Assembly (NCBI GenBank): GCA_964059195.1
Contig: CAXKWD010000005.1
Coordinates: 94,191,882 to 94,255,881, forward strand
From: Ectobius pallidus
Taxonomy: Eukaryota > Arthropoda > Insecta > Blattodea > Ectobiidae
Direction of reading: 5' to 3'
DNA: 64,000 nucleotides
Shown here in pieces: positions 1 to 64,000 of the stretch (within the stretch, counting starts at the first letter, position 1; each line of letters begins with the position of its first letter). The position numbers and the translations under genes are program-made. A model generated the notes under the pieces. The model worked only from the letters and a program-made list of their open reading frames with translations, did no database searches and was not told the DNA's origin.

Positions 1-410
1 GCAAAACACCAATCCGATATTTGCATATTTGCGACACCATTTTCTGTGGATGTTGACAGTGTTCCAACGTCATTGCAACTAGAAGTCATTGATTTGCAAA
101 AGAATATTGAAATGAAAGACTGCTTTCAAAACAAAAAGGATCTATCTATATTTTATAGAAGATTTCCCCAGGCAACTACATAATATATTTGCTGCTAGAA
201 TGTTGAGTATTAGGTATTTGTATCGACGTATGTATGTGAATAGTTCTTTTCTTGTATGAAGATCTGCAAACCACAACATGGAAACCGCCTATCTGATCAG
301 AACATGAAAAATGTTCTCGTTTGTGTGTTAGCCAGACTATGTCTCCTAATATTGCAAAATTAGTGCGCGAGAAAAGAGGGAAAAAATCTCGACAATGCCT
401 TGAGCTTGGG
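1..410 (+). pseudogene. hAT transposase C-terminal relic (ZBED5/GTF2IRD2-like type)
   Basis: Bases 1-183 are open in frame 1 and read as the C-terminal part of a hAT transposase of the type domesticated as ZBED5 and GTF2IRD2 in vertebrates. The cue is a string FSVDVDSVPTSLQLEVIDLQ followed by a short stretch ending FYRRFP. After the stop at 181-183 the similarity continues with interruptions: STYVCE near 222-239, then a stop, then FFSC and RLSDQNM near 285-305, and, after a frame change, LVREKRGKKSR near 360-395. These blocks occur in the same order in the dimerisation region of this family, where an FxSTYxCEQxFS motif is typical. At least two stops and one frameshift show it is dead. The N-terminal part lies outside the window. 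The family call rests on remembered motifs, so it is fairly but not completely secure. Confidence 0.6.
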
Positions 411-1117
411 CACGATAGTGACACAAAGTAAGGGTGTGTATCAAAAGTCTGAATAGGCCTATACTTGGCATAGTGCTCACAAAGGTGTATAGTTTAATTT
501 GTATATTTTGTGTATTTTGTATATTTTGTATACTTTAACATTTTTCAGTTTCCGAGTAGACAAAGTTTTGCAGTACTCCTTAAAGTATTCTTATGTTTTA
601 TGTATTTGTATGTTTATAGTAGTTTCGGAGCCTCATTTAAATAACCTGACGCATCCGCACCTGGATGCATTTCAGATTAGTGTAAGTAGGGCCTATATTA
701 AATTTCATTACAAACAAAACTGTTCTGTTACATTGATTTATCACAGTTGTACTATTTTGTTTTCGTACAAATGCATTGTAATTGTGCTATTCCCATACTA
801 TCTACGAAGATCGGAGCGCACTCTGCCAATGCATAGGCGTCGTTCCGCCACTGGCCAGTTGAACCCTTCCTCCACGCTCAGTACGGAGATATTGCCGAGC
901 AAAGAGCGCGGTTGCTCTGTAGTATGACGTCACAGAGCACGGAACATGCCGGTCACTGGAACAGTGCAAAGCTGCAAACCATACGGCAGGAGAAACCTCG
1001 GAAGACCCAAGATGAAATGGCAGGGCCATTTCTGATGGAATATTGGATTGGAGTTTGAACGGGTCAAAAGAAATAACAAGAACATCTAAGAAAAGAACAT
1101 CTAGCGAAAAAAGGGTC
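411..1117. other. unassigned AT-rich stretch
   Basis: No convincing gene, terminal repeat or RNA signal was seen. The open frames of 75-142 codons here have no recognisable motif and overlap on both strands. One copy of TAGGCCTA lies near 454. Confidence 0.5.
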
Positions 1118-1738
1118 CACCTTGCATTAATTAGGGTAACAGATTTTTCTTTCTTATATTGTTTGGTATTGTAAGAGTATAGTAGTGTAAATCTAAGTTT
1201 TCGACCTCGAAAGCCCTAGGGACAACTTTCTGTGAGCAAAAAACCTCGAAATTTTCGCACTTTTTCAGTTTATCGGAAAAATCTCCTAGATGTCTACTCG
1301 CAAACATTTGTCTATCACCATTCGAAAGAGCATAAAATTTCCTGCAAAATGCACTTTTCAAACTTTAATTTCCATGTAGTATTACGCATAATGGACTACA
1401 TAAACCACCATAAATGGATAAAATGGGCCAATACACGCCTTTTGATATATATTTTTTTTAATTCCAAGTACTATAGTACCTGTAATACTACATGGAAATT
1501 AAAGTTTGACCAGTGCATTTTGCAGGAAATTTTATGTTCTTTCGAATGGTGATAACAAATGTTTGCGAGGAGTAGATATCTAGGAGATAAACTGAAAAAA
1601 GTGCAAAAATTTCTAGGTTTTTTGCTCACAGAAAGTTGTCCCTAGGGCTTTCGAGGTCGAAAACTTAGATTTACACTACTCTTACAATACCAAACAATAT
1701 AAGAAAGAAAAATCTTTTACCCTAATTAATGCAAGGTG
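1118..1738. mobile_element. fold-back element with ~265-bp inverted arms
   Basis: The two halves are near-perfect inverted copies of each other. The left arm runs from about 1118 to 1385 and the right arm from about 1478 to 1738, separated by a unique loop of about 90 bp. The ends read CACCTTGCATTAATTAGGGT and its complement. The arms differ by only scattered substitutions and small indels, so the palindrome is fairly young or maintained by conversion. Minus-strand and plus-strand frames across it are mirror images and are not genes. I could not identify a superfamily; no clear target duplication was found immediately outside the ends. Confidence 0.75.
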
Positions 1739-2148
1739 AATTGTATTTATATACTGGACTAATCAAGAATATTTCATTGAGGATATTTAATCTTTTCATA
1801 ACTGAATTTATATTTCAATATAAGTATTCATTAACTAAGGTCACTAGTGGGTTATAAGTTTGAAATCAACTAGAAAAATTTTAACGAAGTAGATGGTTTC
1901 AGTGTATGACTATTTTATTAGATGAATAAATATTTTGAAATTTTAAGATAGAGCATTAAACCATTATACTTATTTTTCGGCTGTTATGGAAGTTTTTGTT
2001 GTGACGCATATGTACGTCAGTAGCAGTGAAAAGATCAATTTTCGTATTAGTTAACATCAGATGCGTTCCCGTTTCAGTGAGCAATACTTTTTTATTACCA
2101 TAGGCCTACTATATTTTATTCAGACTTTCAAAAGTGACTGTCTTCATT
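1739..2148. other. unassigned stretch
   Basis: AT-rich sequence with no supported gene or repeat boundary. One TAGGCCTA palindrome lies at 2101. Confidence 0.45.
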
Positions 2149-2160
2149 TAGGTTCATCAT

Positions 2161-2699
2161 AGCCGGCGCGGTGGCTCATGCTGTAGCGTGTGAGCTTGGC
2201 GTGCTAGCGGTCCTGAGTACAAATGCCGTGGCCGGCGGGTGTGTCATTCGTGGTGGACGAAGCCGTGCCTTGGGGTTTTTTCTCAGGGTTCTCCCGTTTC
2301 CCCCTTTCATTCCACCAACACTCTCCACTTCATCTCACCTTTCCCCCTTTTCATCCTCATCCCGTTTCCACTTCTGGTATCGGGTCTGCTTCGGCAGTCA
2401 GTGCCCTTTGGGGGCCTCTCCCGTTCTCCCCGCTGCTTGTGGTCAAGAGGTTATTGGTGGTGTGTGTCGCGAACCTGTCGGGGCTCCCAGTTGGAGGTAC
2501 CGCAGGGGGTGGCGCACACGTGGCATTGTACCAGGCTTGTTGGATGTAGGGGAGTTCCGTGGGGGCTCACGGGGGGCTCTGCGGTCCGGGGCGGCCTGTG
2601 GTCGCGCAACTCATCCCATCCCGGAGGAAGGCACAATTAGTCGGTAGCGGCGTTCCCACCCCGCCTCCCCGCCTTAAAGGGCACAGAATAGAATAGAAA
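2161..2699 (+). mobile_element. GC-rich SINE with intact 12-bp target duplication
   Basis: A GC-rich island in AT-rich DNA, bounded by identical 12-bp direct repeats TAGGTTCATCAT at 2149-2160 and 2700-2711. It ends in an AGAATAGAATAGAAA-type tail. The 5' end has a plausible degenerate tRNA-like promoter: an A-box-like TGGCTCATGCTGTAG near 2171 and a decayed B box near 2208-2225. This is the structure of a complete retroposed SINE. Long open frames (up to 158 codons) on both strands arise from the high GC content and are not genes. The first 20 or so bases resemble the start of primate Alu, but the rest does not. Confidence 0.75.
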
Positions 2700-2711
2700 T
2701 AGGTTCATCAT

Positions 2712-4139
2712 TTTTTCAGGTTATGACACAAACAACTAAAACCTTAAGCTCCGTGTCGCTACAACCCTTTGCAACTAGAACTAGCATCTGATCTACTGCG
2801 TCATCTACCATTAGCAGGTGGCATGTGGTCAGCATGCCGTTACTAGCAGCCGTTATTGATGGCTTTCGTGACCAGAGCCGCTACTCCTTGGTCAAGTATC
2901 TCCTCAGTGTTGGTGTCATGAGGCTAAGTGCACCCCGCTCCAGACTTTCTCACCTCAGAGAATACGAATCGGGGAACGAATCAATCCTGATGATTCGCAG
3001 TCATCAACACTAACAGAATTCATGCAGGTGTTCTATCTGAAAACTTCTTTACTTGAAAGTGTTGCTTTTTTTAACTATAATAGCTATTTTCTTTGGAAGT
3101 AGAAACTCTGGTACAGATATACGGTAAATCACTACAACTTTTCTGTTCATTGTAAACCTCTGAAGGGGAGTTAAAAGGGGGTTTGAGAGGCGGCTATTCA
3201 GGGGAAGTAGGTGAAGTGGCACTTCACGTACGCATGCCCTCTTGGTACCGTGCAATGCAATGCACTGGTAGACTTCTCTTCCACTCACTCTCCCCCTCAT
3301 CGGTGCCAGACGTCTTCACCTAACTTCCCAGTCACGAGCCGCAACCCTGTAAGTCCTCAAGATTGGCACCCAGTCGGGGAAAAAAGGAGAATAACAGTTA
3401 AGTACTGCTAATAATATTATTAAAAGTGTAAACTAATTCATATGGCTGAGTACGATAAAATATTATGCTTCCGACCCGTGCCGTTCATAGAGAAGTTATA
3501 AGTGGGGCCCGGTTTATTAAAGTTTCACTTTAATAGTGCAATAAACATATTAAAACAAGTATAGTAATGAATTTTATTTTTACTTACAATTTCCATGGTT
3601 CTGAACCACACAACTATACGAACATTCTTTGCATAAATTCCCACATTTTATAGAAAACTGTAGGCAGAAATTTAGAAAGTAATTTCTAGTTTGTTAATTA
3701 ACTTATTTTATCTTATTTTAATTACAAATTTTAGCCATTTTTAGTTTTTAACGTTTTATTTAGCCATAATTAGGTTTTATAAGATTGGGCTATGTGACTA
3801 CCAAAACAATGAAACGGATAATTATGTTAAAATATCACAGTTAGCTAGCAATTTAAGACCTTAGAGTCTCTAGTTATAAGTATGTTTCTCAATTAGAAAT
3901 TTCACAACTAAACATCACTCTAGTCTCTCTGGGAAAACACCAACTGAATAATAGTAACGTAGGAAGATAGTAACTTATTTAGCGACTGATTTTAATGTCA
4001 ACCTAGTGAATGGGTAACTCGTCATAGCGTCAAAAGATTTTAAAAATATCTTCAGATCTTGTCCGGTGAACTCAATGGGTGCATACTAGTTTGGTCCCAT
4101 CCAGTAGTTACTTAATTACTTACTGAATGACAATAGACA
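2712..4139. other. unassigned stretch
   Basis: About 1.4 kb with no gene I can support. Short open frames (60-83 codons) lack motifs and domain similarity. No terminal repeats were found. Confidence 0.45.
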
Positions 4140-4240
4140 ATTCCTAAGCAAGCTAAAGGAATATTATCTATTTTATGGAACCCAAAGGTTCATTACCGCG
4201 CTTAACTGAGCCCGCCATTCAACCATATTCTGTGCTAACT
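4140..4240 (+). repeat. fragment of an interspersed repeat family (shared with 6712 and 9474)
   Basis: The stretch beginning AATAGACAATTCCTAAGCAA recurs with moderate divergence at 6712-6790 and 9474-9545, each followed by a TTCATT-CCG-C motif. It is the edge of an old dispersed element; the longest copy is the one at 9474-9929. Confidence 0.5.
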
Positions 4241-4265
4241 TATATATAGCCTATATATATATTAA

Positions 4266-5055
4266 TGTGGTCCACCGCTGTGGCTCAGGGGATGCGTCCA
4301 ATCCTCTCACACAGCGGGCCATAGGCGTACCGAGGGGGGGGGGGGTTTGGGGGTTTTAATCCCCCCCATTGATTAAAAAAAGGAAAATTGTATTATTTTT
4401 TTAAGTCTGCCCATAAATTACTTAATACAAGTATAAAGCGTGGGAAGCTTAAAACTCGTTATTTTGCGTCTTAATTTTTAAAATTTTCCGGGGGAGGACC
4501 CGCGGAAGCTTAAAACTCGTTATTTTGCGTCTTAATTTTTAAAATATTCCGGGGGATTTTTTTAATTTTCCGGGGGAGGACCCCCCGACCCTCCTCTCCC
4601 TGGATGTTATAACCCCCCCCATATGGTCGGCCTGGTTACGCCTATGCAGCGGGCCCGGGTTCGATTCCTGGTCGGGACAAGTTACCTAGGTGAGGTTTTT
4701 TCCGGAGTTTTCCCTCACCTATGAGACAAATGTCAGGTAACTTTAGGCCCTTGAGGTCCCTGGATATCATCTAGCCGTCATTATCATCTTCATCCTCATC
4801 CTCGCCTTGTTCTGAGTGAGTGTGCGTGTGAATGGTGTGTATCGTCCTATGTGTTCGTGTTGTCTCGGAGGTGGCCCCGGCATTGGGCTTATCACTCATC
4901 CGGGGAGGCCCTCCATGTCCTTGTCTGGTCAAAAAAGTATGTATGTGATCCAAAGGTAATCCCTCTCCCGACAGGTCGCGGCCCTGTAAGGCCCGGGCGG
5001 CTTGGGTCGCTTAAATCCTAAAAGGGAGAGGTAAAACTACGAAAAAGAAAGAAAA
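4266..5055 (+). mobile_element. tRNA-derived SINE family A, copy 1 (interrupted by a MITE)
   Basis: The head carries tRNA-type internal promoter boxes: TGGCTCAGGGGATGC near 4279 as A box and GGTTCGATTCC near 4656 as B box. The body includes a tract that gives ATCATCTAGCCGTCATTATC near 4767, and the 3' end is a GAAA-rich tail near 5040-5055. The A and B boxes are now separated because a hAT-type MITE (4320-4646) inserted between them. Removing the MITE restores a normal spacing. Other copies are at 5438-5889, 22299-22635 and 23928-24395. Confidence 0.8.
4320..4646 (+). mobile_element. hAT-type MITE (CATAGGCG family), copy 1
   Basis: Terminal inverted repeats CATAGGCG and CGCCTATG, flanked by the 8-bp target duplication CAGCGGGC at 4312-4319 and 4647-4654. 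An 8-bp duplication fits the hAT superfamily. The interior contains poly-G and poly-C runs and a tandem duplication of a segment around AAGCTTAAAACTCGTTATTT. Two more copies are at 8030-8307 and 11878-12142. It has no coding capacity and would be mobilised in trans. Confidence 0.85.
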
Positions 5056-5437
5056 GATAGTTTAATGTTAGTATGACTTTTAATGCAAGTAAGTTAAGCC
5101 GAAATTTATTGTAAGATTCCTTCTTACGTTAGAGCACGTTACCTGTATTTCTCACATAAACATTTGAACTAGCCAACTCTTCTTGGAGGTGCAAGAAGTG
5201 GCGAAACTAGGTAAAGAGAGATTATTCCCTCTCACTTTGTGTAGACTTAGGACTGCGCAACCATTTTGCAGGTTGGTGTGATTTAAAAAAAAAAGCTCTG
5301 AATAAAATACTGTCCATTTTGTAAACAATGTCATCAAATAATGATATTATACTTCATCTCTCGGGAATTTATCTAGGGGAGTTTCAAGTCACGAGTTGCA
5401 TTTATAATAACTATTTAACTGGTCAAAAGCTATTCTT
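5056..5437. other. unassigned stretch between two SINE A copies
   Basis: No gene or repeat seen. It separates a plus-strand and a minus-strand copy of SINE family A, so the region as a whole is a loose inverted pair. Confidence 0.45.
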
Positions 5438-5889
5438 TCCTTCTATCTTTCTTTCTTTCTTTCTTTATCTTAGTTTAACCTCTCCCTTTTTTAGGATTTA
5501 AGCGACCCAAGCTGCCTGGGCCTTACAGGGCCGCGACCTGTCGGGAGAGGGATAACTTTGGATAACATAAGTTACATACTTTTTTGACCAGACAAGGACA
5601 TGGAGGGCCTCCCCGGATGAATGATCAGCCCAATGCCGGGGCCGTTCTTCGAGACAACACAAACACATAGGACGAGACACACCATTCACAAACTCACTCC
5701 AAACAAGGTGAGGATGGGATGAAGATGATAATGACGGCCAGATGATATCTGGGGACCACAAGGGCCTAAAGTTACCTGACATTTACCTCACAGGTGAGGG
5801 AAAACCCCGGAAAAAAACCACCTAGGTAAATGGACCGACCATGAATCGAACCCGGGCCCACTGCGTGAGAGGAGCGAACGCATCCCTAA
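5438..5889 (-). mobile_element. tRNA-derived SINE family A, copy 2
   Basis: Minus-strand copy. It starts on the plus strand with the complement of the GAAA tail (CTTT repeats at about 5444-5467) and reads through to the B box complement GAATCGAACCC near 5842. It stops just after AGCGAACGCATCC at about 5885, so the first ~25 bases of the head are missing (5' truncation). Confidence 0.75.
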
Positions 5890-6711
5890 AAGCCATTCAT
5901 AAACATATAATTAATGTAGCTACTTCCCGGTACAAAACACGATCAATAAAAAAACATTAATTTATTAAAATAATGTTTGCTGAAATTTAATAATGAAGAT
6001 ATTTTGCGTAAAAAATGATTAAATTATTGTTACAGTCCCTAGCGATGCGTTTTTTAAGTGCTGTTTCTTGCAAGATATTACGCACAAGGTAGGCTACATG
6101 TGAATAACAAGTAAACATTTTCTGCCTGCCTGCACGAGTGTATTATCGAATGGGAGAGGAATGTTAGCTTGTCTTTCTGAACGGCTTCCCTTCAGTGTGT
6201 GTCAACAGTGTACAGGTAGGGGGGAAAAAAGTGGACCCACTAAAATATCTAAGTTGCCGATATGAGCCACTGCGCATGCCTAGCGGCATTCACAGGATAG
6301 CAGGGAATGTATTGAAATTTGTTTTAGTGTCGATAAGTTGCTTGAATTGAGAAATAATTTCATGTAATTTGCATTGCTTGTGAAAAGAAACGTTTCCGTT
6401 ACATCTCTTACATTTATTTACGTATCATAAGGCTCTGAAATCAGCTACAAGAGTCGGTCCGCTTTTTTCCCCCTACGTGTACATTCATGCTGTTAAGAAT
6501 TTGTTTTTTAAGTAAAATTTCTTTAGTGGCGGTAGAGGGTAAATCTGGAAAATCAGTCACACTAAAACCGTCACGAAATCAGTCACAATCAGTCACGAAA
6601 TCAGTCACGAAATCAGTCACACTCTTACTTGTTTCGGTGCGGACTGCACAGAAAACAATCAACTCAATGATTAGGAGTAATCAAAGGAAATTTGTCAGAC
6701 CTTACTTCCTC
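5890..6711. other. unassigned stretch
   Basis: No supported gene. A short imperfect array of TCAGTCACGAAA-like units lies at about 6553-6622. Open frames here have no domain signal. Confidence 0.45.
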
Positions 6712-6800
6712 AATGGCAATAGACAATTCCTAAGCAATCTAAAAGTATATTATCTATTTTATGGAAGCCGGAGGTTCATTACCGCGCAAATCCAAAATTA
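6712..6800 (+). repeat. second fragment of the 4140/9474 repeat family
   Basis: Shares CAATAGACAATTCCTAAGCA and the following TATTATCTATTTTATGGAA block with 4140-4190, then diverges. Confidence 0.5.
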
Positions 6801-7090
6801 AAAAATACAAATTTCCAAAATTTAAGAAAAACAAAATTAAAAATTATAACATCCAAAAATCCAAAATTTAATAAATAATAAAAAATAAAAAATAAAAAAA
6901 TAAAAAAAATAAATAAACAATTCAAAGATCGAAAATTTAAAAAATCCGAAATTAAAAATTAAAAGATCGAAAATTAAAAGTCCAAAGTCCAAAGTCCAAA
7001 ATTAAAAAAGTCCAAAAACCCAATATTAAAAATTCCAAAAACCCAATATTAAAAAGTCCAATAATGCAAAATTGAAAAAATCCAATTTAA
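6801..7090. repeat. A-rich degenerate tandem array
   Basis: Low-complexity sequence built from variants of AAAATTAAAAATCCAAAA, with short exact duplications such as AAAGTCCAAAGTCC. It has no coding signal. Confidence 0.7.
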
Positions 7091-8021
7091 GTGCCACCGC
7101 TGCTGAAATATGGAATACATTTCCCTTAAAAATTATAGTGCTGATTCCTGAACAGATGTAAGTGTATTATTCACTTTATTTCCGGAATAAACCTTAACCT
7201 ACGCGACAATGGTGACATCACAGTTTCCAACTTGACTAGGATATAAAGAAAAGAGGATATGTTTTTATCACTTTTGTAGGTGATGATCAAGTACATTCGA
7301 TAAAAAATTAAGTGAAACAGGTCTGTGATTTACTGATTTCACATTCATTCTTGTATGTTATTGGTTCAAATCAAAATGCTTATTCTAACTTGCAACGCAA
7401 ATGTTAATTTTTATGGGCAGTTCAGACGACATTTTTAACATTCTTACAAACCAAAATTATTTTATCAAAGTTTACCATCCGTGGATGTTCAAGAAATTAC
7501 TTTTTCCCACTTCCCTATAATTTAAAGCCACGTCGCTAACTGAGTCACTGACAATGTTCACCCACTTCCAAGCTACCTTTTAGCTTGTAACCGACGGCAA
7601 AATTCCAAGAAATTCACATTTTTATATTTAACCCCGGAAAAATCCTTAAGTCTTCCCGCACTCTTTTAGGTTTATTACGGCTAAACGGTAATAACTGATA
7701 AGCTATAACGCAGCCTAAATACACGGACTCGATTTCCGATACGGTGTCAGATCATTAAATAATAATAATAATAAATAAATAAATAAATAAATAAAACTTT
7801 CCCGAGAACCTTATAGGGAGTTTGGGGGCAGAACGAACGAACAAACGAACGAAACAAGTATTTCTCGTAAGACGAGCTTTGTTTGTTGTAATGTGGAATA
7901 CTGTTAAATGAACATGAAGCTGGAGTAATATTTTATCCTCCTGTAGTTAGAAAATCCTTTTAAAAATGTCATCAGAAACAGTGAATAAAATTAAAAATTT
8001 GCTTTGCAGATTACAATAATG
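7091..8021. other. unassigned stretch with an AATA/AAT microsatellite
   Basis: A microsatellite of AATA and AAT units lies at about 7757-7795. Near 7090-7130 a few codons resemble the common LINE C-terminal IWNTFP block, but this is too short to call. Nothing else is supported. Confidence 0.45.
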
Positions 8022-8029
8022 ATTCTTTC

Positions 8030-8307
8030 CATAGGCGTACCGAGGGGGGGGGTTGGGGGTTTGAACCCCCCCCCCCCCCATTGATTAAAAAAAGGAAAAT
8101 TATATAATTTTTTTAAGTCTGCCCATAAATTCCTTAATACAAGTATAAAGCGTGGGAAGCTTAAAACTCGTTATTTTGCGTCTTAATTTTTTAAATTTTC
8201 CGGGGGAGGGACCCCGGACCACCCTCTCCCTGGGGAGTATTCCATACCCCCCAGACCCCGCGGATGTTATAACCCCCCCCCATATGGTCGGCCTGGTTAC
8301 GCCTATG
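8030..8307 (+). mobile_element. hAT-type MITE (CATAGGCG family), copy 2
   Basis: Same termini as the copy at 4320. Flanked by perfect 8-bp target duplications ATTCTTTC at 8022-8029 and 8308-8315. The open frame of 82 codons on its minus strand is not a gene. Confidence 0.85.
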
Positions 8308-8315
8308 ATTCTTTC

Positions 8316-9473
8316 GTTACTGTAACGGAGACTTCGGATTTTAGGCAAAATCCTATTTTAATGCTTAAATGATATATGTACGAAAACTTGTATAGGCCTA
8401 TACGCGTTTCATAGGTGACTATGCCTAAAACTGGTGTTTTATAGGACCTAAATTAGCCTATTTTGATGTTAGAGCCTAATACTGCCATTTTTCCACGTTT
8501 TTCCTCTTTAGGTTTCAAATAAGTTATTTTTTCTACATTTTTGTTACAAATTATACAATTTATTTTCAGTTCATAAGTTATTGAATTTTTACTCGGCCTG
8601 TACAGTAGGCCTACACGCCATACTTAATGGTATGTCTAAAGAGCAGGAATGTCTTGCCTTCATATTAATTGTTTTGGTTCAAACTTTGTTATCCAGTTGC
8701 AAAAGAAAGTGCAGTTCTTCGAATGCCTACGAGAGGAAGGAATAATCTACCGGGCCTATCTTCCACACAGGCCTATCGGTAAAACCAAAAACGTTAGAAT
8801 GGGGGCTCAGCTCAGTTTCGTTGTTCTGTGGTTGTGTATGATGTGAAACCCTGAAAAAAGGATACCTAATATAAACATCACAATTTGTTTTGTTGCATTG
8901 GCATTTTACATTGCAAATGTAAAATTTCGTTAAAATAAAACTAAACTTGATCTCCGTCCAACAAGCGGGCCATGGCCCAGGACGCCGACTCGAGGGATGC
9001 AAGAGTAACTATAACAGTTAATTTTCTATTATAATATCTTTTAAAATGTTGAAGTGTGTATTCGGGTTATCACACTTTTGGAATTATCACAGTGAAAATC
9101 GTGTTAATTCACAATTCAATATTTTCAAAATTACTTCCATTCCTTTTTATATTTAGCCTAACGTTTTGTTCTCTTGCTAAATTTGAAATTATGTTAAAAT
9201 GGTACAGGTGGCCTGCAGGAAACCGCATCAACTGTAAGACCTCGCTTGCATAAAACTTTGGATGTTGATTCATGAGATCGCAAAGCAGGTCAAGTCTCTT
9301 AAACTCACAATTGCGTTATTTTTCAGAAATCTAGCACCTAACAAACTAATGAGGGCGCCAATATCATCACAAGTGTGTTAAGAAATACGTTTTGGAATGT
9401 CCGGCTCTAAGAAACTTCACTTAAATAATTGCAATAAATACATTATAATGTATTCTTACTTACATACTTGCTC
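8316..9473. other. unassigned stretch
   Basis: No gene or bounded repeat found. Two TAGGCCTA palindromes occur near 8393 and 8607. Short open frames overlap on both strands without motifs. Confidence 0.45.
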
Positions 9474-9929
9474 ACTCAATTGCAAAAGACAATTCACTAA
9501 CAAACTAAAGGACTATTATCTATTCCTTAATTCATTGCCGCACTTACATGCGCCCTCTATTCAACCCTCTTTTTTGCTAACACGATCCAACCGTCCCTCG
9601 CAAATCCGACTTCCCTTAAATCTATTCTACTATTGGCCTCCCACCTGCAACTAGGTCTTCCGCGTGATCTTCTCCCTTCCGGTCTCCCTGTCAATATTTA
9701 TAATGTATGTCTTTTCTCCCCCATCCACGCAACATGTCAAAATCATTTCATCCTTTGTGATTTAATTACCCTTATTATATTCGGTGACGAGTACAGATTA
9801 ACAAGTTCGTCATTATGCAGTTTTCTACAGTCCCCGGTTTCATCTCTTCCTATGCACCCTGTTTTCGAACACTTTCTATGTTCTTCCCGAAGAATAAGGG
9901 ACGGTGTCTCATATGCATATGTTGTATAA
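9474..9929 (+). repeat. long copy of the 4140/6712 repeat family
   Basis: The left part matches the fragments at 4140 and 6712. The right part translates over about 90 codons (open frame 9633-9929) with blocks such as [20 protein letters not shown] and [14 protein letters not shown]. These resemble a widespread insect repeat that often produces spurious protein predictions (recalled, not searched). I treat it as a transposable-element relic and not a host gene. Confidence 0.45.
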
Positions 9930-10726
9930 TTGTCTTGTAAATTTTTATTTTTAGATTTCTGGACAGAAGACCAGAAGTCTGAATTGCATAAACACAAACA
10001 TTTCCTGATTTAAGTCGACGCTTAACTTTTGCCTTAATATTATTTGTATCTGTCCTCTAATTATTGCTATCAGATATTTGAATCTCTTTCAGACAGTGAC
10101 AATGCACTGTAAAGGTAGACCTATTTGGAAGTCCACAACCTACAGTTATTCTAAGCTATTGTATTTTTAAGTAGAGCATATTTTGTCATCTTCGGATGAA
10201 AAAAGAAAGATGTCCTTTTTTCGTTCTGGAAATTTGTTCACCATAAATTAAAGCACAGAAATATCAAAAGCATGCAGCTCACCCAGTAGAATCGTGTTGC
10301 GTTTTCCTATACCTGGTGTTTAGACACTGCAGCGTTTGCACTTCCTACAACTCACACACACGCTACATTGGCGCAAACTGAAAGAAACGACGAAGTCCCG
10401 CCACAACACAACACGTTTCCTCCCCCTCCCCCTCCAGCCGTGTCCGCAAGAGGGAGAAGGGCTTCACAATGTAGGCCTACTAATCGTTTTACAGAGCGAA
10501 CTGAACGAAATGTATGACGCAGAATATGACGTATTACGTATTACGACGGGACATGCTACCTGTGTGCATGCGGAGACAGTACAGTTCTCACAGTCATGTC
10601 ATTCGTATGTAATGTGAGTCTCCTCAGAACTGCAACTAGCAATGTTATTCTTCTCAGTTCATACCATACAAACGTAATATTCCCCTTGGCTCCTGTATCA
10701 ACAATATTTACTGAATTATACCATTT
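9930..10726. other. unassigned stretch
   Basis: No supported gene. One TAGGCCTA near 10472. Confidence 0.45.
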
Positions 10727-10734
10727 ACTGAATG

Positions 10735-11359
10735 CAGGGCCGTAGCAAGGTTCTTATGCGCCCTTGGCGAGTTTGACAAATCTGCGCCCTCCAAATACTG
10801 GGGGTCTGAACAATTTTTTAAAATTTCTGTAAAATTGTTTATTATTTTAATATAAAAACACTGTTATTTTCAAAGAAAACCTAAACCTCAATTTGAAAAT
10901 GAACTAAATGCTGGACTTTCAAGGTATTAAAACCTTATTTTCAGACGATTGAACTACTTAAAAAATAATTTAATCATAAAATCTAGTATGAGGCCTACTA
11001 AAATGTTTAACACATTAATATAGGTAAAAGTATAATAACGTAATTTTTATTTTTATTGTCGTTATATCTTTCCATGCTGTTCATGATTTATGTTATCATA
11101 CTCTGTCAACAAGAAGCGTGTTAATTAAAGAACGTTGCATGACTGCTTTTTGTTTGTAGACAATCGGCATAATACTACAGATAGTTCACGTGGAGTGATT
11201 TTTAATAAACTGAAAGATTTTTTCCATTAACATGGAATTTTTGCTTGATAGATTGCACCAGTCTAATAAAGGCGGGATGTTTCATGGTTAATTTTGCGCC
11301 CTCTTTGTACCTGCGCCCTTGGCGGGGGCACATCTCGCCACCGCCTAGCTACGGCCCTG
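10735..11359 (+). mobile_element. hAT-type MITE with CAGGGCCGTAGC termini
   Basis: Terminal inverted repeats CAGGGCCGTAGC and GCTACGGCCCTG enclose 625 bp. Perfect 8-bp target duplications ACTGAATG lie at 10727-10734 and 11360-11367. The subterminal regions repeat TGCGCCCTTGGCG in inverted or direct form near both ends. It lacks a coding frame and is therefore nonautonomous. Confidence 0.88.
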
Positions 11360-11367
11360 ACTGAATG

Positions 11368-11869
11368 TTCATATCTGAACAGACTGTAAATCTGCACAAT
11401 AAATAAAATTAAAAAAAAATTAGTTTTGCCACCACTTTAGCAGAAATTAATATTGAATTAAAATATTCTCCGAGCTCTCTGTTCTAACATTGTCTACCAG
11501 ATAAAACATCTCCAACCGGCAACCTTTTGTTTTAAGAATACTAAAGTTTGCACCACTCTGACTGGTCGTTGGCTGCAGAAATGAAAGCGAGCCCATCTCC
11601 CGTAAGGGATGAATAAAAACATAAGCGGTTTTAAACTTTAGGTACCAACTATCACGTTTTCTAAATGCCTCTCTAAAGCAAAATAATTCTATAAAGCTAG
11701 TGCAAGATTCTGAAAGACGTTGGGATTTTACATAAAAATTGAGAAAGACAATCATGTTCAGAAGATGTCAAGGCAATTTTAATGTACTATAGTTTAATGG
11801 GAGTAGGCCTATGTACACAACTATTTCTAATACTCTTACTAGAAACAGGCAGGACGTATTATTGGAATT
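11368..11869. other. unassigned stretch
   Basis: No gene supported. The 102-codon minus-strand frame at 11447-11755 has no recognised motif. Confidence 0.4.
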
Positions 11870-11877
11870 ATTATATT

Positions 11878-12142
11878 CAGAGGCGTAACGAGGGGGGGTT
11901 GGGGGTTTGAACCCCCCCCCCCCCCCATTGATTAAAAAAAGGAAAATTGTACAATTTGTTTAAATCTGCTTATAAATTACTTAATATGAGTATAAAGCTT
12001 GGGAAGCTTAAAACTCGTTATTGTGCATCTTAATTTTAAAAAAAAATCCGGGGGAGGACCCCCGAACCCCCCTCTCCCTGGGGGTATTCCATACCCCCAT
12101 ATGTTATAACCCCCTCATATGGTCGGCCTGGTTACGCCTATG
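11878..12142 (+). mobile_element. hAT-type MITE (CATAGGCG family), copy 3
   Basis: Left end CAGAGGCGTAACGAGG and right end TTACGCCTATG match the other two copies with a few changes. The putative 8-bp target duplication is ATTATATT at 11870-11877 versus AATATATT at 12143-12150, one mismatch. Confidence 0.75.
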
Positions 12143-12150
12143 AATATATT

Positions 12151-13469
12151 TTTAATATTTCACTAGCCACAATTACATCTACATCCTATATAGGCTATAT
12201 CCTACTTCTAGTAACTATTACGGTACCCTAACACCATACAAAAAAATTCGTAAGTTATTAGTTGCTAAAATGCTTTTACATATGTGAGTCAATATGAGAA
12301 TATAATAGGCATTGCAGCTCGAATGGCAGAGCAGCAGCACAGAGAGCCTAAGACCTGTTTCATATGCTGGTTATTTTTCAGTTTGACTCTCCCTTTTCAA
12401 TATATTTCACTAATTCAGTTCCTGTAGAACTATTTCTATATATTACAATAATTCTTTAATTGAATTATGACTACATAAATGAGTCTCGTTTATTAGCTAC
12501 ATCAAAGAAGCAGCACGTAGACCTACATTGAAAGAATCAGATTACCGAATTTTAATTAACAAAATCTAATTTCTTTCACTTCAGTTCCCTTCTTTGTCTT
12601 TGACCTCTCAGCTTGTATGTGGTCTTTCTTGGCTCATCCTCTGGACTTGTCATCAGAAGACAAAACCTCGTGGATGGAGTTAGTTTGAAAATTGAAGCTG
12701 GTATGAGACCCCCTACGAAGTTTGTACGGCACCCTATGGAGACTTTCTTCTCACTAACCGTTAAAATTCAAATATCCTAACTTTTCTTCAATTAAGACAA
12801 TACCAAAATTACGACACCTATATTAATATTACCGTTCGATAGATCTATTTACTCCCCTTCATTTCATATGTCACTCAATTAATATAATTACAGGACTAAT
12901 TATTTATTTGGTTTTTATTGATTAACATATTAAATTTACATCTCTTCATAGAGAATTTTACACCACCGGACTCAGCGAGAAACAAGCTACCGGAATATGA
13001 TACTCAATTTTTTCCTCGATAATTCCAATTCGGAATTATCAAGGAAAGTTCCAATTTCTATAGAACTGTCCTCCCCCGCTAGTTTTCGAGACTACTTCGT
13101 AATTAATGGCTGTTCCTGACAGTCTGACTTTTGTTCCTTCAGGATTCCCGGATTCTTAACGTCCTCTTTAAAAACTTTTCAACCAATAAACACCCGTGGC
13201 GCGAAGTTGTCACCCAATAGGGCCCGTATTATGACCAAATTACGTCACATCTCCAAAATGTATAAAAAGGACCTCCGCCAACAAATCGAGGCACTCCATA
13301 CAATTTTCCGAACAACTACTCCACGCTACTCGCCTGTGCATTATACACACAAACCGCGTGTTTATTATAATAGGCCTACAAAGTTGCTATTTCTTTTTTT
13401 CGTAAAGGATATTTCCGTACGGATCCAAAATAATTAAGACTGCGAATTGTAAATGTAACTAGCAATATT
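12151..13469. other. unassigned stretch
   Basis: About 1.3 kb with no gene or bounded repeat that I can support. Confidence 0.45.
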
Positions 13470-14452
13470 ACCCTAGGCGAGGCGAAGAATTATATTAGCA
13501 AAAGCTTACTGGAGAGTATATTCAGAGGAATAGAAGGTGATTACGGGGTCAGCATAGATGGGACAAAGCTTTCCCACTTAAGATTTGCAGACGACATCGT
13601 GCTTTTTGCCCCCACACCAATCGAACTACAATCACACATTAACGCTCTGGAAAACCTAAGTGCAGCAGCAGGTCTAACCATGAATTCAGCAAAAACCAAA
13701 CTAATGACGAACAGAAACGAAGTTGCCATCACACTAGCTACTAAGGAACCGCTTGAGTATGTCCAAGAAAACACCTACTTGGGGCAGATTTTCTCATTCC
13801 AGAATAACTCAGACAAAGAAATAGCACGTCGCATCACAGCAGCATGGGCAAAATTCTGGTCCCTTAAATTCATCCTCCTAGATCATTCATACAAAGTTCA
13901 CCTAAAGGCCGAAGTCATGAACATGTGCATACTCCCGGTTTTAATATATGGAGCACAAACATGGAGCTTAACGAAGAAGCACAGACAAGCCATAGAAATC
14001 TGTCAGAGGAAAATGGAGAGAAAAATTTTAGGGATCACACTCAAAGATAGGATACCCAATCAAGAAATACGCAGGAGGACAGGTATGAGGGACGCAGCAA
14101 CCACAGCAAGCCGCCTAAAATGGAGATGGGCAGGGCACACCATGCGACTACAACCCACCAGATGGACATACAGAATAACTTCATGGGACCCCAGGACAGG
14201 TCAAAGGCACATAGGAAGACAGAAAACACGCTGGTCAGACGACATCAGGCACACCTTTGGTAACCGATGGACGACGCAAGCCAAGGACCGTCAAACCTGG
14301 AGACACCTTATAAAACTCAACTCGGACACTATCAAAGACTGATCTCTCCCGGACTAGCTACCCGGGTCTGCAAGAACCCAGCTACCTTTCATAGAAAGAG
14401 GCCCTTGCCCGATAGGGATGTTACGGGCTAATACTAATACTAATACTAATGT
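13470..14452 (+). pseudogene. RTE-like LINE, 5'-truncated, reverse transcriptase C-terminal half
   Basis: An open frame continues from about 13479 to the stop at 14340-14342; its first internal ATG is 13599. It begins inside the reverse-transcriptase palm: LRFADDIVLFA at about 13578-13610 holds the catalytic FADD box. It continues into the thumb and C-terminal region, with YGAQTWSLTKKHR near 13950 and RWAGHTMR near 14130. These blocks fit the RTE-type LINE lineage as I remember it. The body is intact from FADD to the stop, so this copy is quite recent but truncated at its 5' end by incomplete reverse transcription. The 3' untranslated segment ends in a short ACTAAT tandem tail at about 14430-14452, typical of target-primed insertion. 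Confidence 0.75.
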
Positions 14453-14735
14453 GACGTGGATGAAGTATAAATAGGTCGCCATTCATATGTGAGGGCACCT
14501 ACACCAAAAGTGTACGAGTGACGATATATTTTTGTCATAAAAGTTTTAAAATATATAAGTATATTTTACATCGTGTGCCTTTTATGTACATATATATAAC
14601 CCCTGTGCAATATCCTAGCTATTGTGATTGTTGGTGCTTGAACACAGACGTCGCCACCACGAAGCCCTTGCTCGATCCGACTGACTACGCCGGCAGCCCA
14701 CACCTTACAGGTACACTATCTACTGATTGACAATA
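14453..14735 (+). mobile_element. possible solo LTR
   Basis: A weak candidate. A TATA box (TATAAATA) lies near 14466, and the segment starts TGTGACG and ends near GATTGACA. It is followed by ATTGACGCCCAAGCGAACG, which resembles a primer-binding site next to an LTR. The following 50 bp contain a duplicated GACGCCCRAGCGAACGGCTTC block. No second LTR or coding domain was found in the window. Confidence 0.25.
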
Positions 14736-16000
14736 TAATTGACGCCCAAGCGAACGGCTTCATAAGTGACGCCCGAGCGAACGGCTTCAAAACATAATGA
14801 AGTAGCACCCACTAACCCCTTGTAGTCTGATACTTGAACCCTCCTTGACATTCACAAACTCCATAAACAACCATTATCATAATTAGCACGTGCCTCGATT
14901 TTTGTGAACGTATTTGTCAGGGGCATTAAAAATGTGGAATTTTACTAATACCTTACATAATACTTATATTTGTCTTTCGCCTAAAACTATTTTAATATGT
15001 TTTAAAAAATTGAAACAGGGTTTTAAATAACCTAAAATCACGGCCCTGTTTATTACATGCAGCCCTATGTGACTAGGCGACGTCAACTATAGATTCACAT
15101 GCTGACTCTATTCTTATTTTCGCTCACATGAAGGCCTTGGATTCCCTTCTGTTTTAGTAATTACCCGTAGTATTTCATATGAGGTTTTTATTACTGACTT
15201 ATGACGTTTCATTTTTTTGTATCGCATTTACAGTCTGAATCGGAAGTAGGTAATATAATGAATTTACGAAAAGTTTAAAAAGATTTTTATCTGAATAGTA
15301 TAATTCCTGTTCCCTTTTGATAATTGCGATCTTAATTAAATTGAATTCTTCTTTTCTTGCGCTTAAGTATTTTAGAGAGAATATCTTACTCTGAGTTGTA
15401 TTTATACATTTTATTGTGTTTAGTAATATATTTTCACGGGTTTATTAAACACATCGACAGTCAAAATCAATAATAGCTGTAGCAGTTTTAAATGGAGTTT
15501 TACATAACCTAGCTTTTATTTTGCTAATTATATTCGTTAATACTGTAATTACATTTCTACTGTGCCCGAAACTTTTACTCAAATCAGAGGACAATAAAGA
15601 TTTATTACTAGTAGCTACCTTAACAGTTGATCCTGCACCAAAAAAATCTAAGATCTACTCTTCATTTTCAAACGGAATAAAAAACCCTTACACATACGTC
15701 GTTTTTAATGACTTAAAGGAATATTCATGCAAAATTGAAAGAAAATCGGGGAACGCGTTTGGTCGTGACTGCGTAACAAAAAATTTATCTGCAGACAAAC
15801 AGACGAAATGCCAGTAAACCATATAGCTGGATCGAAAATGTACCGGAACAATTTTTTTCCCCGGGAAAAAAACAAATATAAGGTGCACTCTTCGCATGAG
15901 ATATATCCCGCCCGACCCACCCTCGGTGAAGCAGTTCCTTTTAAACCACGATCTAGCGAATTCTTCGAGGACAAACCGTTGGGTACAAGGTAAACCTGTG
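14736..16000. other. unassigned stretch
   Basis: No gene supported. Open frames of 60-140 codons overlap on both strands and carry no motif. Confidence 0.45.
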
Positions 16001-16106
16001 GGTACAAGGCACTTATTCTCGCATTTTTAATATTTGGTACAAGGGGCACTCTCGCATTTTTAATGTTTGGTACAAGGGGCACTCTCGCATTTTTAATATT
16101 TGGTAC
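16001..16106. repeat. 33-35 bp tandem repeat, three units
   Basis: Three consecutive units start at 16001, 16036 and 16069, each reading GGTACAAGG...CTCGCATTTTTAAT. A partial fourth unit and a related GGTACAAGG at 15982 flank the array. Confidence 0.8.
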
Positions 16107-16743
16107 GGTTGGGAGTGTCGGCAACATTGTACAAGGATAGTTGGTACCCTGCTTCGCTGAGAAACAAAATGTGAATATCGAGTAGGCGGAGCTTAAAGTG
16201 CACCTTGTATTTGGCTTTCGCCTTTTTTCCTCATTTCAGTCCTAAGGACCTAGAGTTTGAAAATCGAAAGCCCTCCACAAGTTTATTTCGAAGTAGAATC
16301 AGAATACATAACCGGGACAATTTGTGATAAATGTCTGTGAAATAAACAAAGTATTATTTTTATCATGGATGTGTATAAATTATATAACTAAAGAAAGAAA
16401 TAACATATTACATGATATTACCAATCCCTCATGTTTAATCTGTTGTAATCGATAAAAAATAAACTGGTTACAATTTGTTCATAGGCAAATTGACTACAGG
16501 AAAATATTGCTTAAAACCCACAAACGAAGTATCGTGTCTATTGCTTAATAACTGGCTAAAAAAGAGAGCAACCGTAGCATTTTGTGAGGGAATTTGGAAA
16601 TCTCTTCAATTTTTAAAACTGATCTTCGAGCAATGCTCCAGATCGGTAAAACAATAGCCGTGTACTCTCAATTCAACAGGCGTACCAAAGTGTCGTAGTT
16701 AAAATGAACGCTTTATAAATCACAGTCATCATTAGATGTATAG
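16107..16743. other. unassigned stretch
   Basis: Nothing recognised. Confidence 0.45.
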
Positions 16744-16751
16744 CTTATAAC

Positions 16752-17531
16752 TAGAGACCGGATTCTTAGGTTTTTACCTATTTTTTTCCTTACTTCCAAA
16801 ACAAAAAGCGATCATACACTTTTTCGAATCATGTCCATAGGATTCACCCACATTAATTCTGTGGCACCTAAAAATACCTAAATGGGGTATAAAAACCTAA
16901 ATGTACCTAAACGGGATATAAAACCTAAAATATATCATTTAAGCTACTTTTTTGTCTTTTTTGTTTGTCAGTTGAGAATTCGACATTTTGCGGAGAGACA
17001 ATTTTTGTCGGGTTGAAATTAATACCACCAACGTTTCGTTCAACCCAATGTCGTCTAGGATGACAGTATCAAGAGAGAAAGTGTAAGAGTACCGGCGTAT
17101 TCCTTTTAAAATAGTCGTACGAACAACCATTGTTGACGTCATGTGAGGTTGAAAGGACATTTTCTGCCTTCAAATGTATTCTAAGAGATAACAGGAAGAA
17201 CTTCACAGTTCAGAATATTGAAAGATATTTAGTGATATACTGTAACCAGGAAATGTGAGACAATCTTATTTTCACTGCTTCTTTCGATTGTTTATGCTTT
17301 CTTTCTTCAATTGTATAATATTGTCCTAAAGCAAGTTTACACAAATTTAAGTCAATTTTGTTAAGTTAAACTTTACAAGTATTATGTATTGAATCCTCTG
17401 TAGCACATTCAAATTCATTAACCAATTATTCTACCCGAAAACGATATTTTGGACAAAAACCTAAAAAAAACTATTTCCCCTAATGGAAAACCTAAAACAG
17501 TGTTTTTAAAAACCTAAAAATCCGGTCCCTA
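16752..17531 (+). mobile_element. hAT element, internally deleted, with transposase C-terminus
   Basis: Terminal inverted repeats TAGAGACCGGATTCTTAGG and its partner ending AATCCGGTCCCTA enclose 780 bp, flanked by the perfect 8-bp duplication CTTATAAC at 16744-16751 and 17532-17539. On the plus strand, roughly 17138-17258 reads SCEVERTFSAFKCILRDNRK, then a block ending NIERYLVIYCNQ before a stop. This is the conserved C-terminal hAT dimerisation region, where E-R-x-F-S-x-x-K is characteristic. The catalytic part is missing, so the copy is a nonautonomous internal-deletion derivative. Subterminal repeats of ACCTAAA-type occur at both ends. Confidence 0.85.
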
Positions 17532-17746
17532 CTTATAACAGTGTATATTATAATAACACGAAATTAAGATATTTAATTATGATGCTACAAAATGTTTGCC
17601 TATGTTTTTGCAAATTATCAGCACTACATCACTTTCACTGGTTGTTGCGGACGGGATACCATAATATTAGTGTAGGCCTATCTAACTTCGAAATATCCCA
17701 GTGAACTATGAAGGAATATGGGTTTAGTAATTTTTGAATTTGTATT
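17532..17746. other. short unassigned spacer
   Basis: Between the hAT element and a copy of the 145-bp-module family. One TAGGCCTA near 17675. Confidence 0.4.
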
Positions 17747-18440
17747 CTTAAGTGTCAGAATGGTGCTTTATGAGATTGTGTGGGGGACAGGAAAATGTAT
17801 GTCCGTCCGTCCGTGCGTCTGTACGCGCGATAACTCAAATACGCTTTACCGGATTTTAATGAAACATGGTATACGCGTTTATAATGTCCATGTCCATGGG
17901 ACGCGTTGATATTGGTCCAAATCGGTTGATCGGTACCGGAGTAAAATCCAATTTAGGGTCTATTTTAAAGGGGCGATAACTGAAATACGCTTTATCGGAT
18001 TTACATGAAACTCGGTATACGCATTTATAATGTCCATGGTAAGATGTCTATTGAAATTGAACCAAATCGGTTGGCCGGTACCGGAATAATGCCCCATTTA
18101 GTGCCTTTTTATAATTAAGGAATCGCGCACAATGTGCATTATCTTAACCTAAGACTTAACCTACCCAGTCCTGAACCCGGGAAAGGGATTTTTCACTACT
18201 GAAAAATCCCCGACCCGGCCGGGAATCGAACCCGGGCCGCCGGAGTGGAAGGAAGGAGCGCTACCGACTCACCCACGGCGACGGACAGTGCCTTTTTATG
18301 GTAATGTATAACAAAAGGCGCGATAACTCAAATAAGCTTTATCGGATGTTCATGAAACTTGGTATACGCATGTATAACGTCCATGGAAAGAAGCCTATTT
18401 ATTTTGGACCAAATCGGTTGACCGGTACCAGAGAAACAAG
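17747..18440 (+). mobile_element. 145-bp-module repeat family, copy 1 (opposite orientation to the others)
   Basis: Begins AAGTGTCAGAATGGTGCTTT, close to the complement of the right ends of the copies at 25318, 39201 and 42118. A short GTCCGTCC run follows, then three modules whose hallmark is CCAAATCGGTTGACCGGTACC. A SINE B copy (18111-18283) interrupts the second and third modules. The copy lacks the opposite terminus and is truncated. Confidence 0.75.
18111..18283 (-). mobile_element. tRNA-derived SINE family B, copy 1
   Basis: Minus-strand SINE with B-box complement GGGAATCGAACCCGG near 18221 and A-box complement near 18265. It is flanked by a 13-bp duplication AGTGCCTTTTTAT (about 18100-18112 and 18287-18299), which shows a precise retroposition into the 145-bp-module repeat. 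Confidence 0.8.
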
Positions 18441-18700
18441 TAATTAAAAGTCACATTTTTTTTTAAGATCGTGTCTACCTAGGTATACTACAATGTCGCA
18501 TTTCTAATCATTGAGGGCTTTGACTGCAATGCAGTCAGAAGTTTGCTTACTTCGTTGAACAAGTTGAAATTGTGTACTACATGAATGCTGTTATATACAG
18601 AAGATATACTACTGCGAAATAATTAGCGGAATTCTTTGACACTGAATTTTGTGAAATGTTGACATATTTTAAGAATTTCAAGTTGCAATATTACTATTAT
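18441..18700. other. unassigned spacer before the LINE
   Basis: No feature recognised; the LINE 5' untranslated region may start here, but I cannot place its boundary. Confidence 0.35.
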
Positions 18701-18819
18701 TATTATAGTTATGTCGATGTTCGTTATACATGGTTTGATTCTGCACTGTCTAAGTTGGTAGTTGGCAGAAGCAGACGTGTTTAGGGAGCTCTCTGCTTGC
18801 TTACATTGTACACAAAGCT

Positions 18820-19796
18820 ATGACTAGCACAAGCGCTACGTAAACCTGCAAAAGGTGTAAAGCAAAAGCTAAACTAGCGAATGGAATTAAATGTAGTTAA
18901 TGTGAAAGTTATTTCCATATAAGTTGTGTAAAGTTATCCAGTAATGTGAAATTTCTCCAGGACAAGGTAATCTTGTGTTGTGAAGTCAGTGATGGAACTG
19001 GGAAGGAAGACGATGATGATGTTGAATTGTTTGATGCTTTGTTTGAAACTGCTGACTCCGAAAATAAGGTTGACATTAGATTAGTGAAATACATTATTAA
19101 GCAAAAGGACTGTATTATTAGTGAATTTCAAGATAAAGTGCAGATACTGGGAGAGAAAATAGAATTGCTAACAAAGATTTCTCAGTGTGAAAAAATAGTG
19201 ACAGAAAACAGTGAAAATAAAGCACAATTGGAAAATGTAAAAGAATGTAAGTCTGCTAGTAACAAGTTCACAGAAGGTAAGAAGAATGAAAACCCGATCG
19301 TGAACAAAAATGTTGTTAACCATAACAAACCAAAGAAAGACAATGAACACAAACGTGCAGAAGAAGTTTTGTCTGAATTAAATGAAAGAAGCAGCGAACA
19401 GGATAAAGCAGTGTGGGTAATTCTGTTTGTGATGATACAAGAGCTGTAAACAAAGAAGTTCCTTGGTCAAAAGTTATAGGTAGGAAAGAAAAACGTATTA
19501 CGATTATTGGAAACAAAAATCATTCCGGTGATAAGGTTAATGTCCTTAGAGGAGTTGCAAAAACTGTCCCTCTACATGTGTGTCGTTTTCCACCAAGTGT
19601 AACAGCTGAACAAGTAACGAACTTCCTGAAACCCAACTTCCCTGAGGTGAAGTGCGAGAAGTTAAATTCTAGACAACCAGATGTTTACTCGTCGTTCAAA
19701 GTAGAAATATCTGAACATAATCTGGAATCTGCGCTGAATGCAAGCATTTGGCCAGAATATGTGAGAGTCAGACGTTTTTTATACCCGCGCCAATAA
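18820..19796 (+). pseudogene. LINE ORF1 protein with PHD-like zinc finger
   Basis: Starting at ATG 18820 the frame reads a cysteine-rich segment: CKRCKAK, then IKCS, a stop at about 18898, and CESYFHISCVKL. The Cys2-Cys2-His-Cys spacing is that of the PHD-like finger found in ORF1 of many arthropod CR1-type LINEs. An acidic and lysine-rich, probably coiled-coil segment follows to 19449. After a frame change, 19413-19796 reads VCRFPPSVTAEQVTNFLK and YSSFKVEISEHNLESAL, an RNA-binding-like C-terminal domain typical of the same ORF1 class. Two stops near the N-terminus and one frameshift show decay. The role in an active element would be to coat element RNA. Confidence 0.6.
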
Positions 19797-19810
19797 CCAC
19801 AAGTAAGAAT

Positions 19811-20762
19811 ATGATTAAAGATAATGCATCAAGTTCTATTAAAGTATTTCATTTAAATTCACAGTGCTTGAGGAACAAAGTAAATGACATAGAGGTGTCT
19901 ATTATGAATTGTAACTACGATGTGTTATGCTTCAGCGAACATTGGATGACTGGTGATGAGTTGAACCTTATCACGTTTGATGGTTATACATTAGCCAACT
20001 TTTTCTGCCGTAAGCAAATGATTCATGGTGGAGTCTGCATTTATGTAAAAAAATCAAATCAAATGCGTCCCTGTTGATTATATGAGTACTGAATGTGATT
20101 TTGAAGTATCAGTAATTTTACTTGAACAGCTTCATTTATTTGTTGCCGTTCTATACAGGTCCCCGAATAGTAACATTAGTCAGTTCTTTTCTAACCTTGA
20201 AATGCTGTTGACTACACTTGAAAGATTCAAACCTAACTGTAAAACTGTGATATGTGGTGACTATAATATAAATTTCCTAAGAGAAACACATGATGTTGTT
20301 GACTTCAAAAATCTTCTTCGTAGTTTTTATTTTTATTGTATTATAAGCAAGCCCACAAGATTATCATCCTGTTTAGATAATATAGCTACTAATTTACCCA
20401 TAGGCGCCTACAAAACCGAAGTACACGATTTAGCCATATCAAATCATGCTGCTATTGACATTGAGATATTTAAGCCTGAAAAAGAAGATGCATGTAGTAA
20501 TGCTTATAAACGAATTCGTGTTTTTAATCCAACTGGTTTGGGTTTGTTTTTAATTTTTTTATATAGTATTGTGTGGGATATATTTTTTACTGAATTGAAT
20601 TCTGACATAAGTAACCACTTTAGTAATCCTTTTGATTACTTTTTTGATTGGTTTTACAACATTTTTAATTGTTATTTTCCATTCAAAATGGTCAAGGACA
20701 AACGCAGGAATAATTTTCCAAAAGTAAAGAGCTGGTACAATGGTAATTTGAAAACAATTTAA
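19811..20762 (+). pseudogene. LINE ORF2, apurinic-type endonuclease domain (frameshifted)
   Basis: The frame from ATG 19811 begins KVFHLNSQCLRNKVNDIE and reaches VLCFSEHWM, the SEHW/TETW block of an APE-type endonuclease. A one-base frameshift near 20070 moves the reading to the frame of 20082, which continues FVAVLYRSPNSN, VICGDYNINFL (GDxN catalytic motif) and ends with LAISNHAAIDIEI, the SDH-type catalytic block with Asn replacing Asp. The domain nicks target DNA to prime reverse transcription in live relatives. The frameshift and the D-to-N change indicate inactivity. Confidence 0.7.
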
Positions 20763-21365
20763 AAAAAAAAGGTAATGAAATTGTTGACTTCATACAAATG
20801 TACCAAGAAAGAAGAACATTACAAGTAGGAAAGCATACTATGAAGCTTTAGCAAATGCTAACATGGAAGCCAATGTAAATTACATAAATAGTTCGCCAAA
20901 TCAATGCAAAGCAACTTGGGCACTTATCAGAAAAGCAAATGGGGCAAATAATTTTAAGACAAGTGATTGTGAGTCTATCAGTCCTAAGGCCTTCAATGAA
21001 TACTTTGTTAATTCCCCAGAAGATATTATAAATAACATAACTGGCAACAAAACTAATGTAGAGATTCTTTTAAGTAAGCTACCTAGGAATAACATTGAAT
21101 TTAAATGAAAATATGACACCTGATGACATTTTTAATACTGTAAGAAAAATGAAGAACTCCTGCAGTCAAGACTATTATCAAATGTCAAACAAATTTGTAA
21201 AAAGCATCATCGGAGCCATTTTGGAACCAGTCACCTATTGTGTTAATCAGTGTCTGCAACTGGGAATTTTTCCACAAAGCTTAAAAATTTCAAAGGTTGT
21301 ACCAATTTACAAAAAAGGCGATAAAGGTAACTTGGGTAATTATCGTCCGAATTCATTAGTAATAT
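20763..21365 (+). pseudogene. LINE ORF2, linker and first reverse-transcriptase motifs
   Basis: After a poly-A run at 20761-20770 the coding trace continues in shifting frames (20863-21108, then 21095-21391). The last part reads SLKISKVVPIYKKGDKG followed by NYRPNSL, which are the first motifs of LINE reverse transcriptase (ISKV-P-x-KKGD and NYRPISL). The coding trace then stops abruptly near 21365 where an antisense hAT relic begins. The region between this point and the RT C-terminal segment at 22845 should hold the palm; it is absent. Confidence 0.65.
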
Positions 21366-22299
21366 TCAGTAATAGTCAGAGTTCAAGTTGAAAAAACTAT
21401 TTTCTTCGGTACTTTTTTTTTTTGTTGCTACTGATGTTTCTACGTTGTCATTCATTTGTTTGGAAATACAGGTCTTGAAAACGTTTAGAAGTTCTGTACG
21501 ATCCGCGGGCTCTAAACAGGTTAACCATTTATTTTTAAATCTTGGGTACAATGCCGTAATAGCCGCATTTTCCGCTTCAGGAGTGCTGATTTCAAATCTT
21601 TTTTCGACACTCTCCCTGTAATGCCTTGATCAAAAGGTTGCAAAAAGAAAAGTTGTTTTTCCTTTCAATTTTGTGTAGTTTTTTTCTTAATGCCTGAAAG
21701 CACGGCAGGACTATCCCATAATATGCGTTGGTCTCACTCTGCATTATGTCGAGGGCTTCTGCCACTGGCGCAGTACAGGTCATGTCCGTCGCCGTGGGTG
21801 AGTCGGTAGCGCGCCTGCCTTCCACTCCGTTGGCCCTGGTTTGATTCCCGGCCGGGTCAAGGATTTTTCTGTAGTGAAAAATCCTTTTCCCGGGTTCAGG
21901 ACTGGGTGTTTGTCAGTAGGTTAAGATAATGCACATTGTGCGCGATTCCTTAATTATTAAATACTCGGGTATGTAATAAAATTCGTTCTCTTTGATAGCA
22001 TTTTTTATGTTTAATGATCTATGTAAAAGCAAGGTTTTTTCTTTAATGTTGTAAATTTTCTGGAGCGCATCAAACAAGCTATTCCATCTTGTCTCACCAG
22101 GTCGGCTTAACGTGTTAATTATTTCAGCATTCTTTGGTCGTCCTGCAGCCTTCCACAAAACTTCATGACTGTAGCATGCATTTCGGACAATGGGGTGTTT
22201 TGCTCGCTCAAAATTTTGTTTGCGTCCGTAGTTGCGCATAGGCTTAACGTATGTGCACAGCATCGAAAATGAGCAGGAAGTAAATGAATATTCTCAGGA
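21366..22299 (-). pseudogene. hAT transposase relic inside the LINE
   Basis: On the minus strand, blocks occur in correct hAT order: HFRCCAHTLSLCATTDANK near 22255-22200, a frame change, RPGETRWNSLFDALQKIYN near 22105-22050, then, beyond a SINE B insertion, PVAEALDIMQSETNAYYGIV near 21765-21705, and YPRFKNKWLTCLEP near 21550-21505. The RCAAHTLxLxxTTD and TRWNSxxxML motifs are classic for the hAT catalytic core. Frameshifts and stops show it is dead. A second SINE (22299-22635) abuts its 5' side. No clean target duplication was found, so the original insertion may have been rearranged with loss of LINE sequence. Confidence 0.7.
21785..21955 (+). mobile_element. tRNA-derived SINE family B, copy 2
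   Basis: Plus-strand copy starting GTCCGTCGCCGTGGGTGAGT, with A box TGGGTGAGTCGGTAGCG and B box GGTTTGATTCCCGG near 21838. It matches the copy at 18111-18283 in reverse orientation. It splits the hAT relic. Confidence 0.78.
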
Positions 22300-22635
22300 T
22301 CACTTTTTTGACCAGACAAGGACATGGAGGGCCTCCCCAGATTAGTGATCATCCCAATGCCGGGGCCACCTCCGAGACGACACGAACACATAGGACGATA
22401 CACACAATTCACACCCACACACACACTCCCTTCAAACAAGGCGAGGATGGTATGAAGATGATAATGATGGTCAGATGATATCTTGGGACCACAAGGGCCT
22501 AAAGTTACCTGACTTTTCTCTCACAGGTGAAAGAAAACCCCGGGAAAAACCTCACCCAGGTAACTTGGAATCGAACCCGGGCCCGCTGCGGGAGAGGATT
22601 GAACGGATACCCTGAGCCACAGCGGTGGACTTTTT
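22299..22635 (-). mobile_element. tRNA-derived SINE family A, copy 3 (3'-truncated)
   Basis: Minus-strand copy from the complement of the TTGTCTGGTCAAAAAAGT block to the complement of the head (GAGCCACAGCGGTGGAC, ends about 22630). The 3' segment with the GAAA tail is missing. B-box complement GGAATCGAACCCGGG near 22567. Confidence 0.75.
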
Positions 22636-22844
22636 TGTTATGTACTCGTACGATGTCAAAACATTGCACAAATTAAAAATATACATTAAAATATAAATAA
22701 TGGGTATAATGAAGGATGATATTCGTTTTTTTATCAATAAGTAGTATTGATTTTTATTAATGTAGGTAAAATTTTCGAAATCTTGTAATACTTTTAACTG
22801 ATTTCGGTAAAGGTAAGTAAGTTAATTGTTAGGTTTAATTGTTT

Positions 22845-23302
22845 CATAGAACAATTAAACAAGTTAATTGCAATTATTTTAAACTGTGGTTTAATTCTAA
22901 TGAATTATTTTTAAATCATGAAAAAACACAGTCTATTCTTTTTAGTCTAAAACCAAATAATAATGACATTTCTTCGACCTATAATGATGATGTAAAATTT
23001 TTAGGAGTCTGCCTTGATAACAAGCTAAACTGGGACAAGCATGTAACGTATCTCTGCACAAGAATCAGCAGGATTGTATATTTATTAAGAAATATTAGGT
23101 ATGTGTTACCAGCTTATCATTTGCGAAGTACTTACTTTGCCTTCTTTCAGAGTGTAATAGCTTACGGTAATATTTTCTGGGGAAACAGTTGCCAAATTTC
23201 CAAGATTTTAATTTTACAGAAGAGAGCCATAAGATCAATCACAAACTCAGAACAGACTGCTCATTGTAGACAGCTTTTTAAGAACTTGCAGATTATGACT
23301 GT
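22845..23302 (+). pseudogene. LINE ORF2, reverse-transcriptase C-terminal region (left half)
   Basis: An open frame (22839-23327) reads FKLWFNSNELFLNHEKTQSI, then VKFLGVCLDNKLNWDKHV, YLLRNIRYVLP, VIAYGNIFWGNS and QKRAIRSITNS, and finally LFKNLQIMTV. This is the canonical region after the YADD box in CR1/Jockey-type LINEs. At 23303 the LINE stops and the giant element begins. The next LINE codons (V-I-N-L-Y-I-F-E) are found at 45575, in frame, so one copy of the GT at the junction restores the reading. About 155 codons are intact. Confidence 0.85.
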
Positions 23303-23323
23303 TAGGGCCCGGGGGTTTAGCCA
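23303..23323 (+). repeat. left terminal inverted repeat of the giant element
   Basis: Perfect complement of 45554-45574. It interrupts the LINE frame directly after codons reading L-Q-I-M-T. The palindromic GGGCCC is embedded three bases from the tip. Confidence 0.9.
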
Positions 23324-23927
23324 ATAATTCGTCAAGTTAGTGATGCACAAGGCATAGAAAGCTTCCTGACTTAGTAAACAACTTGCACTGCATGTGGCAG
23401 TTTAGTGTTCTGTTGACGTCGTTGTGTGTTGTGCGTTCTTGACAACCAGTGGCGGATCATAGCTAAAATGAGTGGGGGTGCTGCTCCAGAAAATGTTCAG
23501 CCTTTTGTTTAGAAAAGCTACTAAGTAATATCACAGTATAAGTATTAATACAGTAAGGAAACTGTGTGTTAAAAGTCCTATGACAACTTGTTAGCTGGGC
23601 GACACTAGCGCTCCATGCGGCGGTTGAGTAAAACTGCATTCTCACCATATAAAATAACTTGGAAAAATGCATAAACACATAACAAAATATGTTATAATAA
23701 GAGAAAAAAATCTTCTTTCAAAACTGAATTTTAAATTTAAGAAACAATGAAGCATGTATTATATTTTAGTTAAGATCAGGCACAATTTTTAAATGCCACT
23801 TACCTGTGACGGATAGTTAACTTGCACTGCAGTTCCTAGGGCTATTCTTATTACAAGTTTTAATAACTTCAAGATGATTCTTGGTAAACCAATTATAACT
23901 CATTTTTATTTTTAAAAGTAGCCTAAT
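23324..23927. other. subterminal region of the giant element, no gene recognised
   Basis: Downstream of the THAP exon on the minus strand, where further transposase exons would be expected, I find only short frames without motifs. A CAGTGGCGGATC string at about 23451 resembles a hAT terminus, but no matching partner was confirmed. Confidence 0.45.
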
Positions 23928-24395
23928 CCACCGCTGTGGCTCAGGGGATGCGTTCAATCCTCTCACGCAGCGGGCCCGGGTTCGATTCCTGGTCGGGACA
24001 AGTTACCTAGGTGGGGTTTTTTCTGGGGTTTTTCCTCACCTTTGAGACAAATGTCGGGTAACTTTAGGCCCTTGTGGTCCCCAGATATCATCTGGCTGTC
24101 ATTATCATCTTCATCCCATCCTCGCCTTGTTTGGAGTGAGTGTGTGTGTGAATGGTGTGTCTCGTCCTATGTGTTCGTGTTGTCTCGGAGGTGGCCCCGG
24201 CATTGGGCTGATCACTCATTCGGGGAGGCCCTCCATGTCTTTGTCTGGTCAAAAAAGTATGTATGTGATCCAAAGATAATCCCTCTCCCGACAGGTCGCG
24301 GCCCTGTAAGGCCCGGGCGGCTTGGGTCGCTTAAATCCTAAAAAGGGAGAGGTTAAACTACGAGAAAGAAAGAAAGAAAGAAAGAAAGAAAAGTA
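23928..24395 (+). mobile_element. tRNA-derived SINE family A, copy 4 (most complete)
   Basis: Complete from head (CCACCGCTGTGGCTCAGGGG near 23929) through B box GGTTCGATTCC near 23980 to a perfect GAAA tail at about 24362-24392. It is the best full-length reference for this family in the window, about 460 bp. It inserted into the left end of the giant element, between the THAP exon 2 and the left TIR. Confidence 0.85.
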
Positions 24396-24532
24396 GCCTA
24401 ATATTACATTAGAATAGAAATGTCATCATTTTACAAAAATAATACAATATTACATAAAATACAATACAAAATTCAAATAAAAATATAGGTTTCTATCAAT
24501 ATTTCTCAATTTCTAATACTCCAAAACTGCTT

Positions 24533-24698
24533 TTAGTATACAGTCGGTACAGCAGTTTTAATTAAAGAGTTCTTATTGGAATTCATAAACTGGCTGTTTT
24601 CGAAGTGTTCCAAACATAGGCGGCAATTTACATTTAAATATTTTACAGTTTTTGTTAGTAGGTCTTCTCGCCGACTATTGATGACCCATTTTTTACAC
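24533..24698 (-). CDS. THAP zinc-finger protein, exon 2
   Basis: Minus-strand exon preceded by the acceptor GTAATGATTTCAG; its first base completes an Arg codon begun in exon 1. It reads CKKWVINSRREDLLTKTVKY, then YLNVNC, RLCLEHFENSQFM and ends KTAVPTVY before TAA at 24535-24533. The second Cys pair partners (C-x2-H in CLEH) and the closing AVPT[V/I][Y/F] box are hallmarks of the C2CH THAP domain, a sequence-specific DNA-binding module of about 90 residues. Joined to exon 1, the domain is complete (89 codons). Either the protein ends here, or a donor inside the last codons (ACT|GTATAC) leads to a further exon that I could not find. The frame is intact, with no stop or frameshift. Confidence 0.82.
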
Positions 24699-25317
24699 CT
24701 GAAATCATTACAACAATTGAAGGTAGATCGAAGCCGTAAGATACAGAAACAAAATACAATCTCAACAATGAAGTTGAGGACGAGCAGTGTGACAAACCTA
24801 TATTCAAAGGTCACTCTTTAATATAATTTATAACTTAAACGTTGATTTTAAAGGTGGGAAAAACCTTGGACTAGATACGCTTCTTAACAGTAGCCTTTTT
24901 TAGGTAAGCCTATTGCTTGCCTAGGTTTGGATAATGATGTCATGTTAGTTTACTGTCGCAAACACCTTAATGGCACATGTATCCGAGAATTTATGATGTA
25001 AGATTATATTTTCGTCATCTTTACGCCTACATCGTGTTCGAGAAAATAAATATCGTACCGCCTGTAAAATCGGCTATGTGCACTTTTTTACGAAATTGAG
25101 TTATGTGCACTGATATTCCTTAGCATTGATCCTTACAACCGGGCATGTGGATCTTTCATTGTCAGGTTTGTGCAAGCAAAGAAAAAAAATCGGCTACATG
25201 CTGCAAAATGGCCATGTGCATTAGAGCTCACATAGCCATTCTTGACTGCCAACACGGCACACATGTTTGTATACATAACCGGCCCTGACATATACATTAC
25301 AATGCACATAGGAAATA
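24699..25317. other. left end of the THAP intron, unassigned
   Basis: No further exon or bounded repeat recognised. The 3' end of the 18.7-kb intron lies at 24699. Confidence 0.45.
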
Positions 25318-25842
25318 AAATCAGGTAAACTGATGTAACAAAGTGCCAGTATGTTTTTGTTTAATCAGTTATGACTGCAATTATGATATGCAGAATATGT
25401 TTTTTTTTTAAATTGATTTCCAAGTTAAGCTCCAGATTTATTCATTAAGCAGAGCTTACGGAAGAAGAAAGGTCTACCATCTCGGCCACCTGGGTCATTT
25501 TAACGGTCTAGTTGGATAAGCGAATGCACTGCCTTCTATATCTTACAAGCCATGCTGCTTGAAATCTGACAACACAGGAGGTAGTCCTATCTGTGGTGGT
25601 CTGTGGGAATCATTTGAATACGTTTTTAATGCAGATATTTTTCTTTATCACAAATACCGATTTTATTTAGGCGAAATCAGTAAGTCTATTATATGTATTA
25701 CATAGCATATACTTGTGATGTGCATAATAACGTAATGCGCGGTGACTCCACATAGCCTATCCGAAGGAATTCGTAGTTTTCAGTGTCTCCTCATACGTTA
25801 CGATGTCGCGTTTTTTTCTTATTTTATTGATAATAACCTCAC

Positions 25843-26564
25843 TTATCCTGTTAGGCCTACGAACTCTGTTATTTTACCCACAACAGAGTCATATTTTATT
25901 AAACTGCTACACTTCTCTGGGTCATTTTGTACCACCACTGAGCTAGTTGTCCCAGGTTTAATATAACCTAGAACACTGATATCTCTTTTCTTGTCACATG
26001 CACTTTGTGGAAGACTACGCTCATGACTGTCACTGAAAAGAATAACTTTGCCTAATTCCTTGGGAACACTCAGCTTTCCGTTATTTGCTGTCAAGTCATT
26101 CATTCGTTCATCATCCGGTGGTGAACTGTGTTGATTCGCCAGCACTTTTGAGGTTAAGGTTTCAATCCCGTTCATTACCTTCACCAAACTGTAGGAAAAC
26201 GCTGGTAGTAATATTGGGAGGATAGGAGATTGAATATATACGATTTGGCGTCTGCCACATTGAGATGTATTAGGCCTACTGTGAGCAGCTTGATAAAAGT
26301 TCTTACCAGTAGAAGTGACTCTATTTCTCTTCAATTCTTCTTTAATACCAGCCAATTCTTCCTTAAGGACACTAATATCATACCGTACCTCACTCTGGTA
26401 TTCGTTTGTAGCTGATAAACACGAAATTCTTCTGTGTAAAACTGTTCTCTGGTGTACTCAATTACAGGTGACGGTTTATATAAATCTCTCATTATGTACA
26501 CGGTTTTTACCTTCCCCATGCTCTCCAGTTGGTCTTCAGGTGTATCTAGATGTTCTCTAAACAA
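25843..26564 (-). pseudogene. degenerate SGNH-hydrolase-like ORF in a repeat element
   Basis: The frame ending at 25843 reads VSVLKEELAGIKEELKRN-like coiled-coil sequence, then LSVPKELGKVILFSDSHERS and ISVLGYIKPGTTSSVVVQN. FSDSH[E/G]R followed by a V-x-G-x-[I/V]KPG/KPNA block resembles the N-terminal half of an SGNH-hydrolase-like domain found in ORFs of several arthropod repeats (recalled). The catalytic GDSH-type Ser is in SDSH. The C-terminal half with the second catalytic block is absent; the upstream part is in another frame (26331-26564). It is therefore a broken coding region of a mobile element and not a host gene. Confidence 0.4.
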
Positions 26565-27636
26565 TAGGCGATGACTGGGATTACTTTAAGCTGAAATATG
26601 CTTAATTTTTCGATGATTCTGATGGAGTTCATTGCTTTATTTACAACATGTTCATAGCCGATAGGACTACCGATGCGATGTTGCCAGATTTAACAGCATG
26701 GCTTTTAAGAAATAAAGAAGGTAGTGGCGAATGTAAATCAATATGTTTTTTGTCATAGCTACCTGTATTTTAATTTCCAAGGCCTTATAAGATCACAGTA
26801 AAACAATAGGCTATGTTGTCAAGATAACTGATTTTCATTCTTTTATAAATTCTTTCGAATACGTATATTACCATAAAATAGGCACTAAATTGAGCATTAC
26901 TCCGAAACAGGTCAACCGATTTTATCCATTATGAATAGACGTCTTCCCATGGACATTATAAATGTGTATACCAAATTTCATAAAAATCCGGTAAAGCGTA
27001 TTTGAGTTACCGCGTCTTTAAAATATACACTAAATTGGGTTTTACTCCGGTACCGGTCTACCGATTTGGTCCAATATCAGTAGACGTCTTTCCACGTACA
27101 TTATAAATGGGTATACAAAATTTCAGGAAAATCCAATAAAGCATATTTGAGTTATCGCGACTTCTTATATATTAACATAAAAACACTAAATTGGGCATTA
27201 TTCCGGTACTGGCCAACCGATTTGGTCCAATATCAATAAACGTCTTCCCATGGACATTATAAATGCGTATACGAAGTTTCATAAATATCCGATAAAGCGT
27301 ATTTGAGTTATTGCGCCTTTAAAGTAGACACTAAATTGGGTTTTACTCCGGTACCGGTCAACAGATTAGGTTCAAATTCAATAAGGCACTTCTCATGGAC
27401 GTCATAAATGGGTATACCAAGTGTCATGGAAATCCGATACAGCGTATTTGAGTGATGGCGCCTTTCTATTAGAAAGGCGCCATAATCTATTAAAATAGGC
27501 ACTAAATTGGGCATTACTCCGGTACCGGTGAACCGATTTGGTTCAATATCAATAGGGTTCTTCCCATGGACATTATAAATGTGTTTTCCAAGTTTCATGA
27601 AAATCCGAAAAAGCGTATTTGAGTTAGGGTGCGTAC

Positions 27637-27722
27637 AGACACACGGACAGACGGACAGACAGACGGACAGACAGACGGACAGACAGACGGACAGACAGAC
27701 GGACAGACAGACGGACAGACAT
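27637..27722. repeat. CAGACGGA microsatellite
   Basis: A tandem run of CAGACGGA and CAGA units near the right end of the repeat copy at 25318-27769. The long Ser-Val-Cys-Leu frame on the minus strand is a product of this run. Confidence 0.9.
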
Positions 27723-27774
27723 TTTTTCGTCCACCACACAATCTCATAAAGTACCATACTGGCACTTAATAACC

Positions 27775-28316
27775 ACGTACCTCATCACACGAGATGTTAG
27801 AAATGTTCTCCTCTTTCATCCCCACAATACTGGCACCTTTTTAGGAAATTTTCTTTCACGCGCGTAAGTTCAGCTTCCGAGACAGAGGTACTTTCTCTTC
27901 TAACAGTATGTAAATATTATTTATAAAGAAACTTGAAAAATAAAGTGTATAGGTCAATTTCCCATACATAAGAAGAACTTAAAGACAATATCACAAAAGA
28001 AATTAACTCCATCTCGGAAGCTGAACTTATTACGCGTGAAAGAAAATTCCCTAAAAAGGTGCCAGTATTATGTATGCAAGAGGAAAACATTTCCAACATC
28101 TCTTGTGATGAGGTACGTGGTTATTTTCATTGTAATTTTAACTGTAAATGTGAGAACCTGAATCATTACACCGACCGCGGCATTATTTGCGTGGATATTT
28201 CACCCGATCGCTCGGGAGTTGGAGCTGTGCCAGCCGCGACGCAGAAACCCGCGTCATTGGCCAACTCTTGCGTGGGACTCACTGTATATACAAGACTTTT
28301 ATTGTATGGACTTTAA
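27775..28316. repeat. interspersed repeat G, copy 1, with inverted arms
   Basis: The first ~130 bp (about 27775-27890, CACGAGATGTTAGAAATG...) is an inverted copy of about 28000-28130 (...ACATTTCCAACATCTCTTG). The remainder to 28316 matches 38770-39180 at about 85-90 percent by eye, including GAGGTACGTGGTTATTTTCA and CACCCGATCGCTCGGGAGTT. Function unknown; the 85-codon frame is not conserved between the copies. Confidence 0.65.
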
Positions 28317-28361
28317 GCACATTTTTAACAGTTTTAAAAGTTTTTAGTAATATTTATCACT

Positions 28362-28931
28362 AGGATTAGGATGTTTATGAAATGTCATATTTTTATTCTG
28401 ACTTCTGGTCATTTTGTGGTGTTGGTCATATTTTAACCACATTTGTAATTTAATGTCATATTTCAGTTATAATTTCGGTAAAGGTGCACAATTGTGTAGG
28501 GTATGTACTACATGGTCGATTTAAATTTGAAATTTATTTCAATTATTTAATGTTTATGCCAAAATAATAGGCAAGTTAGATTTTTAAATTAATGCAATTG
28601 TTCATATTTTATTGAAACACGCAAGATCTACAAAATATTACGAGTATTTGGAGTTGATGAAGCCAGCAAAGAAGAGAAAATTCTTTAAAAATAGAAGTTC
28701 ATTAGAAGTAAAACTGTAAATCACCTGTAAAATTGTTAAAAAGTGATGATCTGATTGAATTAATGTGAGGTAAGAATTATGTCTTTTAAAGTTTTAAACG
28801 GGAACATTTATTTTTTGAAATTATGTTATTTTATTAGGTCATATTTAGGATTTTTGGTCATATTTAGTCATTTGAAGGCCATATTTGCAGTCATATTTTC
28901 CGCTCTTTTAGGTCATAAACATCCGAACCCT
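28362..28931. mobile_element. MITE with 10-bp target duplication, just upstream of a gene
   Basis: Ends AGGATTAGGATGTTTAT and ATAAACATCCGAACCCT are imperfect inverted repeats. A perfect 10-bp duplication ATTTATCACT lies at 28352-28361 and 28932-28941. Duplications of 9-10 bp suggest a Mutator-type element, though the interior has no coding region. GTCATATTT repeats are frequent inside. A truncated copy lies at about 38632-38776. It ends only ~155 bp before the first ATG of the gene at 29088. Confidence 0.75.
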
Positions 28932-28941
28932 ATTTATCACT

Positions 28942-29087
28942 AATTCATTGTTTGTACAAGGTTTTATATTTCTAGACTAGTAGCGTATGCTACTTGTATA
29001 TGATAACCATAATAAGATAAGTTATGTTTAATAAAGTAGGATAAGTGTCTACTCTTTTTAAACACTGAGCATAGGTGGAAATTATAA
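28942..29087 (+). promoter_or_regulatory. possible promoter/5' leader of the repeat-protein gene
   Basis: 146 bp between the MITE and the ATG at 29088. It contains a TTTTATATTTCT string near 28963 that could serve as a TATA element and an in-frame TAA directly before the ATG. A CATAG splice-acceptor-like site at about 29066-29070 means a non-coding first exon further upstream is possible. Weak evidence. Confidence 0.25.
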
Positions 29088-29684
29088 ATGAAAAAGAACA
29101 AAAATATCAGTTCGCCAGTCTTCGGCGATTCGGTTGTCATTGTCTTATGCGCGAAAATGGTTGATTATCGTCGTTGCCGCGCAACATCTAACATCTTTCG
29201 AGAATCCTTCGAAATTTTCAGTCAAGTATTTACCAAACAAAATAATGGATCGGCCCACTTCGAATCCACGTCTAGTGGTTTTACAAAAAACACCAAGGAC
29301 TCCTGGATATCTAAATTTAGAAAGAAAATTAGGTCAATTTATATTTTCAAACCGAGCGACTCCGACCACAGTAAAGATTCAGCATCGGCATCACCTGAAC
29401 CACCCCACCTCACCTTAGTGCCGAAGACAGAAAGGAGGAGAATGAAGGATCACCCTGTATCTAGACACCTCACCAAGTCCAAGTCCGCCTCACCGGCCAG
29501 TCTTAGAATCGTGAAGCTACGGCCAACACACACCAGGTCTGTGATGGACATACCCCGGCAGAAGAATCCTGTATCAGAAAAGAGGCAGCTGTCCCATATT
29601 CCCAACAAGCCACTTCCTGCCCATGCCCTCAGGTTTCAAAAGTCCGGCAAGATTCCCGAATATATGCCTGAGTCCATCCCTAAG
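29088..29684 (+). CDS. unrecognised basic repeat protein, exon 1
   Basis: 199 codons open from ATG 29088, which follows an in-frame TAA. A second in-frame ATG at 29157 (MVDYRRCR) has the better start context (GCGAAAATGG), so the protein may begin there. The exon ends with CCTAAG|GTAATT, a good donor in phase 0; reading on gives a stop 10 bases later. The segment is rich in Lys, Arg, Ser and Pro, with no signal peptide or membrane segment; it ends PEYMPESIPK. It joins precisely to exon 2 at 32512 (also phase 0). No known family recognised. Its length, codon-level openness and matched splice sites support a real gene. It lies wholly within the giant element and within the THAP gene's intron, on the opposite strand. 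Confidence 0.7.
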
Positions 29685-29729
29685 GTAATTAAATAGTATA
29701 ACATGGAATCCGCCTTATACCATAATAGT

Positions 29730-30451
29730 TAGACCTGGGATTTTAGGCTCTAAAAAATTAGTTTTAGGCTTTTAACACAAGTAACTTAAATAGACTTTTA
29801 AAAGAGAAAATTGGCACTTAAAATAAGCTTTAAAAATGAGTAAATAGACAGAAAATAGACTTTAAAATACTACAATATGCTCTTAAACTGTAACGTGATT
29901 TTTTTTACTGTAAAAAGCGTGGTATACCTATTCTGAACAGAAATAATTGTAGTATTGCGATGCAAGCAATGGAGCATGCTGATTATTGAAAAAAAAGAGA
30001 CAGAATTAAAAATCCTTTATCAAAAACAGTTTTGTATTATATGAAAAATTCACACGGTATGTCCCTTCTTACTGTATACATATATATATATATACCTGCT
30101 ATTTGTTGTTTTGAGCGAATCCTCCCCGTCAGTCAGCATTTCTTTTGCGACAAGTGTTTGGGAAAATCAAGTTTCTGTGAAAAACCCACCCTCTGCTGTT
30201 CTGCTCTTTATTCAGGGATGTCCATTAAATGATTGTAAAAGTTACAGAAGTTTGATTTTATTTTAAATTTACAAAATAGGCATTTTAGGCACTAAAAGAG
30301 CAAAAATAGGCTCCAAAGGTCCAAATAGGCATTTTAGGGCACTATAAAACTCTATAAATGTAAGTGATATATCATGAAATGTCAACAAATTTACAGAACT
30401 TCATGCTATTTCATAAGGAACAAAATAGGCATTTGCCTTATCCCAGGTCTA
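29730..30451. mobile_element. hAT-type MITE with TAGACCTGGGAT termini
   Basis: Inverted ends TAGACCTGGGAT and ATCCCAGGTCTA, flanked by a perfect 8-bp duplication ATAATAGT at 29722-29729 and 30452-30459. The interior is AT-rich with TTAGGC-type subterminal repeats and no coding region. Confidence 0.85.
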
Positions 30452-30559
30452 ATAATAGTACACAAGCCCATAAAGACATTTATCAAAACAGGAGTATGTG
30501 GCTATGCTCGTTTTCCAAGATTTTCATACGAGTGTCTTAATGGCCATTATGGGCACTAT

Positions 30560-31082
30560 TAAAAACACTTTTTTATTTCAGCTGTACTCTCACTCATTCA
30601 CTATAGCCACAGCCCGTTCTTGGAATTCCTTCTCACAAGATATCAGGGGTAGTCGGAGAGTACATTCTTTCAAAACTGGGCTTATTAAACAATTATTGTC
30701 CAGTGAACAGAACTAGCTCTTTGTAGTCACTCCATCTCTCATTGTACATATTAGCATTACTTCATCTTCTTATAACTTAAATAACTACCCAGGCCTATAA
30801 CTTTATTTCACAAACTTAAAAGTTCCATTATAAGTTAATTTGACATTTTCCTTGTTTTGCTTGTAATATTATTTTTTCTTCCATGAAACTTACTCTTTTT
30901 ATGAAACATATGCTTTTTACTTAATTAATTATTATGTTTAGCCTTAACCTTAGTTTTAGTATTAGTCATTAGTATCTTATCCATTACTTTGTTATTAATG
31001 TAAAACTACATTGTATTTTTAACCTGCTTGAGTGGAAGAGAAGGTCTTATGGCCTTAACTCTGCCAGGCAAAATAAATAATT
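30560..31082 (+). mobile_element. LINE 3' end (CR1/L2-like)
   Basis: A short coding trace near 30590-30716 reads TIATARSWNSFSQDIRGS and ends SFKTGLIKQLL before a stop, the usual last residues of CR1-type reverse transcriptases. It is followed by about 370 bp of untranslated sequence ending CTGCCAGGCAAAATAAATAA, the typical 3' terminus of this group. Severely 5'-truncated. Confidence 0.7.
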
Positions 31083-31359
31083 TATACTCCTTTTAGCTGC
31101 GAGGCCATACCAGGGGTTCGGGATATGTGTCTATACAGTAGGGCAGGCCATGGAACAATTGATTATCAATTGTTTCTATTACTGGAGTATTTTTATGGAG
31201 TAAATTCAACTGATATTAATTTAAATGGATATGATACAGGATGAAATAGTGAGGATGATTCATGATATGTAAATATCCAATTCGGCATTTGCCTTTACGA
31301 CTGGGGAAACAAAAAAAAAACATGTCAAATAGGCCGGCCACGAGATTTAAAAACATTAT

Positions 31360-31541
31360 TCAGATCTAGTGGATATTGTGGTGCCAACGGCGGGACTATA
31401 AGGTTTACGTCACGGGAAACCGGGGCACCCGGCTGCCCTGATCCCATTTTGTACATCCCAAATTCAACATGCATCCACAGAGATTTGATCCCGGGTCCCA
31501 GCAGTGGAAGGCGAGCAGTCTAACTGCTCAGCCATGGATGA
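31360..31541 (-). mobile_element. tRNA-derived SINE family E, copy 1
   Basis: On the minus strand, an A-box-like CATGGCTGAGCAGTTAGAC and a B box GGATCAAATCTC. The same head is found at 62815-62957. The right end is near 31541; the left border is approximate. Confidence 0.6.
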
Positions 31542-31626
31542 ACTATTAAAAAAATACTTGCATTAGCAATTATTGCTTTAAGTCTCTATAGTTTCATAAT
31601 TTATAGTTAGTATGCTATATAATATA

Positions 31627-32139
31627 CGAGGGTGGATCGAAAAGTAAAGCATAATAATTTCTTTTACAAAAAGTTTAATAGTTACAATTACAAATAAAGT
31701 CACACGTGAAGGGACATCTTTTGTCTACTTTTCTAGAAAATCGCCAAGTTTCTTAACACATTTCTCCCATCGTGATAACAGTTTAAAAATATCATGTTCA
31801 TAGAAGTTCGTTCGGTTGGCGTATAGCCATCTGCGGAATGCTGTTTTCACTTCTGCGTCTGACGCAAAGTTTTACCGGTCATAAATTTCTTCATGGGACC
31901 AACGCTTTGCGTCAGATGCAGCAGTGAAAACAGCAGTCCGCAGATAGGTATACGGCAACCGAACGAACTTCTATGAACAGGGTATTTTGAAACTGGTATC
32001 ACGATAGGAGAAATGTGTTGAGAAACGTGACGACTATATAGAAAAATAGACAAAAGATGTCCCTTCATGTGTGCATTTGTTTGTAATTGTACCGATTCAA
32101 TTTTGTAAAAAAATTGAGTTACTTTTCGATCCACCGTCG
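31627..32139. mobile_element. fold-back mariner-type element
   Basis: Ends CGAGGGTGGATCGAAAAGTA and the complement (TACTTTTCGATCCACCGTCG) flanked by TA on both sides, as in Tc1/mariner. The two halves are inverted copies of each other almost to the centre; for instance GTTCGTTCGGTTG near 31806 pairs with CAACCGAACGAAC near 31955. Both halves derive from the same end of a mariner, so it has no transposase. Confidence 0.8.
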
Positions 32140-32511
32140 TATATTTTTAGCACTGCCTTTTAGACTGTATTACTCGTGTATACACTGCCTGTCCTATACG
32201 GCTAATTTTGCGTACGCGGCGACATTACAGATGGCAGTACCATTCACACCCAGCTGCAATACCCTTTAACATTACCGTATGCTGTGTTGCCCTCTGAAGT
32301 ATAAACTCGGAAACTGAAATATGCTGGAATTTCATGCTATCTGGGTGTGAACTGTGTCGCCTCTACTGGAGATATTAGGCGATTTAACAATACTCTGATC
32401 TCCATGTTAAAATTAAGCATGGACAGGCAGTGTAATTCTCGAGACGGCGGTGATTTTTAGTTGGCACTCAATATAATGAAGGGTCCTTTATCTTTTTAAT
32501 TCATCCCAAAG

Positions 32512-35316
32512 GTGTACATGGCTTACAAGATGCCGACAGGAGCTGTTGAGAGATTCAGATCCCCACCTGAAGCGACTGCTACCTACGCGGGGGAGCCACA
32601 AGACTCAGCAGCCACAGTGAAGGAGAACGTAGAGATTAAACCACAGGGTCTTCGTAAAACTTTGATTAGAGGAAACAAACAAATGGCTAGCAGAAATGAA
32701 CCCAAATTCCCGCCTCCAGTTCAAGTGAAGACTTTAGAATCAACCCTAGACTTCCTAGCAATTCCGTCTACGATTTACCCAGAAATTAAAAAGAATCACG
32801 CATACAAACCAGAGGTATTCAGTTTCTCCAAACACTCATCCACATCTGAACCCTGGCCTTCCTACGAGACAATGGCGCAATCCAAAAAGCTGAAGGAACA
32901 AAAGAGAGCATTTGAGGCTTTAAAGTCCCAAGTCGTCATGGCAAAGTACAAACCATACACCGATAACCCAGTGAAAAGGGATGACGACAAAATTCGTGGC
33001 ATGTACAGTCTAACCAAACCCATATCCAAATCAGAACCCTGGCCTTCCTACGAGACATTGAACCAATCCACGAAACCTGGGGAACAAAAGAGTGAAATTG
33101 AGGTTTTCAAGTCCCAAGACGCCGCAGGGAAGTACAATCCATATCACAATAATCTAGTGAAAAGGGATGATAACAAAATTCGTCTCTCCAAACGCTCGTC
33201 CAGAACAGAACCCTGGCCTTCCTACGAGACACTGGACCAATCCACAAATCCAAGAGAACAAAAGAGTGAAATTGAGGTTTTCAAGTCCCAAGACGCCGCA
33301 GGGAAGTACAATCCATATCACAATAATCTTGTGAAAAGGGATGATGACAAAATTTGTGGCATGTACAGTCTATCCAAAAGCTTATCCGAATCAGAACCTT
33401 GGCCTTCCTACGAGACATTGAACCAATCCACGAAACCTGGGGAACAAAAGAGTGAAATTGAGGTTTTCAAGTCCCAAGACGCCGCAGAAAAGTACAATCC
33501 ATATCATAATAATCTTGTGAAAAGGGATGGTGAGAAAATTCGCATCGTATACAGAATCCCCAAACGCTTATCCAGATCAGAGTCCAGGCATTCATATGAG
33601 ACACTGGAGCAATCCACGAAATCAGGGGAACAAAAGAGAGCAATTCAGGTTTTAAACTCCCAAGATGCAATGGCAAAGTACAGTCCAAATCACGATAACC
33701 CAGTGAAAAGGGATGGTGACAAAATTCGTGGCATGTACAGTCTATCCAAAAGCTTATCCGAATCAGAACCCTGGCCTTCCAACGAGACATTGGACCAATC
33801 CACAAAACCAAGGGAACAAAAGAGATTTATTCAGGTTTCAAACTCCCAAGATGCAATGGCAAAGTAAAGTCCAAATCATGATAACTCAGTGAAAACTGAT
33901 AGTGACAAAATTCGCATCGTGTACACTCCCTCCAAACGCTTATCCAAATCAGAACCCAGGCATTCGAATGAGACACTGGAGGAATCCAAGAAGCCTGAGG
34001 AACAAAAGACTGCAACTGAGGTTTTCGAGTCCCAAGACGTCATGAAGAAGTACGATCCACATCATAGTGACCCAGTGAAAATGGATGGTGATAAAGTTAG
34101 CAGAGCGTACAGTCCCCAAGAACCCATACTCGACGGAATCCTCACGAGACTCCAATTCTTCAAGCCTCAACCCAATATGGGCGCCCAGCCTCTAAGTTAT
34201 CCACCGCCTACCCTCATGAAATACGACGACTCTAAGATGCTTCGTCGCCCAAGTTTTCATCAGTTACAGCAGATGAAAAAAGTGGAGGAACAGAAAACAG
34301 CCTACAAGGAGCAAATACAAGCGTCCCACACATTGCTTGCAATGTATCAGAAAAATAAGCAAAGTGACATGAAAGGCACAAATAACGTCTTTGACCTCAC
34401 GGATACGACACTCAACACGCATAGTACGCATGCGCAAAACAATCCTGCAACCGCCGATCAGCCGGAAGAAGAGAAACCAGAAGTAAAGGAAGTAGGAAAC
34501 AGATATGAGAAACTAATGAAACCAACAACGAACCTTCCAGTTCCTGTAGAAGCGCACTCTGAGAAGAGTGTAGCATTGACTAGACACAGCTTCAGACTGT
34601 TTGAGAAGAGACCCACACTGCGAGAACACGTCGATAAACTAATCAGTGAGAGGATCGCCAGAAGTAGAACGTACTTCCCGGAAACCTTCCTCTACGTCAG
34701 CAAGTTGATCAGAGAGCTCAGGGAATTCGCTTATGATGCAAGGGATCCTCCCGCACAAACCCTCCGCTTGCTATCTCCTCCGTCAGAAGAACCGAAGCCG
34801 GAAAAAAGTGCAAGGGACGACTTGCATCGACCATCTCAGTCCATCGACTTGACCCCCAATCTGCATCAGAGAATGCCTGACAAACCACCGACACCACTTG
34901 AGGAACACAGACCTCCATCAGCAAAACTGACACCGCCTACTGAAGAGGCACCAAAATCAACTGGAGAGTACAGCTCTCAAGTAGAAGAAACGCTTGGCAT
35001 CAAGCTACCACAAGCAAACGTGCGTCGACTGTCCTCGTCCGAGATAAACTTGGCCAAACTGAAAGACTTGTCCCTAGAAGATCGCCTGGTAGTATTCGCT
35101 ACAGAATTCCCTGTTAAACTCCGCTACTACGAGGTTAATCCTTCCGGAATCCCCAACCAGCCCAAAATAGTGCAATTCAAGTACAGAGCTGAAAATATAG
35201 ACTTAATGGACAGCACTCCAGAACTGTCTCAGAATGTGGTGCAAACCACGCGAAACTTCGAACAACTAAATGAGGCTAGCAGTACAGCTAGCAGGCTTCG
35301 CCAAACAAACCGGTGA
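32512..35316 (+). CDS. unrecognised basic repeat protein, exon 2 (one internal stop)
   Basis: Begins right after the acceptor AAAG (phase 0) with codons V-Y-M-A-Y-K-M. It is open for 934 codons apart from one TAA at 33865-33867, and ends with TGA at 35314-35316. Parts: a Lys/Pro-rich lead (to about 32844), seven repeats of about 62 residues (32845-34134), a Pro-rich linker, a helical-looking segment RYEKLMKPT...ETFLYVSKLIRELREFAYDA (about 34500-34740), further Pro/Glu-rich linker, and a C-terminal block LEDRLVVFATEFPVKLRYYE. No family recognised; no catalytic motif, signal peptide or membrane segment seen. The overall character is that of a structural or disordered protein. The stop is a TAC-to-TAA change, since sister repeats have TAC there. 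So this allele is truncated, or read through, or the base is a sequencing error. Confidence 0.68.
32845..34134 (+). repeat. seven-unit coding tandem repeat, 186 bp (62 residues) each
   Basis: Units begin at 32845, 33031, 33205, 33391, 33577, 33763 and 33949. Spacing is 186 bp except for one 174-bp unit, all multiples of three. Each starts SEPWPSYET or a variant (ESRHSYET, EPRHSNET) and contains EQK, SQDA, KY and VKRD landmarks. Units 2 to 4 are nearly identical over long stretches, which points to recent duplication or conversion. Two subtypes are visible: GMYSLSK (units 2, 4 and 6 leads) and RIVY (units 5 and 7). Confidence 0.92.
33865..33867 (+). other. in-frame nonsense codon TAA in repeat unit 6
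   Basis: The context GCAATGGCAAAGTAAAGTCC matches GCAATGGCAAAGTACAGTCC in unit 5, so one C-to-A change made the stop. The frame is otherwise open for 449 more codons to 35314. Confidence 0.9.
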
Positions 35317-35401
35317 AGCGTCAAACAAACACAGGCTGCATTAAGTGCCAAACAAACGCTGGCACCTGAAGGCTTGCACAAGCCCAAGTATACGCAGCAG
35401 C

Positions 35402-35407
35402 AATAAA
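35402..35407 (+). terminator. polyadenylation signal candidate
   Basis: AATAAA 85 bases after the stop codon of the repeat-protein gene. A plausible end for its mRNA, though a single hexamer is common by chance in AT-rich DNA. Confidence 0.4.
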
Positions 35408-35432
35408 ATAGTGGCAGCAGAAAGTTCGTAAG

Positions 35433-35789
35433 CCGCAGGGCTTTCATTGATTTCAATGACAGTAAAGAGCACAATTTCATTCATTGCAAAAGTATTGTGG
35501 CAATTTAAATTGATCAAACTTTTCAAAATCTATATAACATCAACAGAAAATAGCGGACTTATAAATTTGGACATGTTCTTATGCTATAAAATTGTGGATT
35601 GTTCATGAAATCCGCAGGGCTTTCATTGATTTCAATGACAGTAAAGAGCACAATTTCATTCATTGCAAAAGTATTGTAATTTAAATGGATCAAACTTTTC
35701 AAAATCTATATAACATCAACAGAAAATAGCGGACTTATCAGTTTGTACATGTTCTTATACTAATAAAATTTCGGATTGTTCATGAAATC
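35433..35789. repeat. tandem duplication, two copies of ~179 bp
   Basis: Copies at 35433-35611 and 35612-35789, each starting CCGCAGGGCTTTCATTGATT and ending GTTCATGAAATC. They differ by a few substitutions and small indels. They lie just downstream of the gene's AATAAA, in the possible 3' region. Confidence 0.9.
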
Positions 35790-35940
35790 TATGACATAAA
35801 TGGCAACTCAAGATTATAATGTTACCTTGAAACCTGTGAAATACCGCGCTTATGATCAAAACATAGGGAGAGTAATAAATCAAGCAGAGTGCAGAAGAAT
35901 ACATTAAAATTTCTTGGATCTGGCATTACAATTTATTTGC

Positions 35941-36772
35941 AACGAGGGTGGACCAAATATAAACGAGACTATTTTAGGGCATAATTTTCAGCTAAGGAAG
36001 CTGCTACTTTATGGCATGTTGAAGGGGGGGGGGAGAGAGCGATCAGACGCCCTTGTGAGATTGCAATACAGCAAGGATATATCAGAAAAAAATGCAACCT
36101 TCCGTTGCGCAATGCAGTATCTCGCTAAATGAAAGCGCAACATTTTGCGCAAACTGTTGGCACAGTTTAGGGAACAAACTCTGTCAACGTCGCGTGTTTT
36201 CACTTGGCACAAGGCGTTTGTGAGAAGCCGTGGAGTTCCCTATGAAAGCCAAGTCTGGGCATTCAGAAGGCTTTTGACTGTTTTTTTTGGGGGGGGGGGG
36301 AGGGAGAGCATTTTATACGTTGATTTTGTACAATATCGTTGCGCAATCAATGCGGCGTACTACTGCGAGGCTTTCAATGAGGCTAAAAGACGTGACTAAC
36401 CGGTAGAAGAAGAGATCCTTCTTCATGACAATGCAAGAGCTGTCACACGTACCAAAATGGAGAAAATAGTTTAACAACCTTCTTAGTGTCCTGATTTATT
36501 AGCTTGCGATTTTCATCCTTTTTGGTCCAGTCCAAGAAGCTGAGGATGGCCAGCAATTCGACAACGTTGATGGGATGGAGCAATTCGTACGCAATTGGCT
36601 AATGACACAACCAACTCTTTTTTTTTTAATTAAAAAGCTACAGATTTGCTCGGAAAAAATGCATTTCCAAAGCAGGAAATTCTATACAAAAATGAAAAAC
36701 ACTTAATTTTGTGTTTATTGCAAACAAAAATAAATGAAAAATAGTCTCCTTTATATTTCATCTACCCTCGTA
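35941..36772 (+). mobile_element. degenerate mariner element
   Basis: Left end ACGAGGGTGGACCAAATATA and right end TATATTTCATCTACCCTCGT are imperfect inverted repeats. Inside, on the plus strand, pieces of a DD34D transposase survive in several frames: STSRVFTWHKAFVRSR (helix-turn-helix end) near 36185-36230, LHDNARAVTRTKMEK near 36420-36465, and PDLLACDFHPF near 36490-36525, matching the HDNARPH and SPDLAPSDYHLF motifs, with Asp in LACD retained. Runs of G near 36027 and 36290 and many frameshifts mark it as long dead. Confidence 0.75.
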
Positions 36773-37119
36773 TCATGGAAGACAGAGGTTATCTGCCTCT
36801 CTACCCATAGTATTTTATCTAATACAATATAAGACAATGAGATAAATTTAAAAGGGCATAAGTTAAGAGCAACAACAATGCCAGAGTCAATGCATAGGTT
36901 GTCTTTCTCAGAATTGAGTGCTATAACAGAAGAACAGTTACACACTCTGCCCAAATAAAAGTTTTGCCTCTTAGTATAATATATTTTTAATGACATTCTC
37001 TTCATGTAAATTGGTTTTAAAAATGAAGAGAATGTCGTTACCACATCACATCCCCGAAGGATACACAACCCAAATAAAATTTGATTAACGCACTCACGTA
37101 ACTTTCTTTACTCTAAGCA
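36773..37119. other. unassigned stretch
   Basis: The 105-codon minus-strand frame at 36751-37068 has no motif. Confidence 0.4.
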
Positions 37120-37668
37120 TAGGCAATACAGCTTTCTCACTTCACACTCTGATATAGAAGAAGAGGCCGTATTGCAAAGAGCACGGATACAGTTATTTCA
37201 ACCTGATGCCAAACTTTATTCTTCACGAGGTAAGACTGAGTTTCTATAAACAATGGGTGGCTTATAACTACCCTTCAGAGAATTTATGCAAAAAAAGTTT
37301 TAAAAAAAGTATTAGCTCTTAGAATAAGCACCCCAAGAATAAAATTTAAAGATAATCGTAAGAGACGTTTTCGAAAAATGGCGAAAAATGAAATTTTCTT
37401 TATAAAAAGTGGCATTAGGGGTAAGAGTGTCACATCCCCTAAAGATACCTGAGTCAAATACAAAATGTTGTTTTCATATGATTTTTCGTTCTAGAGCTTG
37501 GCTGTTCACAGACACACACAGACATATTTCTGAAAAATAGCATTTTTGGATTCAGGTAACATCAAAACGTGTATTTATATTAAAAACGTGATTCGAAATT
37601 TGGGCTAGAAATCTTGCTCTCCTATGTTACGGTAAATATGTTACGGGTAGAGGAAGTAAAAAAGTACT
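37120..37668 (-). repeat. interspersed repeat X, copy 1
   Basis: In reverse complement it matches the repeat at about 46772-47480. Shared blocks include GGGTGGCTTATAACTACCCT, TTCATATGATTTTTCGTTCT, a short CAGACACACACAGACA run (equivalent to the GTCT run near 47040) and GGGTAGAGGAAGTA. No coding region. Confidence 0.6.
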
Positions 37669-38631
37669 TCTAGAGCCTATTAAAGGCGAGCAGGACGCTG
37701 ATAATCTAAGGCGAGCGACAGACGTTCAAATTTCAAAAAAATCCCTTTAGGCAAGCCTACAGGCTGAGGTAGATTTCGAAGTGCTTTTGGTTTAATTTAC
37801 TGTCAATGCGTAGCACTCTTCTTCTTTAGCCTTTGCATGACAAACCCGCAATAATAACTCCAAAAAAGAGGAAAGAGCACTTTTTCAAACATTCAAATCT
37901 CGCCTTATATGAGAACTATCAGGAAACTAGTTATTGATTTGTAGAGTACTCATCAAGAGCTTTTCAACGATACCCCACAAGACGTAGTTTCAAAAATTTC
38001 GAATTTCCATCCCCCCCCTCCGCCATCCCCACTCGTACCCCCAAAACCCCGAATCGTTGGTATCACTGCAAATTCCATAGGGAGCACTCTAATTTATTCA
38101 AACAAAGTTTCCCTCTATACTTCATAGGGGCCGAGATATAAATGTTTTAAAATTTCAACCCCCTCCCCCGACCACCCTCTTGGGCCAATTTTGCTCATTA
38201 ACGAACTTGTCCGAACTATTGGGCCTAGAAATAACATAATAAAATTTGGTTCAAATATCTTCAAAATTACGGCCGCTAGCGTGTAAAAATATAAATATAT
38301 ATATATATATAAATATCACAATTTTCTTTTTGAACGGGCGGTGGTTTCGTACTTAAGGAAGCATGAAACGTAAAGATATGAAATAATTTTTCGAAAATCA
38401 TGACATGGTATCCATTGCAATAGGTAGATTTTTCTTCGAAAACTACTTAATTATGTAAAATCTTATTTACACATGGCCTGGGACTTTCCAGAATTTGGAA
38501 ACGGATTAGAGCCTTCCAGTCGGGTGGATGGATGTAGTAATTCTGGGCTTTCGTGAGCTACTAGCACTGCGTCCATCTTTAGGGAGGAAATGAGCTGGTC
38601 GGAAATGAAGGGTTAGTTATTATTATGGTTC
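37669..38631. other. unassigned stretch
   Basis: No gene. C-rich patches occur near 38010 and 38160 and a short TA microsatellite near 38296-38312. Confidence 0.45.
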
Positions 38632-39180
38632 GGATGTTTCTGACATGCCATATTTTTATCCTGACCTCCATTCTCGCCAAAAAACACAAATTAAACATGA
38701 ATCGCACATTTACTACCCAAATCGGACCGTTTTTATTTTTCATATAAAGTCATATTTTGGTCATTTTCTTTGTCCTTGGTAAATTGACCTACACACTTTA
38801 TTTTTCAAGTTCCCCCATAAATAATAGTCACATACTGTCTGTTAGAAGAACTTATATACAATATCACAACAGAAAATAACTCTGACTCGGAAGCTGAACT
38901 AATGCGCGTGAAAGAAAATTTCTTAAAAAGGTACCAGAGTTCTGTGGATGCAAGAGGAGTACATTTCAAACATCTCTTATGATGAGGTACGTGGTTATTT
39001 TCATTGTACTTTCAACTGTAACTGCGAGAACCTGAATCATTACACCGTTCGCGGATTTATTTGCGTAGATACTTCACCCGATCGCTCGGGAGTTAGATCT
39101 GTGCCCGCCGCGACGCAGAAACCCGCATGATTGGCCAACTCTTGCGTGGGACTCACTGTATAAACAGTATTTGTAAAAAC
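38632..39180. repeat. truncated MITE (28362 family) followed by repeat G, copy 2
   Basis: From 38632 GGTTCGGATGTTTCTGACAT matches the left end of the MITE at 28362, ending about 38776. From there to 39180 the sequence matches the repeat at 27775-28316. It abuts the 145-bp-module copy at 39201; at the other locus the order is reversed (module repeat then G). Confidence 0.6.
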
Positions 39181-39420
39181 ACCAATAAATAAATAAATAA
39201 AATCAGGTAAACTGATGTAACAAAGTGCCAGTATGTTTTTGTTTAATTAGTTATGACTGCAATTATGATATGCAGAATATGTTTTTTTTTTTTAAATTGA
39301 TTTCCAAGTTAAGCTCCAGATTTATTCATTAAGCAGGGCTTACGGAAGAAGAAAGGTCTACCATCTCGGCCACCTGGGTCATTTTAACGGTCTAGTTGGA
39401 TAAGCGCATTAAATCAATAT

Positions 39421-40275
39421 GTTTTTTAGTACACGCTCTCTAAAACAGCTGCTTATCGGATTGGTAACACGCCGAAAAGCTGCACTTTAAAGGACAAGGC
39501 CGCTAAAATTGCATAATAGTGCATTCAAACTGCATTCAAAATGCAATTTTAGCGGCCTTGTCCTTTAAAGTCGTCATGGCAATCTATAAACAAAACCCAG
39601 ACGGCATTGACCAGTCACACCAACTTTAACATGGATTTACGCATATAATTGGTCATAAAACAACAAATTTAAGCCAACACGTTTCTTTATGATAATCAGA
39701 AACTTTACCAGGATTTTTTGCAAAACACGGTAGCCCACTTCATCACATGACAACAAATATAAGCCAACAACTTTTCACATCTTCGTTCACATAGCTTACA
39801 TGGATGCACCAGCATTTAATTGCAATATATTCCCTATTCCTTCTGCCATGATGTTGCTGGTACCAGCTCCAATTCAATGTTTTTGACTTTGAGTGAAATT
39901 TCCTCGGGATTATAATTCATATTTTCACAAGCTTTTCATAAATACTAGTTCGTATTTATTATTGTTTACAAATCAGCTACTCATATAACTCATCTATAGC
40001 CTACCTCATTTCGTTTTGGTATGTACGGTTCATTGTTGTCTTGCGTTTGAGAGGGCCTTGAGAATACGGTTGACTGCATTTCATTATAATTAATTATATA
40101 CGGTATTTTTGTTTCATTTCATATAATTTAGAGAGCTATCACTAAAAAATATTGTATGCACCACGTACGCAAAAACTTTAGCGGACTCATCCAGTATTTC
40201 AGCCTCGGCTTTCGCCTCGGCCGCTATACTAGATTCGTCCGCTAAAGCGTTATTTTGCGTACTTGATACATAAAT
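39421..40275. mobile_element. insert within module-repeat copy 3
   Basis: Absent from the matching site in copy 2. A partial inverted repeat TTTTTTAGT..CTCTCTAAA at 39422 pairs with TTTAGAGAG..ACTAAAAAAT near 40129. It contains two strong palindromes: 39485-39570 and 40165-40262 (ends GTACGCAAAA and TTTTGCGTAC). Confidence 0.55.
39485..39570. repeat. perfect 29-bp hairpin arms with 28-nt loop
   Basis: CTTTAAAGGACAAGGCCGCT and 9 more bases at 39485-39513 are exactly complementary to 39542-39570. Confidence 0.9.
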
Positions 40276-41258
40276 AGCTATTTTGTCATAGCTACCTGTA
40301 TTTTAATTTCCAAGGCCTCATAAGATCACAGTAAAACAATAGGCTATGTTGTCAAGATAACTGATTTTCATTTTTTTAAATAAATTCTTTCGAATACGTA
40401 CCGGTATATTACCATAAAATAGGCACTAAATTGAGCATTACTCCGAAACAGGTCAACCGATTTTATCCATTATGAATAGACGTCTTCCCATGGACATTAT
40501 AAATGTGTATACCAAGTTTCATAAAAATCCGGTAAAGCGTATTTGAGTTACCGCGTCTTTAAAATATACACTAAATTGGGTTTTACTCCGGTACCGGTCT
40601 ACCGATTTGGTCCAATATCAGTAGACGTCTTTCCACGTACATTATAAATGGGTATACAAAATTTCAGGAAAATCCAATAAAGCATATTTGAGTTATCGCG
40701 ACTTCTTATATATTAACATAAAAACACTAAATTGGGCATTATTTCGGTACTGGCCAACCGATTTGGTCCAATATCAATAAACGTCTTCCCATGGACATTA
40801 TAAATGCGTATACGAAGTTTCATAAATATCCGATAAAGCCTATTTGAGTTATTGCGCCTTTAAAGTAGACACTAAATTGGGTTTTACTCCGGTACCGGTC
40901 AACAGATTAGGTTCAAATTCAATAGGGCACTTCTCAAGGACGTCATAAATGGGTATACCAAGTTTCATGGAAATCCGATACAGCGTATTTGGCGCCATAA
41001 TCTATTAAAATAGGCACTAAATTGGGCATTACTCCGGTACCGGTGAACCGATTTGGTTCAATATCAATAGGGTTCTTCCCATGGACATTATAAATGTGTT
41101 TTCCAAGTTTCATAAAAATCCGAAAAAGCGTATTTGAGTTATGGTGCGTACAGACACACGGACAGACAGACGGACAGACAGACAGACGGACAGACAGACG
41201 GAGAGACATTTTTTCGTCCACCACACAATCTCATAAAGTACCATACTGGCACTTAATA

Positions 41259-41747
41259 ATATATGATAATAAGTGTTTGTCAGTTTGTCTGTCTGTGCGC
41301 GATGTTCAGCGAAATCTACTGCACGCAGAAATCTGAAATTTTAAACATAGATGGACTGAAGGGTGGCCGAATGCACCTCGAAGCCGGATTTTTCATTTTC
41401 GCTATCGTTCGCTAGTTATGAGTGAAAAACTGGCAGAAAATATGAATATTTTTGCTATCGAAGCATCAATTTTTGGTAATATATTTCAATTGTCAAATCA
41501 ATTGCAGGTGGGTGTCTTGTTTTGTCATCCTACTTGGAAATAAAAGCATCGCAATTTTTTCAATATATTGCATGGATTTATTGTTCGTTTCGATTCTGTG
41601 AGCTGACCGTGGTCGATTCGTTTGTTTATAAGGTCAAATATAATAAAGGCGCTTTCTAATCGTGGAACTCGCTCCAAAGCCGGATATTTCGTTTTTCATA
41701 AGTATTAATTGTTTAGTTTATGAATGAATCGCGTGTGTTAATACCGG
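41259..41747. other. unassigned stretch
   Basis: No feature recognised. Confidence 0.4.
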
Positions 41748-41996
41748 GGTGCGCGGGCAAAGAGAGTTAAGTCCACTTTCTTGTTACTGAGAATTAGAGT
41801 GACTTAACACAGTATACCAGCCCTACATAGCTTTAGAGATGGATAAACCCATGAGGCACACATCCATAACTACCGTCCTTTTTTAATATGACTTACTGGA
41901 CTTAACACAAATGTAGAGAACATTTTTATCTATAACTCTATGGACATATCTCAATTTTTTAGTATGGTGGACTTAACTCTCTTTGCCCGCGCACCC
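41748..41996. mobile_element. 249-bp MITE with perfect 29-bp inverted repeats
   Basis: GGTGCGCGGGCAAAGAGAGT plus 9 more bases at 41748-41776 is the exact complement of 41968-41996. No coding capacity. I could not fix the target duplication, so the superfamily is open. The perfect ends suggest recent activity. Confidence 0.78.
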
Positions 41997-42117
41997 GCCA
42001 ATTATTTTTCTATTAATTTTTAATCGAATTAATTATCGTGGGCGAAGCCGCGGGCTCCTGCTGGTCTGTTAGTAAGAACAACAACAACAACAACAACAAG
42101 AATTATACTAATAATAA

Positions 42118-43191
42118 AATCAGGTAAACTGATATAACCAAGTGCCAGTATGTTTTTTTTTTTTAAATCAGTGATACACGCAATTATGATAGGCCCATGC
42201 ATTAAAGTTATTTTTGTAATAGATGTCCGAGTTAACTCCAAAAACAAAATGTGCCGGCAATAATAATAATGATGCAATAGACCTACGATTCGCTGATATC
42301 TCTGTTTCAATTTAAAGCAGCCTTAAAGGTTATGAATGAATAATAAGCATATGAAATCTATCTGTCAGGAATTACATTAGGTATATTGCTGCACAGGAAC
42401 GATAAGAAAAATACTCACAGTAAAATATAGCCTAATGTAAATATCGGTAGTCTACATAACCATAGAATACACATTATAATATCAATATTCATCGGCTAGT
42501 TGTTATAAATCGTTTATTTAAATTATTATTTACCCACACTGACATCCTTATGAAGAAACAAATCAATCAAGGTTGCTAACAATATGAATAAACGATTGGC
42601 AATTTGTTAAGTTTTTTAAATACATTGTGGGCCTTGAAAGAATATTGATTACAAAATTAATATTGATATACTCGTTACTTCGGTACCGGTCAACCGATTT
42701 GGCCCTAATTCAATAGGCTTGTACCCAAAAACGTCATAAATTCGTATACCAAGTTTCAAGAAAATCCGATAAAGCGTATTTGAGTTATCCACGCCTTTGT
42801 TATATATTACCATAAAAAGGCACTAAATTGGGCATTATTCCGGTACCGCCCAACCGATCTGGTCCAATATCAATAGACATCTTCCCATGGACATTATAAA
42901 TAGGTATTCCAAGTTTCATGAAAATCCGATAAAGCGTATGTGAGTTATGGCGCCTTTAAAATATACACTAAATTGGGTTTTACTCCGGTACCGGTGAACC
43001 GATTTGGTCCAATTTCAATAGGGTTCTTCCCATGGACATTATAAACGCGTATACCAAGTTTCATTAAAATTCGATAAAGCGTATTTGAGTTAGAGCGCGT
43101 ACAGACACACGGACGGACGGACGGACGGACAGACGGACAGACATTTTTCGTCCCCCACACAATCTCATAAAGTACCATACTGGCACTTAAT
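42118..43191. mobile_element. 145-bp-module repeat family, copy 4 (short form)
   Basis: Left end ATCAGGTAAACTGATATAAC with AAGTGCCAGTATG, right end CATACTGGCACTT. Only about three modules (from 42680) and a CGGACGGACGGA run at about 43112-43142. No SGNH-like ORF. Confidence 0.75.
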
Positions 43192-43437
43192 AAGCTGCAC
43201 CGCAGCAAATATTGTGTTATCTTAAGCGATCACAATACGACATCCTAAATATTGTTATCTTTAACCGTGATATAGACTGCTGACATTTTCATTTCATTAG
43301 TATCGATTGTTAGAAATTACAACATAATTAAAGATAAAAATATTACATTAAAGTAAATGTAAACATAACCACACCAGAACATGTGTCAAGAGTAAGCCAG
43401 CAGGCATACAATAAATATTACGTATTGTTCTTCTTAC
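43192..43437. other. start of the THAP gene intron, otherwise unassigned
   Basis: The intron begins with GTAAGAAG reading leftwards from 43437. Nothing else recognised. Confidence 0.5.
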
Positions 43438-43541
43438 CTTTCTGGATCTTTTGGGAAAGTGAAGAAATACAATTCAGGATTTCTTCCTTTATTGTTACTG
43501 CAATTTATAGCAGAACAATAACATCCTTTCGAAACACGCAT
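43438..43541 (-). CDS. THAP zinc-finger protein, exon 1
   Basis: Minus-strand exon from ATG (43541-43539) to the donor GAAAG|GTAAGAA. It encodes 34 residues plus two bases of an Arg codon: GCYCSAINCSNNKG, then LYFFTFPKDPE. This is the N-terminal half of a THAP domain: the first zinc pair as C-x4-C (CSAINC) and the FxFPxDPxR box. Exon 2 at 24698 supplies the missing base and continues C-K-K-W, giving the canonical DPERCKKW junction. Two independent signals, splice phase and domain continuity, tie the exons together over an 18.7-kb intron. The conserved frame suggests the domain was selected until recently. The role is presumably DNA binding, in related transposases to the element's own ends. 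Confidence 0.85.
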
Positions 43542-43683
43542 TGCTATAAAAATTCAAGACTCCTATTTTTTATTTCCATTCTTCCCGCAGTAGTGATTGT
43601 AGTATTACTCAATGGCCGGTAGGATCGCTAGGTAATCTGCGCGCGCATGTCCGTCTGGCAGAAAAACGGGCTGAGTTTCTTTA

Positions 43684-44867
43684 GGGCCAGTTGTATAAAA
43701 CTCACAAACTGATGGTTGTTTTTAACTGAAAGTTTGAAAATAACTAGCTACTTATGTTGTATAAAAATAACCATAGATTGTGTAACTCACAGTTTTAAAT
43801 AACTGGAGAAAATAATAAAACATCTGGCAACAGTGCAAAAGTTGAGGGAAATTTGCAGGGAGTATTATGTTTATATCTTTGGTCTATGGTTTACAGTTGT
43901 TCAATTTAAGACAAAGCACCATGTTACACATATGTCTTTGGTATTTATTTCAATTGCTTAATAAAGATGAGTTTTTTAAATTATTTTTTTAAAATCATTT
44001 CATTGAGGCCATGTATATTTTTGCTTCAAACTGCTTTAACCTGTCTATAGAGGTGTTTAGGTGTGTAAACGCAACCTACAGTACCTATAATTCCTGGAAG
44101 GTTACGAATATTGTAGATATCTAATATTGTTTTCTTAAGACACTGTCCTCAGTTGGAATTCAAATAAACCGAGACCTTAAAGTATAATTTTCTCTTGTCA
44201 ATTTATGAATGGTTCTAATGGCTGTTCTTTGTCCTCAGTAACTATTTGTAAGCTTCCAATCACAATAATTCGCAAAGGACCTCAGGGCTGACCCTGAATA
44301 TCATAAACATATCATGAATTTGCTTTGTACTTGATTGTAATGGGAGGGAGACATAACCTCTATATAGTTGTTCTGCCCAAATTTTGGTAGCATGTCATGC
44401 AGTAGGCTACTAATAAAAGATTATGACATTCAAGAGATGCATGATGGGTTTTCATTGCATCACCAGATAGGGTATCAGAATAATCAGAAATCTAGAAATA
44501 AATGTTGCTATTTTGTAATGTGGGGCTACCATAACCAACAACAAAGCCAAGGTACCGGTGTCTGTATTTTTAATGTCATTAGACAAAATGAAAGCAAACT
44601 GAATCTAAATTATATGAAAATAATAATAACTCACACTGTACTTATAAAATGGATTTCTAGTGTCTTTTTCATTGTTTGAAATGTATTTAAAATTTCCAAA
44701 TCATCAGTTAATGTTTTAACTTGCAAAAATTCACCAGTTATATTAAAATGTTGGTTAGAATGAGATAAACCTGGATTAATGTTTATACAACAGAAAAAGG
44801 TAGTTAAATGTAACTGAAAGTTAATTTTGCATGATAACTACAGTTTACATGTTTATACAACTGGCCC
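43684..44867. mobile_element. PIF/Harbinger-type element, no intact transposase
   Basis: Inverted ends GGGCCAGTTGTATAAA and TTTATACAACTGGCCC, flanked by TTA on both sides (43681-43683 and 44868-44870). A 3-bp TTA duplication and GGGCC tips fit PIF/Harbinger. Open frames inside (up to 103 codons at 44368-44679) show no DDE or Myb-like motif I can recognise. Confidence 0.78.
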
Positions 44868-44870
44868 TTA

Positions 44871-45553
44871 CTGTATTAATACGTATACTGTGGTAATATC
44901 AAGTTCATTGCAAACAATTTCGGACTGTCTAGATGTATCACTCTTCTTAAATGGCACAAGCGATCAGACTCGTGGAGGAATTATTCATAGGTAGGTGCAA
45001 AAAATCTCCAGAAAAATGCAGTATTTTTCTACTGTTTTTACCTTTCGAGGTACACTGGAAGGTTTTACAGAAGACCATGATGTGTACCCACACAAGGGAA
45101 ACTAATAGCCTATCTCATCCCCCCGTCACGTCATGAGACGTAGAGAGAAGTTTTTACCATTAAAGATCTTCTTTGAAGGAAAATAGAAGATATTTTTCTT
45201 TTGAAAACTTCAAAATGTATATTGCCATTCACTGCAACAAAGCGTATGCACAGACATAATGTAACTTATAAATTGCCTTTTAATTTTCACTGTGAATATT
45301 GTTAACAAGTATTAAAGCATTGGCTTTGTATATTTATGTTCGTTTAACTAGGAAATATATTTTGTTTCTGTGATTTACGATTAAATGTGCAAACTATTCT
45401 ATGACGCTGTGTCTATCATTTCACTAGACTAGCTGCACTGCCCTTGAACTTGAATGTTCGTATTAAAGTGCGCCACTGAAAGCGAGTCACCCCTTCCCTC
45501 GTGTTTACATACGGCTATATCCCAGTCACCACTAACCTGATGTAATGTTTTTG
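44871..45553. other. right subterminal region of the giant element
   Basis: No gene recognised. If the THAP gene has a promoter within the element, it would lie here or in the DNA now interrupted by the Harbinger element. Confidence 0.4.
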
Positions 45554-45574
45554 TGGCTAAACCCCCGGGCCCTA
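45554..45574 (-). repeat. right terminal inverted repeat of the giant element
   Basis: Exact complement of 23303-23323. LINE sequence resumes at 45575 with the in-frame codons V-I-N-L-Y-I-F-E. Confidence 0.9.
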
Positions 45575-45945
45575 GTTATTAATCTATACATTTTTGAATT
45601 AATTTTATACATTAGACAAAATCTTAATCTGTTTGATGAAAGGAATGTTATCCACTCTTACAGAACCAGAAATGCCCATTTGTTACAGATTGCACAAGAC
45701 AGCTCAGAATTTTATGTATATGGGCTGTAGGCTTTATAATTGTTTGCCACCACACCACATAGCTCTTCCCAATATTGTATTCAAGAACAGACTTAGAACG
45801 TGGCTTCTCAATAATCCTATGTATGAAGTTAAAGAGTTTTTTTAATGTTGATTTGTCTAGTATGTAATTTATGTGTTTTTATATAATTATGTAATGTTTG
45901 TGTTTTTATATATTGACGTAGCCTATTGTTATTTTATTTAATGGC

Positions 45946-45980
<35 letters not shown>
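45575..45980 (+). pseudogene. CR1/Jockey-like LINE, 3' end (continues from 23302)
   Basis: Reads LYIFELILYIRQNLNLF, then HSYRTRNAHLL and FYVYGL, followed after a frameshift near 45715 by RLYNCLPPHHI and FKNRLRTWLLNN to a stop at 45843-45845. These are the last blocks of a CR1-type reverse transcriptase and continue directly from LFKNLQIMTV at 23302. The untranslated end terminates in about eleven AAT repeats (45946-45980), the expected tail. Together with the left part it proves that the intervening 22.3 kb is an insertion. Confidence 0.85.
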
Positions 45981-45982
<2 letters not shown>

Positions 45983-46029
45983 ATTTAGCTTTGACAAATA
46001 ATACTATTCCTTAACAAACTAGACTGGCA

Positions 46030-46110
46030 AACTGAGCGAACTGGCCGAATGGTAACGTCTTGGACTCGTATTCTGAAGGTTCCTGGTTCAAATTCCGGAA
46101 CCGACCAATT
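46030..46110 (+). mobile_element. tRNA-like SINE head
   Basis: A-box-like TGGCCGAATGG near 46038 and B box GGTTCAAATTCC near 46082 at tRNA spacing. The would-be acceptor stem does not pair, so it is a tRNA-derived SINE or pseudo-tRNA and not a functional gene. Its 3' extent is unclear. Confidence 0.4.
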
Positions 46111-46771
46111 TGACATGGGTTTTTAAAATTTTATTTTTATGTGAGTGTGCGATTGTCAAAATATCACAAATCTGCAAGGTATATAAAACTACAAATCTGT
46201 AGTTCTGTTGATACTGGACGATTTTAATCTGATTAAAAACAATTATTTTCCGCAAATCATAATTATTGCACTTATAATTATTGATTCAACAAAAGCATTC
46301 TTGCACTTTGTTACATCTGTTTACCTGATTATATTATGTAAGAAATCATCAAGTGAAATTATCAGTGGGCAATAAGTTTAGATTGCATAAGGACAATTTT
46401 AGCTGAAGAGCTGGTACCCATGAATGAATATCATAACAAAACGGAAATATCCTCATATGCTATGTAAAACAATAATCTATTAGGCTTATATTTCTACTCG
46501 TTTACAATATTTTTAGAATACAAATTTATACGTCAGCAACAGCGAAAAGGTTAATAAAATTCTTCTAATCAATATTAATGTATGCGTGCGTTATTTGCAT
46601 AACGTGTTACGGATGGGACAAAATGATCTCAACACTACCCGGCCATGAATCGTTGAATGGGTGTACTTTATAGAATACTAGCTGGTTATCCGTCTTGCTT
46701 AGGTTTTTTTTTTTTTTTGGCGTTACACGAAAAATACGACGAGGAAGAGACCGTAGTAAGTTTCTCATTTT
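46111..46771. other. unassigned stretch
   Basis: No gene or bounded element. Confidence 0.45.
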
Positions 46772-47044
46772 TACTTCCTCTGCCCGTACCATAGGTACTA
46801 TAGGTAGAGGAAGTATTGTTTTCGACCCCCAAATTCGAAGTTAAGTTTTTAGCATATAGGCCTATACACGTTTCAAGGCCCCCTGAATCCAAAAATACTA
46901 TTACTTCCTCTGCCCGTACCATAGGTACTATAGGTAGAGGAAGTATTGTTTTCGACCCCAAAATTCGAAGTGGAGTTTTTAGCATATATACACGTTTCAA
47001 GGCCCCCTGAATCCAAAAATACTTTTCTTGGAAACATGTCTGTG

Positions 47045-47075
<31 letters not shown>

Positions 47076-47480
47076 GAACACTCTAGCTCCAAAACGGAAA
47101 ATCGTATGAAAACAAAATTTCGTATTTGGGTCAGGTACCTTCTGAAGATGTGAGGATAAGATTGGCGACTATTTTCTCTTATTTTTTAAGGGGACTTTAC
47201 ATGAAGAAATTTTCGTTTTTCGCAATTTTCTCGAAAACGGCTCTAACGATTTTCTTTAAAATTTGCACATGTGTTCCTTTTACTGAGAGCTAAAACTTTT
47301 ACTTAAAATTTTTTTTCTAAAAAATCTCTGAAGGGTAGTTACAAGCCACCCACTGTTCACCCACTGTTTGTAGAAAGTTTGTCTTGCGTTGTGAACAACT
47401 GAATACGCGCTCTTTCACGGCCTCTTATTCTATATAAGAATGTGAAGTGAGAAAGATGTATTGTTGGCCATCCATAGAGT
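46772..47480 (+). repeat. interspersed repeat X, copy 2, with a 130-bp tandem duplication and GTCT run
   Basis: Two 130-bp units start at 46772 and 46902 with ACTTCCTCTGCCCGTACCAT; each contains the small palindrome CTTCCTCT...AGAGGAAG. A GTCT microsatellite lies at 47044-47072. The part from 47090 to 47480 matches the repeat at 37120-37668 in inverted orientation. Confidence 0.65.
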
Positions 47481-47584
47481 AAAGAAATATCTGAGGGAAA
47501 TATTCGATAAATTTCGGAAATTATTCTTTACGGCGGAAAGTTCAATAAACGTCTGCAGTCACTTGTCCTTTTTTTTAAGTTTGT

Positions 47585-47708
47585 TATATAGCCTGCGCTT
47601 TTAGTCGCTTCAACATCCCCAATATCCACAGAACAGCAGACTGGGTCGTCTTTCACACCCCTTTATCACTCACTGTCTCACAAATATTGGACAATTCTAA
47701 ACACCCAG
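47585..47708 (+). pseudogene. degraded 5' remainder of the LINE endonuclease
   Basis: One frame reads FNIPNIHRTADW near 47611, reminiscent of a GDFN block, while the frame joined to the main ORF reads KYWTILNTQ directly before its ATG. A frameshift therefore separates the N-terminal endonuclease trace from the long ORF. Weak but suggestive; the LINE is 5'-truncated here. Confidence 0.35.
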
Positions 47709-50700
47709 ATGTCCACCCGCTTAGGAAACTTTAATCAACGAGACTCCACACCGGACCTAATAGTTGCTTCTGAAGGTTTTAGTAATCTCATACGGATCGA
47801 GCGTATAAATGACACATGTAATAGTGATCACTTTCCGCTCCACATTCACATCAATCACTCCTCTGCCATACTAAACAACCTTCTTCCACCGCACAGAACT
47901 GGCAAGATCAACCCTGATACTCTATCCACATACATCTCTGACCTACTAGAGACATCTGATCCGCCCACACTATCATATCAAGATCTGGAATCAATGCTTA
48001 CCAATTATCTCGATCAGTATCATCCGTATACTATTCACCCGAAGCTTCGCAGCAGTCACCCTCCATGGTGGAATAAGGATTGTGCAGAAACGATTGCTCT
48101 CCGAAGGGCATCTCTTCGAACTTACAGAAACCAGTCCACATTCCAGAACTATATGGCATATAAAAAGCAGGAGGCAAGAACAAAGAAGATCCTCAACAAA
48201 GCCAAAAGAACATCCTGGAAGATTTATTGCACATCAATTAACCAAAATACCCCCTCATCCCAAATATGGAAAAAACTTGCCTGGTATAAAACTTCAAACA
48301 ATATTGCGGAACTCACACATTTGGCAGGAGACATCGATCTCCAATCCCAGTTTTTGCAAATGGTGGCTCCCCCTACGACTCGTGATCCGGTGCCTAATTT
48401 GCCTCTCATTGATTGCGTGACACATCATCCCATACTTCAACCTATTCAAATTCCCGAGATTCAACATGTTTGGAACAACAAAACCCGTACCTCCGCCCCG
48501 GGGTCGGATGACATATCATATTCTCTTTTACGCAATCTGCCTGACAGTTTCCTTTTCCCACTAGCCTCTACCTTCACGACTATTCTCCATACTGGTATTA
48601 CCCCTCCGCAGTGGAATCGGATTCATATTGTCCCGCTTAAAAAACCTGGCAAGTCAGGATACTCTCCACAAGATTATCGACCCATTTCCTTACTTCCTAC
48701 ATTACGTAAAACATTTGAAAAAATTCTTTCTGATCGAATTACATTTTACTTGGAACGTAATCAAATGTGGCCTAAAACTCAATTCGGATTCCGAAAACAC
48801 TATAACCCGGAATTTAACATTTACACTCTTATGACAGACATTCACATCTCGTTCTTACTTCGTCGGAGAACTGCCGCGTTATTTTTAGATGCAACGCAGG
48901 CATACGATTCAGTACATATTTCCCTTCTCCTCCATAGACTTCGCAAATATGATTTCCCAGCTTCTTTGCTTCACATTATATATCATTTGATGCAGCCTCG
49001 CACACTGTCCCTTACCACCAAATATCACAATCCCATCACTCGGATTTCCACCCACGGTCTTCCACAAGGTTCTTCTCTCAGCCCTCTTCTATACGCCCTT
49101 TATATCCAGGATATAATACCACCAACTTCAACGCCCTTCCGAATTCTACAATATGCAGATAATGTTTGTCTGTATAGACCTATTAGTAGAACCACACAAG
49201 ACTCTGATCTCCAAGAATTTCAGTCTGATGCCACCGATTGTATTTGTGCATTGAACGATCTAGGCATACATATTAATCTAACTAAAACACAATTTATTAT
49301 ATTCCAACCTGGACATCCCAGACGAAAACTATTTTTACATTTACCTAACGCCACCCTCTCGGCGGCCAAAGAAATTACTTTCCTGGGCATCCATTTAGAC
49401 TATCGATACACACTCAATCAACATTTTCAACATATACTACAATCTTCCCACAAATTCTCTAATCTCTTACAACGCATCACCGGTAAATATTGGGGTGCTG
49501 ATCCTCTGATCAGTTTTAATCTTGTGACCCCCCTTCTGCTTTCGCGTTTTGATTATGGCTCTCTGTTCCATTCCCAACTTACACAATCCACCATTAATCG
49601 ATACATGTCTTTAATATATAATATTTACAAAATAATATTTCGCATTAATGGTAAACCGGCTCGCATACTATTACAATATGAATTTCCTTATTTTGATCTT
49701 TTTCGCCGTAGAAAGAAGGCCTCTTCCTATATGGCAAACTTATTCACAACCGGTAATAACATCCTCCTACCTAAACTCCAACACTTATCGGAATTACGCA
49801 TACGTTACCCTCATTCTCAAACTCCACATACTGACGATCTGGTAGACTTTTATGTTCACTTTACCCGTTTCCCCTCGATCTACAGAACCCCAGTCAATCC
49901 TATTTACCTTATGGAACGACAATCCCTTCCACCAGATGTACAGATTGACGTTACTACTTTTCAGCATTCAAATACCCCTCCCCTTCTGATTTGGAAAGAA
50001 TATTCCAGCATGATGACCAAAAAATCTCCCACCCAAATTTATTTCACTGATGGCTCCAAGACCTTGAATAATACAGGAGCTGCCTACTTCAACTGGTGTG
50101 AAGGATATGGAAGAACATGGAAACTACATCCCCAGATGGCTATTACTACTGCCGAAACTATTGCGATCTATACAGCTCTCAAAGATGCACGACAAAATAC
50201 ATGCAATCGTATTCATATTTTTTCAGACAGTCGAACCACTCTACTTTCCCTATCTAAACATTATTCTGCTCGACACTCGGTGTATGAAATTTTCCTTAAA
50301 TCCCTCCTCTACTCCCTCGTCAATCAAGGTTTTCAGATCACCCTCACGTGGATCCCTTCACATATTGGAATCCCGGGTAATGAACTAGTAGATGCCCTAG
50401 CCCGAACATCTGAAGCCAAAGTAATAATTGACCATTTTCTCACTCCTCCCTCAGACTTTGCTCACCATTTGACACATATCCTAGATTCAGATCTCATTGT
50501 TCAAAATCCTCCTGGTATATTGGAAACATCTAAATTGCTAACAACAAAAACATTTCTTAAGCAAGCACGCGCTATACCACAACGTTCCATAATGTATTAC
50601 TACAGAATAAAATTCAAATCAGCTCAAGTTCCCGCATATCTATATACCATTAAACATTCCCCCACGCCCTACTGTGAGTGTAGGCAGGTAGGAACTATAG

Positions 50701-50876
50701 ACCATATGTTCTTTGGATGTGAATATCGTCGACCACAAATTACCACCTTCTTGAAGATGATTTATCGACATACGTCACAAGGACCTATAAAAATGGACAG
50801 CTTATTATACAGTCCATCTATACACATTGCAAAAGCTCTTTTCCGTTATATAACTAAAACAAAGATGAAAATTTAA
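47709..50876 (+). CDS. LINE ORF2: endonuclease C-terminus, reverse transcriptase, RNase H, Cys-His knuckle (YADN variant)
   Basis: An uninterrupted 1055-codon frame. Residues 1-55 are the end of an APE endonuclease (STPDLIVAS, then NSDHFPLHIHI with the catalytic SDH). Reverse transcriptase follows: VPLKKPGKSGY and DYRPISLLP near 300-325, FLDATQAYDSV near 391-401 with the first catalytic Asp, GLPQGSSLSPLLY near 450, and YADN at 482-485 where YADD is expected. RNase H has all four acidic positions: TDGS near 780, AET near 815, SDSRTT near 840 and NELVDALAR near 890. A CxC...H-x4-C knuckle (CECRQVGTIDHMFFGC) lies near 989-1004. RNase H plus C-terminal knuckle places it in the I/R1/LOA group. The open frame implies recent insertion, but the missing N-terminal endonuclease and Asn485 suggest it cannot mobilise itself. 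A fortuitous ATG at 47709 is not a true start. Confidence 0.85.
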   Translation: MSTRLGNFNQRDSTPDLIVASEGFSNLIRIERINDTCNSDHFPLHIHINHSSAILNNLLPPHRTGKINPDTLSTYISDLLETSDPPTLSYQDLESMLTNYLDQYHPYTIHPKLRSSHPPWWNKDCAETIALRRASLRTYRNQSTFQNYMAYKKQEARTKKILNKAKRTSWKIYCTSINQNTPSSQIWKKLAWYKTSNNIAELTHLAGDIDLQSQFLQMVAPPTTRDPVPNLPLIDCVTHHPILQPIQIPEIQHVWNNKTRTSAPGSDDISYSLLRNLPDSFLFPLASTFTTILHTGITPPQWNRIHIVPLKKPGKSGYSPQDYRPISLLPTLRKTFEKILSDRITFYLERNQMWPKTQFGFRKHYNPEFNIYTLMTDIHISFLLRRRTAALFLDATQAYDSVHISLLLHRLRKYDFPASLLHIIYHLMQPRTLSLTTKYHNPITRISTHGLPQGSSLSPLLYALYIQDIIPPTSTPFRILQYADNVCLYRPISRTTQDSDLQEFQSDATDCICALNDLGIHINLTKTQFIIFQPGHPRRKLFLHLPNATLSAAKEITFLGIHLDYRYTLNQHFQHILQSSHKFSNLLQRITGKYWGADPLISFNLVTPLLLSRFDYGSLFHSQLTQSTINRYMSLIYNIYKIIFRINGKPARILLQYEFPYFDLFRRRKKASSYMANLFTTGNNILLPKLQHLSELRIRYPHSQTPHTDDLVDFYVHFTRFPSIYRTPVNPIYLMERQSLPPDVQIDVTTFQHSNTPPLLIWKEYSSMMTKKSPTQIYFTDGSKTLNNTGAAYFNWCEGYGRTWKLHPQMAITTAETIAIYTALKDARQNTCNRIHIFSDSRTTLLSLSKHYSARHSVYEIFLKSLLYSLVNQGFQITLTWIPSHIGIPGNELVDALARTSEAKVIIDHFLTPPSDFAHHLTHILDSDLIVQNPPGILETSKLLTTKTFLKQARAIPQRSIMYYYRIKFKSAQVPAYLYTIKHSPTPYCECRQVGTIDHMFFGCEYRRPQITTFLKMIYRHTSQGPIKMDSLLYSPSIHIAKALFRYITKTKMKI

Positions 50877-51033
50877 CCCAGCAGGTTACCATGCATGTTA
50901 AATAACGCCACCAGAATATCGCCAGCCGCTTGATACGGGTGGTAGCCCTTGTTACCTTTCGAGAGACGCAGGAGCCATCTTTCATTTAGAGGCAGTAGCG
51001 TCTATAAACAAAAACGATGAAGAAGAAGAAGAA
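50877..51033 (+). mobile_element. LINE 3' untranslated region and GAA tail
   Basis: Short untranslated region with CTTTCGAGAGACGCAGGAGC, ending in GATGAAGAAGAAGAAGAAG at about 51015-51033. Such simple-repeat tails mark the end of I/R1-type LINEs. Confidence 0.7.
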
Positions 51034-51634
51034 GTCGCATCAATGAAAGAAGAGGTATTTATAGAATAATTAGCGTAAAATTGTGTCTTGCGATTCTGTA
51101 CGAGGATATGTGAATACTGCTAACTTTTATTTGGACAGAGGAAGTTATGTGACTTTCACATCAGATTTTTATCTTCTTAATTTAACTCTTTTTGTGATTT
51201 TCGTGGAGCAGTTTGTGTAGTGTATATATACGTCAGTAGCAGTGAAAAAGGTTACTATATCATTCCTGGTCTTTTTCCCCCCGACATCGTTCATAATTGT
51301 GGGTATCATTAATTATATAGCAACTGGTTTATTTCTAGTTTGTTTTTCAATATAAGAAAATTGATAATTAAGATGAGACTATGCTATATTTTAGGAGTAT
51401 ATTCTAAACTGTCATTAAAAACCCAATCCATTTCTAAACTTTACATACAACAAAGAAAGGAAATATTGGCCACTCAACGGAAATATTGGCCGTTCCAATA
51501 TAATGTAGAATAAATTGCAAACATGTTAAAGTTTCCGGAAGGTTAGGGAAAGAAATTAAAATATTCACAAGTCTTCCTTCAGCCTTTCTTCTTGGAATTT
51601 ATTTATTGCGCAAATAATGAATGAATAAATGAAA
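51034..51634. other. unassigned stretch
   Basis: No gene or element recognised. Confidence 0.45.
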
Positions 51635-52440
51635 ATAAAATTTAAAGTTTTTTATCACCACATTGTACCCTCAAAAATATAAGGATAAATAACCTTCAAA
51701 AATGTCATAAGATGTTTTTTGGGATTACTTTGTAATTATATTAAAATGTCAGATTTTATATAAGAATTTAATTATAATATCCTGTACTATGGTTGAAGCG
51801 CTGTGCTACAAATCTGAAGGTCGCGGGTTCGATTCCCGATGAGGTCGTTTAGATTTTACAATTGACCTAATCCTTCTGGTGGCACTATGGCCCTGGGGTC
51901 GACTCAGCCTCTAACATAAAAGAGTACCAGGAGCAATCCTGGGGTAAAGACGGTCGGTGCGTTGGGTTAACCAGCCTAACACCTACAAGTGCCGAATATC
52001 CAAAATCTGGGAGCCTCAACCTCCTGGAACCCTCTGAGCCTCCATGGCCTGCATAGGAATCACTTTACTTTACCTTGCTATCGTAATAATGTTAACATGT
52101 TACATTAAAACAAGAAAAATATTTACAAAATCAAATATGCTTGTTAATTATATTCGTGATACATCTGACTTTTGTAAATATTTTTATTGTTTTAATGTAA
52201 CGTGTTAACGTTATATCCATAGCACAGGATATTATAATTAGATTCCCATATAAAATCTAACATTTTAATATAATTGCAAAGCAATCCCAAAAACACCTTA
52301 TGTCATTTTTTAAAGGTAATTATCCTTATAAGATATAGGACTATTTTTTATGGTATAAGGTAATAAAGAAATCTTTAAATTTCATTTAATTGATAATCAC
52401 CCTCAAAAGGAGAAATGAAATTTATTAATGAAGTAATGAA
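51635..52440. mobile_element. fold-back element interrupted by a SINE
   Basis: The left arm (51635-51790, then continuing after the SINE from about 52078 to 52135) is the inverted copy of the right arm (about 52160-52430). Matching blocks include ATTATAATATCCTGT / ACAGGATATTATAAT and AACATGTTACATTAAAAC / GTTTTAATGTAACGTGTT. Without the SINE it would be about 520 bp. No transposase. Confidence 0.7.
51792..52076 (+). mobile_element. tRNA-derived SINE family C, copy 1
   Basis: tRNA-like head with B box GGTTCGATTCCCGATGAGG near 51828. The body contains GGCCCTGGGGTCGACTCAGC and ends CACTTTACTTTACC. It inserted into one arm of the fold-back element, since the opposite arm lacks it. The same family is at 54398-54706. 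Confidence 0.82.
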
Positions 52441-53801
52441 TACAAGATAGTCAATTATTTAAGAATTTAACTTGAAATACATTTAATCGATATCCAAATG
52501 CATACTAGTAAATGAATAGGCTCTAACAGACGGGAAATTAATAGCATCAATCTGTGGAAGTACAAATGCGATATGTTATACAATGATAACTAAAAGCATG
52601 GTTTGAACAAAACGAATGTTTTGTCAAACTTCATATGCGTTTACAAATCGTGCGCTAGCACGGAAATGTAAGAGGAAATTTAATACTGTACATTATAATA
52701 TCTGATCAAATGATCAAATCTAGATCATGTGGAACTCAACTGATTTTACTAAGTTCAAAAAAACTCTGAGAACAAGAGTGGCGTAAAACATGGGCTATTA
52801 AATGAATTAATGGAAAGATCTTGCTTTTCCCCCACATTGAAAATAACCCTTTGCAGAAATTACAAGATTTAATTAAAAAAGAAAGTGACAGAAGTAGCAC
52901 AGGTCCTCCTCAGCCCCGAGCATTTAAATAGGCTAGAAAAATATGTTATTATAATTAACTAGATTTTGCGATATGATAGTTACCATACAATAATAAATAA
53001 TTTATTTAGAAAGTACTAATGTAGTTTACTATTAGAAGACCTCCATATACCCTCAATATATTGTAATTTTCTTTGTTTGATATTTTTAAAGAACAAAAAC
53101 TAATAGCTGTCAATATTACAAGTTGTATTTTATTTTGTAGGGATAACTTACAATTTACAACATATATTCTTATTTTATAATAGGCCTATGTTATGTTTAT
53201 CAATAACTAAGTATAAAACTTTAAGAAAGTATAGTTAAACGCTTTAAAAAAACCTATGTTACTAATGGATCTTCTAAAAAGAACACAATTATTATTTACA
53301 GATTTAAAAGGTGTTATATAAATAATGCATCCATTCGGTCAGCCTAAAATATTCTGTTAGTTCATATGGTGAAAGGCCTATATGCCTTATCCATTTATAC
53401 AATTTTTTTTATCTTTGTTAGGTTCGTCGTTATCTTTGTTGGATCGAGATGTCGAAACGAAACGTTCTGTTCGACTTAAAATATAGTAATTTTAATATTT
53501 CATCCAAAATAATTATTAAAACTCACAGTATACAAATTAGTCAAACCGAAGCAAAAGATATTTCGATATACCTCACACGTACGTAATGATCCGGTATTTG
53601 CTTTTAAAAAGTGTAATTAATTTACCTGGTTTGTTTCAGCTCGGCCTTGATTGACTGTCCTCGAGAACCAATCAAAAGGCTTGTAGGCTTCGAACATCGC
53701 AAAATATAATATGTCACTTATTGCGAAGATGACACTTCTATAGAAAGTAGAATTATTGTGTGAGACTGTGGTTGTTTACGGAATAAGTTAAATTTATAAT
53801 A
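52441..53801. other. unassigned stretch
   Basis: About 1.4 kb without a supported gene. A 46-codon frame at about 53449-53589 (MSKRNVLFDLKYSN...) was noted but is too short to judge. Confidence 0.4.
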
Positions 53802-54810
53802 CGAGGGTGAATCAAATGAAAACCGCAATTAATTTTTTTCACTAATTTATTGCAGGAAGAATGTTTGTTGTACATTATTTTCTACATAGTCCCCTCCCAG
53901 TTCAATGCACTTATGCCATTGGATAGGAAGATCTTTGATACAGCATGAGAAAAATGATTTTGGTTGATGCTGTAGCCACTCCTACACCATCGATTGGACG
54001 TCTTCATCAGATTTGAACTTCTGCCCTCCAAGGAGATCCTTTAACGGACCAAATATATGGAAATCTGATGGTGACAAAGCGAAGGGGGTTGCTGAGAGCA
54101 GGTGTTTTGCTTCAACATGATAACGCCCGTCCTCATGCTGCTCGTGCAACCATGAAAACCATCGACGACATATGCTTCAAGTGCCTCCCATATCTGCCAT
54201 ACTTGCCAGGTTTGGCACCATCAGATTTCCACATCTTTAATCCTTAAATGGAGCTCCTTGGAGGGAAGAAGTTCAAGTCTGATGAAGACATCCAATCGGC
54301 GGTGCATGAGTGCCTACAGTGTCAACCAGAATAATTTTCTCAATCGGTATCGAAGCACTTCCTACCTGATGGCATAAGCGCATTGAACTGGGAGGGGTAA
54401 GGTAAAGGTAAAGTGATCCCTATACAGGCCATGAAGGCCCAGAGGGTTCCAGGAGGTTGAGGCTCCCAGATTTTGGACATTCGGCACATGAAGGTGGTAA
54501 GGTTGTCAGCCTTACGCACCGGCCGCCTTTACCCCCAGGATTGCTCCTGGTACTCATTTCTGTTAGAGGCTGAGTCGACCCCAGGGCCATAGTGCCACCA
54601 GAAGGATTAGGCCAATTGAAAAATCTCAACGACCTCATCGGGAATCGAACCCGCGACCTTCCGGTTTGTAGCGCAGCGCCTCAACCACTACGCTACGGCG
54701 TACCCCGAACTGGGAGGGGACTATGTAGAAAAATAATGTACAAGCGAACATTCTTCCTGCAGAAAAATAGTGGAAAAAATTAATTGTGGTTTTCATTTGA
54801 TTCTGCCACG
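53802..54810. mobile_element. fold-back mariner with transposase remnant, carrying a SINE
   Basis: Ends CGAGGGTGAATCAAATGAAA and the complement (near 54790-54810), with TA on both outer sides. The plus strand at about 54088-54250 reads VLLQHDNARPHAARATMK and LPGLAPSDFHIFNP, the conserved mariner HDNARPH and the third catalytic Asp block. The left ~280 bp are an inverted copy of the sequence that follows this Asp block, so the original 5' half has been replaced by an inverted 3' half. A SINE C copy lies near the right end. Confidence 0.85.
54398..54706 (-). mobile_element. tRNA-derived SINE family C, copy 2, with 13-bp target duplication
   Basis: Minus-strand copy of the SINE at 51792, with B-box complement CGGGAATCGAACCCGCG near 54639. 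Identical 13-bp repeats GAACTGGGAGGGG flank it at 54385-54397 and 54707-54719; they duplicate mariner sequence. Confidence 0.9.
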
Positions 54811-54812
54811 TA

Positions 54813-55240
54813 ATTTTTCAGATCGTAATACAACATATTTCTGCATATTTCAGCCATCTACAGTATTTAATTACGTATGACTATATAATAATCATAAATC
54901 AATTTTCAATAGAATCTATATGAAGAACGGCTTTGTTTGGTAATAACAAATAAAAAGTGAGTTACCACAGCGGAACTGCAAGTTGTGACAAGTTTCGATA
55001 GCCTGATGGATGGATGTGGTTGTCTGATGCACCTGTTATTGCAACTGGAACAGAATGGGCAAACTTCCAACAGCATTCATTACAGTTCAAGGGAGTCAGC
55101 CAATCCTCTCCATGTTCTTACTTATACTGTACATTACATCTTGGATTTATACACAAATCTTATCAAGCTTGGGAAAAGCTGATAGCCCATGTAAATTTAT
55201 GCACCACAATGAGGCACGAAATAGGTTCTCAGCTTGTCAC
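54813..55240. other. unassigned stretch
   Basis: Overlapping frames at 54985-55286 in three registers have no motif. No gene supported. Confidence 0.4.
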
Positions 55241-55248
55241 TACTAGAC

Positions 55249-56275
55249 CAGGGGTCGCCAGACCGTCAATCGCGAGCCACCGGTAGCTCGCAGAGGTATT
55301 ATTAGTGGCTCGCGGAAAGTTGCCTACGTTTATTATGGTATTTGACTTCGTGAGACTGACTAAACTGTGCCACTATCTGATTCTTTTGTAATGGTGGTTG
55401 TAGTTTGTTAAGAAAGCTTAATGAACTCAATTTCCAACTGCAAGCAAAAGACAAGAACTTGGGAGAAATTATACGTGAAGTTCTGGTATTATCAAGTTGT
55501 GGGAAAAGAACTTTATGCGAGGTGATGTCAAACATTTTCCGTCTTTGAAAGACAGACTTAAAAAACAGGGTTCTTTACAATCCTAGTGCGGCAAAAAGAA
55601 TGTAGGAAATATTCTATCAAGTTTGAGGGAACAATTTCAGAAATGGCTTACAGGAATTTTAAAAAAAAGTTGAACTTCTGGCACAGTTCATGATGATGTT
55701 GAAGAATTTTCGACGTGTATTATGTAATACTTTAATTAAGATGGACCGGGAGCAAAAATGGGAATTATTTATTTTCAAAGTGACCTGCTTTGAAATTTAT
55801 TTCAATCTCAAAATCTGTTTGGCCATTTGTTTTCAAGGGGAAAAAATCATGTTTTGTTTCGTATTGATCTTCGAGTGTTGGCTGTCTTCTGCTCTATCTA
55901 ATATGTATGAGTCCTTATTTTCTAACAGGGAGTTTGTAAAAAAACAAGTACAGAAAGAGAATAGCTAATGAACTTGTGGACAACGGCAAGTGACTGTGGC
56001 TAAGAAATTGTAGCTGAGAGTGAGTGTCGTATTTCTAATCAACCAATTAAGAGTTTTCTCACATTTATGTCACTACAAAACAATAGAACAAAGCATTGTT
56101 GAAAGTTATGCCATATATTCTAATAAACATTTTTAGTCATTATATTGAAATATATGATATCTATTTATTATGTGTAAATTTTTTTAGTCTTTGACCTTGG
56201 TAGCTCGCCACATAGCCTATATTAAGTTTATGAAGTAGCTCCATAAGTTAGGGAGTTTGGCGATCCCTGTAGGCT
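55249..56275 (+). mobile_element. hAT element with degenerate ZBED5/GTF2IRD2-like transposase
   Basis: Ends CAGGGGTCGCCAGACC and TTTGGCGATCCCTG (the latter at 56256-56269), flanked by TACTAGAC at 55241-55248 and 56276-56283; a few extra bases TAGGCT lie before the right duplication. GTAGCTCGC motifs occur at both ends. Inside, pieces read KLNELNFQLQAKDKNLGE near 55410-55465 and FQKWLTGILKKVEL near 55636-55680, resembling the middle of this transposase class. Many stops; nonautonomous. Confidence 0.72.
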
Positions 56276-56283
56276 TACTAGAC

Positions 56284-58552
56284 CGTAGATCATTAAGCAG
56301 AAAACTTTTTAGTATGGTATCTACTTCTACACATGTGCAGCCTATTTATGCGTTTCATTACACTAAAATCTGTTACTTTAAAACAGTTAAGAAAGTTATT
56401 TGAGTTCTAATACCTATACTTGTGATGCGATGTCCCTCTGTCCCCTCTCTCGGAAAATAAGCATAACAAAATTAATCAAGGTACGAAACCTCCAATTGGA
56501 GGTCATATGCCCCACCATAGGGGTTACAGGAAAAATTCACTCAGGCAGACAATACCTATAACCTACTTGCCTATTTTAAGATAGAAAGCTCAAAAGTACA
56601 TATTTCGTAAAAAAAAAAAAAAAAATACAAAATAACCCGTTTAAAAAGAAGAATTGACTATACAATATTTTTTAAAGGTTTGGAAAGCATGTATGATTTT
56701 GATGGGAAGTTTTAGCAAATTAAAATAATATATTTTTTTATTATTTATGGCAAGACCAACTATGGAGCGAATGTTTCAAACAATCTGTTTCTCAGACTAT
56801 CATTAGGCCTATAACATGCATTTAGGAATACAGGCCTATGTTAATTTTTGATGTTAAGAATTTTAACAGCTAGTGTCATCAAATTGAACATTAAAGTAAT
56901 GTTTCATATAAATTCGTGCAACTCTGTAAGTAGCCTATATTGTTGTATTATTTGCATTCGTAAAAGTCGCTAACTTATAGGTCTAAACATTTTACCAACC
57001 TTATATTAACCTTCTTTTAATGTTTGTTATCTTGTGTACTTTTTAGAATCTAAGGTACAATAATAATGCCCAAATGACTTAAAAGGGTATATTTTAGAGG
57101 ACAAAATACATTTTAGGTCCAAAAAACCAGCCCTGCTCTTTTCTCCTATAATATTCTCAGCCTTGCTTAATTATGATTTACTTACTAGGTCGCGTTTTCT
57201 CTATGGTACCTAACTGAGCTGAGATGTATCCTTCGGTAACGTATGATATTTTATGAACCCTATTGATAACCGGACAATACAGAAATTTTTCAGAGATAAA
57301 TCAAGGCTTGAAATTATTCTATTATCCAAGTATTTAGGGAAAATAAGTTTGTAAGCATCTTTCCACTTTCGTGGAATGCGGAAATTGTTTTATTTGATGA
57401 TTAGCAAAAAATTAGGGTGACCAGAATTTCAGACACAAAAAGCAGAATCCAAGCGTTAAGGGGTCGTGACACACTAGACAACATTTTAAAAAATCTAACT
57501 AGAGTAATAGGTCATATAGGAAGTATTATAGGAACCAATTTAATGTTCAATATACTCTCTTTCTTGGATGAAACTAACAAATTAAATTAAAAAAAGAATC
57601 TGCATATAAAACTAGTTACTACTTACTCTTGTTAACCTAGTTCTTCCTAGTATTATTCACAGTGTGTTACCTTAAAACATACATTTAGACTCACAATGCG
57701 ATGCAATTACTAATCTCTTAAGGAGTTGAAGTTAGAGTAGGATTACCTTCACAACGTCTCTGGGTTTTTACGTATATACCTTAGGAGCGAGTCTCACCGC
57801 TCGTAGAGTTCCTGCGTAGGGGAGGTAGCTGCACCCTGATTGGTTGTCCCACTCCACGTGTTGTCTGTCTCTGTCTCTCCGGCATTATCTCTCCACTCAA
57901 CTATTATAGTATTTTCTACGACTGGCGACACGCTGCATGATGTTCACTCTCTGCCCAGCGGTAGCTTACTGATCTTACGCGCACCGAATTCGCGCATCTT
58001 GGTAACGAGACGTAACGAGAAGCTCGCTGGCTGGGTTAGCCTTCAAGGCCAGAGACTTTGTGGGAATAATCCAACTCTAAATATAGTCTAGTTGCCATTA
58101 TGGATGCTAGTTTTAATTCCCTTTCAAACATAAAAGTTATTACATGTAAAAATCTTTATAGAATGGCAAAATAGTACATTCAAGATAAAATTCCATTTCG
58201 CAGGATTTTTCACAGGATATTATTAAAAAGGAGATATTTATGATATTTTCAAGCTTCTTCCTGATTCTTAAACTTTTTTTTATGAAAACATATTATCAGT
58301 GCACTGTCACAGGGACAGAGTACGGTGAAATGTACTGCTAAAGAGTTATGGTATGACACGGTAAATTGGCATTGCTACAAGTGGAATTAGTTATCATAAT
58401 GGTATTATTGTATGTCTTAAACTGCATTAGCTCGTTTATTTTCTGAAATATACAAGTTCAAGTTAACAGTATAAGGACATGTAATTAGGAATACGGTTTT
58501 AGATTTAAAAAGTCAGACAGAAACACGGGGTGGTACGGTTGGTGGGTATATG
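56284..58552. other. unassigned stretch
   Basis: More than 2 kb of AT-rich DNA without a supported gene. CCAGCCCTG at 57128-57136 looks like a hAT-type right end, but I found no partner. A GC-richer patch at 57780-58080 holds an 83-codon frame with no motif. Confidence 0.4.
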
Positions 58553-58765
58553 GTTATTTAACAACGGAGATGTACTGCAACTTAGGCCTGTGTCGGGGTG
58601 CCGGAATATTGTCACGCAGGAGTTCTTTCACATGCCAGTAATTCTTCTGACATGAGCCTGTCACATTTATGCACACGTAAATGCCATAGACCTGGGCCGG
58701 GATCGAACCCGCACCCTTGGGCATAGAAAGCCAGCGCGATAGTAACTGCGCCACCAGGCAGACTC
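58553..58765 (-). mobile_element. tRNA-derived SINE family F
   Basis: On the minus strand, TGCCTGGTGGCGCAGTTACT (A-box region, near 58760) and GCGGGTTCGATCCCGGCC (B box, near 58705) at tRNA-like spacing, followed by about 150 bp of body. Single copy in this window, so borders are approximate. Confidence 0.65.
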
Positions 58766-60069
58766 TGGGTGGTTTGAACAAACCAGATACGTAACTAGAC
58801 TCACCTTCCCCAGTAAAGAGAGCGATATAATATAATATATTAATTGATTAATATAGGTCTAATATTGACAAATTGTAACATATGTTACACATATAAACAA
58901 ATTCCAAAATGTGACTCATTATACTGATAACACATTGCAATAGTTTTAGTTCATTAAATTACAATTACAATTACATTTACATCATAAACTTATAAATAAT
59001 GAAAAAATGTTGCTATTAATTGAGAATAATTTGTAAGATCACAAGGGTGCTGCATGAATTCAAGATACACCTTTCCTGTGCCGCAAGTTGAAAAAAGGTT
59101 AGGAAACACTGGTAGAGACGAATCAGTTGATGAATTGCTTTCTGTGGAAGATGTGTAATGCACTTTGCTACATAGAAATGAGTTGTAGTGAACTCAACAG
59201 CCTGCTAAGGAACGATATCACCTTTAAAGCTATTACAAGGACCACCTTTGGCGATATAAGTGGTATTTAACGAAGGAATTCATTACAAAGATGTCTTTGA
59301 GAAACTTTCAGCCGTTTGGGAGGTTTTCTGCGTCATTCGTCTTAGCAACTTTAATAAATTCTTTCCAGTATGTACCATACTCATAAAAAGGCAATACATC
59401 TTTATGTTCTAGTTATTTATTGTTTGATTTATCATCCCTATACCTTCTTTTGTAAATAAAAATAAATAAAATAAAAATCAGTTTCGAACACTCGACGTCT
59501 TTTCTCGAACTAATTTTAGTAATCGCACACTGGTTGTTTATTTCTAGCTGAAACTCGTATCCAATTCGTTCGTTAATTTTATTAATTGTAGAACTTAAGC
59601 ACCAACTATAGTAAAAGCCCTAAAAACATGGCTTTAAATTAACCTCCATTAAAGGCTGAAGTACCTCTAAAAGTTAGTAGGTTGGTACCGCTCCATTGGT
59701 ACAGCTACCGGTACCGTCTTGGAATTCTCTAAGGTTGGAGAGTTTGGAAAGGGTAAATTAGCCTCTCGAGGATAACTAAGAAGCTCTGGTCAGAAAAAAC
59801 CACCAATAACGATCATGGGAGTAGACATGATGACATGCCCCAGTCCTATTTGGCTATAGAGTTGAAAGATTATGATGTTGATGCAGCTCTCGGATGGTGG
59901 GCCTAACTCAATGAGATGTCGTGTAGAGTGACTAGACGTCTCTCTTTTTTTTTATCGGGACTGTCCCGGTGTCCCTAAGATACATTAATGGGACGCTTAT
60001 TGTCTTTTTTTATAGACTTTAATCCCGTTTGTACCTTTTTTCTTAAATTCATAACAATACTTCATTATT
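58766..60069. other. unassigned stretch
   Basis: No gene. A CGGGACTGTCCCGGTGTCCC string at about 59957 resembles the subterminal part of a hAT element, but no boundary was established. Confidence 0.4.
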
Positions 60070-61309
60070 GTAGGTAGGTAGGTAAGTTTATTTCATATTT
60101 CCATATACATATATATGGATATATATATATCCTCATGTATATATCCCTGTTTATTTATTTATATATATATATACAGGGAGCTCTCGGTTACAATACTGCT
60201 TTGCCGCAGAATCCATTATTCGAGAATAACTTTAACTGAACATTAGCTCAAAGCATGAACTGAAAGCAAATATCTTATAATCTAATCGGAAACATAAAGA
60301 AAAATCTTAATAGTTTATTTATTTATTTATTTACTTTTAATTTTCTTCTAATAACTTTACCAAACTATCAACTAGGCATGAGAAAACGTTCAGTACTTAT
60401 TCCCAAATAAATTTTAATTATAATAGTAATAATTAGAATAATAGTTATAATAATAGTTATAATAATAATACTAATAATAATGATAATTATAATAATACTA
60501 CTTAACTACTTCCTTGACCGCAAGAACACAGTTTTTTTAATCTCAGTATGGTAATTTCTTCAGTTTTGTAAACCATACCTTCTGATTACAAAAATGAATT
60601 TCCCCATATTCATAACTATACATTTTATATTTATTTTATACAAATACAACATACAACATAAGATCACCCGAATGAGCAACGTTCGTGCTCGGGCAGAGTT
60701 CAGTTCTTTACAAAACCTAGTACACAATTAAATTAGTACACAATTAAATAAACTATTGAATATAAATAAATAAAAGGATACACAAAGTCTCATTTTGTGT
60801 TTTATATAACTTTCTGTAACTACATTTATATTCATCGCCAGATATTTCCTATAAATATATGATTTTCTCAATTTCTCTGTTCCTTTACAATCTAGTAAGG
60901 TATAGACATACAGTATAAGCTTTCATGAACCACAGATTATTGTCTCTATTGTCTCCTATAATATTCTCTAGTAAGATATGTCTGGCATTTTTATCTTTAT
61001 TACACTGTGGACATATTCAGTTTGGTACATTCCCTCTTAAGTTCCTTCCTCCATATAACTAATCTTAGCCAAGCTAACCCAGTTCTTTCCTTGCCTTCAC
61101 AATGTAAATACGTATGGTTCCATCCCCCATTCTGTTTTCATATCGGTATAAGATTTTAAAGATTTAAAATTTCTTAATTCGAAAAATAAGTCCTGTTTTG
61201 TAATATCGTTGCACCTTCTTTTTATTATCATACATATAAATAATCTCAGCTCTCCAACAGCCCAGTTTAAACCTATTTTATTAACCGTTTCCACCAATAT
61301 TTCCCACCA

Positions 61310-61344
<35 letters not shown>

Positions 61345-61420
61345 CATCAAAAACATCATTCATGTATCATCAATCCATATTATATAAGAAGCCTACTGTT
61401 TAAAATTTGTAAAAATTGTA
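60070..61420 (-). pseudogene. LINE C-terminal relic with Cys-His knuckle
   Basis: On the minus strand, from about 61300 downwards: VETVNKIGLNWAVGELRLFI, FFELRNFKSLKSYTDMKTEW, then HCEGKERTGLAWLRL, and after a frame change CPQCNKDKNARHILLE near 61015-60965. The C-x2-C...H block is the C-terminal knuckle of a LINE ORF2. The 3' end (left) includes simple repeats and ends near TAGGTAGGTAGGTAAGTTTA at 60074. An ATT microsatellite (61309-61344) sits at its upstream side and causes a poly-Asn frame. Dead and 5'-truncated. Confidence 0.5.
60418..60505. repeat. imperfect AAT/AGTTATAAT microsatellite
   Basis: Alternating ATAATAGTTAT and AATAATA units inside the LINE relic's 3' region. Confidence 0.8.
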
Positions 61421-61444
61421 TGTAGCTTCTCTAAATAAATAATT

Positions 61445-61530
61445 GAAATTGAAATTGAAATTGAAATTATTATTATTATTATTATTTTTTTTTTTTTTAT
61501 TTTTTTTTTTATTTTTTTTTTTTTTTTTGC
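61445..61530. repeat. TGAAAT array, ATT array and poly-T tract
   Basis: Four to five copies of TGAAAT near 61443-61467 are followed by ATT units and a long T-rich run to about 61529. Confidence 0.9.
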
Positions 61531-61819
61531 TTTTGCTTTCGTGATCTGCAAAAATTAAATTAAATTGTCAGTTTTGATTTTTTAGATTTTGAGGTTGAAA
61601 ATACTAAGGCTATTATCCACTATTCTGAAAGCACTCCTTTTACAGTAAGTCGAAAATGCTGCAATGAGTTGTAGCACTGGTACAATGAAGTATGAGTGCC
61701 AGTCTGTGTATGTAGGCCTAGTACCAGTATTAATAATATCTAAGTTAAGCCATGTATCTTGTTAGTAGTAATATTTCATCCTGGCTAAGTATCACGCTGA
61801 AAAGGAAGTATAGTTTTAT

Positions 61820-61970
61820 TATGGATTTAAAAGAAGAATATCCCTCCTTCAGAGAAGGTGCAGCAACAAAACTGCAATGTACAGTGTGTCATTCAATTTT
61901 TTCGACTGAACATTGAGGCCGTTTAGAAATGAAGCAACATTTGAGCAAGCAGAACATTTCTTGTTGACTT
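61820..61970 (+). pseudogene. hAT-type N-terminal zinc finger relic
   Basis: From ATG 61820 the frame reads MDLKEEYPSFREGAA, then LQCTVCHSIFSTEH, a stop at 61915-61917, and a further block MKQHLSKQN. C-x2-C followed by H-x-x-x-(H/N) with this spacing resembles the BED-like finger at the start of a hAT transposase. No downstream transposase domains found. Confidence 0.45.
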
Positions 61971-62814
61971 TTTATAAGGTAATACTGAAAGAAGAAAACT
62001 TTTTGAAGAACATAATAACATAATAATAATAATATCTTCACATAAATATAAAGATAATGATAATTATTATGTAATTGTGTAATTACAATCATTAAGCCAG
62101 CATTGTGTACAAAATAAATATACTTTTATACAATAATCATACGATATTCAACTTTCATGTAGATCCTGTCCTGATTTTGTTTCTATTTTTAAATGCTGAA
62201 ATGTTCAAAGCGTCCTTTTTTTTCTTTTTTTAAATCTGCTCATCCTATTGTAGAGCCATGAAAGTTTTTTATTTTTATTTTTTTTATTTGGAGTTTCAGG
62301 TTACGAAATATGAATACATGTAGATAATTGCATGTGTTGTAATGGGTCTACTATAAGACGGGGATAAATACCGACTAATTGTTTTATTGTTCTCTTGCAA
62401 GGATTAGAGAGATGATGCTCACAGACTCCCGAGAGATGGCAGATTCTCCCAGCGTCCACACACACAGACTGTCATGTAGCGCCTTTGGCGGTCAAATGTG
62501 TCATCACATGGAGCGACATGCATTTAGAATCCAGATTCTAGACTATAGCAATGAAGCTTTATGTGGGAAATTGAGGAATTTAACGTATAAATTATACGAT
62601 TAGGTCGCAAAATAATTCTATGGTCAGGCTTCATAAGAAATCCCAGTCCTTTTACAGTATAATATGATGCTTTTTTTTTTGTAGAATATATATTACCGTA
62701 ATCCTGATGCTTTGAGACTATTTGTTGATCACAGTAGGCAACGCTTTATAATAAGCCTATTATTGCAACCAATGGTCATAGTAAGAAGAATGGAGCTGTG
62801 GCGGAAAGATATAT
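61971..62814. other. unassigned stretch
   Basis: No gene supported; the 74-codon frame at 62379-62603 lacks motifs. Confidence 0.4.
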
Positions 62815-62957
62815 AGCAGGGGAAACAGGAGCACCCCTAGAAAACCTACCCCGACCCCAATTTCTCCACCACAAATTCCACATGGATCCACCAAGATTCG
62901 AACCCGGGTCCCAGCGGTGGAAGGCAAGTGGTCTAACCACTCAGCCATGGGGGCGGC
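62815..62957 (-). mobile_element. tRNA-derived SINE family E, copy 2
   Basis: Minus-strand CATGGCTGAGTGGTTAGACC (A box) and GGGTTCGAATCTTGG (B box) give a good tRNA-like head; it matches the copy at 31360-31541. Confidence 0.68.
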
Positions 62958-63540
62958 CACAGTAAGCTACGCTTTCACATTTGATTTGATTTAGATTCAG
63001 ATCCATCAAAACATCAAATTAGGCCTATATGTTGTGGGACACGTCAATATAATTACAAATAAGAATACAAATTTACAAATATAAGAAATATATTCGATGT
63101 GAAATGCTTTACAAATTATACAGCTGAATTATTGTATGAATTTACAGCACTGAATAGCAAACACCGTATAATAATGCTTAGGTATCCTGCTCTTTAAGAA
63201 GTAGGATGTTATAAAACAATACGATTTCTTCTAGTACTAAAATGAATTTCTAAAAACAATAAAAGCATGTTAATACAGTATTGAAATAATGCGTAACATG
63301 TATTAACTGATATCCACTTTCGTGCCTCACCTAGGAGGTGAAATGATCTCTTTTCAGATACTCTTCCTCTTTAGTCCTTTCTTTAACACCCTTCCGTGAG
63401 GTGGAGGGGAAAACTTCGATGACTAGCCTTTCGGAGTTTCAAAAGGCAGATAAATTTTGTCAGTTTAAAAATTATTTTATTTATGATCGAATATAATGAT
63501 ATGAAGTAGAAACTTCTTCCATAGTACATCTCATACTAGT
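62958..63540. other. unassigned stretch
   Basis: No feature beyond one TAGGCCTA near 63020. Confidence 0.4.
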
Positions 63541-64000
63541 TAAATAAAAGTCAGGTAAACTGATTTAACAAAGGGCTAGAATGGTTTTGCTTAATCAGTG
63601 ATAACTGAAATTATGACATGCAGAAAAGAAGTTTATTGTTGTAAGTTAATCGATCTTCGAATTAGCTCCAGATCGATTCATTAAGCTTACGGAAGACCAA
63701 AGGTTTAAAGTTTGATAAGAATATGTGAAGGAACATATGGGTAGTGTTATTTGTCAAAGCTACTGTATTGCAACTTCCAAAGCCGTACATGAACCACTGT
63801 AAAACAATGTGATGTCATGAGAACTGATTTCCATTTGATAAATCAGTCTAATATACTGTCACAAAATAGGCGTTAAATTAGGCATTACTCCAGTATCAGT
63901 CAACCTTTTTGGTCCAAAATCAATAGGCTTCGTCCCATAGACGTTATAAATGCGTATTCCAAGTTTCATTAAAATCCGTTAAAGCGTAGCCTATTTGAGT
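63541..64000. mobile_element. 145-bp-module repeat family, copy 5 (cut by window end)
   Basis: Left end GTCAGGTAAACTGATTTAAC, matching the other left ends, then the first module from about 63868 (GGCGTTAAATTAGGCATTAC, with CAGTATCAGTCAACC replacing the usual CCGGTACCGG block). The rest lies beyond 64000. Confidence 0.72.

Follow-up and report, generated by a model that had tools for sequence, protein, structure and literature searches.

hAT elements are given as 2.5–5 kb long with terminal inverted repeats (TIRs) of 10–25 bp, and their non-autonomous members, such as the BuT2 MITEs, combine 8-bp target duplications and short TIRs with many short copies that have the same ends (PMC3942097). 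Galileo and the P superfamily have a THAP domain and 7-bp target duplications, with long TIRs and the target GTANTAC in Galileo (PMC4168063, PMC10990002). Helentrons and HINEs, including DINE-1, are defined by subterminal inverted repeats of 12–15 bp and a 3′ hairpin, and they contain tandem repeats and a microsatellite and lie at T-rich targets (PMC4067079). Large units with additional genes are represented by the 14-kb fungal hAT-type element ToxhAT (PMC6737239, PMC12506042) and by the giant, cargo-carrying Starships (PMC11623301). A search of literature titles and abstract openings, with Repbase outside the search, found no description of a composite comparable to the one reported here, and the available excerpt of PMC6431247 contains neither 'hAT superfamily' nor 'THAP'.

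The 64,000-nucleotide stretch of Ectobius pallidus DNA analysed here (the window) contains a 22.3-kb element that is very probably a three-level nested, non-autonomous composite, in which a hAT-type shell encloses a P-like element that in turn encloses a block with HINE/Helentron-like ends. The observed basis for this reading is that copies share internal junctions, occupy different insertion sites and are flanked by 8-bp duplications, and that free copies exist of the short hAT-type element and, in one instance and without the third block, of the P-like element. The outer layer and its target consist of the following features.

23303..45574, unstranded: whole composite, window copy, 22272 bp (ends in the window; the same ends paired at seven further loci)
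23303..23323, plus strand: outer hAT-type left TIR, 21 bp (sequence)
45554..45574, minus strand: outer right TIR, 21 bp (sequence)
23303..23531, plus strand: left arm of the ~950-bp hAT-type element (element positions 1–231 against short copy L031, 98%)
44893..45574, plus strand: right arm of the same element (comparison with short copies)
23301..23302, plus strand: GT, probably what remains of the left copy of the 8-bp target duplication (judged from the duplications of the family)
45575..45582, plus strand: GTTATTAA, right 8-bp target copy, fitting nTnATnAn (window sequence)

The two perfect 21-bp inverted repeats of the original prediction were confirmed at 23303 and 45574; further inwards the ends are alike more weakly, out to ~48 bp. 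Their length is inside the range for hAT TIRs, and they belong to a multicopy family in the E. pallidus genome. A lack of paired copies of these ends elsewhere would have counted against the prediction; such copies were found at seven other giant loci and among 36 short relatives, 30 of them read at both ends.

The giant copies were traced by an exact 37-bp sequence across the junction of the hAT-type arm and the P-like element. It occurs nine times in the 2.12-Gb genome of the species and not once in the reversed control, which rules out chance inverted repeats. The nine occurrences correspond to eight loci and contig C119, which has the same flanks and target duplication as copy A on C7 and is therefore a duplicate of it. 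The composites span 19.2–32.9 kb, with the following lengths determined from end positions.

Giant copy A, on C7: 21573 bp
Giant copy C: 19178 bp
Giant copy D: 20866 bp
Giant copy E: 19659 bp
Giant copy F: 24289 bp
Giant copy G: 26838 bp
Giant copy H: 32871 bp

Within this one animal genome a 19–33-kb package has reached several places as a unit: a shell that normally measures ~950 bp has carried it to eight sites, seven of them with exact 8-bp target duplications that are each distinct (CTAATGAC, GTCATGAC, ATTATTAC, ATAATCAC, CTTATAAC, CTGATCAC, GTCATAAC) and all fit nTnATnAn. The left inner boundary is the same in all eight copies read (L001–L008). At the right inner boundary, E has GTAATGT where A, B, C, D, F, G and the window copy have GTAATAT; the inner right end of copy H was placed by a match at C5:93081532-93081747. 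The unique stretches compared match at ~99% among giant copies, whereas repeat-rich stretches align at only ~90–96%.

The same outer ends bound a common non-autonomous element of ~950 bp, of which 36 copies were found and 30 were read at both ends. Exact 8-bp duplications flank 24 of the 30; L060 is off by one base, L063 fits after a 1-bp shift, L049 retains the last 5 bp, and L061, L064 and L069 have no match. Giant and short copies together, the window excluded, have exact duplications at 31 of the 37 loci for which both ends were read. The target consensus was tallied from exact duplications only, and nTnATnAn fits every one (31/31), with T2 and A7 invariant. The hAT target consensus is nTnnnnAn. 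Judged from the 8-bp duplications and TAGGG ends, the outer element is assigned to hAT, and the earlier suggestion of a possibly new superfamily is not upheld.

The window copy is the sole giant locus that lacks an exact 8-bp duplication, with only GT on its left and GTTATTAA on its right. When the flanks of the interrupted LINE are joined and the target is kept once, the reading frame is open through LQIMTVINLYIFE and on to EFYVYGL. The proposal that removal of the element plus one GT restores the LINE is thus correct as to the open frame, but the target duplication of the family is 8 bp. The left GT is best read as a probable leftover of GTTATTAA, and loss of TATTAA between TA steps would be consistent with such a remnant. 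A 2-bp duplication, as the LINE frame alone suggests, was rejected because family copies have 8 bp, and a TA duplication was rejected because the LINE would keep a stop and a frame shift. The broader description of a mobile, TIR-bounded and very large element that went into a LINE and has coding DNA within it is supported.

Inside the shell lies the middle layer.

23532..44892, unstranded: nested P-like element (TIRs and 7-bp duplication; free copy in L071)
23532..23558: left 27-bp TIR of the P-like element
43679..43683 and 44868..44892: right TIR of the P-like element, split in the window copy into inner bases and the rest
23525..23531, plus strand: GTAATAT, left 7-bp target duplication of the P-like element, also in the hAT arm
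44893..44899, plus strand: GTAATAT, right 7-bp target duplication of the P-like element
24539..24709, minus strand: THAP domain, C-terminal part, in the P-like element (Pfam E 1.9e-8, profile positions 26–86 of 87)

The free copy in L071 is 1821 bp long, has ATCATAT at both sides and is without the third block. At 7 bp, the duplications at the two sites agree with the 7–8 bp of the P superfamily. The 7-bp duplication, with GTAATAT here versus GTANTAC, is shared with Galileo and the P superfamily, and the partial THAP match resembles their THAP domain (PMC4168063, PMC10990002, excerpts). Unlike Galileo with its long TIRs, the P-like element has TIRs of 27 bp, a partial THAP domain, no catalytic domain that was found and a second site of ATCATAT. 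A six-frame Pfam scan covered 23533–42468, with 42469–45574 outside it; THAP was the sole match, its N-terminal part was not found in the P-like element of the window copy, and within the scanned span there was no hAT transposase, no P transposase catalytic domain and no Rep/helicase. The middle element is accordingly named P-like and not filed as a P member. The THAP exon belongs to this nested element, which also exists free.

The innermost layer occupies most of the P-like element.

25319..43188, minus strand: 17.9-kb third block whose ends are HINE/Helentron-like (empty site in L071; anatomy compared with PMC4067079, excerpt)
25319..27767, minus strand: HINE-like unit 1, hairpin end 25319 and other end 27767, with 145-bp tandem repeats and an ACAG tract
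39201..41254, minus strand: HINE-like unit 2
42118..43188, minus strand: HINE-like unit 3, its end coinciding with that of the third block
32500..35316, plus strand: 938-codon frame with 62-residue repeats and one TAA at 33865–33867 in the window copy

The third block has the 13-bp subterminal inverted repeat AAGTGCCAGTATG at both ends and the hairpin ATCAG-tttac-CTGAT. It lies at TTATT on the element strand, in agreement with the T-rich or TT target expected of Helentrons and HINEs, and the other HINE-like units are flanked by A/T-rich DNA. In its subterminal repeats, hairpin, tandem repeats with a microsatellite and T-rich target it conforms to the excerpted definition of Helentrons and HINEs and resembles DINE-1 (PMC4067079). 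It differs in that it spans three units, has a 5-bp AATAA repeat at its junction and yielded no Rep/helicase match, and its hairpin and subterminal repeat, 1 bp and 22 bp from the end if this is taken as 25319 (± a few bases), are nearer the end than in mite HINEs (8–35 and 38–60 bp; PMC4067079, excerpt). Since no Rep/helicase was found and HINEs are themselves without one, the block is called HINE-like only.

We propose that a short ~950-bp hAT-type element took in the P-like element at GTAATAT, with a 7-bp duplication, and that the P-like element came to bear the Helentron/HINE-ended block with its three HINE-like units and the 938-codon ORF. We infer the order of the P-like and third-block insertions; the block itself may be the product of rolling-circle read-through that ran from unit 3 as far as unit 1. 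The outer hAT ends are intact on both sides, so that a hAT transposase acting in trans could cut out and reinsert the whole composite as a single unit, and it is because Pfam scans of 23533–42468 contained no transposase that we infer mobilization in trans through these ends.

If the whole were instead one large autonomous transposon from a new superfamily, with its own THAP and 938-codon genes and with the short copies as deletion derivatives, this would explain why giant and short copies have common ends and why many copies have an open ORF. Such a reading is very improbable, however, given that the internal TIRs have a 7-bp duplication of their own, that the target is single and uninterrupted in all three short copies examined at the hAT–P junction, that the P-like layer also occurs free, flanked by a duplication of its own and lacking the third block, that ~40 ORF loci lie outside composites, and that the outer duplications are 8 bp and hAT-type. 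Spread of the copies with flanking DNA, by segmental duplication or assembly artefact, does account for contig C119, whose flanks and duplication match those of copy A, but the remaining loci differ in both respects, and we regard it as hardly credible overall.

A less remote, though still unlikely, alternative retains the hAT-type composite and assigns the inner layers to other families with similar ends. THAP domains also occur outside P elements. The scanned part is without a P transposase or Rep/helicase domain, ATCATAT is a poor fit to the Galileo target, and AATAA flanks the third block at both sides, with an end spacing unlike that of mite HINEs. Against this, THAP with a 7-bp duplication is the Galileo pattern (PMC4168063, excerpt), and the 13-bp subterminal repeats, hairpin, tandem repeats and T-rich target fit HINE/DINE-1 (PMC4067079, excerpt).

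The composite resembles non-autonomous hAT elements in its 8-bp duplications, short TIRs and many short same-ended copies, and differs in that its giant copies are 19–33 kb versus the 2.5–5 kb given for hAT elements (PMC3942097, excerpt) and that no hAT transposase was found in the scanned 23533–42468. It shares with ToxhAT a large hAT-type unit with extra genes, but is in an animal genome and consists in bulk of nested transposons (PMC6737239, PMC12506042, excerpts). It is a giant mobile element with cargo, as are Starships (PMC11623301, excerpt). With this family it becomes possible to test how large a hAT element can be and still transpose, and whether nested elements are mobilized in trans. 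Starships use a tyrosine recombinase, a different enzyme from that proposed here.

The 938-codon frame is uninterrupted in copies A and G, and the ORF occurs at ~40 places outside composites. The prediction of two spliced genes holds only in part: the window copy has a partial THAP domain and the 938-codon frame with its one TAA. A single protein search gave no relatives at E ≤ 0.001 among 7995 scored candidates. HTH_36 matched 32500–33864 with E 5.3e-5 and 23.4 bits, versus a curated cut-off of 25, with no single significant stretch. For the free ORF copy on C1 a matching left end was absent 7.2 kb upstream, so the ORF does not occur outside composites merely as part of complete third blocks. 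Neither omega nor nonsense-count tests established purifying selection. Omega between copy A and L074 is 0.45 over 780 codons (bootstrap 0.30–0.75) and 0.77 (0.33–1.77) in the non-repeat C-terminal part, and pairwise comparison of six repeat units of copy A, a 58-residue unit being dropped, gave 0.32 to 1.09; the ORFs of the window, A and G have too few changes for a selection test. Nonsense changes numbered 20 versus ~52 expected at 39 of the ~40 non-composite loci, with none at 27 of the 39, a count that drops one locus in pieces, uses rounded identities and treats copies that are non-independent. It is possible, but we think it doubtful, that the composite acts as a vehicle for cargo in an animal, its hAT shell carrying a large, still-functional gene of unknown kind between loci, with the nested layers as two further routes of spread for that gene. 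Composites of this type would be a route whereby non-autonomous elements may spread large coding DNA in animals.

Three stretches set the window copy apart from other copies compared.

23927..24389, unstranded: SINE-like insertion edged by a ~14-bp repeat (left-end comparison)
39428..40266, unstranded: 0.84-kb stretch within HINE-like unit 2 (copy comparison)
43684..44867, unstranded: 1.18-kb insertion in the right P-like TIR, with a TTA duplication and GGGCCAGTTGTATAAA inverted ends

The SINE-like insertion is missing in the seven other left ends compared (L002–L008, one from the duplicate contig), and the 0.84-kb stretch is absent from A, B, C, F and G, the other copies read at this place. 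The 1.18-kb insertion, which we take to be Harbinger-like, is present in the window copy and missing in A to G.

The giant elements of this genome have in common a three-layer unit, a hAT-type shell around a P-like element that in turn encloses a block with HINE-like ends, and they lie at different targets with hAT-type duplications. In the window copy (23303..45574), the inverted ends of the original prediction were confirmed, with TAGGGCCCGGGGGTTTAGCCA at 23303 and its reverse complement ending at 45574, as was the interruption of a LINE, whose frame is open once the flanks are joined and the target is counted once. Of the target, GT stands to the left of the element and GTTATTAA to its right; judging from the sequence, the GT would be explained if TATTAA had been lost between two TA steps, a change that would also keep the LINE frame.

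The species' own genome was searched (2.12 Gb, 410 contigs; the window is C5:94191882-94255881). The left 198 bp matched at 97-100% among the best 40 of 1415 first-look candidates scored, and the right 200 bp at about 100% among the best 40 of 571. Both ends were located in these large copies, of which A and parts of others were read:

Large copies with both ends located (contig:positions)
A, C7:36343747-36365319
B, C119:151070-172644
C, C7:84542690-84561867
D, C5:116272818-116293683
E, C6:110718098-110737756
F, C2:106848075-106872363
G, C5:80915836-80942673
H, C5:93050683-93083553

Copy B represents a duplicate contig, since its flanks and target duplication are the same as those of A. A 37-base pattern across the hAT/P-like junction, searched genome-wide as exact matches that diverged junctions would escape, occurs at nine places, A-H and the window copy, and no others, with 0 matches in the control.

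Exact 8-bp repeats are present at 7 of the 8 distinct giant loci. Thirty-six short copies were fetched and 30 had both ends read (L031, then 13 and 16 in two further batches); 24 of the 30 have an exact 8-bp duplication, while the duplication fits after a 1-bp shift in L063, has one difference in L060, retains its last 5 bp in L049, and the flanks are unmatched in L061, L064 and L069. All 31 exact duplications fit nTnATnAn, and TAGGG ends together with this consensus are hAT features. The final base is C in 7/7 exact giant duplications versus 9/24 short ones, a small sample. The 8-bp duplication and TIR length also agree with hAT as described in PMC3942097. The short copies (901-1037 bp) consist of element positions 1-231 and about 21591-22272; their left ~200 bp match the giant at 96-98%, and the whole right arm, in the 13 of one batch, aligns at 71-88% with many small gaps.

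The uninterrupted site in short copies reads CTAA(G/A)TAATATCAAGTTC; in a giant, AAGTAATAT and then CACAGTATAAGTATTAATACAGTAAGG stand at this site, and the opposite side has the matching inverted end with GTAATATCAAG after it. The inner left boundary is identical in 8/8 copies read. At the right boundary E has GTAATGT, and the other copies read there (A, B, C, D, F, G and the window copy) have GTAATAT; in H the inner right end was placed by search only, and extra DNA separates it from the hAT right arm. Outside the composites lie 31 of the best 40 matches to the inner left end (1110 first-look candidates) and 33 of the best 40 to the right end (1735 candidates). The one free copy read (C8:47933309-47935129, 1821 bp) has ATCATAT on both sides, aligns across the THAP stretch and lacks everything between window 25319 and 43188. 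THAP with a 7-bp duplication is the pattern of Galileo (PMC4168063). No catalytic domain was found in layer 2 by a six-frame scan of 23533-42468, and the layer is therefore named P-like.

That free copy also provides the empty site of the third block, GGAAATAA/GCTGCACC; at the filled site the block begins AATCAGGTAAACTGATGTAACAAAGTGCCAGTATG and finishes CATACTGGCACTT, with AATAA on both sides. Its minus strand resembles HINE/DINE-1 elements (PMC4067079) in its 13-bp subterminal inverted repeats, tandem repeats of 145 bp, ACAG tract and hairpin near the 3' end, although hairpin and subterminal repeat lie nearer the end than that paper gives for mite HINEs. The block contains three HINE-like units, with more copies elsewhere in the window, and might have originated by read-through from unit 3 (42118..43188, -) to unit 1 (25319..27767, -). 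A ~540-bp palindrome (83%) at 31613-32152 inside the block is possibly a hairpin MITE, and related palindromic repeats (27768-28292 and 38777-39166) flank the ORF-bearing region as possible edges of a gene-bearing unit.

The cargo, a 938-codon frame at 32500-35316 (+), comprises seven repeats, each about 62 residues long, and is open in A and G, with one TAA in the window copy. One protein search found no relatives, and the case for selection is weak, with mixed results. In G (L014:336-3149) codons 126-151 form a patch of the first repeat whose difference from the window copy and A suggests conversion from an adjacent unit. A genome search listed 96 matches (49 of 3115 first-look candidates scored), grouped by eye into about 49 loci: the 9 places of the composites plus about 40 more, the latter with protein identities of 86-99%. 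The free loci may represent a host gene family. They are not simply whole third-block copies, because the copy on C1 has a downstream flank exactly equal to window 41589-41647, then its own HINE-type end, and no matching sequence at 7.2 kb upstream.

A hAT transposase acting in trans would move the 19-33 kb of the giants as a cut-and-paste unit. The similarity to the window copy is about 98-99.7% in the unique stretches compared and about 90-96% where tandem repeats align, and the elements probably moved not long ago. The window copy has since received two insertions, one SINE-like (23927-24389) and the other Harbinger-like (43684-44867); A, B, C, F and G lack its 0.84-kb stretch at 39428-40266, which could be a gain or a loss. 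Copy A (L029:903-3458) has a ~3.7-kb insertion, absent from the window copy, with a 767-codon frame that is reverse-transcriptase-like by eye. Elsewhere in the window, a ~620-bp palindrome (84%) lies near the left end (1118-1738), and an open 1055-aa non-LTR retrotransposon frame (RVT_1, E 5.4e-28; RNase_H, 1.5e-10) occupies 47709-50876, just downstream of the composite.
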